Source: Branchiostoma lanceolatum (lineage: Eukaryota > Chordata > Leptocardii > Amphioxiformes > Branchiostomatidae). Taken from it: a stretch of DNA of 64,000 nucleotides. The notes beneath the pieces are model-generated. The model was not told the origin of the DNA and did no database searches. It worked only from the letters and a program-made list of their open reading frames with translations. The position numbers and the translations under genes were made by a program. The stretch is from NCBI RefSeq assembly GCF_035083965.1, contig NC_089730.1, positions 21,220,027 to 21,284,026 on the forward strand. The letters run 5' to 3'. Below are positions 1-64,000 of the stretch, piece by piece (the first letter of the stretch is position 1; every line of letters begins with the position of its first letter).

Positions 1-1
1 C

Positions 2-463
2 GTCCTCGTCAGCGGCGATGACGTCGCCAAACTTGCTGACTTCGGGCTGGCCCATGACGTCTACACCACGATTACCTATGTGTCCCCAGTCAATAACGAC
101 TTCGACGAACTGCTGCCCCTGAAGTGGATGGCTCTGGAGTCGCTGGAGTCTCGCGAGTTCACGTGCGAGAGCGACACGTGGTCGTTCGGCGTGCTGCTGT
201 GGGAGATCGCCGCCTTCGGGGAGGAGCCCTGCTACCAGCGCCAGCGCCAACTGAGTTGTCCCAAGTTGGTGGGGATCCTGAGGCAGGGGGTCCGTCTGGA
301 CAGGCCGCCCGGATGTCTGGGAAAGCTGTATGACGTCATGAAGTCGTGTTGGCTAGAGGAGCCGTCGGCAAGGCCGGATCCGGCAGAACTGGAGCAGAAG
401 CTGACAGAATGTTGTCATGAAATGGAGCCACTTCTGGTTATCGAGAAGGAAGCTCTGCTCTAA
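2..463 (+). CDS. Receptor tyrosine kinase RTK-1, C-terminal part only
   Basis: The window opens inside the kinase domain. The frame from base 2 reads straight through the DFG motif (LADFGLAHDVYTT), the activation loop, a WMALESL motif (the APE position of tyrosine kinases) and the C-lobe to a TAA stop at 461-463, giving 154 residues. The protein is almost identical to the complete paralogue at 2530-5346, so the missing upstream part presumably has the same ectodomain and membrane helix. It lies in tandem, same strand, 2.07 kb upstream of RTK-2. Tyr-kinase identity is firm; ligand and pathway are unknown. Nothing suggests it is broken in the visible part. Confidence 0.9.
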   Translation, partial: VLVSGDDVAKLADFGLAHDVYTTITYVSPVNNDFDELLPLKWMALESLESREFTCESDTWSFGVLLWEIAAFGEEPCYQRQRQLSCPKLVGILRQGVRLDRPPGCLGKLYDVMKSCWLEEPSARPDPAELEQKLTECCHEMEPLLVIEKEALL

Positions 464-1830
464 ATAACTATGTAAATTAGAACAGCTGGCAATTGACAGG
501 TGATACCTGGTCAATTTCTAAGCCGACTATTTTTGATAATGGCAACGTATGTAACGTTATATTCATTTTTTAACATGTTGATCAACGTGAGATATCTTAT
601 TAATCGAGGTGTTTATACGCGTGTACAAGCAAACTGTATCCGTGCGTATTGGTAGCTGTTACATTGCTAAAAGATTTGTTTGAAGAAAGAAATGTTTTAT
701 CAATATTCTTTAATTTTCCGCATATTATTCATATAGATTTGGGAATTCTATACATTTTAGATATAATAGAGGTGTGTGTTTAGCACGCCTGTGTCCTACG
801 TATTAGACATTAAATCGACGCCTTGTTATTTTTGCAATTAAAGAAAATAATATTTTGGCAGTGCCTATACTAGTATCTTAAAAAGAAAAAAAAATATTTG
901 ATTTGAAACGAGCGGTTCTCCTATTTCTGTAATAAATTATTTCTGTTTATGGCTTGGAAAAACCAGAATAAGTGTTTTTATTACCTACTCTTTAAATTTT
1001 ACAATGTACCCCTTGAAAGCAGTGTTAATGTGTATATCATCAGATTTAACATTAACAATTACCGAGAAAACTGTTTTAATTTGCAAGAAAAGCACTTGTG
1101 GTTAACCTGTCATAACTTTTCAGTAAAGTCTAGCTATTGGGAGCTTTCAGAGGATGTCCCGGCGGGTTGGGAGAAGTGTAGTTTGTTTCTTTGGCGGGCA
1201 AGGCAATCACAAGATCATTCCGATTTATTTGGGTTACGAAATTGCAGAACCAAATCACACGGGTCACCAATCTGTGTCTTTGTCCTCTATATAGGTGGGT
1301 TTAATTGTTTGGAGTTAAAGATCTTTAGTATACAAAATGAAATATTGTTGTCGAAATGCCCAGAAAGTGGCCAGTGACAAAATTATGCATTTTAGCCCAG
1401 TTGCACACATTTAGTTGATGTTTGATGGCTATGCCTTGTGTAGAATAGTAGAGAGGAACAGTTCTCGGTGGATAGTGAATGCAGACACAAGGACTTGCCT
1501 TGTCCGTCAGAAGTGAACTTTATCATAAATTACTTATGTCTGCTCTATATCCTTGTTTCCAGTATTATCTACAATAAATGTGTTCTTGTTTCTAAATGAG
1601 GTTCCTAAAAAGACGGTCGAGGGCGGTACGGTTGATGAAGGTTCCTTTGTCCACTCACTCACTCACTCACTCACTCACTCACTCACTCACTCACTCACCT
1701 TCTTCTTTATGTGAAGTCTCAGGGGTACTGGTAAGCAGGGTTGTGCTGCACGGTCATAAGATTCTCACAAAACTAAATGATTACCGAAATTACCCATATG
1801 TGGTAAATACATGCTACATTACAATTACAG
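464..1830. other. AT-rich intergenic stretch
   Basis: Downstream flank of RTK-1. Open frames here (for example 949-1377) show no recognisable domain, low-complexity composition and no good splice context. It holds one (ACTC)n microsatellite and otherwise nothing I can name. Confidence 0.6.
1652..1698. repeat. (ACTC)n microsatellite
   Basis: About 11-12 uninterrupted copies of the tetranucleotide ACTC. It creates a false THSLTHSL-type frame. Confidence 0.95.
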
Positions 1831-1940
1831 GCATTGACGGAGACTGGAAGAACTGGTTGTCTCCAGACGAGAGCAAAGCGTTCGACTCGTGGTGTGAAGG
1901 GAAACTGGGCGGGACAGGCCTTAATTTTGACTTTAAATAA
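1831..1940 (+). pseudogene. Orphan terminal exon of a cytosolic sulfotransferase (SULT-like)
   Basis: After a splice acceptor (acaattacag, ending 1830) a phase-1 frame reads IDGDWKNWLSPDESKAFDSW and on to a TAA at 1938-1940. The GDWKN...F...F/W...K pattern with a short hydrophobic tail is the standard last exon of SULT enzymes, which begins at this same codon and phase in vertebrate genes. No other SULT exon could be found in the 1.4 kb upstream, which starts with the end of a kinase gene on the same strand. It is therefore probably a fragment left by duplication, or a distant terminal exon. The frame itself is undamaged. An AATAAA overlaps the stop codon. Confidence 0.65.
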
Positions 1941-2189
1941 AACAAAAGAAGACTTGAAGTAAGGTAGTAGGGTTGCACTGTGCTCTGTTCATCGAAATGT
2001 TTGTTAACAATATAAAATTAAAAACAACTAAACATGGTGTCAGAAGTGATTGTTTGAGTCCCGTCATGAAAGCGTGATTTTTGTAAGGTTTGCCGTCGCT
2101 ATGTAAGAATCAGTCTCCATGAATTCCTACTCATGTCGTTTGAATGGAAGAAGTCAGTCACAATAAGGTGAACCATTGACGGGCCCACT

Positions 2190-2529
2190 GTTCTTTCTGG
2201 TACCCTCTGGCAGTCAGTGACGGAACATGCCGACTCGTTAAATGACATCACCACAAAAAGGTTCAAATGTCAGACGATCATTGACTGGTAGAATTCGCCT
2301 AAAAATTTGGCGAACCATTGACGAACCAACTGTCTGTTTTTGGTGCCCTCTGGCACTCAGGGACGGGATATGCCGTCTCGTTACATGACGTCACCACAAA
2401 AAGGTTCAAATGTCAGCTGTCCAAAACCGGTTTGTTCGGAGAGGGCGTTGACTTACCAGGCTGGGTCTGTCTATCCCTCCGGGCTTTATCTGATTTAGAT
2501 CCGTAAAGACGAGACTAAAAACATTCAAT
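2190..2529 (+). promoter_or_regulatory. RTK-2 upstream block, duplicated, with a perfect CRE
   Basis: This block is shared with the other full-length copies upstream of their ATGs. It contains a perfect cAMP-response element TGACGTCA at 2386-2393 followed by a conserved AAAAGGTTCAAATGTCAG stretch. Here the block is doubled: an older copy at about 2200-2280 carries a weakened site (TGACATCA). Upstream reading frames across it are not kept in frame between paralogues, so the conservation is at DNA level. Promoter function is inferred from position and conservation. Confidence 0.6.
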
Positions 2530-5346
2530 ATGGACAAGAACAAGGCCTTTTACGTCCTCTTGGCCTGCCTTGTCGCTTCAGAGTGTGTCCTTGGAACGCT
2601 ACAGTTGTCAGCGAATGTTCTAGAGAACGCTCACGAGGGGGAAACCGTCGCAGGTGTTCGGTCTGCCATAGGGGAAGTTGGGGAGGAAGTAAGTTGTGAA
2701 ATTGTCGCCGGAGACAGGAACGGACGCTTCCGTGTGACCGACTGCGTGATCCAAGTGGCGCGTCCGTTGGATTACGGCGTCGACCCGAGCTATAACCTCA
2801 CGGTAAACGTCACTGGATCTTCTGGAAACCCCGAGCAGCTGTATGTTGATATACAAGTCAAAGACGTGGAGGGATACCCGCTTGTTTACAACGATACGTG
2901 CGAAATGCCGATTCGGACAGCAAAGGGAAAGTCAGCAGGCGATTTGCTCCTCGATATAAAATGGACTGCTGAGGGCATGGCAGTGGATATTGGAGAGGTG
3001 TCTGCCTCAAATTACTTTTATTACGATGGTATTGAGAAACAGTTTTTGGTCATAGTATACACCGATAACAGTGACTGTCTGCTGCAAGTTGTATGGAAGC
3101 CTTGGCATGATAGTGACATTAAATCCATGCAGTCGATACGGCATGCCACTCAACGACGGTGCTTTAACTGTTCTAGGTCAACAGATGGATTATCCGTGCT
3201 CCAAATTGAATTATTAAAAAGTTATACCGGCTTTACTCCCGGGTCCTCTCGCAATTGTTATTCAGGGCCTCTTCCTGAAACTGATTTATTCTTTCTAGTG
3301 GCCGGTTCGTTCACAATTTCATCCATGAAAAAGAATCATGTCACGTGCAAGCTACCAGAGGACGTTTTTTTCACTATACATGTTTCTGGCCTGTATCGTG
3401 AAGTAATTCCTCTATTTGTAGGATTTGATATCGAGCCAGTCGGATGTCCACCGAACAGGTACGGCTTTTTGTGTGATCAGAACTGCACCTGTGAGAACGG
3501 CGCCCGCTGCCATGGGCTAAACGGGGCCTGCAAGTGTCAGCCTGGATGGCAGGGTGTCGTCTGCGACATTCCTCACAGCACAGTGGCCATCATCGCGACC
3601 CCTAGCGACTCGCGGCGAATTTACATCACAGGTTCAGTAACGCTACAGTGCAAGGTTTTCCATCTGGCTGCTGAAAGGTTGATGTGGACATTTCCTAATA
3701 AAACGGAGAAGCGGCTGCAGGGCGCTCAAGAAGATCGTGTAAGGATCCACAACATACAGTCCGAACACAACGGTACCTACACCTGCACTGTATTTACGGA
3801 AGACAGGACGGTCATTAACGCAAATTACGAGCTTCAGGCAGTCACCTGTCCTCCCGGGAAAACTGGTGAATCGTGTGAAGAGGACTGCGTCTGTAGTCAC
3901 GGTGGCAGCTGTGACCGGTGGGCCGGCTGTGTCTGTCCACCGGGATGGACAGGAACCACGTGTCAGACCTCCTGCCCACCTGGCATCTACGGACAGGGTT
4001 GCAGCAGCCAGTGTCGCTGTCAGCATGACGCCACCTGCTCCCCTACCGACGGCCGGTGTAACTGCACGGAAGGCTGGTTCGGCAGTAACTGCGACAGGCC
4101 CTGCAACCTTGCAGGTCGGTACGGCTGGAGATGTCGGGAAGCTTGTCTCTGTAAGAACAACGCCACGTGTCACCACGTAGACGGAACCTGTGCCTGCTTT
4201 AGACCCTGGACTGGCAAGTGGTGTGACGTCGTCGAAACGGACACATTCCCGTTGTCTCTCAAGATTATCATACCCCTGGTGCTCACTCTGTTAGTCACTG
4301 CACTAGTATTGTTCATACTCTTCAAACGGAACAAAGCTAAACACGCGGGACAAGAAGAAGGTATAGAGGAGGCCACAGCTCTTTTGGAGCTGAGAAGTAT
4401 GGAAGAAGACCTGACACAGAGTTTGCAGCCCGGCTGGCTCAGCCGATGGGAGAGGAACGCCGACGATCTGACTCTGGACGAACTGGTCGGGCTGGGCTCG
4501 TTCGCGAAGATCAGGAGAGGCAAGCTTCGCACGGCTGGAGATGACGTCACGGTGGCGGTCAAGTCCGTCCGCGGAGAGGACAGGCGGTGCTACCGAGCCT
4601 TCTGTCGGGAAGTCGCCGCGCTAGCAATCGTGCATGAAAACCGCGAAGAACAAAATGGCGGACATCCCAACATCGTCAAGCTGTTAGGGGTCGTCACGAC
4701 GACCACACCAAAATTCATCTTCTTGGAATTTGCTGCCAAAGGAGAACTGCTGATCATTCTAAAGCAACAACCTCGGCAGAACCGCCCTCTTGGCAGGTTT
4801 CTCCGCTATGCCGTCCACATATCCCGTGCCCTGAAGGAGCTCCGACGTCTGCGTATCGCTCACGGTGACGTGGCCGCCCGAAACGTCCTCGTCAGTGGCG
4901 ATGACGTTGCCAAACTTGCTGACTTTGGACTGGCCCATGACGTCTATACCACTGCTACCTACGTGTCCTCAGTCAATGACGACTTCGAAGAACTGCTGCC
5001 CCTGAAGTGGATGGCTCTGGAGTCGCTGGAGTCTCGCGAGTTCACGTGCGAGAGCGACACGTGGTCGTTCGGCGTGCTGCTGTGGGAGATCGCCGCCTTC
5101 GGGGAGGAGCCCAGCTACCAGCGCCAGCGCCAACTGAGTTGTCCCAAGTTAGTGGGGATCCTGAGGCAGGGGGTCCGTCTGGACAGGCCGCCCGGATGTC
5201 TGGGAAATCTGTATGACGTCATGAAGTCGTGTTGGCTGGAAGAGCCGTCAGCAAGGCCGGAGCCGGCAGAACTGGAGCAGAAGCTGACAGAATATTGCCA
5301 GAAAATTGACCCTCTTCTGGTTATCGAGAATGAAACTTTGCTTTGA
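2530..5346 (+). CDS. Receptor tyrosine kinase RTK-2, cadherin-like/EGF/Ig ectodomain, single exon
   Basis: A 938-residue type I membrane receptor in one uninterrupted exon. Order: signal peptide (about 1-22); cadherin-like repeat (about 23-118, with ENAHEGETV, ARPLDYGVDPSYNLTV and VKDVEGYP); a Cys-containing region of unknown fold (about 125-300); EGF (about 306-347); Ig-like domain (about 350-437, C...W...YTC); three EGF/MEGF-type repeats (about 439-566); membrane helix (about 571-598); tyrosine kinase (about 648-925). Kinase residues seen: GLGSFA loop (third Gly is Ala659), VAVK with Lys678, HGDVAARN (Asp780, Arg of HRD replaced by Gly), DFG at 798-800, WMALESL. Ig flanked by EGF repeats recalls Tie receptors, but the cadherin-like head does not. 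Ligand unknown. The start is fixed by the signal peptide and matches the paralogues. Confidence 0.93.
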   Translation: MDKNKAFYVLLACLVASECVLGTLQLSANVLENAHEGETVAGVRSAIGEVGEEVSCEIVAGDRNGRFRVTDCVIQVARPLDYGVDPSYNLTVNVTGSSGNPEQLYVDIQVKDVEGYPLVYNDTCEMPIRTAKGKSAGDLLLDIKWTAEGMAVDIGEVSASNYFYYDGIEKQFLVIVYTDNSDCLLQVVWKPWHDSDIKSMQSIRHATQRRCFNCSRSTDGLSVLQIELLKSYTGFTPGSSRNCYSGPLPETDLFFLVAGSFTISSMKKNHVTCKLPEDVFFTIHVSGLYREVIPLFVGFDIEPVGCPPNRYGFLCDQNCTCENGARCHGLNGACKCQPGWQGVVCDIPHSTVAIIATPSDSRRIYITGSVTLQCKVFHLAAERLMWTFPNKTEKRLQGAQEDRVRIHNIQSEHNGTYTCTVFTEDRTVINANYELQAVTCPPGKTGESCEEDCVCSHGGSCDRWAGCVCPPGWTGTTCQTSCPPGIYGQGCSSQCRCQHDATCSPTDGRCNCTEGWFGSNCDRPCNLAGRYGWRCREACLCKNNATCHHVDGTCACFRPWTGKWCDVVETDTFPLSLKIIIPLVLTLLVTALVLFILFKRNKAKHAGQEEGIEEATALLELRSMEEDLTQSLQPGWLSRWERNADDLTLDELVGLGSFAKIRRGKLRTAGDDVTVAVKSVRGEDRRCYRAFCREVAALAIVHENREEQNGGHPNIVKLLGVVTTTTPKFIFLEFAAKGELLIILKQQPRQNRPLGRFLRYAVHISRALKELRRLRIAHGDVAARNVLVSGDDVAKLADFGLAHDVYTTATYVSSVNDDFEELLPLKWMALESLESREFTCESDTWSFGVLLWEIAAFGEEPSYQRQRQLSCPKLVGILRQGVRLDRPPGCLGNLYDVMKSCWLEEPSARPEPAELEQKLTEYCQKIDPLLVIENETLL

Positions 5347-6654
5347 ATACCCATTTAAAGCAGACTAGCTGGAATAGGAAGTGTACATATAGAAAAAAAA
5401 TCTGAGCCAAGCTGTTTTCGTAATGGCCACATATTAATCAAGTTCCTTGTCACTTTCGCTCGACACATTTTATATCCGATAACATCTTTATTTAGTAGGG
5501 AGTTTTTATTTCGTGTATACAAGCAAATGGTATCTGAGACAGATGTTGTTTATGGACACCATATGACCTTTACAGTTCTGTGTTTGCATGGTTGCACTAG
5601 TAAGACCTCCGTTCATTCGAAAGCCAATTTGGTGAAGTTACTAGCTCCATAGTCAATTGCTTGATAGTTACATTTGAACAAATTTAACAATTCATGCAGG
5701 AAAAGTAATATCTATGAGATATTATCTCACATTATCCATGTAATATGTAGACTAGCATCAGGAAAACGAAACGTAAAGATAGACAAGAACTCTTCAACCT
5801 CTGTATAACAAAGTTTATTACATATACCTATAAATGCCTGTGATCTACTTTCAAGTACGCAGGCGAAACTAGTCTGAATGTGGAATTGAATGAAGCTCTA
5901 AACGGGAACTTGCGGCGACAGCGTCTTTTCTGGAGATGTGGCGTGAGTGTGTACAGTTGGCTTGAGGTTGTCCTTTCTATTTACCTACTTTCAACTACAA
6001 GCAAAACACATGATAATGAAAAATACAATGATATTAGGGACTGCATCCAATGTTATGCTACATTCTAAAATCTACATGGTACTGGTTCTGCTGTGTTTGC
6101 CTTCTTCTTTGGAGGCATTGAAAGATGAATTTACCCAATTCTTCTGCGTAATGTGGTTTCTTTCACTTTACATCTTATTGAAGAGCTATATATAAAAAAA
6201 TTGGTAGGGACTGCCGTGTAAGGATTGGACTCCAAATTCATGCAAGATGCTTTCAAACGGTCCTGATAGTGATAACAGACCGCTACCATCAACTCCCGAG
6301 ATAGAAGTTAATTTGCAACTACGTTTACCACTCTGCATATTTAAAAAAAAATAGGAATCATATGGACCTTTATTTCGCATACCTGTGCCAGAAAAAAAAA
6401 CACATCAGTATATTCAACACATTTTTGTACGGTTTCAAAAGAATTGACAGTTGACATTACTAGTATATGTGCTGCCGAAGTATTTCAGTGCCTTAATGAA
6501 ATATATTGTCAAGTATTTACAAATGAACGATGGTGGTTATGGCAGTAGACAAAGTATGGTTGTTTTTTATTTTCACTAAATCTTAAACAGTCTAGCTAGA
6601 TACGCATATATAATACTGTTTGCGATGATTTTATGTTCGCAGTTTTCACAGTTA

Positions 6655-6800
6655 ACTCTTCAGCGCGAACTTAAAACCACCGCGAGACTGTTTGTCCGCC
6701 TATGACTGTAGCGCTACTATTGTTTCAAACGCGAACTTAAAACCACCGCGAACACTCCATGTTCTTGCTACCGCAAAATAAAAACCACGTGAACTCAAAT
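6655..6800. repeat. MITE-like repeat with GCGAACTTAAAACCACCGCG words
   Basis: The 20-base word occurs twice, at about 6664 and 6731, with a degenerate third near 6770. Its look is that of a worn non-autonomous DNA element; no target duplication could be fixed. Confidence 0.4.
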
Positions 6801-7533
6801 GCATTTACAGTCGTTTGTATCTTTGTCTTTTAACGAAAAACCACATCCAACCCAAAGCTGATAACATTTAGTACATTTTTGAGATAGATACTTGCAGATG
6901 GAAATAAGCAGTTCAAACGCTGCTGTCGTACATGTAGACTAGCCCATATAGGACTTTCACATCATTTAACCCTTGTCATGCTGGCTGGGTTTTTACATAC
7001 ATTCTCCCAGTACTTGGCGTTTAAGTTCCTCTTGAAAGATAGGTACTGCTTTTACTTTGCTCCTTTATAGTTACTTCTCTTCCAAGTAGCCCTATATATA
7101 ATGCTATACATCAATAGAAAGCCGAGAGTCTCTACTTTTAGCAAATGCCTTGCAATCTATACCTGGATTCAGTAATAATGATTTGCAAGGGCAATAATGC
7201 AATAAAACATTATATTATCAAACAATTTATGTATTAGTATTTCAACCATATAAACAGTATTAGTATCAAAGCTACAGCATCCCTAAGACACCCTGACAAC
7301 ATCAGAGTTACAAATATGAGAAAAACATTTACCGAAGGATCACTACAGGTAAGATTATGGCGAGGTATTGTCCTGGAGACATGAGTCACCATCTTGGTTA
7401 TTAGCATAATTTATGCATAAAAGTTATTAAGATACTACTATACTCGATCCGCCTAACTTTTTTAATGTAAGATTTACAAGGGGTCGACTGTGCTAATATT
7501 CCTAACAGAGGAGGCCTCTATGATTCCCCAAAT

Positions 7534-7667
7534 AATATGATATAATATGATATAAAATAATATAATATAATATAATATAATATAATGTAATATAATATAA
7601 TATAATATAATATAATATAATATAATATAATATAATATAATATAATATAATATAATATAATATAATA
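7534..7667. repeat. (TATAA)n microsatellite
   Basis: Some 130 bases made almost wholly of the pentanucleotide TATAA with a few single-base variants. It produces a false frame rich in Ile, Leu and Tyr on the minus strand. Confidence 0.95.
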
Positions 7668-8015
7668 CTTAACTGATACTTAACTGTTACAGTACAATTT
7701 ACTTTCCGAAAGAACAGAGGTCTGATATCCTCAGGCCTATAAAACTGCATTACTATAAACATGAACGGAGGTCTGATATCCTCCTATACAAAAGCAAACT
7801 ACACTACTGTGAACAACATCTGGCTCCGACAACCATTTACTTCTATACATAAAAAACACGTCCAGACTTATTCAAGATGTACAACGTGTCAAACGAAGCG
7901 TCAAGGAATTGAATCATTTTGATGCCATTAAGAAAAACACGTTTGGATACAATCTGTGAACATATACGTTTCATATTCTATATTATATTTCAGCTGTTCT
8001 GTTTTACATCTCTAT

Positions 8016-11000
8016 TCAAACCAGGATTTCATCTTCAATGGCAAGAAGAGGGTCAATTTCGTGGCAACATTCTGTCAGCTTCTGCTCCAGTTCTGCCGGA
8101 TCCGGCCTTGCCGACGGCTCCTCCAGCCAACACGACTTCATGACGTCATGCAGCTTTCCCGGACATCCGGGCGGCCTGTCCAGACGGACCCCCTGCCTCA
8201 GGATCCCCACCAACTTGGGAAAACTCAGTTGGCGCTGGCGCTGGTAGCTGGGCTCCTTCCCGAAGGCCGCGATCTCCCACAGCAGCACGCCGAACGACCA
8301 CGTGTCGCTCTCGCACGTGAACTCGCGAGACTCCAGCGACTCCAGAGCCATCCACTTCAGGGGCAGCAGTTCGTCCGCGTCGTTATTGGCTGAGGAGACG
8401 TAGGTGGCTGTGGTGTAGACGTCATGGGCCAGACCGAAGTCAGCAAGTTTGGCGACGTCATCGCCGCTGACGAGAACGTTTCGGGCGGCCACGTCACCGT
8501 GAGCGATACGCAGACGCCGGAGCTCCTTCAGGGCACGGGATATGTGGACGGCATAGCGGAGAAACCTGCCAAGGGGACGGTTCTGTCGAGGCTGTCGCTT
8601 TAGAATGATTAACAGTTCTCCTTTGGCAGCGAATTCCAAGACGATAGATTTTGGTGTGGACATCGTGACCACACCTAACAGCTTGACGATGTTGGGATGT
8701 CCACCATTTTGTTCCTCGCGGTTTTCATGCACGATTGCCAGCGCGGCGACTTCCCGACAGAAGGCTCGGTAGCACCGCCTGTCCTCTCCGCGGACGGACT
8801 TGACCGCCACCGTGACGTCATCTCCAGCAGTGCGAAGCTTTCCTTTCCTGATCTTTGCCAACGCGCCCAGCCCGACCAGTTCTTCCAGAGTCAGATCGTC
8901 GGCGTTCCTCTCCCACCGGCTGAGCCAGCCGGGCTGCAAACTCTGTGCCAGGTCCTCCTCCATACTTCTCAGCTCCAAAAGAGCTGTGGCCTCCTCTAGA
9001 TGCTTTTCTTGTGCCGCATGCTTACCCCTGTTTTGTTTGTAGAGTTTGAACAATACTAGTGCGGCGACTAGCAGAGTCAGCACCAGGGGTATGACAATTT
9101 GGAGCGACAACGGGAATGTAAATGTGTCCGTTTCAACGACGTCACACCACTTGCTTGTCCAGTGTGGAACACAGTTGCAGGTTCCATCCACGTGATGACA
9201 CGTGGCGTTGTTCTTACAGAGACAGGCATGCCGACATTTCCAGCCGTACAGACCTGTAGGACAGGGCCTGTCGCACTTACTGCCGAACCAGCCTTCCGTT
9301 CAGTTACACCGGCCGTCGGTAGGGGAGCAGAGGGCGCCATGCTGACAGTGACACCGGCTGCTGCAACCCTGCCCGTAGGTGCCAGCTGGGCAGGAGGTCT
9401 GACACGTGGTTCTTGTCCATCCCGGCGGACAGACACAGCCGGTCCACCGGTCACAGCTGCCACCATGGCTACAGACGCACTCCTCTTCGCACGATTCACC
9501 CGTTTTTCCGCGAGGACAAAAGACGGCCAAAAGCTCATAACTTGCATTAACGACCTCCCCGTCTTCCGTTAACACAGTGCAGGCGTAGGTACCGTTATGT
9601 TCGGACTGTATGTTGTGGATCCTTACAAGATCTTCTTGAGCGCCCTGCTGCCACTTCTCGGTTTTATTAGGAAATGTCCACATTATATTTTCAGCATGCA
9701 GACACAGGCGGTAGGCAAAGGTATTGTCGTTGAATAGCTGCTGAAGTTCCGATCGTGACGAAGTACTCGGCGCGGGGATCACCCGTGCCAAGCTTCCGAG
9801 CGAAACCCGAAGCGGTGCCGAAGGCACGAGCGGGGGGTTCAGAGAGCCGAACAGGGTTCGGTGTTCGGCGGTTTTCTGCAATGTTCGGCGAAGCCGAACT
9901 CTGTCTGGGCGAGCCCCGTAGGGGCGAGATAGGTGGGAAAGGACGTTTTAAATATCGCAAATTTCTGCTTAATTATGTAATCCAGCTCACAACATTAAAA
10001 CGATTTATCATCGACGAGACATCTACTACCAATCTAGAGAAGATTGCGGGCCTAAAAGTTGTTAACAACAAAAATATACGGCATTTTATATTGTCGGAAT
10101 CTGCTCGATTTCCGGGTAACAGGGTTACCAGCAGTACCGCTCCTGCCGCAACACGCCGCTGCTGCAAAACATGATGACATAACGGCTAGCCAATCAGAGG
10201 GAGGAAAATTAGACCTGTGAACCACAGTTCCCGTCAAAGTTTTATTCCTGTGACGTTTCATCTCGTCTGAAGCTCATGTTGTCGCATATTTTTCCCCACC
10301 CTCCCCACAATCATGAGAGTCGATTCGAAAAATTTCAAGCCTCCTATCGGCAATTCATTTACCAAAGTGCTGCAACAGTCGGATAAATAATAGCCACGTA
10401 ATATTTTTAGAATGACCGATCCGTTCGTATACAAAGGTTCAAACAAAAACTTGATTCTGTTTCACCAAGGAGGTTTTACATAGAAGGAGAGGGGATAGGA
10501 CAAGTATTCATTGTACTATGATTATAGCGGGTGAGTCGCGTCAAGGTGTTAATTACTCTGATATGCATACATCCCACGCCGAGTGTTTTGTTTTCCTGGG
10601 TGCGACCCGGCGATAATGACTTCGTGTGGACTTCGTGTGGAGCGACTTCGATTTCAGGTACTTTGAGGACGACTTTGTAACATTAGACTGAGTTACAAGA
10701 ATACAACGTGGAAGATGATCTCCCTAACGGCGAGTACCAAAACACTGCGGCAACAAACGCTGCAGCCGGCAGCCGCGGTACATATTTCCAACACAAGTAT
10801 TTGCCCTCCTTGGTTTCACGAGAACTATCGTATATTTCCGTCTACGAAAATCAGACAAAAACAGTGAAAACCCAACTGTTCTTCACATCCAAACAGACTG
10901 CTGTGTAGTCTAGCTTTTGCTAATATGCTGCAACTCTTCAAGTTGTCAGTTGAGTCCCAAAATACCCGACAATGCACCGAAAAGGTCCGCTACACCACGA

Positions 11001-12346
11001 CGTTCAGTGAAATCACCTCAAGTGGTAACGCTCTTTGAGAACGCCGATTTCCTACCCAGTGTTTCTTTGAAAGTAAGAGGTAATTAGCAAAGGACGACGG
11101 GAGAAACCATCGCCGCTAATGAGGGGGGGTGGCATTTCCGGAGTGAGCGACGGGAGAAATTGTCTTCGGGAGCATTTGAGCGAAAACATGTACCGCGGCG
11201 GTTACCCAACATAAATACCGTAGCCTAAAGCCCGTGATGCAGATGGAAAACCTTGCAGTTCAGCGTTACAGAAGCGGTGATGTAAATCCGTCTCGAGTCG
11301 CTAGGGGTCGCAATGATGGCCACGGTTCTGTGAGGTATGTCGCAGACGACACCCTGCCATCCAGGCTGACACTTGCAGGCCCCGTTCAGCACATGGCAGC
11401 GGGCGCCGTTCTCACAGGTGCAGTTCTGATCACACAACAGACCGTACCGGTTCGGGGGACATCCGACTGGCTCGACATCAAATTCTAAAGACATCGGTTT
11501 TATTTGGTGGCTCACTTCATTAATGCTGACAGAGACAGAAACGTCTTCTGGCAGTTTGCACGCGAAGTGAATACTTTTCATTGTACACAGTGTGAACGAA
11601 ACGGTCAATAGTAAGAAGCTATCTAGTTTAGGAATAGGCCCAAAATAACAACTGCGAGAAAAGTCGGCATCATAGTGTAATAGCTCCAACTGGAAGACGG
11701 ACGCCTCATCTGTTGAACTAAAACAATGACCGCATCGTAGTCCGGCATCCCAAAATGACTGAAATGTTGCGATGTCATAAGCATGCCAGGGGTGCCATAC
11801 AAACTGCACCAGACAATCCTTGCTATCGGTGTAACCATATAAATTATAAGTATTATGTTTAATGAAATCTGAGTAAGACATATCTCCAATACCCATTACC
11901 AGACCTTCGGCAGTCACTTTTATATCGAGGAACAAATCACCTGACTTCCCAGGGCCATTCCGAATCGGCATTTCGCACGTGTTGTTGTAAACAGGCGGGT
12001 ATCCCGCCACGTCTTGGACTTGTACATCAACATACAGCTGCTCGAAGTTTCCGGAGGTCCCAGTGACGTTTACCGTGAGATTATAGCTCGGGTCGACGCC
12101 GTAATCCAACGGACGCGCCACTTGGATCACGCAGTCGGTCAGACGGAAGCGTCCGTTCCAGTCTCCGGCGACAATTTCACATCTTACTTCCTCCCCAACT
12201 TCCCCAATGGCCGACCGAAGAATGGTGACGGTTTTTCCCGCGTGAGCGTTCTCTGGAACATTTGCTGAAAACTGCAGCGCTCCCAGGACCCTGCTTGACA
12301 CGACCATGTAGATCAAGAGGACGAAAAAGGCCGTTTTGTTGTCCAT
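8016..12346 (-). pseudogene. Receptor tyrosine kinase RTK-3, inactivated copy
   Basis: Minus-strand copy with start codon at 12344-12346 and stop at 8016. The first 370 or so residues (signal peptide, cadherin-like, variable region, first EGF, start of Ig) are open to about 11244. A 1.53-kb transposon then interrupts the Ig codons, and homology resumes at 9695 and runs through the EGF repeats, membrane helix and kinase. A second lesion is a TGA at 9300-9302 where paralogues have TGC, so a Cys of the third EGF is lost. The reading frame is otherwise continuous down to the C-terminus, and the kinase motifs (VAVK, HGDVAARN, DFG) are retained, so the loss is recent. A shortened kinase-bearing product from an internal start (Met at 9191) is possible but unsupported. 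Confidence 0.85.
9703..11236. mobile_element. Unclassified non-autonomous DNA transposon in RTK-3
   Basis: The insertion is bounded by a 7-base target duplication ATGCAGA (9696-9702 and 11237-11243); removing it restores the paralogous sequence. Ends are imperfect inverted repeats of about 23 bases (CACAGGCGGTAGGC left, CACGGGCTTTAGGC right complement, 18 of 23 matching). No transposase frame is present. A 7-base duplication with CAC ends does not fit the usual rule of any superfamily I can name with confidence. Confidence 0.75.
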
Positions 12347-12600
12347 ATTGAATGTTTTTTTGATCGTCTGTACGGATCTACAGCAGATAAAGCCCGGAGG
12401 GATAGACAGACCCAGCCTGGTAAGTCAACGCCCTCTCCGAACAAACCGGTTTTGGACAGTTGACATTTGAACCTTTTGGTGGTGACGTCACGAACGAGAA
12501 GGCATGTTCCGTCCATGATTGCCAGGGGGCACCAGAAACATACCGATTGGTTCGTCCATGGTTCGCCCAATTTGTAGGCGAATTCTACCAGTCAAACGAC
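12347..12600 (-). promoter_or_regulatory. RTK-3 upstream block with CRE
   Basis: Same conserved block as upstream of RTK-2, inverted. Perfect TGACGTCA at 12483-12490. Kept although the gene it serves is broken. Confidence 0.55.
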
Positions 12601-13253
12601 CTGAGGAGGGTCTGGAAAAAATATTAGGTAAAAAAAAAAGACAACGTCTATAGCCATTACCAGAACTGATTTATTGCAGGAAATAAAAACACCGTTCGTT
12701 TCTTATAGATGGTAATAAAAGTGTTTAAGATACTGCTATACTCGACAGCCAAACGTGTTCATTAAATGTAAAAATAACAATACATCGATAATGCTAATGT
12801 CCCTCACACAGGCCGGCTATATATAGGCGTCTATGATCCCAAAAGTACTTTGAAATATATGGAATTCTGGCATCTGTATGAATAATATGCGGAAAATCAA
12901 AGATTATATGTTTAATATTTCTTTGTAGAAGAAACCCTTTAAAGTGTATTATAACAAATAAAAGTATGTAACTGATGCTTAACTGTAACAGTAAAGATGG
13001 TTTCTGATATTTACCTATGCAAACTAAGCTACTATATAGTACTAGAAACAACATCTGGCTCCGTTATCTATTTGCTTGTATACAAGTAAATGAACAAACA
13101 TCCTCCTACTCAATTAAGATATTTTTGGATGTACAATGTGTCGAAAGAAGCGTCAAGAAACTTGAACATTTTGTTGCCATTAAGAAAAACACATTGGGTC
13201 AAAATTTGTATATATACATTTCCCATTCCAGAAGATCTTCCTTGCATCGTAAC
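12601..13253. other. Spacer between RTK-4 and RTK-3
   Basis: AT-rich, no gene seen. It shares blocks with the 3' flanks of RTK-3 and RTK-5 (ATAATAACAAATA..AAGTATGTAA words, TTGCCATTAAGAAAAACAC), so it is part of the tandem duplication unit. Confidence 0.55.
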
Positions 13254-16049
13254 TCAAACCAGGATTTCATTCTCGATAACCAGAAGAGGGTCAATTTCCT
13301 GGCAACATTCTGTCAGCTTCTGCTCCAGTTCTGCCGGCTCCGGCCTTGCCGACGGCTCCTCCAGCCAACACGACTTCATGACGTCATACAGCTTTCCCGG
13401 ACATCCGGGCGGCCTGTCCAGACGGACCCCCTGCCTCAGGATCCCCACCAACTTGGGACAACTCAGTTGGCGCTGGCGCTGGAAGCTGGGCTCCTCCCCG
13501 AAAGCCGCGATCTCCCACAGCAGCACGCCGAACGACCACGTGTCGCTCTCGCACGTGAACTCGCGAGACTCCAGCGACTCCAGAGCCATCCACTTCAGGG
13601 GCAGCAGTTCGTCTGCGTCGTCATTGGCTGAGGACACGTAGGTGGCTGTTGTGTAGACGTCATGGGCCAGCCCGAAGTCAGCAAGTTTGGCGACGTCATT
13701 GCCGCTGACGAGGACGTTTCGGGCGGCCACGTCACCGTGAGCGATACGCAGACGTCGGAGCTCCTTCAGGGCACGGGATATGTGGACGGCATAGCGGATA
13801 AACCTGCCAAGAGGACGGTTCTGCCGAGGCTGTTGCTTTAGAATGATCAGCAGTTCTCCTTTGGCAGCGAATGCCAAGAGAATACACTTCGATGTGTGCG
13901 TCATGATAATCCCTAACAGTTCCACGATGTTGGGATGTCCGCCATTTTGTTCTTCGCTGTTTTCATGCACGATTACCAGCGCGGCGACTTCCCGACAGAA
14001 GGCTCGGTAGCACCGCCTGTCCTCTCCGCGGACGGACTTCACTGCTACGGTAACGTCGGCGCCATCCATGCGAAGCTGTCCTTTCCTGACCTTTGCGAAC
14101 GCGCCCAGCCCGACCAGTTCTTCCAGAGTCAGATCGTCGGCGTTCCTCTCCCACCGGCTGAGCCAGCCGGGCTGCAAACTCTGTGCCAGGTCCTCCTCCA
14201 TACTTCTCAGCTCCTGTAGAGCTATAGCCTCCTCTTTACCTTGTTCTTGTACCGCATGGTTGGCCCTGTTCCGCTTGTAGAGTGTGAACAATACTAGTGC
14301 GGTGACTAGCAGAGTCAGTACCAGAGGGATGATAATCTGGAGCGACAACGGGAATGTGTTCGTGTCAGTAACGATGACGTCACACCACTTGCCACTCCAG
14401 GGAGGATTACAGGCACAGGATCCATCCACGTGGTTACACGTGGCGTTGTTCTTACAGGCACAGGCATGCCGACATCTCCAGCCGTACCGACCTGCAAGGC
14501 TGCAGGGCCTGTCGCAGTTACTGCTGAACCAGCCTTCCGTGCAGTTACACCGGCCGTCGGTAGGGGAGCAGGGGGCGCCATGCTGACAGCGACACCGGCT
14601 GCTGCAACCCTGCCCGTAGGTGCCAGCTGGGCAGGAGGTCTGACACGTGGTTCCTGTCCATCCCGGCGGACAGACACAGCCGGCCCACCGGTCACAGCTG
14701 CCACCGTTGCTACAGACGCAGTCCTCTTCGCACGATTCACCCATTTTCCCGGGAGGACAGGCGACTGCCTGTAGCTCATAACTTGCGTTAATGACTGTCC
14801 CGTCTTCTGTCAACACAGTACAGGTGTAGGTACCGTTGTGTTCGGACTGTATGTTGTGGATTCTTACACGGTCTTCTTGAGTGCCCTGCAACCACTTTTC
14901 CGTTTTATTAGGAAATGTCCACATCAACCTTTCAGCAGCAAGATGGAAAACCTTACAGTTCAGCGTTACAGAAGCGGTGATGTAAATCCGTCTCGAGTCG
15001 CTAGGGGTCGCGATGATTGCCACGGTGCTGTGAGGAATGTCGCAGACGACACCCTGCCATCCAGGCTTACACTTGCAGGCCCCGTTCAGCCCATGGCAGC
15101 GGGCGCCGTTCTCACAGGTGCAGTTCTGATGACAAAATACGCCGTACTTGTTCGAGGGACATCCGCCTGGCTCGATATCAAATTCTAAAGACATCGGTTT
15201 TACTTGTTCGATCCCGTCATAAATTCGGAAAGAGACAGAAACGTCCTCTGGCAATTCGCACGCGAAGTGAATGCTTTTCATTGTACACCACGAGAACGAA
15301 CCGGTCAATAGAAAGAAGCTATCTAGTTTAGGAATAGGCCCAAAATAACAACTGCGAGAATATTCGGCATCAAAGTGTAATAATTCTAACTGGAGATCGG
15401 ACGCCTCATCTGTTGAACTAAAACAGTGAACGCACCGCATTCCGGCATCCCAAAATGACTGATATACTGTGGTGTAATAAGCATGCCAGGGGTACCATAC
15501 AAACTGCACCAGACAATCGCTGTTATCGGTGTAACCGTAAAATTCACCCTCTTGGTAGAGCAGAATGTAGGTTGAGGCAGACATTTCTCCAATACCCATA
15601 ACCATACCCTTGCCCGTCCATTTTAAATCGAGGAACAAATCACCTGACTTCCCAGGGCCATTCCGAATCGGTACTTCGCACGTTTCGTTGTAAACAGGCG
15701 GGTATCCCTCCACGTCTTCGACTTGTACATCAACATACAACTGCTCAGGGTCTCCGGAAGACCCAGTGACGTTTACCGTGAGATTATACCTGGGGTCGAC
15801 GCCGTAATCCAACAGACGCGCCACTTGGATCACGCAGTCGGCCACACGGAAGCGTCCGTTGTTGTCTCCGGCGACAATTTCACATCTTACTTCCTCCCCT
15901 CCTTCCCCAATGGCCGACCGAAGACTGGTGACGGTTTCCCCCGCGTGAGCGTTCTCTGGAACGTTCGCTGACAACTGCAGCGCTCCCAGGACCCTGCTTG
16001 ACACGACCATGTAGATCAAGAGGACGAAAAAGGCCGTTTTGTTGTCCAT
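13254..16049 (-). CDS. Receptor tyrosine kinase RTK-4, single exon
   Basis: Intact 931-residue copy. Signal peptide (MDNKTAFFVLLIYMVVSS), cadherin-like repeat, variable region, EGF, Ig, three EGF repeats, membrane helix and kinase in the same order as RTK-2. Kinase motifs: GLGAFAKVRKG, VAVKSVRG, AHGDVAARN, ADFGLAHDVYTT, WMALESL. In the kinase N-lobe it differs from its sisters (for example VELLGIIMTHTSKCILLAF), while the C-lobe is nearly identical. The first EGF also differs (SNKYGVFCHQN). Its start lies next to the conserved CRE block and matches the paralogues. No introns and no breaks seen. Confidence 0.93.
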   Translation of the reverse strand: MDNKTAFFVLLIYMVVSSRVLGALQLSANVPENAHAGETVTSLRSAIGEGGEEVRCEIVAGDNNGRFRVADCVIQVARLLDYGVDPRYNLTVNVTGSSGDPEQLYVDVQVEDVEGYPPVYNETCEVPIRNGPGKSGDLFLDLKWTGKGMVMGIGEMSASTYILLYQEGEFYGYTDNSDCLVQFVWYPWHAYYTTVYQSFWDAGMRCVHCFSSTDEASDLQLELLHFDAEYSRSCYFGPIPKLDSFFLLTGSFSWCTMKSIHFACELPEDVSVSFRIYDGIEQVKPMSLEFDIEPGGCPSNKYGVFCHQNCTCENGARCHGLNGACKCKPGWQGVVCDIPHSTVAIIATPSDSRRIYITASVTLNCKVFHLAAERLMWTFPNKTEKWLQGTQEDRVRIHNIQSEHNGTYTCTVLTEDGTVINASYELQAVACPPGKMGESCEEDCVCSNGGSCDRWAGCVCPPGWTGTTCQTSCPAGTYGQGCSSRCRCQHGAPCSPTDGRCNCTEGWFSSNCDRPCSLAGRYGWRCRHACACKNNATCNHVDGSCACNPPWSGKWCDVIVTDTNTFPLSLQIIIPLVLTLLVTALVLFTLYKRNRANHAVQEQGKEEAIALQELRSMEEDLAQSLQPGWLSRWERNADDLTLEELVGLGAFAKVRKGQLRMDGADVTVAVKSVRGEDRRCYRAFCREVAALVIVHENSEEQNGGHPNIVELLGIIMTHTSKCILLAFAAKGELLIILKQQPRQNRPLGRFIRYAVHISRALKELRRLRIAHGDVAARNVLVSGNDVAKLADFGLAHDVYTTATYVSSANDDADELLPLKWMALESLESREFTCESDTWSFGVLLWEIAAFGEEPSFQRQRQLSCPKLVGILRQGVRLDRPPGCPGKLYDVMKSCWLEEPSARPEPAELEQKLTECCQEIDPLLVIENEILV

Positions 16050-16330
16050 ATTGAATGTATTTATGCTCGTCTGTACGGATCTACAGCAGATAAAGCCCGG
16101 AGGGATAGTCAGGCCCAGCCTGGTAAGTCAACGACCTCTCCGAACAAACCGGTTTTGGACAGCTGACATTTGAACCTTTTTGTGGTGACGTCACGTAACG
16201 AGACATGCATGTTCCGTCCCTGACTGCCAGAGGGCACCAGAAACAGGCCGATTGGTTCGTCAATGGTTCGCCCAGTTTTCAGGCGAATCTTACCAGTAAA
16301 CCGACCCGAGGAGGGTTTGGTGGCACATTG
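16050..16330 (-). promoter_or_regulatory. RTK-4 upstream block with CRE
   Basis: Conserved upstream block; perfect TGACGTCA at 16186-16193 next to the TTGAACCTTTTTGTGG stretch (complement of the conserved GGTTCAAATGTCAG word). Confidence 0.6.
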
Positions 16331-17081
16331 TAAAATATTAGGTAAAAAAATAGATACTCATTCCAGACATTGGCTACGGCAATTACCAGAACTTATTTAT
16401 TGCAGAAAATAGAAGCACCATTCCTTTCTTACAGATGGTCATAAATGTTCTTAAGATATTACTGTCCTCGAACTGCCGAAATTGTTTATCAAATGTAAAA
16501 ATAACAATGCGTCGATTATGCTAATATCCCTGACACAGGCGGACAAAAACAGGCTTCTGTTATCTCCAAAATACTTAAGAATATATGGACTTCTAAAATC
16601 TGTATGAATAATTATAGTATACAGCTGCAGAAAATTAAAGAATATTAGTATAACATTTCTTTGTAGGACAAACTTTTTAAAGTGTATAATAACAAATACA
16701 AGTATGTAAACGAAGCTTGAATATAAAAGTACAAGATGGTTTCTACAAACCTTTTAAAATGTATAATAACAAATACAAGTATGTAAATGATGCTTAACTA
16801 TAAAAGAACAAGATGGTTTCTGAATGAACAGAGGTCTGATATCCTCCTATACTAACTACGCTACTTCAAACAACATCTTGCTCCGATGGCCTTTAGCTTG
16901 TATACCATGGAAAAACAGGTCCCGACTTAATTAAGATATTTTCGGATATACAACGTGTCAAAAAAATCGTCAAGAAACTTGAACATTTTTTGCCATTAAG
17001 GAAAACGTGTTCCCTCAGACGTTGTCAAAATATACATGTGATATATTCCAGAATATAAAAATATCTGTTTTACATTTCTAT
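16331..17081. other. Spacer between RTK-5 and RTK-4
   Basis: AT-rich, no gene. A segment of about 60 bases with GTATAATAACAAATACAAGTA is directly repeated near 16683 and 16755. The remainder matches the 3' flanks of the sister genes. Confidence 0.55.
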
Positions 17082-19880
17082 TCAAACCAGGATTTCATTC
17101 TCAATGACTAGAAGTGGGTCTATTTCGAGGCAAGATTCTGTCAGTTTCTGCTCCAGTTCTGCCGGTTCCAGCCTTGCCGACGGCTCCTCCAGCCAACACG
17201 ACTTCATGACGTCATACAGCTCTCCCGGACATCCGGGCGGCCTGTCCAGACGGACCCCCTGCCTCAGGATCCCCACCAACTTGGGACAACTCAGTTGGCG
17301 CTGGCGCTGGTAGCTGGGTTCCTCCCCGAAGGCAGCGATCTCCCACAGCAGCACGCCGAACGACCACGTGTCGCTCTCGCACGTGAACTCGCGAGACTCC
17401 AGCGACTCCAGAGCCATCCACTTCAGGGGCAGCAGTTCGTCCGCGTCGTCATTGGCTGAGGACACGTAGGTGGCCGTGGTGTAGACGTCATGGGCCAGAC
17501 CGAAGTCGGCAAGTTTGGCGACGTCATCGCCGCTGACGAGGACGTTTCGGGCGGCCACGTCACCGTGAGCGATACGCAGACGTTGGAGCTCCTTCAGGGC
17601 ACGGGATATGTGGACGGCATAGCGGAGAAACCTGCCAAGATGGCGGTTCTGCCGAGGCTGTTGCTTTAGAATGATCAACAGTTCTCCTTTGGCAGCGAAT
17701 TCCAAGAGGATGAATTTTGGTGTGGACGTCGTGACGACCCCTAACAGCTTGACGATGTTGGGATGTCCGCCATTTTGTTCCTCGCGGTTTTCATGCACGA
17801 TTGCTAGCGCGGCGACTTCCCGACAGAAGGCTCGGTAGCACCGCCTGTCCTCTCCGCGGACGGACTTGACCGCCACCGTGACGTCATCTCCAGCCATGCG
17901 AAGCTTCCCTTTCCTGATCTTTGCGAACGCACCCAGCCCGACCAGTTCGTCCTGAGTCAGATCGTCGGCGTTCCTCTCCCATCGGCTGAGCCAGCCGGGC
18001 TGCAAACTCTGTGCCAGGTCTTCTTCCATACTTCTCAGCTCCAAAAGTGCTGTGGCCTCCTCTATACCTTGTTCTTGTCCCGCGTGGTTGGCCCTGTTTC
18101 GCTTGTAGAGTGTGAACAATACCAGTGCGGCGACTAGCAGAGTCAGTACCAGAGGGATGATAATCTGGAGCGAAAACGGGAATGTGTACGTGTCCGTTTC
18201 GACAACGTCACACCACTTGCTTGTCCAGGGTGGATTACAGGCACAGGTTCCATCCACGTGGTGACACGTGGCGTTGTTCTTACAGAGACAGGCTTCCCGA
18301 CATCTCCAGCCGTACCGTCCTGCAAGGTTGCAGGGCCTGTCGCAGTTACTGCCGAACCAGCCTTCCGTGCAGTTACACCGGCCGTCGATAGGGGAGCAGG
18401 GGGCGCCATTCTGACAGCGACACCGGCTGCTGCAACCCTGTCCGTAGGTGCCAGGTGGGCAGGAGGTCTGACACGTGGTTCCTGTCCTTCCCGGAGGACA
18501 GACACAGCCGGCCCACCGGTCACAGCTGCCACCGTTGCTACAGACGCAGTCCTCCTCGCACGATTCACCCATTTTTCCGGGAGGACAGGCGACTGCCTGA
18601 AGCTCATAACTTGCGTTAATGACAGCCCCGTCTTTTGTTAACACAGTGCAGGTGTAGGTACCGTTGTGTTTGGACTGTATGTTGTGGATCCTTACACGAT
18701 ATTCTTGAGCGCCCTGCAGCCATTTTTCCGTTTTATTAGGAAATGTCCACATCATCCGTACAGAAACCAGATGGAAAACCTTGCAGTTCAGCGTTACTGT
18801 GCCGCTGATGTAAATCCGTCTCGAGTCGCTAGGGGTCGCGATGATGGCCACGGTGCTGTGAGGAATGTCGCAGACGACACCCTGCCATCCAGGCTGACAC
18901 TTGCAGGCCCCGTTCAGCCCATGGCAGCGGGCACCGTTCTCACAGGTGCAGTTCTGATCACACAACAGGCCGTACCTGTTCGGGGGACATCCGACTGGTT
19001 CGACACCAAATACTAAAGACAACGGTTTTAGTTGGTAGCTCACGTCATTTATTCTGATAGAGACAGAAACGTCCTCTGGCAGCTCGCACGTGAAATGATT
19101 TATTTTCATTGTAGACAGCTCAAACGTACCGGCCAATATTATGAAGCTATCTAATTCATGAATAGGCCCTAGATAACAACTGCGAGAAAATTTGGCATCA
19201 AAGTGTAATAATTCAAACTGGAGATCGGACGCCTCATCTGTTGAACTAAAACAGTGCAAGCACCGTATTCCGGCATCCCAGACTGACTGAAATGCTTCGG
19301 TGTCATAAGCATGCCAGGAGTGCCATGCAAACTGCACCAGACAATCGCTGTTATCGGTGTAACCGTAAACATTATCATGCCATTTGTAGTGTTGAATGTA
19401 CCCCGAGAGAGACATCTCTCCAACACCCATTGCCATGCCCGTGGCCGTCCATTTTAGATCGAGGAACAAATCACCAGACTTCCCTGGGGCATTCTGAATC
19501 GGCATTTCGCACATGTCGTTGTAAACAGGCGGGTATCCCTCCACGTCTTTGACTTGTACATCAACATACAGCTGTTCGGGGTTTCCGGAGGGCCCAGTGA
19601 CGTTTACCGTGAGGTTATAGCTCGGGTCGACGCCGTAATCCAACGGACGCGCCACTTTGATCACGCAGTCGGTCAGACGGAAGCGTCCGTTCCAGTCTCC
19701 GGCGACAATTTCACAACTTACTTCCTCCATTCCTTCCCCTATGGCTGACCGAACACTGGTGACGGTTTCCCCCGCGTGAGCGTTCTCTGGAACATTCGCT
19801 GACAACTGCAGCGTTCCCAGGACACTGTTTGACACGACCAGGCAGGCCAGGAGGACGAAAAATGTCGCGTTGTTGTCCAT
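17082..19880 (-). CDS. Receptor tyrosine kinase RTK-5, single exon
   Basis: Intact 932-residue copy with the full family layout: signal peptide ending near VLGTLQ, cadherin-like repeat, variable region, EGF (CPPNRYGLLCDQN), Ig, three EGF repeats, membrane helix (LQIIIPLVLTLLVAALVLF), kinase. Kinase motifs: GLGAFAKIRKG, VAVK, AHGDVAARN (non-RD), ADFG, WMALESL. The variable region has only about half identity to that of RTK-2 while cadherin, EGF, Ig and kinase segments are nearly the same. Nearest upstream neighbour is a 5' relic of a further copy at about 20.5 kb. Gene conversion or recent duplication would explain the near identity of the C-lobe. Confidence 0.93.
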   Translation of the reverse strand: MDNNATFFVLLACLVVSNSVLGTLQLSANVPENAHAGETVTSVRSAIGEGMEEVSCEIVAGDWNGRFRLTDCVIKVARPLDYGVDPSYNLTVNVTGPSGNPEQLYVDVQVKDVEGYPPVYNDMCEMPIQNAPGKSGDLFLDLKWTATGMAMGVGEMSLSGYIQHYKWHDNVYGYTDNSDCLVQFAWHSWHAYDTEAFQSVWDAGIRCLHCFSSTDEASDLQFELLHFDAKFSRSCYLGPIHELDSFIILAGTFELSTMKINHFTCELPEDVSVSIRINDVSYQLKPLSLVFGVEPVGCPPNRYGLLCDQNCTCENGARCHGLNGACKCQPGWQGVVCDIPHSTVAIIATPSDSRRIYISGTVTLNCKVFHLVSVRMMWTFPNKTEKWLQGAQEYRVRIHNIQSKHNGTYTCTVLTKDGAVINASYELQAVACPPGKMGESCEEDCVCSNGGSCDRWAGCVCPPGRTGTTCQTSCPPGTYGQGCSSRCRCQNGAPCSPIDGRCNCTEGWFGSNCDRPCNLAGRYGWRCREACLCKNNATCHHVDGTCACNPPWTSKWCDVVETDTYTFPFSLQIIIPLVLTLLVAALVLFTLYKRNRANHAGQEQGIEEATALLELRSMEEDLAQSLQPGWLSRWERNADDLTQDELVGLGAFAKIRKGKLRMAGDDVTVAVKSVRGEDRRCYRAFCREVAALAIVHENREEQNGGHPNIVKLLGVVTTSTPKFILLEFAAKGELLIILKQQPRQNRHLGRFLRYAVHISRALKELQRLRIAHGDVAARNVLVSGDDVAKLADFGLAHDVYTTATYVSSANDDADELLPLKWMALESLESREFTCESDTWSFGVLLWEIAAFGEEPSYQRQRQLSCPKLVGILRQGVRLDRPPGCPGELYDVMKSCWLEEPSARLEPAELEQKLTESCLEIDPLLVIENEILV

Positions 19881-20045
19881 ATTGAATGTTTTAGGCTCGT
19901 CTCGACGGATTTAGAGCTAGTAGCTATAGCCCGGAGGGGTACTAGTAGTAAGGCCCAACCAGGAAAGTCAACATCCTTACCGAACCAACCTGTTGTTGAC
20001 AGCTTGACATTTGAATCTTTTGGTGATGACGTCACGTCACGGAAT
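19881..20045 (-). promoter_or_regulatory. RTK-5 upstream block with CRE
   Basis: Shorter and more diverged version of the shared block; TGACGTCA is still perfect at 20027-20034. Confidence 0.55.
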
Positions 20046-20454
20046 TAGGCAGGACTGGAGAACAAAAAGGCCACAGGCATACTGAATGCTTTCGACACAG
20101 TAAAGGGCGTCCATGTTTTCTCTTGCAGTCGGTCTGCTTAATACGAATATTCACAGTTACACTTTTGTAAAGGTGTTTGTTTTCTACAGTAACTGCGTAC
20201 GCATAGTCTTCTTAAGTTACCGTACATGACACGAATACTGAGCAGTAGCTTGTGTGACTGGTTCACTGGCCCGTGTGCTATTTTCAACATATGATCACAA
20301 ATGCCTCAGCCACACTTCAATCGTACCTTAAGGGAACGGGGCAACACAACAGGCTTGTTTGGTTAATTTGTGTGTGTGTAACCGCTTGTAGTGTATGCTA
20401 GGAGTGGGTAAGGTTAAAATTGAGCGTTTCCGGCGTTTTAGCAGGAGCATTCTT

Positions 20455-20634
20455 TCATATCTGACTTCCTGTCGACCTCCCGCTATGACCGACCGAACAC
20501 TAGTGACGGTTTCCCCAGCAAGAGCGTTCTCTGGAAAGGTCACTGATAACTGAAGCGTTCCCAGAACCCTGCCTAACGCGACTAGCTGCAGGCTGCGAGG
20601 CCAAGAGGACGCAAAGTGCCACGTTTGGAGGCAT
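20455..20634 (-). pseudogene. RTK relic: signal peptide and start of cadherin-like repeat
   Basis: The minus strand from the ATG at 20632-20634 matches the family signal peptide and then LGTLQLSV.FPENALAGETVTSVRSVI, after which similarity stops near 20455. The signal peptide part is shifted out of frame relative to the mature part. Flanking sequence (GAATGCTTT.GACACA.TAAAGGGCGTCCA) is itself doubled at about 20082 and 20640, so a small tandem duplication took place here. Confidence 0.7.
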
Positions 20635-22021
20635 ATTGAATGCTTTAGACACATTAAAGGGCGTCCACGTTTCCTCTTGTAGCCGGTCTGCTCATTTACA
20701 GCTCTCTTTTGAACAGGTGCTTGTTTTCCACAGTTACTGCATATGAAGTCTTCTTAAGTAAAATTGTAAGCTGTTGAGACGGGGATCAAGTTCTCAAAGT
20801 TCCAAAGAAGCGTGTCTTTTGTTCCTGAAATACAATCCCGTCCGATTTGGCTTTAGTGACTAGGTCATTGCCTCCTTGCGCGTATTAGCACTCATCGGTA
20901 AAGCGAACGGGGCAAGACAACAGGCTGGAAAGGAATTTGAGGATTTTTAGTTTGTGTGTAATCGCTTGCATTATACGGTAGGAAGTGGGCGATATTTAAG
21001 TTATTATATTTCTGTCGTGTTAGTATTCTTCTACGATAACCGATTCCCAATTCTGTAGGACACAGGGCCTGTAACACATGTGGCATCGTGGCCTGCCACT
21101 GGAAGGACAAGATATGATTATGATTATCGTGGCCGACCCAATCGGACGTGTGTGAAATCTATGTTCGTGTAATGTATGTTACATGTACCTATAAAATGTG
21201 TAAAATATCCATTGGCATGTTGGCCTGTCCTACAGATCGTGTATAGCACCTGATTAACTAGACTGTATGTTACAAGACATGTACATGTAACACGTGTGAC
21301 AGGCCAATAGACCTGTCCTACCGGACTACCATGTGTACTGATCCCCTGTCCTGTATGTTAAACTTGTGACTGACCCATAGATATGTTGGCCTGTCATACG
21401 GGACATGTCTGTATTCTAAATGGCTCTACTAGAGCATAGAGTAAATACAATAATAAAGGACAGAAAGACTAGTTCTACATACCTTCAGTGGAGTCAAAAT
21501 CCATGAAGCTGTCTGTAGTCTGCATATGATTCAGTGTATATGAGTGTCTGTTGGTTAGTGTGGTGTTGGCTGCTGGCATTCCAGTATTACTTGTTTGAAA
21601 TTGATTAACCAAGTGTGAAAAAACAAAACAAAAACAACATGCAAACTTTGCTCTTTAGCCTGTAAGTTAAATATAATCTGTGAGCAGATTGTGAACAACT
21701 CTAACATAACTTTGCAACAAGGGATTGTCTGATCAACTAGCAGCCTCTCCCCATACACATATGTACAACCAACCAAACCGGTCTACAGTGTTCACTCAAG
21801 AGATTTGAAGAAATTGGTCTGATTAGACAGGTGACAACCTCTGTATAGAAATGATTCTTAATTTTGGGGCCAATGGAAAAATAACCTAATTAAGGAACCA
21901 CCAAAAAGTCATCACAGTGTGTGGGTGGTGCTTCTAACAAAGGTGGTCATTAGTTCAGGATACATTGACTGCACCTTTAACAACTTGTCAGTAACAGAAG
22001 GGTATTGATTTTGTGTCTTGA
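20635..22021. other. Gene-free stretch between the RTK cluster and TYW3
   Basis: No coding signal recognised. From about 21120 to 21420 degenerate copies of a GGCCTGTCCTAC word recur (some inverted), suggesting a worn repeat. Confidence 0.5.
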
Positions 22022-22127
22022 TAGCCTGGGTGCCATCCGATTACTACCGGGGCTCCTAGACTTGCTACCCTGAAAAAGCTACAGCGAATGTAGGAGCTCC
22101 TGTAGCAATTGGATGGCACCCAGGCTA
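22022..22127. mobile_element. 106-bp Mutator-like MITE
   Basis: Terminal inverted repeats start with a perfect TAGCCTGGGTGCCATCC and extend imperfectly to about 37 bases on each side. Flanks are a 9-base direct duplication GTGTCTTGA (22013-22021 and 22128-22136), the size typical of Mutator-like elements. It sits in the likely TYW3 3' UTR. Confidence 0.8.
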
Positions 22128-22199
22128 GTGTCTTGAAGCATGGCTGGAGAAGAAGAAGGAAACAAAATGCCAACTTTGGTGTTTGTCTAACAACAGATG

Positions 22200-25132
22200 T
22201 CAACTCCCTTCAAACAGATCGTGTAAGTCTACCCCGTCATCGCTGTGTTCCTGGTCGTGAGTGGCACACGTGTCCGGCCCCCTCTTGTGCTGATGTTTCC
22301 TGTGTGCTTCCTGGTGTTCATTTTTACTGTGTTGAACGTCATGAGACTGTACTGACTCAGCTTGGTTTGACAGCAGCTCTTTCAGGTTACTAAAGAATCT
22401 AGAACAAAAGAAAAAAACATTTAATTTACTCCCTCAATATCCAGCTTATTGTTTGTTCTTGAACATAGGCTCATGCAAATCTAGAGTTTGAAGCATCATT
22501 TCACAGATGCCCTTTCTAACAACAACTCAAACATTCAACAGCAATCAGAGACTAGCCTGTGTTTTCCTTCCTTGGGCCTTGGGTTAGATGAAAAAGAAAA
22601 AGATGTACTAGTACCTAGCTATAGTACAAATTACAAATAGAGACCCTGACCAAGGCCTGACTGAGCTCACGGTTGCCATGACACTGACCTTTGCACCCTG
22701 CTTTCATTCTCCTCCAGCTTCCCGTTGGCTGCAGCGACCAGGTAGCTGATGTAATCTTCATCTACCAACATCCGCCCATGGTCAGACAGGGGGGCCTCTA
22801 GGGTGTGGGTACTTCTGATGGCCTATATAGACATATACACATATTTTAAGTACATGCATATAAAAGTGGCATTTCGGTGATGCAGTGGCATGGTGTTTGG
22901 CCCAGGGTTCCCTGATTTGTCCCGTTGGCACTGTGCCTGCATGTGGGAAATGAGTGCCTAGCTTTGGTTAGGGACCTCCCTCGGATAGGACGTTAAATGG
23001 AGGTCCCGTGTTTGAGGAGAGCCACACCTCGAGCATGTTAAAGAACTCACTGCACTTATCGAAAATAGTAGGGGTTCAATCAGTGCAAGTGGATCAAATC
23101 TTTAGTTACAGTTGGTATATTGCCTACAGAATCTTCAGCAAGTTGAAGTTGGTAGCCTCAAAAATATATATAAAGAAGAAAAGAAGAAGACCTACTCACC
23201 ATCATGACCTTGCCCTTGTTCCCCAGTGATATCCCAGAGTTCCTGAAGCCGGCCTGGACGGCTGCCTGGTGCTGCAAAGGTGGAAAATACAGAAAAGATT
23301 CTTGTTATGACTTAGGTTCCCCATACTGCTTTGTTGTAAAAATGAAAATACAGAAATTACATATGATATGGATTGGTGTATAGGATAGAGTGACTTCATA
23401 GTTTATAGGCATGTAGCATAAGACCATGGGTCTGTAATGTCATCATCATCATCATCTTCCGTCTGGATTTACTCCGGTGACATACACTCAATAAAGTTTT
23501 CCAGTATGATCTGTTCTTCATGGCGGACATCAATGCAGAACCTGTGATTGAGTGTGAGTTCAGTGTCTCTTTCAATCAGTGCCTCTTTGAAAGTCTTTCT
23601 GTAACGTAAAACATTCATACATGAATTAGTGTGTGTGTGTGTGTGTGACACCTACCATGAGTCTGGCATCTTGAATGGTTCTGCACTGAGCATGGAGGAC
23701 GAAGGGTTCAAACTTGAACACAGCAGACCCAGTATGGTCACACAGGGCTGTCATCTACACAGGGGGAGGGAGTACACTGTTAGCACAGCAGACCCAGTAT
23801 AGTCGCACAGGGCTGTCATCTACACAGGGGGAGGGAGTACACTGTTAGCACAGCAGACCCAGTATGGTCACACAGGGCTGTCATCTACACAGGGGGAGGG
23901 GGTACATTGTTAGCACAGCAGACCCAGTATGGTCACACAGGGCTGTCATCTACACAGGGGGAGGGAGTACACTGTTAGCACAGCAGACCCAGTATGGTCA
24001 CACAGGGCTGTCATCTGGGCAGGGGGGGGTGGTGGTGGTTGGAGGTGTTAGTCATGAAGATTATTACTGGTTTGTGCCTGAAGGCCAATTGCAAGTAACA
24101 ATTAAGGTTACAACTTACAGGCTGCAGCACTTTAATTCATTGATTCTTAAATATAAATTTATAGAAAAGAAGTAATCTTAAGCTTCCCGAGGAGGTTATA
24201 GATTGCAAATAGAAACCAAACCCAACAATTTTAGCTTCACAACATTAGCAATTTGCAGATCTGTTATCGTAATTGGCTAGTTTCCTTACCACTGACTGTG
24301 CCTCTGCCTGAGTGTGGGACATCAGCAGCCAATCACAGCCTTTCTTCTTCTCCTTGTGCTTCTGTGAAAAAGAAAATGTTTTGAAATTGTTACCCTTAAA
24401 CATTACATTCTGTATCTGTTAATCTGTATAGCCGATTGTGGTCCATCCTTTCACAACCATCCTTTGGCATAGCACACCAGCTTCTGTATCTGTATCACTG
24501 CGGGTATAACTGCTCTTTGGCGAAACACGCCAGCTTCGAATTCTGTATAGCTGGTATAACTGCCCTTCGGCGTAACACACCGGCTTCTGTATAGCCGGTT
24601 TAACTGCCTTCGGCGTAACACACCAGCTTTTGTATCTGTATCGCTGGTAAAACAGCCCTTTGTAATTGGTTTCTTGATGAGTTGATGTGAATACATGTAT
24701 GTCCAGCTGGCAATAAAAGTTGCCTTTTGGTATAACACACCAGGTGACCAGGTTCGCAGGCATGTGACGCAGCAGCAGCTGGTTATATTACACTGAATAA
24801 CCTGTCACACCTAACCCTTGCACATCTAGCTGTTGGCATGATCTAATCAAGGAGGTTTTATATAGAACCTCCTTGATCTAATGTTGAATATATGTTAAAG
24901 ATGTGTTGCAAGTTGTGTTTATGCTGTATGAGGGAGGGGGGCACGAGTTTACCTCAGCAAAAACCGAGATTCTCCCCGAACAGGAACTTGTGGTGAAGAG
25001 AAACTCTTGTCCGTTGATGAAGTTGACCAGTTCTACTATAGGGTCGTCGATGCTGCCCTTGCGACTCAAATCTGTGGCAGAGAGACATTGTTGCTTCCAC
25101 CTGGCGAATTCTGCAGCATTGGGCGCCGCCAT
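22200..25132 (-). CDS. TYW3: tRNA wybutosine-synthesizing protein 3 homologue
   Basis: SAM-dependent methyltransferase that acts on the wybutosine precursor at G37 of tRNA-Phe. Six exons read on the minus strand and join in phase: 24953-25132, 24290-24361, 23656-23754, 23200-23271, 22689-22822, 22200-22398, giving 251 residues (human about 259). Recognised landmarks: [29 protein letters not shown] (exon 1), [10 protein letters not shown] (2), [13 protein letters not shown] (3), [13 protein letters not shown] (4), [13 protein letters not shown] and DEDYISYL (5); exon 6 is a His/Asp-rich tail, poorly conserved in the family. All junctions are GT-AG. Exon 3 starts inside a five-copy minisatellite. 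The start codon sits in a GCCGCCATCTTG context. Head-to-head with CEP350. Confidence 0.95.
22868..23130 (+). mobile_element. tRNA-headed SINE-like copy in a TYW3 intron
   Basis: A head resembling tRNA A and B boxes (GATGCAGTGGCATGGTG, GGGTTCCCTGATTTG) is followed by GGATAGGACGTTAAATGGAG, GTCCCGTGTTTGAG and CATGTTAAAGAACTC, the kind of central domain shared by SINEs of several invertebrate groups (I suspect the Nin type). No clear target duplication was fixed. Confidence 0.45.
23722..24035. repeat. 65-bp minisatellite spanning the TYW3 exon 3 acceptor
   Basis: Five copies start at 23722, 23787, 23852, 23917 and 23982, period 65, nearly identical. The first copy contains the true exon 3 border (acceptor AG at 23755-23756). 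Read on the minus strand every unit carries a branch-point-like CTAAC, a pyrimidine tract, GTGTAG and the first 30-odd bases of exon 3 (ATGACAGCCCTGTGTGACC). Confidence 0.92.
24843..24881. repeat. Short palindrome (ATCAAGGAGGTT/AACCTCCTTGAT)
   Basis: Twelve-base perfect arms around an 8-base loop, in TYW3 intron 1. A related CAAGGAGGTTTTACATAG stretch lies near 10467, so this is probably the folded end of a MITE family. Confidence 0.55.
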
Positions 25133-26418
25133 CTTGCAAACATGAAGGGAATCCTGGCGACATTTACAAAAACTGCACCTAGACGGTGTTGAATTTCATG
25201 CAGTTTGGATAAATCTTGATAGATGGCGTGCTTTATCCCGTCATTCATAGCGCCAAATTGAATTTCAAAATGGCGGCATCCTAGTCGTTTTTTCTCTCGA
25301 TGTATTTTTTCAAGCGAAATTGACGATTTTTACCCGCATACATTAAATGTTTGCCTCTATTCGAACCTAAAGGATGACACAGTCCGTCCGGAAAGAGCGT
25401 GCCTGGAATGGTAGGTGTTGTTTGACCTTCTAGACGGGTTATTTCCCATCGCGAACGATGTCGTCAACAAGATGGCGGTCCCGCGCTCTTTGTCACCTTA
25501 GAACGTCAACAATGCGCGCCGCGCGGCGGCAGTGATGTGAGTCATCCCAGTGATTCACGGCTTCCACCGAGCGTACATGTTTTCTTTACTGTTGATCGCA
25601 GCTTAGCTGCAGGAGTAGATTCTCAATTATACGAAAAAACCGCAACTATAACGTCTATGTATATTTTTGAGTGATCGTCACCGTGCGGCGTAAGTTTTGA
25701 TCTGGTTGCTGTTGTCTCAGATTAATCTAAGCCTGCAAAATTATGTCTGAGCTGTTTGAATGACCACAGAGTCCGTAGATTTTGTTGCCCTATCAAATTA
25801 TCATGCAGCCGTGGGGTCTCAAGCCTGAATATTATTTGCCGTGCCCTGTATAATTTTTGCGTGTGCACAAATGGCACAGCTAATAATTGCTATGTAATAT
25901 AGTACGTGTATAACAATAGGTCGGTTGGTATATAGAAATTCTAGATATCTACCTGTCTACCTAGTCCCTTGACCTCCAGGTCCTTGACAAGGTAGAAATG
26001 AAGGTGGACATCTGTCTTCAGTCTCATTAGAAGACTCTCTCCTTCATGTCCCACTAACCTACAGAGCTTGTAACATCACAAAGGGCAAATAACCAGGAAA
26101 TCCTAAGAAGACGAATTATTTTGGGCACACGTTGCTTGAAGTTGAACTTGCCATTATAAAAACATCTTGTTTACGACATCTTGTAAGCTGCATCACCTTC
26201 ACAGATAAAGTCAAATTGTTCTTAGTTAATCCCTGTTTTTATGATAGGCTTTTATTTTCAGGCTTAAAGGTATCTCACTCAAGTTACTGTATTAAACAGA
26301 ATAATAAACAGAATATTTCACATCTGTGCACCGACGATGTATCATGTATGTTTGCCCTATCTCCTACAGGACCAGGACTTCTTGTTGTAACTAAAAGATA
26401 GATAAGTAGTGTCAAAAC
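25133..26418. promoter_or_regulatory. Bidirectional TYW3/CEP350 promoter region with YY1-type sites
   Basis: The 1.29 kb between the two divergent start codons is GC-rich around 25430-25570. YY1-type motifs: CAAGATGGCGGC on the minus strand at 25125-25136 (overlapping the TYW3 ATG), AAAATGGCGGCA near 25267 and AAGATGGCGG near 25470. No TATA box is evident. The CEP350 transcript may carry a non-coding first exon here; from 25700 to 26418 I see nothing else. Promoter role is inferred. Confidence 0.6.
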
Positions 26419-29250
26419 ATGGCGTCCAACATCCGCGCCCGTCGTGTCGGCGAGCCGTCTCTCGTGCAGCGTGGGCCGTCACCGGAGAGATACGGCGGTT
26501 CTCTAACGGGTACAGTCTTTGTTTCACTTTCATTTTCAAGAATTCACAGTACAGTCACCTGTCAAGTTTAATATATGCCACTTGAGTTATATTATGTTAA
26601 TTAGGTCACACAGAGTACTCTGAGAAGCTCCTTCTACTTCCTTGATTGTGAACTGGCAATAACTACACGTAATAAGTTGATAAGATCCTTAGTTTGGATA
26701 AGCTGTATGATGACATTCGTGACTCAGTTCTGAACCCTCTCTCTGTTCTTGACTTCTTTTCAAACATTTCTCTTGAGTGCCTACTATTAGTAGTAAAGTA
26801 CTAGTACTGGGAAGAAAGAACATGATGTAAAATAATAGATAATGACAAAGTTGTAATTCTTCTTGGTTTGTCTTTGTTGACAAATATTTAATCAAGCTGC
26901 AGACACTTTGGTATAATGACATGTATGTTCTGTAGTGATTCTATTCTTTATTAGCCACCAATTTGATTGTTGAACATTTTGTTGTATTCCAGCCATGAGT
27001 TCAGCATGGAAACAGCTGGGTCAGGCCAAGTCTGTGGTGAGTTCACAAACTTGTTTATTTGTTTGTTTATTTATTTTGAATGCCATGCGTATCTATCTGC
27101 ATCATGCAATAAGTCAGTGACCAATTTTAACTTGAAAAAAAAATTGTTCAAATTGCAGAAAAACTATCAACAACATGCAATTTGGCAAGCTATAGCAAAT
27201 AGAATACACTCAGGCTTGGAATTTAATGAGAAGTTTATTGCAAGTTCATACCCGTGGGCTAATTGCAAATACATGGGAAAACATAGGGAAAAACATACAT
27301 GCGTCAGTAAACTGTGTCTGACTTTGTTGTAACAATAGGCTACTGGTACTAAATACAATTGTTGGCTATATCTAAACTGTCTAAACTAATGGATCACATA
27401 TTATAGAGAATAGAAGTTGAAGTATTACATCATGGATCACATGTATTTTGAGCCTATAATTTTTCTTAAATGATAGTTTGATCGTCTAAATTACTCTTTT
27501 AATTCAAGATAAGAAAATTTTCTTCCAGCTGAGGAGGGCAGAAAACAGGATCGAAGACGCCGAGAATTTCAAGATGGACGCCAGCCGCAACGGAACGGAC
27601 GACAATGCGGGGAGGTACATGTTACCAGGTGGGGTCAGTCTGTCGTCACGGCGATACGACAGGGAGCCTAGCGACAGGAGTGTGCTGATGGACCACATCC
27701 CGTCATACCAGATTACCAGTACAGGGTACCCCGAGGTAAGGAGGACTTCATGGCACAATCAGTGATCTCCCCAGCTTAGTCTGAGCATAGGGGCCCCCCA
27801 CGCTGTGATCTGTTGTAATTTGTATCAGCCAGTGTAGGGGTGTTTCTTTCTGGAATTATGAAGGGTCACAAGGTTCTTACCTTGTGACCCTTCATAAATC
27901 TTACGTACCCGATGACCCATTTGTGTGCGTGCTGTGAAAAAAATTCTGGTGGGAGCCCTGACATTGTGTAAGAAAATAACTTTCTTTCTCCTTTAATTTG
28001 TTGTCAATGTCTGGCAACAGTTTTAGACCACACTGATATATTACCTTCACTTGAAAGTTCATCTGTGTTGGTAGAAGTCATTCTGAATGGAGTTTAAACT
28101 GTAAACGCCAACACAATAAATTGGAGTTACCCAAATTTTTGACTGATCAGCTACAGTCTTTATCAAGGAATGAGCACAGACTCAGTGTTGTTTTGTTTCT
28201 TATTTTTCCCTTCCAGAGCACGACAGACTACAGGAGTAGAGACAGATACCCACGGGACAGACCTGAAGTCGCCGCTGCACCCCGGAAAGTCAGCAGGATG
28301 GGTGAGTATACGTTCAGAACTCTTATTTTCTGCCTGCTAAAGTAGCCGTTCGGCACCAAATTTGTAATTGGTCAATAGAGTATTAGTTAACTTGACACAT
28401 TTAAGCAATATGACTTATTTTAATTTGTCTGTCTGTCTCCACCCAGATGGGAAGTACACAGACCACCTGTACCAACCACCATCCAGAACAAGCTACACAG
28501 CCCCCGGGTTGACCTCTGACCTGACCCGACCTTCACGGGAGTACCGATCTCGCAGCCCGGTTGGAATATCAGATCCCATCAGAGATCGATCGAAGCGCGT
28601 GGAATTCCGTGATCCTCTCGAATCTTACCGGTCGGCGGTTGATCCGAAATCCTCCCATCACGACAGTTCCGAGGATGTCCTCGCGGGAAATAGCGGGTAC
28701 GGAAGTGCATACGGAACAACAAACACGGTAGACCTGTTCGCCCCGACCTACACGGTTACCGACCTTTCCAGGAGTACGAGAGACGACCGTGCTGACTCGA
28801 GCATCGTCGATTCGAGCACGAACGTGAAGGTTCTAAACGACACGTCAGCTCGGGTTGGTGCTGATCACGGCGCAGGTTTGTTAGACAACGAAACAACGTC
28901 GCCTTCAAGAGCGAATCACTCTGGCGCTCTGTTCTCCTCTGCGCGAGACAGAATACGTGCCGACGACAGATTCAACTCGGACTCCGGTACCGCCGCAGAA
29001 CGAAGAACGACATCAGACAGGTTTCCTACGGACTACAGCCGGGGGATTTCTAACGTCACGAATCTCCTGAACGACAGACCTGATATCGGGAGCCCAGTCG
29101 CGCAGAGCACGCAGAAGAGTCCGTCGGCAGACAAACCTCCGGAACTTTACCGTCCCGACGAGATGTCGGCTGAGGCGCTGACGAGGACCAAGAGTCCGGT
29201 GCGGAAGTTTGAGGTGGTGCAGAGGAAGAAGAAGGAGCTGGGAGGCTCAG
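26419..29250 (+). CDS. CEP350: CEP350 exons 1-5 (N-terminus)
   Basis: Exons 26419-26509, 26993-27036, 27529-27735, 28217-28301, 28447-29250. The ATG at 26419 opens MASNIRARRVGEPS; exon 2-3 carry the conserved helix WKQLGQ.KS..RRAENRIEDAE; exons 4-5 carry RKVSRMDGKY and RVEFRDPL as in vertebrates. Exon 5 (804 bases) is Ser/Arg/Asp-rich and disordered apart from a conserved short stretch with NLLNDRP (human FLNDRP). The start choice is supported by phase agreement and a clean donor, but an upstream non-coding exon cannot be excluded. Confidence 0.9.
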
Positions 29251-32200
29251 GTATGTGCAGTACCTTCAGTAACCACACATTACCTGTTTTAGTGGAGAGC
29301 CACACTTCAATCAAAGGACTAGTACATGTAGTAGTACAAGTTTATGCGGTCAGTACAGTACACAAATCCCTCTGCACCAGAGTTGGAAATACTGGGAGCA
29401 TACTGTATGTTTTGTGCACACAAAATTGGAGCTCTTACTAAGAGTCTTAGCCAAATATTTTTACAGTGGTTGTTGTGTTTATTTATGTAGGTCTCAGACT
29501 CTGTGTGCGTAAAGGTACTAAGTCTTGTAATATACAGCATATTCTTGACATTGATGTGTTAGAAGAAAAAAATAAAACCTTAAATTTCTTGTATGTTGTG
29601 TACCCAATATTTGTCTGTGCACCTACATTTTAAGGTTAGGTGCACCAATGGTGTACCTTATGTATTCCCATAAATGATTGTCGAGCCCTGCAAACCCTTA
29701 CGTACTAAAAACTGCTATACATGTATGTTCCTTACATCATCATCATCATCATCCGTTGACCTCTACAGCAGAGGACGGAGCGAGCCCTTGTACAACCGAG
29801 ACTATGTGACACTCTAGGGAGTCTACTGTAGATGGTCTTGATGGTTGGATGTACATGTAGTTTCCAACTAATGTTTTGAGCCCTGCGTTCCTTACAGATG
29901 GGCTGGAGAAGTTGAAGGAGAGAATCAGGAAACAGAGGAAAGAAGCCGGTGCAGCGGAGGATGCAGGGTCTGTCCCCACCAGGAGAGGTCGCTCCACGGA
30001 GCACGATGACCTGTCATCCCGGCGGCTACACTCAGCAGAGGAGCCGGTAGCATCCAGGGGCGAGGAGCCCTACAGGTCAGAGGTCAGGTCAGAGGTCACC
30101 CCCAGGATCAGGAAGATCAAGTCTGCCCCGCCCCCTCCTGAGTACAAAGGTCGGTCACATGACTTCTATTTTTAGAAACCTTTGAATTTTTTCCTGTGTT
30201 TTTGGCATTGCTTGGGGGTGGATCATGTTTAAAACATAGGCAAGAAAGACATGTCATATTTTAGCACTATATATGTATAAATCTATGTATTATATTTTGT
30301 GTGCGATTATGTATGTCATGTATTCTCTCACAATCTAATGGATGAATTGCCTAGCTTTATAATTTTCTTGAAAGTAGCTAGATAGAGTTGTAATTGGTTG
30401 ATGTCACTGATAAAACAGCAGCATTATTCTGATGACATTTACAGTTAACAATGATAACAAATCAATCCAGTGTTTCAGAAAAATATGTAAGTATTTGAAG
30501 CGCCATGTTATATTTGCTACCTTGTCCCCCAACGACCCGGAAATGATTGTGAGGCACAGGATAACAGTCACTCATGCAACTAGATCGATATTAAAAATAT
30601 TGAGTTGTTGTCTGTTTCCCAGGGTTCAGTACAGCGGCCACCAAGTACAGGACCCAGGACGGCAAGGTCGTCACGGAAACCGAGCTGGCAGAGCAGCAGG
30701 GCAAAGGTCACACTGGGGGCAAAGGTCAGGGCAGCAGGGAGGCAGCAGCTCCGCCGAAAAGGAAGGAAAAAACAAAGGGTAAAAAACTGGGACTTCATTC
30801 AGCTTTTAGCCCGTTCATTAATAAGTATAGCTGAACTGTCAAACATGTTTATAATATAAGGTCTTTGAAAAAAAAATGGTCACAGTAGCTAGACAGGTGG
30901 CTAGTGTAGACAGGATTCTTGAAAATAAGGGACCACCTAATTAGTCCTAAAAGTTCTTCCACAGTTAGGACTGGTGAATATCATATATTCCATTTGTGCA
31001 CACTTACACTAGTTTGTTAGAGATGACATTTATGTTGTGGACCGATGTTGAGGTCATTGGAAGCAGATACAGGGAGCTAAGACAGAGATTGTGGAGCTAC
31101 ATGGTTTATTCCCTGACCCCCAGGATTCCAACACATAGAATGACAGCATGGGTCTTTCTGAGAATGAGGCTCTATCTTGGACTAATACGCTTTCATGAAG
31201 GGGGGTTACAGTACTGAATAATGGTCTTAGTGGGTTCATAACAAATTCATATATAGTAGTTTTTCAATCTTAATGCCTACAACATGTAGCTGGTGTGCAG
31301 TACAATGTTAGTGTCGACTCAAGAATAATTGAGCATACATGTAGAAGTGGTTATTAATAAATGTTTTGAAAGTCCTTTGAAAACATTGGCCTAGCTATTT
31401 CTGACCTAATTTTAAGACTCCTGTTCTTGTCCCTGTGCAGCCAAGACCAGACCAGCGCCCCGCCCTGCTTCTGCGCCGGCGACCAAGTCCCCCAAACCAC
31501 AGAGGAAGGTCGGAGCGCCACAGGCAGCCAAAACCAGCAGGCCTTCTAAGAAAGGTACAGTTTTGTGCTTCTGATATCACTCTTCAACTTTTCATTTTCT
31601 TCCTTTACTTGTGATTGACTTTTTTACCTGTTCACTTTTGCTGTCTTCATATACAAGAAAAAACCATCAGACCTTGAAAGAAATGTAACAGGCACTGCTT
31701 CCAGTGTTACTCTAGAAGTAGTCATTTTCGCTTTCTGGAAACCCAAAACACCAGGCCTTGCAAGAAAGGTACAGGCACTATGTTGCCACTCTTGAACTTT
31801 TCACTTTCCTGTCTTTACTCGTGATTCTTTTGTCAGCCGTTCACTTTTGTTGTCCACGAGAACTTGTCTTCTAAAACCAGGAACAAATTCAAAACATTAT
31901 TTTTACCTGACTGAAAGGCACATAAATGACTGGTGCAGAAGGTTTTGAATGTTACCTCCACTAGTGCAGAAAAAGTATTTCGAGCCCTGTCTTAAATTAA
32001 TTTTGTCCCATCTTTCCTTCCTTTAAATTTTGATTGATTTCTTATCCGTTTAATTTTGTACAGGAATCATATTTTCTTTCTCTTGTGTCTGTATTATTTT
32101 CTTAGTTAATTATTGTTGTGTTTTCATAAACAAGAATCAGGTTTCTTTTCTCCTCTGTGTGTATCTCTGCCCCAGACACCCCCCTCCCCGAGGTGTGCCC

Positions 32201-35200
32201 CGTCCCCCCATCCCACGGCCTCCTGTCCTGGTCATCACTACTCTGGAGCCTCGCCACTTACTTTGACTTTTCCTCTCTACACTGTACGGCACTCTGTCTA
32301 TTTTTCTTGCCTCTTGACTTTTCTCTGTTCACTGTTGATTGCTTTATCTAATTGTCCCTTCTATATTTCTCAGTGAATCATTTTCTTCAGTTTTCTGATG
32401 CCTTGGCTCTTTCTTTCTGACTTCCATTTTCTTCACTGTATGTAACTTTGTCTACTCCCCACCACTGTATATCTTGAAATGTTTGCAGTGGTTTCTTTTT
32501 TCCACTTTTTTTGCAGTGATCTCACCACCACAAATTCACAGTGAATATGCATTTTTGATGTATAGCAGAATTGTTTCAACCACAAATTTAGTTCAGAACG
32601 TGCATGTAGCAAAAACCTACTTTCCCTTCCACTTTAACTTGGATATTAAGTCCCCAAGAAACAAAATGAATACAGTACCCTGCTTTTGTTCACAAAGAAT
32701 ATATTTGGCATGTGTAGACAAAGATTTCAGTAACTTGACTGCCCTTTTTGTTTTGTAGGTATAATTAATTTTTTGGTGACACCTCAGGGGTGATGCCTAA
32801 TGGTCTAGTATTGTGTGCAGTCTGCAAAAATTCTAGACATTGTACAGGAATGTGTCCACAGGAATTTTTAGTCCATAGAAATGTTTGTTGGTTTTGTTTC
32901 TGTAGGCATCATCACGACGTCAGCATGGCGCGAGGGCCAGAAGGCCGCCCTGAAGGTGCTGGGTCCGCCCCCTAAGCTACCAAAACGGTCGTACTCACCT
33001 CCCACCAAGGACACTCAGATGTCAACAACCTCTGAGTCCAGCTCCGTCCCGGAAAGGAAGGCGGGAGGGGGGAGTAAGGAGGAGAAGGAAGATAAAACCA
33101 TTGCTAGTGGTAAGCTGCAGTACTAGCAAAAACTGATAGAGGGCAGTAGTGATATGGTTAGCTCTGTGCTGTGCCAGGCAGGAAGTCAGGAGAGGGGAGT
33201 AAGGAAGAGAAGGAAGATAAAACTATTGCTAGCGGCAAGCTGCAGTTCTAGTGTGAACTGTTAGAGGGCAGTTAAGTGATAAGGTTAGTTCTATGTTGGG
33301 AGAATTCAGGAGATGAGAAAGAGCAAAATTAAAGCATTGCAAGTAATGAGCTGCAGTTCTAAGCTAAGCTGCCAGGGGTGTATTCTATCACGGAGAGATA
33401 TAGAAATCGTGTGAGATGCACTTTTCATCCCAACTGATATGGGGCTGAAGTCGTAAACAGGTTGAAAAAAATTAATTCCTACATTTTATTTTTCCAGACA
33501 AAGACATGTCATCAGATGATGACCTATCCCAGCATCCTCTGGAGGACCTATCCCAGCATCCCCCAGCAGCGATGGATGATGGGAAGGCTCCCAACACGGA
33601 GGTCCTGTCCAAGGAAGCCCGAGGGGTGTTCGACGACCTACAACTAGACAAGTCTGGTAAGGGTGGTGAGATGATTAAATACAGTCTAAACCTGTCTATA
33701 AAGACCGACTAGAAAAATAGTCACAATAGACAGGTGGCTATTATAAACAGGATTCCTAGTGCTTGGGTGAATGGGAAAAAGTGGGCATAAATTGAAAACA
33801 TGATCTTTATGAAGAGGTGGTCACTGGTGCAGGTTTGACTGTATATCAGGTGGTCTTCATGCAGAGTAGGCTATTAGCTAGCAGAGAGCTACATGTAGCT
33901 ATGCTAAGAAAAGAAAGAAATTAGACACCCTCCTTTTGCAGGGGACACCCGATTTCTCTGGTGATTACAAACATTGTGTTCCCCCCACATAATGCCACTT
34001 GTTGTTTCCTCATGCCAGACACTAGGACAGCATGAAAATTGATTGACATGCAAGGCTTCTTGACAATTTTTTATCCATATAGCGTATTAAGGAACTCAAT
34101 GCCTGTTTTTTGTTTCCAGATGATGATGACTCAAGCACCCTGAAGTCAGAGCAGCCCGCGGCACAGGACAAACCTGCAGCTCAGAACAAACCCAGCAAGG
34201 CTGCGAAGAGGAAGGCACCCAAGGCCTCTCCTGGTAACACTGAATGCTTACTGTGCTGTGCAATATATTACTATTAATATAACACATCGGCACCATATAC
34301 ATGTAGTATACTATACACCGTGACCAATACTTGTAACAGAACAGAAAGGCATAAAATGCTTCTCCCGTTAGAACCTTTCTCTTTCTCTCCTCTCCCTTTT
34401 CCTTTTCAGTAATGAGTAGATTTTGCAACTTCTATCAAAATTTGGGAAGATGTGAAGAAAACTACAAAAAAGAAACTGTTTCATTTTTCTTAGTACAAGT
34501 AAAACACAATTTACATTAGTAAGCATTGACCCTTTGCATTTAGTGATTTTGTTCGTATTTTAAACCTATGAATGATATACATTTTTACTAAGTTACTGAG
34601 GTATGCATGGAGGATCTTTCAGTCTCTCTTAATAGGCTTTATCTCATATGTATGATTTCCGTCCCCCAGTGAAAGAATCTGAGCTTCCCGCGACAAAGCT
34701 GCGCCACTACGACCACAGCGAGGTCCGCCGCTACATGAACAAGAAGCGGAACGAGCGACAACGGAAACTCAAGGAGCAGCGAGACGCGCAGAAGAAAGCC
34801 GAGGAGGAGAAACAGAAGATGCTGGATGACCTGGATAAGAAGAGGAGGGAGGGATGGAGGGAGCACGCGAGGGAGGAGAGGAGAGGAAAGCTGAAGGGCA
34901 GCACGTTTGTGAAACCCCCCGGGAGAGAAATGGACCTGCCCAAGCGGCATCCATTCCACGAGGACAGGAGACATGTAAGTTTTGCTTTGAAGAAAAGTTT
35001 TCAGAGCTTAGAAATGAACCAAGCTGAAGACTTAGTATAAGAATTCTACAAAGAATATATTCAGATTACATGGATCTGCCCAAAAGGCACCCATTCCACG
35101 AGGACAAGAGACACATACGTTTTACTGTGAAGGAAACTTGCAGAACCTAAAGATGATCCAATCTTAAGATCTAGACTTAGTATAGGATTTCTGCAAATAA

Positions 35201-38200
35201 GGTATTCACAATGGAAGTCTTGGCGGTCATGGATGTTTTCAGCAGGCTTATGGCTGCCTTTGAGATCCCTTTTCTCAGATGGCCTCCATTGTAGATTTCA
35301 TTGTAGGTTTCTTCACTTAAAGATTATCCACTCCCTTTCCTATATGACCATTACGCTCTCACCCTTCCCAATGTCGCCCCCCTACCGTCCCCATGACCTT
35401 CACATTGATTCTCACCCTTCCCAATGTCGCCCCCCTCCCCAGATGTTACGACCCACGGCTAGCGAGGAGTCTGATAAAGAGAACGCAGGGCGCCGCGCGG
35501 AGCGACCCTGGAGCGCCTCCAGTGCTTCTGTGTCCAGCGAGGACAGGACACCTGTCGTCACTCCTGACTCTGAAAGGTGAAGGAACGAAACCATTCAACA
35601 TCAAATTTTCTGCAGCATGTTTCATCTTTAGCACACACGTGGTAGAGCTGCACACTAGGATATCATTTCCTGTTTTCATGATATAACGGACGGTTATAAG
35701 TATGGCCATACATAATCTTATTTTGTTAGTTCTGAGATGACAATGATAGGACGGCTGTGGTAAAGAATTAAACAGTTTTCCACATTGCTTACTGAGTCAG
35801 TCTCTTATTAACCTCCTTCCTGCTGCCTTACCCTGCTACCAATACAGCTTTGGTGCCAATTTAAGGATACTTCAGCAGGGAGAAGGTTGATCTTTTAGCA
35901 CTTCTTATTTAGGATAGAATGATTCTTAAACATTTCGTTGCTGCTATGACTTGAAGTCACACCAATTTAATTGAAATATGACCAATTCCTTGGAACAACC
36001 TTTGAATTCACCCATGACATATTTGCATTTCCAGGTTGCCAGACCAGACAGCTGCTGTCTTGTCAAGAACATCGGCACCCACTGCAACCTCTGTTACCAC
36101 GACAACCATTCCCCCGGCAACCACCGGCCCCTCCATTTCCATCAAGGGAATCCCCTCCGGCAGGGAGGCCGTCGCCCAGCCGGATCGACCAATCAGCTTC
36201 CACGATGCGTACATCGAGCAGCTCCACGGGAAGCAGCCGGAGGTGTCGGCCCGGTCGGGCGTGGCGTCACTAGGCAACGGTGGTTACGATGTGGGGGGTT
36301 CCCACTCGCGGCCGTACAGCTCAACTTACTCGAGATACCCCATTGGTGAGGAATTTAAATGAAGTGAACCAGACTAGAATAGCCCCATCCACCTCGAATA
36401 AAACGTAAACCAGAAAGCAGAATTGCAAAAATTTGACCAAAATACAGCCTACCGTCTTACTAGTTGCAGAACTGGACAGCCAGTATACTGATACTGTATA
36501 GATGATTTCCTGATTGTTTCATATTGTACACACTTACATGTAGAAGAGCTGGCTAATTTTTTTCATAGTAATGCCTTTACGTTCAACATAGTTAACATAG
36601 CGCTAGCATTACTTTGCAACATTTGGGTGGTTTTGTGATTGATTTTAGTAACAGGCCTTATTTGTGTAATTATAATATAACGATTTAGCAAAAAACAAAT
36701 TCTTATTCTTATAACCCCTAGGCTATAGGCATAGCTATATACATGTAGGCATAGCTATCTAGTGTGGATGACTGTAACACTCTTGTCAACTATAGTTCCT
36801 CTCTACAACACCTTTTTTGTGATAAAATGTTACAGCATATATAACCTAGACTTAAGCTCTTGCTGTACACCTTGTTCGTCCAGGCGGCTACCGCAGTTCG
36901 ACAGGCAGGAGTAAGGCTTGCAGATTGCGGCGCTGCAGGCCACGGCCGAGTCGCTGCAGGACATTTAATGTCTTTGTAATTTCAGTGTAGGGCGTCCAAA
37001 AGACGCATGGACGCATAGCTAGCTAAGACCTTGTTTTGTACACACCTTGTTCCTTCAGGCGGCTACCGCAGTTCGACCGGCAGGAGTAAAGCTGAGCGCA
37101 TCGCTGCGCTGCAGGCCACCGCCGAGTCGCTACAGGACAGGATAGAGACAGAGGCGCGGAGGATCGTGGAGGGGCTGGAGGGCAAAGAAGGTCAGTGGTC
37201 ACTTTTTTCATTCATTCAATTATTCACTCATTCATTCATGGCTTGAGGGCAAGGATGGTCATTGTTACTTTTCTCCATTCGTTTATTCATTCGTTTAATG
37301 AAGGACATTTCATTCACTCCTTCATTCATTCAATGACATTTCATTAGTTCACTCATTCATGTGATAACTTTCTTCCTTTCGTTAAGGTCCTCTATCTTAC
37401 TACCTTGTAATTGTGCTTGTTTAATTTGTTCTTGAAGATCTTGAAGAAATTACATGTATTTACTTACTAATGGATGGGACCATTCTAAAGATTCATTAAT
37501 GAATAAACTGTTACACTTGATTGGTCAGTGTAACCTGAATCAGGCTATTGTAAAGACAGCTGAAAGGTTTTGTGATATTTTCTTAGCTAAGCTTTAAGCC
37601 ATGTTTAAAGCTGATCATCTAAAAACTGACATTTTGCACATTTTGTAGCATCGCCTCCCGGTGCAGGGCGGTGGGCCTACAGCAGGGCGGACACGTCGCC
37701 ACGACAACCGACAGGTGTTCTCCCAGGTACCTCCAACAGAGACTACACCGCCTTCAAAGGGGACCTACCTGGTAACTGTTTACTTGTGTACCAAAGCTTT
37801 GTGAATATGAGTGATCTAGGACAACTGATACTTTTTACATATTTCTGAAAGTCAACTTGTATGAGTCTATGACATTTGGTGTAACGCACCAGTTTTGTAG
37901 TTTTTAGGCATGTGGTTGGTTAGTCATGTATCTAATTCTAAAATTACAAATTGTACAAACCTGTGCAGGACAGGTGTAGTTGTCTCTGCATCCCTCGTCG
38001 TCAGGCAGACTGATGACTGTAGGTGTAAGTGAGCCTGACCACCCCCGTAGCCTCCATTTGGTAGCTTCCAAAGTTGAAAGGTCACCCTCTAGTCTCCCAC
38101 AATTCCTTGCGGTCCACACTGCGCATGCGCACCAGTCTACTTAGCAGAAATCCCTGGCCGAAGTCGCATCGGGAGGGACCTCACAGGAACAAGTAGATTC

Positions 38201-41200
38201 CGCCTCTCTCAGGGTGGGAGTCTGCCTGACGACGAGGGATGCAGAGACAACTACACCTGTCCTGCACAGGTTTGTACAATTTGTAATTGTCTTCTGCATC
38301 CTCTCGATCGTCAGTCAGACTGATGACTGTAGGTGACTTAGCAGCCTGAGGCCAGGACACTCTGACCAAAACTGCAAGTTCTCACTGGCTTCCTGTAAAA
38401 CTTCTCAAAAGTCGACGATGACGACCAGTTAGCTGTCCTCATAATGTCACTGGCTGAGACACCTCTCCGTGCTGCTGCAGATACTGACGCACTCCTCGTT
38501 GAATGGCCTGTGAACTTGGCCGTATCAATACCCGCTTCTTGCAGCACTAACTTCAACCATCTTGCAACCGTTGACGACGTAACGGCCTGGTGCGGCTCCA
38601 CCATGGCTCTAAACAAAAAACTGTCGCACAAACGGAAAGTCCTTGTCCTAGCAATGTACTTCTTCAAATAATGAACAGGGCATAACTTCTTGTCCTGAGG
38701 AAAACTCGGTAAGACCACCTCATGTGTGGCCTTACCTGGACGAGAGGATTTAGACAATCTACAAACAACGAAACAAACTCCTCCTGGAATCTTCTTCTTT
38801 GTCCTGACCTCCAATAAAGAAATAGTCTGTTCTCTTCCCGCCGAAACTAAAGCTATCAACATAGTAAGTTTCAAAGTCAAAAGTTTAAGTGACAAAGACT
38901 CCGCTGGTGACCAGCGGCGTAAAAGTTTAAGAACTTTACTCACGTCCCAGGTGAACGAATACTTCGGAAGTGCTGGACGCAACTCGAATACTCCCTTCAA
39001 GAAGCGCTTCACCAGAGGATGCTGTCCTAGCGGCTGGCCCTCTACCGGGAGATGCGTAGTAGAGATGGCGGACCTGTACACGTTTAAGGTCCTGTACTGT
39101 AGACCCTTCTCATAAAGGGACAGCAGGAAATCCAGAACTTCCCTCAGAGGCGCTGAAACGGGATCAAAGTGCCCTCTAGCACACCAGCCACACCACTTGT
39201 TCCAGGCCGCAGCATACTGTCTCTGTGTTCCCGACCTCCATGAGGCCAAGAGTATGTTGCTAACTCCTGACGAAAGACCATACATGCCGTGTTGTCTCCG
39301 CAAACAGGCCAAGCGGCTAGTAGCAGCTTCTTCCCCTCTGGATGAGGTCTGTGTGACTCTGGCTGTGTGAGTAGATGTTCGTGGCGGGGTAGTAGAACTG
39401 GTTCTCCTACCAACATCTCTAGCAGGACTGGATACCAAATCGCTGTATCCCAGACTGGAGCGATCAACAACACTTGAGCTCTGTCCTGCTGCACCTTCCG
39501 TAGTGTGCGAGCTATCAGAATGAAGGGCGGGAAGGCATAAGCCATCCCCCACTCGTTCCACTTCAAGGTGAAGGCGTCGGTCCCGATTGCCTCCGGCTCT
39601 GGGTGCCAGGACACAAACTGTGGTAGCTGGTGGTTGGTTCGGGACGCGAACAGATCCACCCCCTTCGAGAGTAGTGGAAAAGTCGCTTGAAGACTTAGGA
39701 ACGTATGCCGATCCAGAGTCCATTCTGTGGCCACAGAGAAATGCCGGGAGCTGAAGTCTGCCCGCACGTTGTCTCTCCCTGGGATGTGTTCTGCTGAAAT
39801 GGACAGATTCCTGTCCGTACACCACTCCCACAGGTCCAAGGTTACGCTCAGCAGTTCTAGCGACCTCGTGCCTCCTAGGTGGTTGAGATAAGCCACCACT
39901 GTTGAGTTGTCGGAGCGAACTCTGATGTGCCCGCTCTGTAACTCCCTGCAGAAACCTCTGACTGCGAGGGAGGCAGCTTGCAGCTCCAACACGTTGATGT
40001 GTGCTGTTCTCTCCTCTGCTGACCAGCGGCCTCCCGTGTGGACGCCGTTGCAGAATCCGCCCCATCCGATCTTGGATGCATCTGTCTCCACGACCATGTC
40101 TGCTGTGGGCAAAAGGATTGGGCGACTGTTGTGGTTGGATAGCTGATCCCTCCACCATCTTAGGTCTGCTCGAGCTGCCTCTGTCAGCGGCACTAGAAAC
40201 TCCCAGTTCCCTCTCGTCACTCTGAGAACTGTGATGAGCAGACGCTGAAGACTTCTGAAGTGCAGTGGTGCGTGCCAGACTGCCCCTGTCGTGGCTTGCA
40301 TCTTCCCTATCAAGCTCGCCAACTCTCTTGCTGTGATGAGACTGTCCGTGGAAAGTGTAGCAACTGCTAGCTGCTGCAACTCCTGCACCTTGCCGTCGGG
40401 TAGAAAGGCTATCATCCGCAGAGAGTCTATTCCTGAACCCAGAAAAGTAATGCGCTGTGTTGGCTCCAAGATCGACTTCTCTCTGTTTGGGACGAAGCCC
40501 AGGCTGGAAAGTAACTGTAGGACTGCCATCAGCGCCTCTCGACAGCCCTCTCTCGTACGTCCGAAGACCAGCACATCGTCTAGGTAGACAATCAACCTGT
40601 AGCCTTGTCTTCTCAGCAGGGCGATGGGCACCTTCAGTACCTTGGTAAAGACCCTTGGTGCGGTTGCGGCGCCGAACGGGACGCACTGGAACTGGTAAAA
40701 TCGCCCCTGCCACTGGAACGTCAAGAACCTGCGACTGTTCACATCTACCGGTATGGTAAAGTAGGCATCCTTGAGATCCACCTTTCCCATGAAGTCGCCT
40801 GGCTGTAGGAGATGCTTCAGCACACCTAAACCCTCCATCTTGAACCGCCGAACTTGCAGATATCTGTTGAGAGGTTTGAGGTTGATCACGGGTCTTAGAC
40901 CCCCCGTCTTCTTGGGTACTGTAAACAAAGTCGAGACAAACTGCGTGCTGTGATAAGGCACTTCCCTTATCGCTCCCTTGGAAAGTAACACTTCTACTTC
41001 TTCGTTGAGGACCTCCACTTGTTGGGGACCTCTTGCTCGACAAGATGGAAGTCGGCGTTGAATCGGCGGCGTTGTCGCAAACTCCAACTTGTACCCTCTG
41101 ACGCACTGTAGAACCCACGGATCCGAGGTGAGCTGCTGCCACTTCTGAAGGAAGTGAACTAGTCTGCCTCCGTGCAGCATCTGAGAGGTGCCGGGTACAC

Positions 41201-44200
41201 GTTGAAGGTCGGTCGAACACCGAGCCGCTTCTCTTGTCAAGGATGAGACTGCTACTTGCCCTGCTTCCCTCCTTCCCCCTGCTTCTGAAAAGACTGGGAA
41301 GGGCCTCTGTTGTAGTACTGTCGAGTACGGCCACCTCGACTGTAGTTTGGCTTCGGCAAGTAGTTGTAGCGGTTGCTTCTGTAGCCTCCGCCTGAAGGTC
41401 TGTAGCCTCCGCCTGAAGGTCTGTAGCCGCCGCCGCGACGACCTCCACGTCCTGAGCTGGAAGACTTGTTCTTCTCCGTCTGCGTCAGCATCCCGGACAG
41501 GACCTTACTCTCTGACGACAGGTCCTTCGCCTTCGTCCCCAGGTCCGGCGAGAAGAGGAAGTTGGGATCTTCTGACGGCGTCTTGAAGAGCTCCCGGAAC
41601 GTCTTCTGGGAAGACTCAGCAATAAAAGAACGACGTGTAAATGCCAGCTGGGTATGGACCGAGCCTAACAGACGAAGGGCTGTCCCTGCACAGTCATTCA
41701 TGTCTAGCTGCAACTCTTCAAACGACTCACTACTGCATCTCTTAATCAACTGCCATAGGTTGATCAGCGGCGTAGCAACTTGCATCAAATTAGAATGGAT
41801 CGACTTGAGCGACTTATCGTGCATAACGATCAGCTCACCCTGTTTCTTGTCGTTGTCGATCACCGCCCTGGAAACGTTGTCGTTGAAAGACGGCGTCACC
41901 ATCGTAGGTGGCACGTTGTCCGGCAAGTCGTACTTCTTCTGCCACGCTTCTAAGTCGGCGCCCCGACACTGTCTGTCGTGCTTGAAGTACGCCTCCGTCT
42001 CCTCCAAGACGATGCCGTCGGCGACCCAGCGATGTCTCTCCACCGTGTCCGTCGGGTCGAACGGCTTCCACACAGTCTCCCCGTCTTCGGAACCGCCGCT
42101 GACGCTCTCTTCCTCCGTCTCGTCACGGCACGGGGACCGCTGTCGACCTCGGTCGCATCGCCGCCGCTTCTCCGGGACGTCCGCCTCCGGAGACGAAGTG
42201 TGGCGCTTCCTGGATGTCGACTGGTCGAACTGAGACATCACCATCTCCTGAAAGGTGTCCAGCTTATCTGAAAGCAAAAAGAAACCCTGCTCTAGAGCAG
42301 AAATACGTACGTCACCGCTGGGCGTCACCGGAACTGGTGAGCGCTGTACGTTGTTGTTCTTCTCGCTCTCGCTGACTTCTCCCTCTTGTTGAGAGCCATC
42401 GGCGCCATCGGCGCCTCCGCCTCGCTTGTTGCCATCCTTCCGCCGAGTGTCCCTCTTCTCGGGGTCGGAAGACACCTCGCCTTCTTCTCGAAGTGCTGCA
42501 CTGGGACCTCGGCGCCTGTCCGCCCCGGGAGGGGTGGGAACGGCGCTCAGCACTGGCATCGAAGGCGTTGAACTGTCATGGCGCCCATCCCGGCGCACAT
42601 GGCGTCTCTTCGGGCTTGTCTCTTCTTGCCCGCGGCCGTCCCCGCCGCTGAGCCGCCGCTCTGCACTTCTACGTCCGCCCTTGGGACGTCGACTGGCCGT
42701 TGAAGTCTTCGAGGAACCTCGTTCGCGGGGCTTAACGCGCTCCTTGTCGCGGGGTGGTCAGGCTCACTTACACCTACAGTCATCAGTCTGACTGACGATC
42801 GAGAGGATGCAGAAGACAACTATGCGTCTGGCAAGCTTCGAGGGCTGGTCAGTCAGACGAGCCGCTGGCAGCTAGTGGACCAACATTTACCCACATCACA
42901 CTGGCCCGTTCAAGCCAGCAGGGTAGTAAACTTTCCCAATTGACACTTTCATTTGCTCCAGTCCATCGGGCCAATGGACTTGTCCTACCCTTACTGGTGT
43001 GTTTAGTTAGGACACAAATGAATGTGTATCTCTGTTATGATTTATCTGACCCTTACCTCTTCCCTCATGACCCCAAGAAAAGCAGCCTGTGTGCCGATTT
43101 GATCTTCTCGTGAATAAACAAAGGTACAAACAAACAAACTTCATGTATGGAAAGAGCAGGCCAATCAATTTCAACTGTCCCCCCAGGCATCAGCAGTATT
43201 ACCCAGCATGCCGCTGACTCCGAGCGGACCAGACGACAGGATTTGGCGGCGACGAAGATCCAGGCGGCGTACCGCGGGCACCACGTGCGGCAGGGCCTGG
43301 ATTGGAGACTGCCGTCAGGGCGCACACTCGGGGGAGCCAGGGGAAACCTCGGGGTAAGGACTTACAAGGAAATCTTTATTGACACAACAAAAGTACAGCG
43401 ACTTCCGTAAGGTCTTCTACAACTAAACATGCAAACAACAACCATGAGATACAAAATAATTAACCTTAGTACAAATACTTCAACATGTCGAGTTTAAACT
43501 ATCACTTACACTACTACTTCTAAGATCTAAACATTCTTTGATATATTTACCTCTTTGTACACAGTAAGGGTTGTCTCCTTCTAGAATGTATTTGAATTTA
43601 TCTACAGAATGGAATGTATCAAATTCTGTTGAGCAAGTGAAAAGAAGGTTGAACAGCTTTGAGCGCTTATCATGATATTGTGGACAATCTAGGATAAAGT
43701 GTCGTTCATCTTCAATCTCATTTGGACGTAGCTTTTAGTACTTACAGACATATCTTATGGATTCATTAAAGACTTTGTGCACAGAAAAGACATGACAAAA
43801 AGAAACGACATGTCACAAGTCATGAACTCTCATTATTCTGCTGTGCACCTAAGACCGTTAAAAAAACTGTTCATTGAGACCCTTCAAAGAATGAACACCT
43901 GGATATTTGAGGTGTGCGTACATGATCGTACATGTACACTAGGGAAAACTCCACTTACACTGCATTGCAGATATACAGTTTTTTTTCAGTCTTAGGGTAC
44001 CCGGTGGAATTATGAAAGTTAACATTACTGCGCATGTATCAAAAGGCCATTCAACAAGAAAATGCATGGGCTAAAGCGTGGACAATTTCCTTAATACGAT
44101 TTACGAATTATTTCTCCACATTTGCTTGATCAATTGACATAGAATGGCCCATGCCTACATGTACATTGTTTTTCTTTTAAAAAAAGGCAAAGTTTGTTAT

Positions 44201-47200
44201 TTCAGGTATAAGGTTAAAGTACATGTTTCCCCCTCAGCTGTCAGCAGTAGAGGAGGAAACCAGAAGTAACACCTCCAGTCTGAGCGAGGGGCGGCTTAGC
44301 GGGGGGTCCCTGTCGGAGGGAACTCTCACGGACTCCACACTAGACAGCACAAGGCAGGACCAGCCTCCTGGGAAGAAGGTAGGGATAGCCTCATCACACG
44401 GCATCTTAGTCTGGCATTCTCATGTTACATTTTCTTTTATTGAATTATAAGGTCAGTATGTTTTCATAATTATAGCAATAATAATTATTGTTCCATCCTT
44501 GAGCAGTTTCATCAGGTGGGTAAGTCATTGAATGATAAGACTATTGGTGCATAACAATATGTTTTATTCAACCAATTGAAAGTTCCAGTGACCGTCCGTC
44601 ACCTTCCTCAGGGCAATTTGGGACTGCATCTGTAAGCATCAACACCTACACCTACATTTAGTATAGCTGTAATGTAATCTGAAACAGTCAGAATTGCCCT
44701 GGAGAATGTGACAATTGGTCACCGAAAATTTTGCGTGAATATAAGACTTGGTTGTGTGCAAAAAGTTGTTTTATTCAGCAATTGGCCATAGTGGCTTTAT
44801 CAACTTACCAGTCATTTAGTCTATTACATTTTTGTTCCTTGAGCTCATCAGTGCAAACTTTGAATACACCAAGAATTTCTGAAGAAAATTGCCAGTGCTG
44901 ATATGCTATTCTAGCAACAATCTTACATTGTATTTCCTCAGATTGCAGACACATTAAGTAAGCCCGAGTTTTGTGCTTCAACCAAGAAAGGTAGGCGCTG
45001 TGTAACATACCTCTAGAAGTAGAATACATGTACACATGTAAATTTCATAGTGCCAGTTTTAGATGTTCTGAGTTGCTGGCATCTTCTTACAAGTTTACTT
45101 AGCATGTCAGTTCTTTCTCTGATAATGTCATAGCAGAAAAGCTTGATATCTTTCAGTTGATATCAACAAATACTCAATGTTTAATGCTTGAGTATTCTCG
45201 ATTTTCGTCCATTAGTAGAGTAAACTGATATGAATTAGAGCACCTTTCCCGCCTTTTCCCAGACGACTACCACTACAAGCCTGTGGAGCCGTGGAAGCCT
45301 CGCGAGGAGACAGTGAGGAGGAAGTACCCATGGGAGGAGCCGAGGGGGGACAGCCTCAGTGTCATCAACATCTACACACGCCAGTATGAGGAGGCAAGAA
45401 AAGGTATAACCTGACACCCCTATTGTGGAAGTGGGCTGGTTCAATATACAGTCAAACCTGCCTAGGCGACCACCTTTTCAACGCGACCACCTGGCCATGG
45501 CGACCGCTTTTACTCGGTCCCGAAAATTTTCCCCATAGGCACAAGCATTAAGCTGCCTGCCCAAGGCGACCACCCGTCCAACGCGACCGCGACCGCCACA
45601 AATTGGGACCGCACAGAGCACAGTCCCTGCCCATGGCGGCCGCCTAATTTTCAAGCGTGTGGTGACATCGGATCATTTTGCTGTCGGATTTCACGGAAAT
45701 GTTTTCAAGACTTTGAAGGACAAAAATAAGGACAAAAATATATGGAATAGCAATGTTATAGCATCGATTCCTCCATGAAGTGTTTTAATAAAACGTTCCC
45801 CCTATAAACATTGTAAAGACAAATGTTTGTGATGTCGTTGTGCCTATCGTAATCTTATAGTTTACCGCAAACTCAGTTCGGTTTAAACTCAATTTTCAGA
45901 ACGAATACGTAGTGCATGGCGTCAAAAAGTCAGATTTCACAGAAATTACTATCTATTTCTTGTATTTTCAACAAAAATGTGTCTGTGTCTTACTAAACAC
46001 CGCCGAAAAATGACTTCGCGGCTGGCAAAACATCGGGCGAGAAATGTTGTTCCTCGGTCCCGACGCCATCTTGGATTTGGGGCGGCCCGGATTTGGCGTA
46101 CCACTGACCTTTCTAAAACACGATGCTTTTGTGTATGAACATTTACGAATACTCTTAGACTAGTTATTTATGAAAATTAATATTCTTATTTTCTTTTTAT
46201 TTCCATGAATCTCACAAACCTTTATTGGACGCTGTGCGTTCTGCTGCACTGACTAATACCTTTCGATGCGGTCGCACAGAGCTTGGCGGCGCGGCGCGAC
46301 AAAATCACCGTTCCGTTTTCATCTTTAGTTGTCAGATCGAAAACTTTTTGCCCCTTTTATCCAGCGGTCAGCGCCCCAAAAAAGGCTGGGGCCAGCAGGT
46401 GTTTTCTAGGGATTTGTCTTTAACTTCGATGATGTGCGTTTGTGTGTGTATTATTCAATGTAACGTGTGAATGCGGGAGGGCGCTGCGAGGCATCGATTT
46501 GTAGCCATTGCTTTGTAGTCAAAATTATGACGAAAATTTGTTCACGATGTAGCGGTATACAATTATTACAATGATAACGGAAAATGTAATTTTTGTAGGA
46601 TCTTTCTGTCAATGAGAATTGAACCTGGCGGGGGTCGCGCTGTCTAAATTCACATAATTTTCCATCCATTTACATTCTGTATTTGAAAACCTCGACCTGG
46701 AAACAGGTGAGTGGAATCCTCTTCATGGCGACCACCTGTCCATCGCGACCGTTTTTACTCGGTCCGCCGGGTGGTCGCCTTGGGCAGGTTTGACTGTATT
46801 GACATTGCTGATATTGAGTGAATCATGAGTGAATCAAGCCTTTGTGTTTTACTTGGTTCCCATTTGATTGTCAGATTGAAACTGTAAAAGGGAAAAAGGC
46901 ACTACCATCAGAAAATAAGCACATTGTAAGCCCCCAAAAAGCCTGACTCAAAGAGCCTGCTAAGAAGGCTAACAATGTCCTTGGCTACGCTTTTTTTTTT
47001 TCTAGCTAGGGACAGACAAGGCTGACAGTGTAGACTAAGTGTTATACCGTTATATGTGTTTCACAGTAAGACACGCCCAGTCCGACCGTCCGAAGTCCCG
47101 GACCCCCTCCCCCCGAGGCGCCGACCCCTACAGAAACCCCTCCCCACAACCAGATGAATACGAGGAAGACTTTACCAGCTCAACGACCTCACGACCCCAA

Positions 47201-50200
47201 CATGGCAGCAGGGGGTCGGGTTACAGGGATGACATCACAGGGAACCAACATGGCAGCAGGGGGTCCGGTTACATGGACGACAGACTCCACCCTACCAATG
47301 GGGCAAAAAGTCATAGTTACGGATCAGATAGAGGTCATGGGTCGTTGCCAAGGGAACCGGTTGGTAGCAGCCTCCACTCTAAGCCAATCGGGAGAGAGGG
47401 TGCAGGAAGGTCGAGCCACTACTCAAGGTCGGCTCAAGACAAGGACGAAGACACCTTAAACTCCTCCTTAACTCTTAGGTGGGTGGAAAAAGTTTATGTC
47501 TGTTTCTAAATTATAATCAAGAAGCCCCTTCATGGTTCCTCAATCTGAGAATTCCATTTCCAATGTACAGAGATTTCTGAAGGAAAATGTTTAGAAAAGA
47601 TTGAATGTTGAATTTCAAGTAATGGCAAAAAGTGTTGTATTCGTATTGTCATTTTAACATCCTGTGATCTTGTCTTTTTCGTATCACCACAGTTCTGAGG
47701 ACGAGACCCCCTCCCGACAGAGACAACCCCTCCACAGCCAGTCTTCCAGGAGCCACTCAGACCCCCCTCAGATCTCAGACCCCCCTCGAACCTCCCCCTA
47801 CACCATAGATCTCCGCTCACGCTCTCCAATAGATGGCACACGAAGGAAGACCCCCTCCCCCACTGACAGCAGTGTGCATAGGAAAACCCCCTCCCCCATT
47901 GAGGGGGGTACCCGGAGGGGGGTGTACTCTCCAACAGAGGGGGGTTACAGAAGAACCCCCTCCCCTGTAGAGGGAAGGAGGGACTACCGCACAAGTAGAT
48001 ACGACAGGGACGTACCAAGGTCGTCCTTTCGGGTAGGTCGTGGTGTTTGAAATTGTTTTGATTTGTGAATTGCATGGGCTGTTAAGATGTGCACATTTTC
48101 AACAGTTTTGTGTTAAGTTTCCAACATATCATTCATTCAGGTAGTCAGTTTTTACTCAATGCAAATATGAGTGATCTCATCTTTCAAAATCTATTTGAAT
48201 TTGATATTGTTAACAGCAAAACTAACCTGGCAACTTCTGTCCTTTACAGCTTAGAGTTAGTGCCACAAAACCCTGTTCTTGAATCCCTGCCAATGGAAAC
48301 TTGATATTGTTAACAGCAAAACTAACCTTGCAACTACTGTCCTTTCCAGCCCCTGCCCACCTCAGAGTCCTACACTGTGGGGTCGCGCTACTCCCCCGCC
48401 TCCCTGGGAAACCGCATGGCGGCCGAGCTGAACTACCTGGAGTCTGTGGAGGAGTCGGTACGGCAGCTGGGGGACGTGGAGCGCACGCGGGGCGTCGGCA
48501 TGGCGCAACAGGAGTCCGTATCGCTGGCGCAGATTCTCAAGGTAATGTCTGCACTGTGTCACCGTTTTCTCAAGGAAATTCGTGTCCATAGAACGTTGTC
48601 TTTTTTCAAACAAGGAAGATATAGCAGTCTGCCAGAATTTCACCCACAATTAGGGCTTACATGTACTTGGTGATTTGCAGGATAATGTCAAGTAAAGTCA
48701 TGTCCATGGCACCTTTTCTTCATGTGAAACAACTTTTTATGTGCACTACCGAAAATGTAATACAAACATTTTGGTGATCTGAGGACAACTGACTGGTTCA
48801 ACTTTGCACTGTTGCTAGGTACATGTAGAACCAGTCAGTGTCGCCTTGAGGAAGGTACATGTACATGTATATGTAACTGACTGTCACCAAAATAAAAAGA
48901 TTCTTGGTACACAAAGAAGTGTTTTATTCACACTGACGTTTCAGTGACCGTCTGTCACCTTCCTCAGAACTTGACACCAAAACACCAGCAAAGATCAACA
49001 CTTGAGGATATAAAGAACTTTATCATCTAGTTACCAACCCACAGCTGATGAAACTATTCACCGATTGTCCCCCCCCCCCCCAGGCCCGTCAGCAGCAGCA
49101 CGAGCGTGAGATGGCGGAACTGACCATGAAGGCTCGACAGGAGGCGGTGGAGGCCAGCCGGCAACTCGAGGACGCCCGCCGGAAAGCCGCCAGTACCGCA
49201 GCCGAGGCCGCCCAGGCCATCGCGCACGTCCGGAACGAGGCGTCGTCAACGATTAACGAGTCAGCGAGGAAACTCATGGAGACTCAAGCAGAAGCGACGA
49301 GGGCAACGGCAGAGGCTGCCAAACAACTGGCAGAGGTGAGACTGTGGTTCCCGGGTTTGCAAAGATAGTTTTTATTTTCAGTGCTGTTCTGTTAGGGCTT
49401 GTAAAGATGCTCGTAGGTTAGATTTAAGGAAGGTATATGTTCGTCAACAATAAGAGAGTCGGCCCGCAAACTCATAGAGACGCAAGCGGAAGCTACAAGG
49501 GCAGCGGCAGAGGCTGCCAAACAACTGGCTGAGGTGAGACTTGGGTCCTTGGGCTTCTGTTTGCAAAGGCTTTTGTAAAGACATTGGCAGGTTGAAAGCC
49601 TATTCTAGGAGTACACCCGTTGGGTTTGGTTTGTTGGTTGAAAACTGTGACAGCACTTTTTTTGAGAATTCACTTGAAGGACAAAAGACCTCGACAATAC
49701 ACTGTTCAGCACCAAGGACAAGGAAAATACATAGGAAATTCATCTAATGTTGGTGAATAAAAAATACAGTGGAATCTGTTTCAAGGTTATTTTTTCAAAG
49801 ATCCATCTGAATTCAGTAGATTTTTATTACATACCTTACATGTAGAATTCTCATTGTACAACATCATGCTTTATTTCAGTAACATTTTAGAAAATTCAAC
49901 TTTCAACTGTGATTTTTTATATCTGTCCCTAGGCGAAGACTGCTTCTCTGGACCAGACCTCAGCGCTGCAGGCTCACGACGCAGGCAGGCTGGCCACGGA
50001 GACAGCAACGGCCGCAGCAACGGCAGCTGTCACGGCAGCCATGGAACAGCAGAACAGACAGCAGGAACAGCTGATGAAAACCCTGCAGCAGGGCAGCCAG
50101 GCTTACAGGTGGATAACAGTTATAATACATGATTGTGTAGATACTTGGTATGGAACAGCAATAGAGACAGCAGCTGTCACAGCAGCCATGGAACAGCAGA

Positions 50201-53200
50201 ACAGGCAGCAGGAACAGCTGATGAAAACCCTGCAGCAGGGCAGCCAGGCTTATAGGTGAGGATCAATTATAATGCATGTGTAGATACTTGGTTTGGAACA
50301 GCAGTAGAGACAGCAGCTATGAGCACAGGCTGCACAGCCATGAAACAGCAGTTACGTAGCTTCTGAAAAATTTGCAGTTGGGCAACCAGGCTTACAGGTG
50401 GGTCACAGTTTTAATAGATGATTGGTATGAAACAACAATAGAGACAGCTGCTGTCACTGCAGCCATGGAGCAGCAGAACAGGCAGCAGGAACAGCTGATG
50501 AAAACCCTGCAGCAGGGCAGCCAGGCTTACAGGTGGGTAACAATTATAATACATGTGTAGATGCTTGGTTTGGAACAGCAGTAGAGATAGCAGCTATAAG
50601 CACAGGCTGCACAGCCATGAAACAGCAGTATAGCTGCTGAAAAATTAGCAGTTGGGCAGCCAGGCTTACAGGTGGGTAACAATTATAGTAGATGCTTGGT
50701 TTGGAACAGCAGTAGAGACAGCAGCTGTCACAGCAGCCATGGAACAGCAGAACAGGCAGCAGGAACAGCTGATGAAAACCCTGCAGCAGGGCAGCCAGGC
50801 TTACAGGTGGGTAACAATTATAATACATGTGTAGATGCTTGGTTTGGAACAGCAGTAGAGATAGCAGCTATAAGCACAGGCTGCACAGCCATGAAACAGC
50901 AGTATAGCTGCTGAAAAATTAGCAGTTGGGCAGCCAGGCTTACAGGTGGGTAACAATTATAGTAGATGCTTGGTTTGGAACAGCAGTAGAGACAGCAGCT
51001 GTCACAGCAGCCATGGAACAGCAGAACAGGCAGCAGGAACAGCTGATGAAAACCCTGCAGCAGGGCAGCCAGGCTTACAGGTGGGTAACAATTATAATAC
51101 ATGTGTAGATGCTTGGTTTGGAACAGCAGTAGAGATAGCAGCTATAAGCACAGGCTGCACAGCCATGAAACAGCAGTATAGCTGCTGAAAAATTAGCAGT
51201 TGGGCAGCCAGGCTTACAGGTGGGTAACAATTATAGTAGATGCTTGGTTTGGAACAGCAGTAGAGACAGCAGCTGTCACAGCAGCCATGGAACAGCAGAA
51301 CAGGCAGCAGGAACAGCTGATGAAAACCCTGCAGCAGGGCAGCCAGGCTTACAGGTGGGTAACAATTATAATACATGTGTAGATGCTTGGTTTGGAACAG
51401 CAGTAGAGATAGCAGCTATAAGCACAGGCTGCACAGCCATGAAACAGCAGTATAGCTGCTGAAAAATTAGCAGTTGGGCAGCCAGGCTTACAGGTGGGTA
51501 ACAATTATAGTAGATGCTTGGTTTGGAGCAGCAGTAGAGACAGCAGCTGTCACAGCAGCCATGGAACAGCAGAACAGGCAGCAGGAACAGCTGATGAAAA
51601 CCCTGCAGCAGGGCAGCCAGGCTTACAGGTGGGGATCAACAAAGTGGTGAATGATACTGGTCAGGAATAGCAGTAAAAAGCCTGTGTATTAAATTGCAAA
51701 AGGGTATCTTACAAAGTATGATCATTGTAATCTTTATTTGTCCTCAATGGTTTTACGGACTAATGGACATCTGTTATATAGACAGCATAAAATGTCTTCC
51801 TTCTCTGAGGGCGGTTTTGTTATCTGATAAAAAGCAACTTTTGATTATACTATTGTGTCGTTTGGATTACATGAACGCCAAGTTGCTTATGAATGAGTCT
51901 TCCATTATGAATAAAGTTGACCCTTACTCCAACGTCTTTCCTGCTGTCTCAGATCCCGGGACTCCCGAGACAGAGGCCGTCCCGACACAAGGAGCTCCTA
52001 CAGCAGCAGCTACACGACGACAGACTACGACAGCTCCAAGACGTCCCCGGCTAAGACGTCGCTCTCCAAGTCTCCACCTTCTGTGGAGGAGAGACCACCG
52101 GCCAAGACAAGGCCAAGGTCTCCGCCCAGGTCTGAGGGGTGAGTGGATTCTATCAAGATGTCTGAAAAAATAATTGACAGTTTGTTGTATTTTTCAGCAC
52201 ATCTGAATTGTTCTTCTGACTTAATGAAATAATAGTGTCTTTAAACCAAAAAAAGATACATGTAACACCATCCCTCAAATATACATGACTTTGTACACTT
52301 GTGTATGGCTTCGTCAACCAACAATGACCATGGTAAAAGTCTAATACAGTAGAAGCCACTTAATTGCACCTCGGATAAACGCACCTTCCGTTTAATTGCA
52401 CCGAGTCCCAATATCCAAAACCGGTTCCCATTCACTGCATTGTTAGTGACTCCGCATAACTGCACCGCGCATTGTCACCAATTTCGGATAACTGCACCAA
52501 TTTTTTTCAAAAATCCTCAAAAAGTTAACTAAAAAGGTGCGCTAAAAATCTGCAAACGTGGTACAAATGAGCCGATACCTGCCGGTGTAAAGGCGCAATA
52601 CCGCCAATATGTTTAAAACTGTTTTTGAGTAACAAATGAAGGCGGTCTCCATTGACAGTCACGTTGATAGGAATCGTATGGGAGGTCCCGGGCGGGTCCA
52701 GGGCGTGTCGGCACCATCAAGAGACGCACGCCTACCAAAGGCGGCATTGCGCTTTGGCAGACAGCATGCTGCACTCAATAAAGATTGGTCTCTACCTGTA
52801 CTACTATCTTATTACTGTGAATGCATTCAACTTCGCGTGGATTTGATTTCGCGTTAAGGATGGCATGGGGTGTTGTCGGTGGTTTGAGGTTTGCGGCAGC
52901 GCTACATACTGCTGCCGATAATAAAAGACCGGCGTCTTTACGTACATCTAGTCGGAAACAATAGAGGCTCGGCAAGGGCTACAGACGTGTAGGCGGACAT
53001 AACAGTCGCTTTTGGCGGTGTGGTGCTAACGTGATCATCTGGCTGAATCCGCGTCCTAGAAACTTCCTGCATTCACCGGAACGAGGTATACGCGGGTTAG
53101 ACTCTGATACTGTATAAGGAGAATGATCTGTCCTTGATCTGAGTCATCTAACCATATCTGCCCACTAGATACACTGTACATTTTGTTCCTTATTTGGAAT

Positions 53201-56200
53201 TTTGACGACGGAGTTTTTCAGTGTAATTCCTGGACACAAGTTGTAATTAAGAAGGTAATCTCTGCCAAACATACCGCTATCTTAACTTAGAATTGTCAGA
53301 CCTATGTCACCAAAGTCATCATTTTTAGAAATACAGTACAGGCGGAGTTGTGTTTGTTAGATTAGATCGTCCTTGTGCTTTTACGCTATCGGCGCATTTT
53401 TATCCTTTGTTTAAGCATTCACCAACACAAGTGTGAAACCTTCGATGTAATTTGTTGACTCAAGTTGTAGATACGGTGTCAAGTTTGTCTTAGTCATACC
53501 TACCGCCATTTAAACTAGCAAATTGTGAGACCAAAGTCATTATTCTAGACATAACGTTACAGTCGGAGTTATTTTCTTTGCTGTGCGAATCAAGCATATT
53601 TTCTCTTTCTACACGTGTACAGTACCTAGCTACTGATTTAAACATCTGTGAGGAAGCAAAAGAAATGTAAAGTTTAATCTGTTCAGTATCATGGTAAACT
53701 TTACAAGATTTTCGTATAGTACATGTCCTTGAATACGTAAATAAAGTTAATAACTGCATAATTTCGTCCATTTTCTTTGTGCTAGTGTTTCTGACTAACA
53801 ATACACCGCCCCGCCCATGGTGGTACGGTCCAGCTGGACATTTCGCATAATTGCACCAGCCGGATAATTGCACCAAAAACGCTGGCAAATGGGTGGTGCA
53901 GTTAACCGGAGTCTACTGTATCAACAACCATACATCATCGGCTATGACAAAACAGTCCTAAATATATACATTTATATACAATTATACTTCACCCTTACTA
54001 AATCTGCCCGTCATGTTTTATAGGTGGGTAACAGTTATACCAGATACCTGGTGTAGAACAGCAGTAGAAACAGCATTTAAAAACTATAAGTTATATAGTA
54101 TAAGGAATTGGAACAACAGTGCACCAGTACTAAACCTGCCCCTCATGATTGACAGGCACACAGACAGCATTAGCGAGGACGTCCCCGCCGTTAGCGACCA
54201 ATCCCAGAAGGCCGCAGTGCGCGGCGGGAATGATACGCAGTCCTCTATCGGAGAGGAGCTTCCCTCCGGCGCCGCCGACGTATCGAAGGACGAGAGCATC
54301 GCCGAGGAGATCCCTGAAGACAAAGGTAGCTTGGACATAGTGTCAAACATGAGCATACAGAATACACCGTGTTGTATTTTATTTATGTCATACCCATTCT
54401 AAAATACACACATTTCAATGCGGAATGCGCCAGAAGTTGAGAGAGTTTTGTGTCCTCGAACAAAAAATTTGTAACAACATTGATTCCAACCTCCGAATCC
54501 GGTATTCGAATCTTACGGTGGCGCAACCGGCGCGCTCGAAATGCATTTTAAATATTCTGTGGAAGCCTGTGTGATACAAGTATAACCCTGTGTGATACGG
54601 AAAATTATCACACAATGCGGAACACCCGTATCGAACATTTTCGCGGCCCGGGTACGACATAAACTAAATGTAAAGGTCCATTGTAGAATCTGCCCTCCCC
54701 TCCTAGTGTATAGACTAATCCAATGACCTCTAAGGTCACACATATATGATGGAACGAGTTCAGACTTGATTAAAAGACCTCATGGCATAAAGATATCAAT
54801 TTTCTCCCCGCAGTATCAGTCTCTGGTAGTGAGTACAGCTACATGACATGATTGTACATTTTTGTCATGTAGTATGATGTACTCCATGAAGTTTAACTTA
54901 AGTTATTTGTTCTTACAGTATCAGTCTCTGGCAGTGAGTACAGCTACTCCATGAAGTTCGATGAATCCCTGACGGAGTCTGAGATGGAGGAGATGTCCTT
55001 TAAGATGCTGCTCCCGTCCGAGAGCCACCGCAGACGCAGCATCGGTGGGAAGAAGCAGAAGACACCGGACGCCAGTCCCCGCGACCAATCAGACGCGGCG
55101 TCCTACTCGTCAGACGAACTTCACTCAACCGTCGGGTCTGGAAAGGTGTGTTTTTATTTCTTTTATTATGTCCGAAAGTCACTTTGTCAAACGACTCAAA
55201 GGCCTTTGCTTAACGGCAACATTATTAGTTTATAGACACTGAACAGGTCGGTTTTGTGAGAGATGTAAAGAATGACATTTCAATAATGGCTTACTATCTG
55301 TAAATCAACAGGATGGGAAATGCAAGCCTCCTGGAACTTTTCCCCAATCGCTGGCATCATACACAATAATTGGTCATTTGAAAGTGATGACGACAGTCAA
55401 AGTTTCAGAGAGGCTTGTTTGTTGCGGCGTTGGAACAAAGTCTCACATGTTTCCTTTTGTGTTTAGTTCACGTTTGAAGGTGTGAGCTCGCCCTTCTCAG
55501 CGGAGGACTCCTTCAGCCACTTCATGTCTGACATGGTGCAGCAGTACATGCAGGAGGAGGAGGTCAGGGCACGCCACCAGGTACACAGGCTTCGCTTATG
55601 TCATCGGTAGTAGTGCTCAGGTTTCTGTTACATCATACATTTTGTATATCGGAAGTGGTATGCACAGTTCTGTTACATCATTGGTTGTGTTGCTCAGGTT
55701 TCTGTTACATCTTCAGTAGTGGTACGAGGGTTCTCTTACGTCATCAAACTTCATCCTCAGTTAGTGGTACTCTAACTTAGTCTTACATCTTCAGGAGTGT
55801 TACATCATCAGGAGTGGTATGCATGTTCTCTTGCATCATCAGGAAGGGTGCTCAAACTTCTGTTTCATCATCGTTAGTGGTACTCACATTTCTTTTACAT
55901 CATCAGGAGTGGTACTCAACCTTCTATTACATCATCAGTTGCAGTACTCACCTTTCTTAAAAAGTTTGGCGATTTTAAAAGCTATATAATAGTAGATAAA
56001 ATTGCGTTTAGACAAGGTTTTCTAGATTTTGGATTGTATGAAATGCATTTAATTTTATCCAAGCTCAGTCTAGTTGTCATCAGTAGTTAAGTGTTGTATA
56101 GTCACTGCTAGTAGTGTGATGTATCTCCTTATTGTTATCACTTTTATCCTCAGTTTGTTTCTTTTTCACCTGTGTTTTTGTCTTTGTGTGTCCCTCACTC

Positions 56201-59200
56201 ATTTGTGGTTCTGTCCATTTTCTCTCTTTCTTCTTTCGTTTTTCCCTCGTTCTTCTCTTCCCTCCATCGGTGGGCCCAGTTCATCTCGCAGGGCTGTGTG
56301 GTTATAGACCTGGTGTGTGAGTACCTGCGCAGCAAAATGGTTCAGGCACAGAAACAGGTATACCATGGACGACCCGCCCCCCTCCCCCTTCTGGCTGCTA
56401 GTATGACCTTGTCAAACTCTTTGCTTTCTTTGATTATTTTTTTGTTTGTTTGTTTTCTCCATATTTTTAGCACCATTACAATGCCATCATTCTGCATGTG
56501 TGCCATAGTCTACATGTCTGTTCTCTTTTCTTGGTGACTTGTTTCATTGTGGCAGGAATTTTTGATGTGAAGTCAAACAGTATACCGAAGTACTTAAAAA
56601 TGTATGTTTGTATTATAAATACTAATAAATTATTAAGGCAGTTACTTTTATCTCATATGTGATATTGTATAACGGTTGTAGAAGTTGATGTACATTGTAG
56701 AAATACAGACAGAGGCAAAACTGAGGAGTTACATATTTTTTAAACATTTGTCTAATTATGATATCAAATAGATGTCATTTTAAGGCTTTTTCTGACCAGG
56801 CTTGATTGTATTCCAATCTCATGCTTACAGTTTTTGTGTACTACTACTTAATGTACCATTATCTAAAAATGGCTGCCTTAGTGTTGCATTGTACCTTAAC
56901 CTTCTGCATGCTAAGGTAGCTGATTGGCACCAGATTTGTATTGGTACTTGGGTTTGGCAGCATGGCAAAGGTTAACTTTGATAGGTGATTGGGTCAAAGT
57001 ATAAACTTAAAAGAATATTAATGAAAAAAAAGGCATTTTAGGAAAACGTTTTGTAGATATTTTGTACATTGTATAGAAAAAAATTCTTTTTTTTACCAAA
57101 ATTGTCGCTTTCTCAGTTATGACTGTGTGAAGTCAGAGTTTGATCAGGTTGTGTACCAGAAAACTCAAATATCCTATGCCTGACTTATGTCTGTTATCCC
57201 CCCAGGCCTCCTTACTGCGCCTGAGAGAGAAGGCTCTGAAGGAGAAAACCAAGGCTGAACTGGACTGGCTCGAGCACCAGAAGAAGTGAGTGGGGAGTGA
57301 CGGACTGTCAGTGAGGGAAGGGAAAGAAAGAATCTGTACCTGTAGTAGTAGTAGCTTTTGAAAATCTGAATAGGAAGACAGGATCCGTACCAGTATCTGG
57401 CTCGAGCACCAGAAGAAGTGAGTGTGAGGGAAGGGCTGAGAAGGAAAAGAAAGAATCTGTACTCTCATCTCCCAAATAAACGTACCGGTACGTTTATTTT
57501 TTTCAGCCTCAAAATCCATCCAGTACGTTCTTATTTTGGACAGTACGTTTATTGTTTTTTTTAAAATTCATTAGGGCTTTGCTTACCAGAGATCCCAAAT
57601 ATAACGAAAGTTAAGTTTTTTCCCCATATCTCCCCGATATTTGTGCTCCTAAATCGCTACTTGACCAAATGACTTGGATTTCCCCGCCGCTACAATGACC
57701 CGGCATTTGTGAAATCCTGGCGGTACTAACATATCGGTCGATCTCGCTACAAATTAAACGTTATTTAAGGGGAAAATAAGACGGCACAATGAAGCAAAAC
57801 TACGAAAACCACGCTCTCCTTTTTCAGCACTCGGTTCCAGTGCTGAAAGTGGCTTCAGCACTGGAAAACCAGTGCTGAGTTTAGTTCAGCACTGGAAAAC
57901 CAGTGCTGAGTTTAGTTCAGCACTGGAAAACCAGTGCTGAGTTTAGTTCCGCACTGGAAAACCAGTGCTGAGTGGAGTTCAGCACTGGAGAACTCGACGT
58001 CAGCACTGGAAACCGAGTGCTGAGACAAGCTTCGGCACTGGAAACCGAGTGCTGACAAATATTTCGCACTGGAAAACTAGTGCTGAGATACGTTACGGCG
58101 GTGACTTATTTGCGATTTTAAAACGTAGTATTTTTCCGGACTATTCACTGAAATTTATCCATAGCGTATATCTATGACAGATTTCAATTTCAATTACTTA
58201 GGTCCGACTCTTTTTACAAGAACTCATTCTTCACCAACCTATGGAGCCGCCTCTACACATAGCCATAACATTGTTAGTTTGTCTCAAAATGTTGTATATA
58301 ATCTTTGTTTTTCATGTTTGTCCCTATGTCATATGGGCCAGTGAGAGCCTGAAATAAAGAAATAATAATAATAAAATATATTACCGGGGTAAAGTGCTCT
58401 GACGTTGCTCTGACTATAAATCATCGACGCGACCGACTTTTGAGTAATATTTTCCGGTGGGCCAGAGGCTACAGGGTAACTGCAACGTCATTGGAAGATA
58501 CCATTGTTCGTGGACAAGTTACCAGACACCCGGGAACTCATTTGCCTACCTGAAATTACAAATTTTACTTCCCTATTGAATTTCAAAATGTTGAATTTCA
58601 AACAATACTATTTTCAAAACACTTTATTTGGCATGATTACCGTGCACGTTAAATATGGCAACAAAACAAGCCTTAAACAGAACGCATGGAAACAAGCCTT
58701 AAACAGAATTACACGCATTGTTACTAGTCATTTTACGAAAAAAATACTTGATTGAAACTACTTACATATGAATATCATGAGCTTTACAGTAGTACAAGTT
58801 GTTAGCAAAATACCAACTAAGGCTATTGTACGCATATCTGAAAACGCATTAGACTGCGTATTAACCAAGGTTACAAAAGAAACCTCCCTGAAGTAACTAA
58901 CTAAACGTAGTCCGACTTATATTCGCATAATACTACGGTGCTAATAAACTGGTAAACGGACCTATGTACAGACATCGTGTTCAAAATTACGAATAAACCG
59001 GTGAATACAACTATGTCTACACAACGCATCGTGTACAAAATCCTAAATAAACTGGTGAACGCATGTCAGACCAGAAAGAAAGAAATAAAGTTCTTTATTT
59101 GTAACACATCCCTCATATCATACCTATATCTATTATACAATTACACAATGAACAAAATGACAAAATCGGTCGGAATAAAGTTGGTCATTGTTTATTCTAA

Positions 59201-62200
59201 ATGAATCACAAAGAACGTAAGTTCAAGTGACCATGCGGCACTTCTTACGACTATTCTTCTCTCAGCACTGGTAAAAAAAACGTTCCAGTGCTGAAAACAC
59301 TTCAGCACTCGTTTCCTAGTGCTGAGTTTTTTTTAGCACTCGTTTTCCAGTGCTGAGTTTTTTTCAGCACTCGTTTTCCAGTGCTGGGGATTTTTCAGCA
59401 CTCGTTTTCCAGTGCTGAATTGTCCCCGAGCACTGGTAAATCCAGTGCTGAAAGCGTGGTTTTTGTACATCAGCACTCGGTTCCAGTGCTGACGGCGGTT
59501 CAGCACTGGGTAACCAGTGCTGAATCACCTTTGACATGACCTGTGACCTGGCACCGCCGCTCTGTCGCGCATTCAGCACTGGTAACCGAGTGCCGAACGC
59601 CATTCAGCACTGGTAACCGAGTGCCGAACTCCATTCAGCACTGGAAAACGAGTGCTGAGAAAAGTTTCAGCACTGAAAAACGAGTGCTGAAAGAAACTCA
59701 GCACTGGAATACAGCGATTCAGCACTGGAAAACGAGTGCCGAACTTTCTTCAGCACTGGAAAACGAGTGCTGAACTTTCTTCAGCACTGGAAAACCAGTG
59801 CTGAACTTTCGTCAGCACTGGAAAACCAGTGCTGAGGCCGATTCGTCCGTTGATTCAGCACTGGAATACCAGTGCGGAAGGCGTGGTTTTCGTAGACTTG
59901 CCACAATGAAGTTTTGAGATGTATTTTTCATATACACAACTTTGACAGTCTCTATTTACATCGTAATTCATAGCACGCTGATCAGAAAACAAATTACATA
60001 AATATGCCAGCGGCGCACCGTCTGTTTCAAGTACGCATGTAAAATTACTCTGCTCACGTGAGATCAAGGAGATCAAGGAGCCAAAACTTTGAAAATTTAA
60101 AAACACCACGTAAAAACTGTGTCTTAGTATTAACAACTGTACAATCACTTTCAAAATATACCAAAAGGTTTCAATCCTACCACAAACATGAACATTTAGT
60201 CCTTCGAAAATCGCCACAGTAAAGAAGACGCACCGCAGTGAGTCCGTGGGAAAGTTTCTCATGAATGGAAAAGCTCACCTCAACGAAGGGGAAACACTTT
60301 TTTTTGATCTACAAATAAAACTCCTTTGCCTTAGTCAACACTGTACAGAATTTCAACAAGGAAAATTTTGTGTAATAAAGTCTATACATAATTAGATTGC
60401 AATCTAATCAGGGCTATTATCACATAAAAATACTTTTAAAAAGATCGCTCCCCTACAGAGAGAATGACCGAGCTTTCCAAGAAGTTTGCGTGTAGCTTCT
60501 GATAGCCCCGCCCCTTACTGTCTGGGAGGGCTTGTTCTGACGCCGCTCCGTCTGGCTCAGGCTTTGATGTGTAACATGAGAACCCTGTGGTTTTTGGCAA
60601 CATTGTACAAGCTTGTGGTTTCTGTATCTAAACAATAAATTTGTTTGACAATTTAGTCTCTCAAAATGTTTTCTTTTCTACATACAAGGGTAATTTTTGG
60701 ATTTGAAATTATTTGGATTGCAACAACACAACCAAGGACAATATATGGTAATGTCCTTAACATTGTATAATAATGTGATTTTGTGGAAAACATACAAATC
60801 TCTGTTTCTACATTTGCATAACACAATAAATGGCAAGTTGAGATATATAAAAAAAAAATCATATACATGTCATAGTTCGTCCTTTCTATATGGCTTTTAT
60901 AGATAAGTTATACTTTTACTGAGCCAATATTAAGTTCTAAATGTTGATACATTTGTGAAAAAAGAGTAGACTCTGAAGGTGTTGCCCATCCAAGTGAACT
61001 TGAGAAGTTTGCCGACTACTTCTGTTTTTGTTTATCATATGTCACTTTATACAATGTTCCTAGATCACTTGCTTCAAGTTCCAAGTAGAAAATGCATGTA
61101 TCATGCACATTTCCACTTGTTGAATTTGAAAGCACCGTTGGCCCCCGGTTAGGGGTCATAGCGAGGAACCTATGCCCAATTTTTCCAACAATTTTGGATG
61201 CTATACATTTACGTGTTACAAAGAGTACGGGTCCTTCCCAGTGTGAGTGGATCAAACCTTACAGTCTGGTCTGGGTTGACATCTTGAAAATGTGATAGTC
61301 ACCTGTTATGTCAATCTTTCCACAAATATGGTAACTCTGAATAGATGAATCAGTCATAAATGAATAAAAAGAACCTACCTGCTTAGGACAGAAGTAGCAT
61401 GGACACTGTTTACGTGACAATTTGGTAATTTTCCGGGGGGTATGTTTATTCCGGGGGGTACGTTTATTAGATTTTGAAGATTTGTCGGGGGGGGTATGTT
61501 TATTCCGGGGGGTATGTTTATTTGGGAGATGAGAGTACCAGTAGCTTTTGAAAGAAACGAAAATCTTCAGAAGAAACTTGACGAAAGGTTTAGCATAAAG
61601 GCAGAAGAGAAAAATTGTTGACTGGAAGAAATTTCATTTCCATTGTATAATTGTCATGAGTTTTGAATCCAACAAACACTTCGTTGATGAGCATTGGTTA
61701 TTGGGTCATCTTAGTTTGTAGCTTTACATGTACATGTAGATGTAGATGACCAAGGGATGTGTTACTTTTTGTTCTTTTTTTGTGATTGCTACATTCAGGC
61801 GATTGAGAAAAGATGCTGATAACATCAGGAAAAGGCATCAGGGCCTGATGTTTGTAGTTCTAAGTGTTGTTATTTATGTTTGTGTTGCTAGGAGACTGAG
61901 AGACAAGGGTGCTGATGACAGCATGCCCCCCATCAGGAAGAGACAGCGAGGCCTGATGCTGAGACTACAGACTGAACAGGTCAGACTAGGAGGCACCAAG
62001 TTGACAGTACATGTAATTAGTAATAATGCTTGAATTGCTGGATGAAATTCAGTACTGTACTGACAGTAAAAGAAGAATGAAAAGAAGCATTGAGTACAAT
62101 GTACTAGTACTTGACAATGAAGTTTCAGTATCACAATAAAAGCTGATTGACTGAAAATTTACTGAAATTATACTGTTTGAGTAATCGATCAGTATCTAAC

Positions 62201-63613
62201 AGTAAAATTTCAGCACTGTTGGTTTGCCAAGGGCATGTTCAAAAAGGGGGATACATTTTTCAACCTGCTCTCTTGACTTTTGTAATCCGTCAGGCGGAGA
62301 TCAAGCGCCTCCGCGAGGCGAACAAGGCGGCGAGCCGTGAGCGACAGCTTCTCTTCATGCAGCAGCAGGAGATCATGAAGATGAGACAGAGCACCGCCGC
62401 GATACGGGACAAGATCAGGCACAGGAAAAAGGATACAGGTAAGAATGTGGGAGCAACTTTCCTAAGATAACTCTCAATGGGATTAAAGACTTCTATGATT
62501 CAATAAGTTACATGAAAAATGAAAGCAAACAAAAACAAACATGTATGTTAGGCGCGACAAGATCAGACACACGAAAAAGGACGCAGGTTAGAGTGTGGTA
62601 GCAGTTTGGTAAGACAATTCTTCCCAAAAAGACTTGTATGATTTCTGATCTTACATGTGTGAGGAAGAGCACCTCAATGACAGCCTCTGCAGATGAGACA
62701 TCTGTAAGCGGATTCAGTTTTGTCTGAGTTGAATAGTTGATTAGTAACTGTAGCACGTACGAAACATCATCGACTTAACCTCTCCCTGCTAACTAACCCC
62801 ATAACCAATGCAACTTTGGTGCCAAATGGTTACCACAGCATGCTGAAGGTTAATCTCTGCTTTTCTTCCACCAGGGGCGTCCGATGAAGAGATCCCAGAG
62901 GAGCTGTCTGACAAGGTCTCCCCCGCCGACAGGAACGCGGCGGCCGCGCCGGGAGACGCCGCGGGAGAAACGCCGCGGGACAGGAAGGACTCCGTCTCAG
63001 ACGCTGAAGCCAAGATGCTGGAGAAACTGAAGAAGATGCACGACCCCAAGGACGAAAGGTGAAGAAGCCTTCTAAAAGGGTGGAATTCCCAACTTCAAAA
63101 GAATAGTTGGGGATGATCAATACATCTTTTTTTTCTTCTTCTTTTTGTATTGCATACCTGCAGGAAACTGCCTCATGGCAGATTTTTGCTAAACAGTGCA
63201 AGCTGCTTATCTGGACACGTTTTTTTTAAACTTACATGTTGGAAAGGATGTGTTGCTTTAATTTTTTGATAGAGTTTATACATGTATGTACAGTGTATTT
63301 ATCAGCTGGTCAATCACCAATGCGACAATAGACTCTCTGGGAAAAACGTTTTTCTTCTGTATTGTGTTCAAAAGCTCTGAAAAACGTTTGTTGTTTGTCA
63401 TATCTTCCAAATGTTTTCTTGTTTCATCTTGAAAATACAAATTTGTTTCTGATAGATACCTGACGACCCGTGAGCAGAAGCTGCAGCACCGTAAGAAGAA
63501 CGCAGAGGACCTGTTGGCATGGAAACAGCAGCTGGACGCCGAGGAGAAGAAGGTCCGCTCGCTGGAGAGGCAGGCGCTGTCTGTCTGGGGTCAGGATGCC
63601 AAGGAGGGCAAAG
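26419..63613 (+). CDS. CEP350: Centrosomal protein 350 homologue, 5' and central part (3' end outside window)
   Basis: Large centrosomal/spindle protein that anchors and stabilises microtubules and binds FOP and CEP19. Thirty-five coding exons were placed by acceptor/donor pairs whose phases agree throughout, about 2,178 codons. Landmarks against human CEP350: WKQLGQAKSVLRRAENRIED, RVEFRDPLESYR, LEKLKERIRKQ, TSAWREGQK..LGPPP, RGVFDDLQLD, RRYMNKKRNER, ESDKEN, KAERIAALQATAESLQDRIE, SLSEG, SVINIYT, MAAELNYLESVEESVRQL, SYSMKFDESLTESEMEEMSF, LLPSESHRR, RLREKALKEKTKAEL, IKRLREANKAASRERQ and NAEDLLAWKQQLDAEE. The CAP-Gly domain expected near the C-terminus is not reached. Exon blocks are listed separately. 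Confidence 0.95.
27856..27897. repeat. Perfect hairpin with 17-bp or longer stem
   Basis: AAGGGTCACAAGGT and its complement flank a TTCT-type loop in CEP350 intron 3. Probably a terminal fold of a MITE; no target duplication fixed. Confidence 0.6.
29898..33109 (+). CDS. CEP350: CEP350 exons 6-9
   Basis: Exons 29898-30149, 30623-30778, 31441-31554, 32906-33109, all phase 1. Exon 6 has LEKLKERIRKQ and IRKIKSAPPPPEYKG, exon 7 TKYRTQDGKVV (human KIRTPDGKVW), exon 8 a Lys/Pro-rich linker, exon 9 TSAWREGQK..LKVLGPPPKLP (human STSSWREGQK...LGPAPR). The 1.35-kb intron 8 contains two degraded copies of the exon 8 end and otherwise pyrimidine-rich sequence. Confidence 0.9.
31661..31781 (+). repeat. 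Two decayed copies of the CEP350 exon 8 end
   Basis: The end of exon 8 plus donor (CAGGCCTTCTAAGAAAGGTA) recurs in worn form near 31665-31700 (ATCAGACCTTGAAAGAAATG) and 31746-31781 (CCAGGCCTTGCAAGAAAGGT), the second still with a GT donor. Confidence 0.65.
33178..33285 (+). repeat. Copy of CEP350 exon 9 end plus donor
   Basis: Repeats GGGGAGTAAGGA.GAGAAGGAA with following intron sequence (GAGGGCAG). The donor has decayed from GT to GC (AGCGGCAAGC). Confidence 0.75.
33498..37771 (+). CDS. CEP350: CEP350 exons 10-16
   Basis: Exons 33498-33656, 34120-34233, 34670-34974, 35443-35576, 36035-36345, 37059-37190, 37649-37771. Exon 10 carries RGVFDDLQLD; exon 12 a basic coiled coil beginning LRHYDHSEVRRYM (human RRHYDTDEVRQYI); exon 13 EESDKENA; exon 14 a Ser/Thr-rich linker with ISFHDAYIEQL; exon 15 ERIAALQATAESLQDRIETE (human DRIEALKATAASLSSRIESE); exon 16 ends SNRDYTAFKGDLPG. 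Intron 16 (37772-43186) is filled mostly by a DIRS-type element. Confidence 0.9.
33682..33841. mobile_element. 160-bp Tc1/mariner-type MITE
   Basis: Ends CAGTCTAAACCTGTCTATAA and complement CAGTCAAACCTGCACCAGTG, flanked by TA on each side (33680-33681, 33842-33843). A diverged relative without clear ends lies near 30860-30970, another near 21800-21955. Confidence 0.65.
35069..35205 (+). repeat. Copy of CEP350 exon 12 end and following intron
   Basis: ATGGATCTGCCCAAAAGGCA..CCATTCCACGAGGACA repeats the last 50 or so coding bases of exon 12 and then tracks the intron to GACTTAGTATA. The donor is now ACATACGT, so it is probably unused. Confidence 0.75.
35812..35892. repeat. Palindromic MITE family, copy 1
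   Basis: CCTTCCTGCTG ... GCTTTGGTGCCAAT ... CAGCAGGGAGAAGG. Related copies lie at about 56895-56975 and 62775-62856, with a fragment near 28333-28375, all in CEP350 introns, some inverted. Confidence 0.5.
36864..36965 (+). repeat. Decayed duplicate of CEP350 exon 15
   Basis: Acceptor and first 80 bases of exon 15 are repeated about 175 bases upstream (TTCGTCCAGGCGGCTACCGC and on). One internal deletion removes the frame and the copy stops before the donor, so it is a relic exon. Confidence 0.8.
37942..38288. mobile_element. 347-bp palindromic element related to the DIRS ends
   Basis: Arms of 69 bases (37942-38010 and 38220-38288) are perfect inverted repeats. Bases just inside the left arm (TGATGACTGTAGGTGTAAGT at 38011) match the first 70 bases of the adjoining DIRS element. 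It abuts that element directly. Most likely a non-autonomous relative. Confidence 0.7.
38338..39285 (-). CDS. DIRS element: tyrosine recombinase
   Basis: The last 315 residues of a long frame fit a tyrosine recombinase: an N-terminal core-binding part (SGTQRQYAAAWNKWCGWC), then the catalytic Arg in LVSAGREQT, the HxxR box GHSTRSAS and a Tyr in FEKFYRK. The same frame stays open far upstream within the reverse transcriptase frame; the position of the true start is unclear. Confidence 0.88.
   Translation of the reverse strand: MYGLSSGVSNILLASWRSGTQRQYAAAWNKWCGWCARGHFDPVSAPLREVLDFLLSLYEKGLQYRTLNVYRSAISTTHLPVEGQPLGQHPLVKRFLKGVFELRPALPKYSFTWDVSKVLKLLRRWSPAESLSLKLLTLKLTMLIALVSAGREQTISLLEVRTKKKIPGGVCFVVCRLSKSSRPGKATHEVVLPSFPQDKKLCPVHYLKKYIARTRTFRLCDSFLFRAMVEPHQAVTSSTVARWLKLVLQEAGIDTAKFTGHSTRSASVSAAARRGVSASDIMRTANWSSSSTFEKFYRKPVRTCSFGQSVLASGC
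39144..41240 (-). CDS. DIRS element: reverse transcriptase and RNase H
   Basis: A 698-residue frame. The reverse transcriptase has KVDLKDAYFTIP, FGAATAPRVFTK and the YLDD catalytic box (VYLDDVLVFGR). RNase H follows with ETDASKIGWGG, NVLELQAA, SDNSTVVAYLN and IPGRDNVRAD. The YLDD form and RNase H type are those of DIRS elements. Confidence 0.92.
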   Translation of the reverse strand: MTREAARCSTDLQRVPGTSQMLHGGRLVHFLQKWQQLTSDPWVLQCVRGYKLEFATTPPIQRRLPSCRARGPQQVEVLNEEVEVLLSKGAIREVPYHSTQFVSTLFTVPKKTGGLRPVINLKPLNRYLQVRRFKMEGLGVLKHLLQPGDFMGKVDLKDAYFTIPVDVNSRRFLTFQWQGRFYQFQCVPFGAATAPRVFTKVLKVPIALLRRQGYRLIVYLDDVLVFGRTREGCREALMAVLQLLSSLGFVPNREKSILEPTQRITFLGSGIDSLRMIAFLPDGKVQELQQLAVATLSTDSLITARELASLIGKMQATTGAVWHAPLHFRSLQRLLITVLRVTRGNWEFLVPLTEAARADLRWWRDQLSNHNSRPILLPTADMVVETDASKIGWGGFCNGVHTGGRWSAEERTAHINVLELQAASLAVRGFCRELQSGHIRVRSDNSTVVAYLNHLGGTRSLELLSVTLDLWEWCTDRNLSISAEHIPGRDNVRADFSSRHFSVATEWTLDRHTFLSLQATFPLLSKGVDLFASRTNHQLPQFVSWHPEPEAIGTDAFTLKWNEWGMAYAFPPFILIARTLRKVQQDRAQVLLIAPVWDTAIWYPVLLEMLVGEPVLLPRHEHLLTQPESHRPHPEGKKLLLAAWPVCGDNTACMVFRQELATYSWPHGGREHRDSMLRPGTSGVAGVLEGTLIPFQRL
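41252..42598 (-). CDS. DIRS element: gag-like protein
   Basis: A 448-residue charged protein, acidic and Arg-rich at the N-terminus, with a Gly/Arg/Tyr-rich tail containing tandem YRPSGGG units. No zinc knuckle seen. Assigned by position ahead of the reverse transcriptase in an otherwise standard DIRS layout. Confidence 0.75.
   Translation of the reverse strand: MRRDGRHDSSTPSMPVLSAVPTPPGADRRRGPSAALREEGEVSSDPEKRDTRRKDGNKRGGGADGADGSQQEGEVSESEKNNNVQRSPVPVTPSGDVRISALEQGFFLLSDKLDTFQEMVMSQFDQSTSRKRHTSSPEADVPEKRRRCDRGRQRSPCRDETEEESVSGGSEDGETVWKPFDPTDTVERHRWVADGIVLEETEAYFKHDRQCRGADLEAWQKKYDLPDNVPPTMVTPSFNDNVSRAVIDNDKKQGELIVMHDKSLKSIHSNLMQVATPLINLWQLIKRCSSESFEELQLDMNDCAGTALRLLGSVHTQLAFTRRSFIAESSQKTFRELFKTPSEDPNFLFSPDLGTKAKDLSSESKVLSGMLTQTEKNKSSSSGRGGRRGGGYRPSGGGYRPSGGGYRSNRYNYLPKPNYSRGGRTRQYYNRGPSQSFQKQGEGGKQGK
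43187..48032 (+). CDS. CEP350: CEP350 exons 17-22
   Basis: Exons 43187-43353, 44238-44378, 44942-44990, 45263-45403, 47067-47478, 47693-48032. Exon 17 encodes an IQ motif (ATKIQAAYRGHHVRQGL). Exon 18 has SSLSEG..LS.GSLSEGTL (human LLSEGSLSE), exon 19 the tiny IADTLSKPEFC (human VAEILKEKEFC), exon 20 DSLSVINIYTRQYEE (human HSVINIFTKSYQ). Exon 21 contains a doubled QHGSRGSGY.DD unit; exon 22 repeats R(R/K)TPSP-type motifs, plausible proline-directed kinase sites. Confidence 0.88.
43354..43760 (-). mobile_element. 5'-truncated LINE (CR1/L2-like), 3' end only
   Basis: Read on the minus strand it encodes DERHFILDCPQYHDKRSKLF and on to a stop, the end of a non-LTR reverse transcriptase frame, then a 3' UTR ending TCAATAAAGATTTCCTTG. 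It begins right at the exon 17 donor. Confidence 0.7.
44540..44790. repeat. Inverted pair of hammerhead-like repeat units
   Basis: Two units face each other. On the minus strand CTGAGGAAGGTGAC..GTCACTGGAAC (about 44585-44611) and on the plus strand CTGGAGAATGTGAC..GTCACCGAAAA (about 44699-44729), each next to a GTTTTATTCA word. They resemble the CTGANGA-stem-GAAA core carried by Penelope-like elements, in worn form. Confidence 0.4.
45449..46796. mobile_element. pogo/Tigger-like non-autonomous DNA transposon, 1.35 kb
   Basis: Termini CAGTCAAACCTGCCTAGGCG (left) and complement CAGTCAAACCTGCCCAAGGC (right), flanked by TA target duplications (45447-45448, 46797-46798). Subterminal GCGACCACC words are repeated at both ends. 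No transposase frame. Fills CEP350 intron 20. Confidence 0.85.
48199..48250 (+). repeat. Direct copy of the CEP350 intron 22 3' end
   Basis: TTGATATTGTTAACAGCAAA and the following acceptor tract (CTGTCCTTTACAG) are repeated at 48301-48349 just before exon 23. The upstream copy keeps a usable-looking AG. Confidence 0.85.
48350..50108 (+). CDS. CEP350: CEP350 exons 23-25 (central coiled coil)
   Basis: Exons 48350-48541, 49084-49335, 49933-50108. Exon 23 is the best conserved stretch: MAAELNYLESVEESVRQLGD then AQQESVSLAQILK. Exon 24 continues QQQHEREMAELTMKARQEA and an Ala/Glu-rich helix; exon 25 gives Ala/Gln-rich helix ending LMKTLQQGSQAYR, phase 2. The exon 24 acceptor lies behind 14 consecutive C bases. 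A possible extra exon (49429-49533) and a repeat array follow exons 24 and 25. Confidence 0.93.
48880..48975 (-). repeat. Hammerhead-core-like repeat (Penelope-type fragment)
   Basis: On the minus strand CTGAGGA (48961-48967), a GTGAC/GTCAC stem, then GAAAC (48938-48942) and GTC. This fits the hammerhead core CUGANGA-stem II-GAAA and is followed by a GAATAAAAC word shared with the pair at 44.6 kb. The element body is absent. Confidence 0.4.
49429..49533 (+). CDS. CEP350: Possible alternative exon 24b of CEP350
   Basis: A duplicate of the exon 24 3' half with its donor. From AG at 49427-49428 to GTGAGA at 49534 it is a 105-base phase 0-0 open frame (EGICSSTIRESARKLIETQA and on to AAKQLAE). 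Against exon 24, over 26 codons, about eight codon differences are silent and two change the residue. The acceptor pyrimidine tract is weak, so use is uncertain. Confidence 0.4.
50109..51631 (+). repeat. Tandem array built from CEP350 exon 25 and its donor
   Basis: Six copies of the exon 25 end (ATGGAACAGCAGAACAGGCA to GGCTTACAGGTGGG) alternate with a shorter degraded version. From about 50534 the dimeric unit repeats with a period of 274 bases and near identity. Each full copy keeps a GT donor. The first copy (to 50255) is in frame with exon 25 by read-through, adding 49 codons. Confidence 0.92.
51953..55580 (+). CDS. CEP350: CEP350 exons 26-29
   Basis: Exons 51953-52138, 54156-54325, 54919-55145, 55467-55580. 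Exon 26 (phase 2 to 2) is Arg/Ser-rich with SSYSSSYTTTDYDSS; exon 27 SISEDVPAVSDQ; exon 28 YSMKFDESLTESEMEEMSF then LLPSESHRR; exon 29 PFSAEDSFSHFMSDMVQQYM (human PFSGGQDSFSKFTMEMVRQYM). Intron 26 holds a pogo-like element. Confidence 0.93.
52347..53918. mobile_element. pogo/Tigger-like non-autonomous DNA transposon, 1.57 kb
   Basis: Termini CAGTAGAAGCCACTTAATTG and complement CAGTAGACTCCGGTTAACTG, both followed by CACC, with TA duplications at 52345-52346 and 53919-53920. GATAA.TGCACC words recur at each end. No transposase seen. Lies in CEP350 intron 26. Confidence 0.85.
54814..54842 (+). repeat. Copy of CEP350 exon 28 acceptor and first codons
   Basis: CAG then TATCAGTCTCTGGTAGTGAG repeats the exon 28 start about 105 bases upstream, after a good pyrimidine tract (TTTTCTCCCCGCAG). 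The copy runs into stop codons within a few codons past its end. Confidence 0.8.
56280..56357 (+). CDS. CEP350: CEP350 exon 30, apparently extra exon
   Basis: A 78-base phase 0-0 exon between ggtgggcccag and gtatac reading FISQGCVVIDLVCEYLRSKM and six more residues. Human CEP350, as I remember it, joins the flanking parts directly (HQ/SSLLRLREK), so this is a cassette exon or lineage addition. Length is a multiple of three, so it can be skipped without loss of frame. Confidence 0.6.
57206..63613 (+). CDS. CEP350: CEP350 exons 31-35
   Basis: Exons 57206-57285, 61892-61979, 62294-62438, 62875-63058, 63456-63613. They spell SLLRLREKALKEKTKAELDW, RLRDKGADDSMPPIRKRQRG, EIKRLREANKAASRERQLLF, an acidic linker ending KMLEKLKKMHDPKDER, and TREQKLQHRKKNAEDLLAWK to GQDAKEGK, each closely matching the human coiled-coil region. 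Exon 35 ends phase 1 inside a 50-base minisatellite. The 4.6-kb intron 31 is almost wholly a single transposon. No further exon fits after 63613 in the window. Confidence 0.93.
57391..57424 (+). repeat. Copy of CEP350 exon 31 end plus donor
   Basis: TCTGGCTCGAGCACCAGAAG followed by AAGTGAGTG repeats the exon 31 end and its GT donor, 135 bases downstream. Confidence 0.85.
57825..58086. repeat. Hairpin array A, nine CAGCACTGG/CCAGTGCTG palindromes
   Basis: About nine units of the form CAGCACTGG-AAAA-CCAGTGCTG, period near 29 bases, separated by 6-10 variable bases. Most arms are perfect; one unit has lost its second arm. Confidence 0.9.
58195..58380 (+). mobile_element. LINE 3' tail inside the 4.1-kb element
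   Basis: Encodes SDSFYKNSFFTNLWSRLYT before a stop, like the last residues of a non-LTR reverse transcriptase, then a 3' UTR ending in an (AATAAAG)(AATAAT)n tail. 5'-truncated. Confidence 0.5.
59263..59877. repeat. Hairpin array B, about eighteen palindromes with a polarity switch
   Basis: Same unit as array A. Early units read CACTCGTTTTCCAGTGC and late units CACTGGAAAACGAGTGC, which are complements, so the array turns round near 59450-59570. A GCGTGGTTTT.GTA motif occurs at the turn and at the right end, and its complement just before array A. Confidence 0.9.
61799..61861 (+). repeat. Decayed duplicate of CEP350 exon 32
   Basis: Acceptor (GCTACATTCAG) and exon start (CGATTGAGAAAAGATGCTGA) repeat exon 32 about 95 bases upstream. 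A deletion has removed the DSMPP part, and the donor is gone. Confidence 0.75.
62551..62615 (+). repeat. Copy of CEP350 exon 33 end plus donor
   Basis: GCGACAAGATCAGACACACG, then AAAAAGGACGCAGGTTAG, repeats the last 35 or so coding bases and the donor of exon 33. Confidence 0.8.
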
Positions 63614-63940
63614 GTCAGTACAGGTGCTGTCCATCTAGGGTCAGGATGTCAAGGGGGGCAAAGGTCAGTACAGGTGCTGTCCATCTGGGGTCAGGACACC
63701 AAGGAGGGCAAAGGTCAGTACAGGTGCTGTCCATCTGGGGTCAGGACACCAAGGAGGGCAAAGGTCAGTACAGGATGGGATGTCAATGGGCAAAGGTCAG
63801 TGAAGGCACTGTCTGTCTTGGGTCAGGACACGGATGGGGCAAAGGTCAGTTCAAGGTCAGATGAGAGGGGTCAAATTTCAGTACAGGGAGGTGTGTCAAG
63901 GGGCAAAGGTCAGTCTCTCAGGGGGCAAGTGTCAGTGGAG
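63574..63940 (+). repeat. 50-bp minisatellite spanning the CEP350 exon 35 donor
   Basis: Four close copies start at 63574, 63624, 63674 and 63724 (period 50), then looser ones run to about 63940. The first copy holds the last 40 coding bases of exon 35 and the true donor (GGCAAAG/GTCAGT); each further copy keeps the same donor. Confidence 0.93.
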
Positions 63941-64000
63941 GAACGGATATCAAGGAGTGCAAATTTCAGTTAATTTTGTACTTCTTGTAGTAGCAGGCGA

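Follow-up and report, generated by a model that had tools for sequence, protein, structure and literature searches.

Gene content of the window

The window, the whole 64,000-nucleotide stretch of Branchiostoma lanceolatum DNA that was analysed, holds a predicted gene of 32 exons that runs from 27529 to about 63613 and forms one open frame of 2107 codons. We take this gene to be a putative CEP350, a name that comes from its similarity to the human protein. When 1610 of the 2107 predicted residues were compared with Pfam, the sole match was an IQ motif (E 3e-4). A PDB search with 332 residues gave nothing convincing, with one match at E 0.23, and an IMG/VR search with the protein of exons 28-30 gave 14 pattern matches, none of them a relative. 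The literature search found no paper on CEP350 and amphioxus together.

The gene model was built by dynamic programming on codon usage and splice-site weights. The run was seeded with exons chosen by coding score, after the self-alignment had been viewed. The first gene-finder settings over-predicted, with 222 exons, and were discarded. Left out of the strictest output were a 44-bp call before exon 1 (26993-27036) and four calls within a DIRS-like element. A 49-bp exon (44942-44990) was omitted at first, and its return gave the open frame and the count of 32. The 31-exon list was used for the pair alignments, the cluster scan, the first cluster test, and the border null, and the 32-exon list was used later. 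The end of exon 32 was placed by hand, in an array where donors recur every 50 bp. All exon borders are predictions of a model made from codon usage and splice signals, and they are supported by the frame, which stays open across 31 splice joins.

Two introns of the gene carry transposon-like elements (Table 1). One has long open frames, terminal repeats, a reverse transcriptase (PF00078, E 6e-19), and a tyrosine recombinase (PF00589, E 4e-6). We presume that it is DIRS-like, as its combination of reverse transcriptase, tyrosine recombinase, and terminal repeats points to that group. The other is a foldback-type element whose inverted ends consist of 31-bp palindromic units (TTCAGCACTGGAAAACCAGTGCTGA). 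Among the local repeats in the gene, only the 31-bp arrays and the DIRS-like terminal repeats fit a transposon origin.

Outside the predicted exons, two minisatellites lie upstream of exon 1 and might touch untranslated exons. Farther upstream is a cluster of receptor-kinase-like genes, in which three frames are whole, each a single exon of 942-957 residues, and others are broken. A tyrosine kinase domain is present in all three whole frames, together with weak matches to Ig and cadherin; one of the three also matches EGF weakly, and kilobase blocks recur in the cluster at 86-88% identity. A literature search on such a kinase array in amphioxus gave nothing relevant among the matches listed.

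Copies of exon borders in adjacent introns

Self-BLAST of the window and pair alignments revealed that exon ends and exon starts recur, on the same strand, in the adjacent intron. For the border test, 30 bp on each side of a border was compared with up to 500 bp of that border's own adjacent intron, and a score of at least 28 was counted. By this measure, 15 of the 64 exon borders have a copy: nine donors (D6, D7, D10, D13, D22, D23, D28, D30, and D32, where the number is that of the exon) and six acceptors (A11, A13, A21, A25, A26, and A29). When borders were set against other introns of the gene, 1240 comparisons (31-exon list) gave no score as high as 28. A7 and D27 scored 25, a value reached by 0.9% of the null comparisons, and were not counted. 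A degenerate 32-bp array begins close to D27, and a faint match (score 25) reaches that donor. No inverted copy of a border in its adjacent intron scored at least 28 (the best scored 24), and local pairs in inverted orientation (within 900 bp) were likewise absent from the gene, the two transposons excluded. At 26419-31527, the cluster scan and the border test found neither a duplication cluster nor a border copy.

The original prediction was that exon edges are copied, splice site included, beside 12 exons. All 12 could be matched in order to scored borders, and D13, A11, and A25 are additions to them. The matching was inferred from the order and from the remark that exon 23 of the original numbering was copied at its acceptor only, and it implies that the two numberings differ by 2 in the earlier exons and by 3 in the last four. 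Inclusion of the splice site holds for most copies, since at 12 of the 64 borders (all nine donors, A13, A26, and A29), and so at 12 of the 15 copied ones, the copy extends 3 bp or more to either side of the border. The A21 and A25 copies include just one exon base. For A11, inclusion does not hold, as the copy ends before the border.

Table 1. Copied exon borders and other features of the window, in order of position
Feature	Exon or location	Source segment	Copy or extent	Strand	Match and remarks
Receptor-kinase-like gene cluster			1-20753	both	
Minisatellite	upstream of first predicted exon		23719-24033		65-bp units
Minisatellite	upstream of first predicted exon		24461-24662		about 50-bp units
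D6	exon 6, 31441-31554	31528-31645	31743-31854	+	92/120 columns identical
D6, third copy (partial)	within spacer between the two main copies		31660-31734	+	
D7	exon 7, 32906-33109	33055-33171	33180-33298	+	100/119; GT changed to GC
D7, third copy (partial)			33322-33361	+	
D10	exon 10, 34670-34974	34930-35063	35070-35208	+	108/140; GT lost
A11	feature 35360-35443	acceptor tract 35413-35439	35360-35386	+	26/27; 3 bp short of border
A13	exon 13, 37059-37190	37042-37139	36867-36963 (upstream)	+	86/98; AG kept
D13	exon 13	37173-37232	37240-37295	+	77% over 60 columns
DIRS-like retrotransposon	intron between exons 14 and 15		37942-42822	-	
A21	exon 21, 48350-48541	tract 48298-48350	48198-48250	+	49/53; 47-bp spacer
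D22	exon 22, 49084-49335	49243-49351	49441-49548	+	92/109; 89-bp spacer
D23 minisatellite	exon 23, 49933-50108	exon end and intron start	49933-51675 (exon included)	+	offset of first repeat 147 bp; further on, 274-bp dimeric units with identity up to 99%
A25 chimera	intron 24	exon-25 acceptor 54128-54156	53996-54024	+	
A25 chimera, other part	intron 24	exon-23 donor array 50666-50723	54018-54075	+	fused at A(C/T)AGG
A26	exon 26, 54919-55145	acceptor CAG and exon start 54916-54947	54811-54842	+	31/32
A26, further piece	exon 26	54945-54958	54880-54893	+	exact 14 bp of exon
Degenerate array	starts ~20 bp into intron after exon 27		55601-55947		32-bp units
D28	exon 28, 57206-57285	57265-57339	57397-57462	+	61/75 columns; 57-bp spacer
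Foldback-type element	intron between exons 28 and 29		57780-59920		
A29	exon 29, 61892-61979	acceptor	61769-61824	+	faint; score 29
D30	exon 30, 62294-62438	62405-62500	62553-62643	+	74/99 columns; 52-bp spacer
D32 minisatellite	exon 32, 63456-63613		63571-63914	+	50-bp units

Enrichment of duplication clusters at borders

A sliding-window scan of 20800-64000 (E <= 1e-4, offset 25-500 bp) gave 20 duplication clusters. Five of these were set aside: two upstream of the gene, one at 37975-38335 that consists of terminal repeats from the DIRS-like element, and two in the foldback element, whose 31-bp arrays (57823-58099 and 59262-59894) were dropped since they sit in one transposon-like element with inverted ends. 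Of the 15 non-transposon clusters left in the gene, 11 cross an exon border. The other four do not, which contradicts the claim that the duplicated units always cross one; a single cluster of the four stops 1 bp past a border. The same scan of 10 block-shuffled versions of the gene gave no cluster in any of them; with the comparisons to other introns, this led us to reject chance similarity.

The crossing count was compared with a null in which units were placed at random and only placements that spare the mRNA were allowed, namely those neither wholly exonic nor crossing two borders. Under this null, 3.21 crossing clusters were expected and 11 of 15 were observed (p = 1.3e-5), and border overlap is thus above chance in a permutation test of the type that had been proposed for this gene. 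The null was recomputed with 32 exons, with the crossing flags carried over from the 31-exon test. Two corrections were applied, each alone. With the copy offset taken as the unit length, 4.53 crossing clusters were expected (p = 6e-4). With slower decay of the exonic halves simulated, at rates and thresholds chosen by us, the expected share rose from 22% to 29.5% (p = 5.7e-4). Among pairs with at least 80% identity, 6 of 8 cross (p = 0.01 with the decay correction), and among those with at least 84% identity, 5 of 7 cross (p = 0.0028, or 0.026 with the offset as unit length). Counting the foldback arrays gave 11 of 17, with 3.27 expected (p = 3.3e-5), and counting the upstream arrays as non-crossing also gave 11 of 17 (p = 8.8e-6).

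The contrast is weaker in a pointwise view, where 13 of 62 borders are compared with 10.7% of intron points at a score of 40. This is due to the exon-23 array, which alone occupies 1.5 kb of intron. When that array was removed, the fraction was 14.7% for intron points that lie no farther than 30 bp from a border and 2.2% for those more than 400 bp away. The border excess is real within this one gene, with a small sample of 15 clusters: statistically, borders are hit, or their copies retained, at a higher rate than selection and decay would give.

Form, spacing, and age of the copies

The best pairs of the 11 border-crossing clusters range from 75% to 99% identity, so the copies differ in age, which bears out the wide range of ages that had been described for them. 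In five pairs the copies abut within 8 bp (D7, D10, D13, D23, and D32), and in six they are separated by a spacer of 47-89 bp (A13, A21, D22, A26, D28, and D30). In the remaining four (D6, A11, A25, and A29), the match is multi-copy, short, chimeric, or faint. Exon 13 has copies of both its borders. When the six spacers were compared with their own flanks, the lowest p value in 12 comparisons was 0.03. The A26 spacer contains an exact piece of exon 26 (Table 1). The spaced pairs would fit either a tandem duplication followed by partial deletion of one copy or an insertion from nearby.

The alignments show that the copies hold exon bases and, past the splice site, intron bases too. The template was therefore DNA or unspliced RNA, and not mRNA.

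Where the units end differs between the two kinds of border. Donor units stop far from the splice site, at distances that vary, and in none of the nine donor alignments is an end 3 bp or less from the border. One end lies that close in four of the six acceptor copies (35360-35443, 48198-48350, 53996-54156, and 54811-54947). A process tied to the junctions had been proposed on the basis of these copies. The overlap of clusters with borders agrees with such a link, but the far ends of the donor units argue against splice-precise copying, even though most acceptor copies end near the border.

One acceptor copy (53996-54075) is a chimera of the exon-25 acceptor tract and the donor-intron segment of the exon-23 array. 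This copy is 3.9 kb away from the exon-23 donor, on the far side of exon 24, and is the only distant copy of a border that scores at least 34. Both of its parents share the A(C/T)AGG motif at the fusion point, and it may be that CAGG splice-site cores sometimes act as sites of template switching, of which this chimera would be an example.

Copied splice sites were examined at 13 of the 15 borders, 14 in all, and 12 of these keep the GT or AG; by a rough estimate, 10 of 14 would be kept under neutrality at approximately 84% identity. Judged by this retention and by the stop codons met when exons are extended to copied donors, the copies look like neutral, tolerated leftovers. The stretches from border to outermost copy, at 13 of the 15 borders, add up to 3788 bp, which is 16.7% of the non-transposon intron (22741 bp); leaving out the exon-23 array lowers this to 10.5%. 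Both shares are upper bounds on shed copies, because spacers and original sequence are counted in.

Origin of the border copies

The copies are probably mirages in the sense used for other lancelet genes, that is, local same-strand duplications of genomic DNA over exon-intron borders that were made at breaks or forks and retained in the intron. We favour break- or replication-associated local duplication as their origin. Where a strand breaks or a fork stalls close to a border, the DNA would be filled in or re-copied, which would leave a short tandem duplication of roughly 50-200 bp. One intact border would still adjoin the exon and the surplus copy would lie within the intron, so the mRNA would be unchanged and the copy would meet no counter-selection. 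A few copies, those at exons 23 and 32, have since expanded to minisatellites, and the others diverge through substitution and probably through indels, which would account for the spacers. Fill-in by Pol alpha-primase at breaks is known to produce short direct tandem duplications (PMC8355091). Two findings are at odds with this origin. Simple slippage yields no spaced pairs without a later deletion or insertion, and six pairs are spaced; moreover, the border-close ends of four of the six acceptor copies are unexpected for units placed at random. The duplications themselves, their orientation, their positions, and their spread of ages are shown, whereas a break or fork as their source and the cause of the border bias are inferred.

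The alternative with the most in its favour, which we consider possible but somewhat improbable, is that junctions have no effect on mutation at all. Duplication would start uniformly, or preferentially in exon-like sequence, exon-only and whole-exon cases would be purged, and the border-spanning remainder would decay more slowly. The varied distances at which donor units end are what such a process would give, and slower exonic decay does lift the expected share of crossing clusters. The uniform version is rejected after removal of exon-only placements and correction for detection (p = 5.7e-4, at the rates and thresholds that we set). The exon-rich version is plausible: exon-only duplication clusters were absent from the scan of 20800-64000, and few survivors would be expected. 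Against this alternative, GC content did not differ between 11 borders that carry spanning copies and 51 comparison borders (exon side, p = 0.21; intron side, p = 0.90).

A somewhat more doubtful alternative is that mutation is linked to splicing or transcription, with R-loops, nicks, or stalled forks at exon ends turning the borders into true hot spots. The cluster excess at borders is consistent with this. So is the skew of G over C on the coding strand of the exon side, the only one of six features that differed between the 11 spanning-copy borders and the 51 others (median 0.10 against -0.017, p = 0.012). This p value is uncorrected and fails correction for six features, and the 51 controls include A11, A21, and A25. 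Donors and acceptors are also hit about equally (nine against six), which is evidence against such a link. As a tentative idea, exon-intron borders in this lineage may be genuine hot spots of local duplication, at odds of about 6-10 times background (arithmetic from the 11:4 observed against the null expectations), and introns may grow inward as exon edges shed copies.

It is improbable that the copies are on their way to becoming new introns or exons. The retained GT and AG dinucleotides would suit this, as would the strength of the copied sites, 8 of 14 of which are within 1 bit of the original or better. Precedents are a border-crossing tandem duplication that became a new intron in potato (PMC4974935) and a like role proposed for the lancelet globins (PMC3087553). 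However, extension of the exon to the copied donor runs into a stop codon in 8 of the 10 donor copies examined. The 32-exon frame is open without the use of any copy, and no boundary in that model falls on a copied splice site. Some copies were nevertheless called as exons when the gene finder was run with looser settings.

False local duplications are a common fault in assemblies of heterozygous animal genomes, but an assembly artefact or chance similarity is very improbable here. The shuffled genes gave no clusters, and merged alleles would not be expected to show identities of mostly 75-97% or to differ in their flanks. Only in the exon-23 array, with its near-identical units, could the copy number be an assembly error.

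Mirages have so far been described gene by gene. With copies of differing ages at about a quarter of its borders, this gene allows the rate of copying, its decay, and the border bias to be measured in one place. If the bias is genome-wide, it would tie exon-intron structure to local DNA instability and provide a steady source of spare splice sites for the evolution of introns and exons. If the borders are indeed hot spots, introns would grow from their ends inward by copies of exon edges.

Comparison with known systems

Fill-in by CST/Pol alpha-primase (PMC8355091) shares with our case the short direct tandem duplications; its abstract reports no splice-border preference, and its products are tandem, whereas several pairs here are spaced. 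In human genes of segmental duplications (PMC2812944), tandem repeats lie on exon-intron boundaries and are able to alter splicing. Those repeats vary among recent primate paralogues, whereas here a single gene holds copies of many ages. The intron gain by tandem duplication in potato RdRp (PMC4974935) is likewise local, carries splice sites, and can cross a border. Unlike in potato, the copies here lie within existing introns, and none is needed by the predicted transcript.

The closest match is to the lancelet mirages, and in this sense the class is already known. This agrees with the original prediction, which suggested that class for the copies. Cases are described for globin (BflGb6 and BflGb9), Adh3, and, as further lancelet mirages, troponin C (TnC) and PGBD5 (PMC3087553, PMC3902484). 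Their units measure 150-160 bp in globin, 10-72 bp in Adh3, and 60 and 108 bp in PGBD5, and the units found here are of similar size and likewise present in few to many copies. In both, donor or acceptor borders are duplicated on the same strand with exon and intron flanks, the duplication spans the border with the splice site included (at 12 of 64 borders here), and both 5' and 3' borders are affected, here nine donors and six acceptors. Length polymorphism between haplotypes and somatic instability have been reported for mirages. Undisturbed mRNA splicing is a further trait of theirs, and in the present gene the predicted frame is open without any copy.

The present gene differs from the described mirages in that 15 borders are affected in one gene instead of one or two, several pairs are spaced rather than tandem, and the border excess was tested against a null. 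A literature search that lacked most subscription papers found neither a statistical test of border enrichment nor a comparably dense gene. What is new, therefore, is the density of copies in one gene, together with an enrichment at borders that survives controls for selection and detection.
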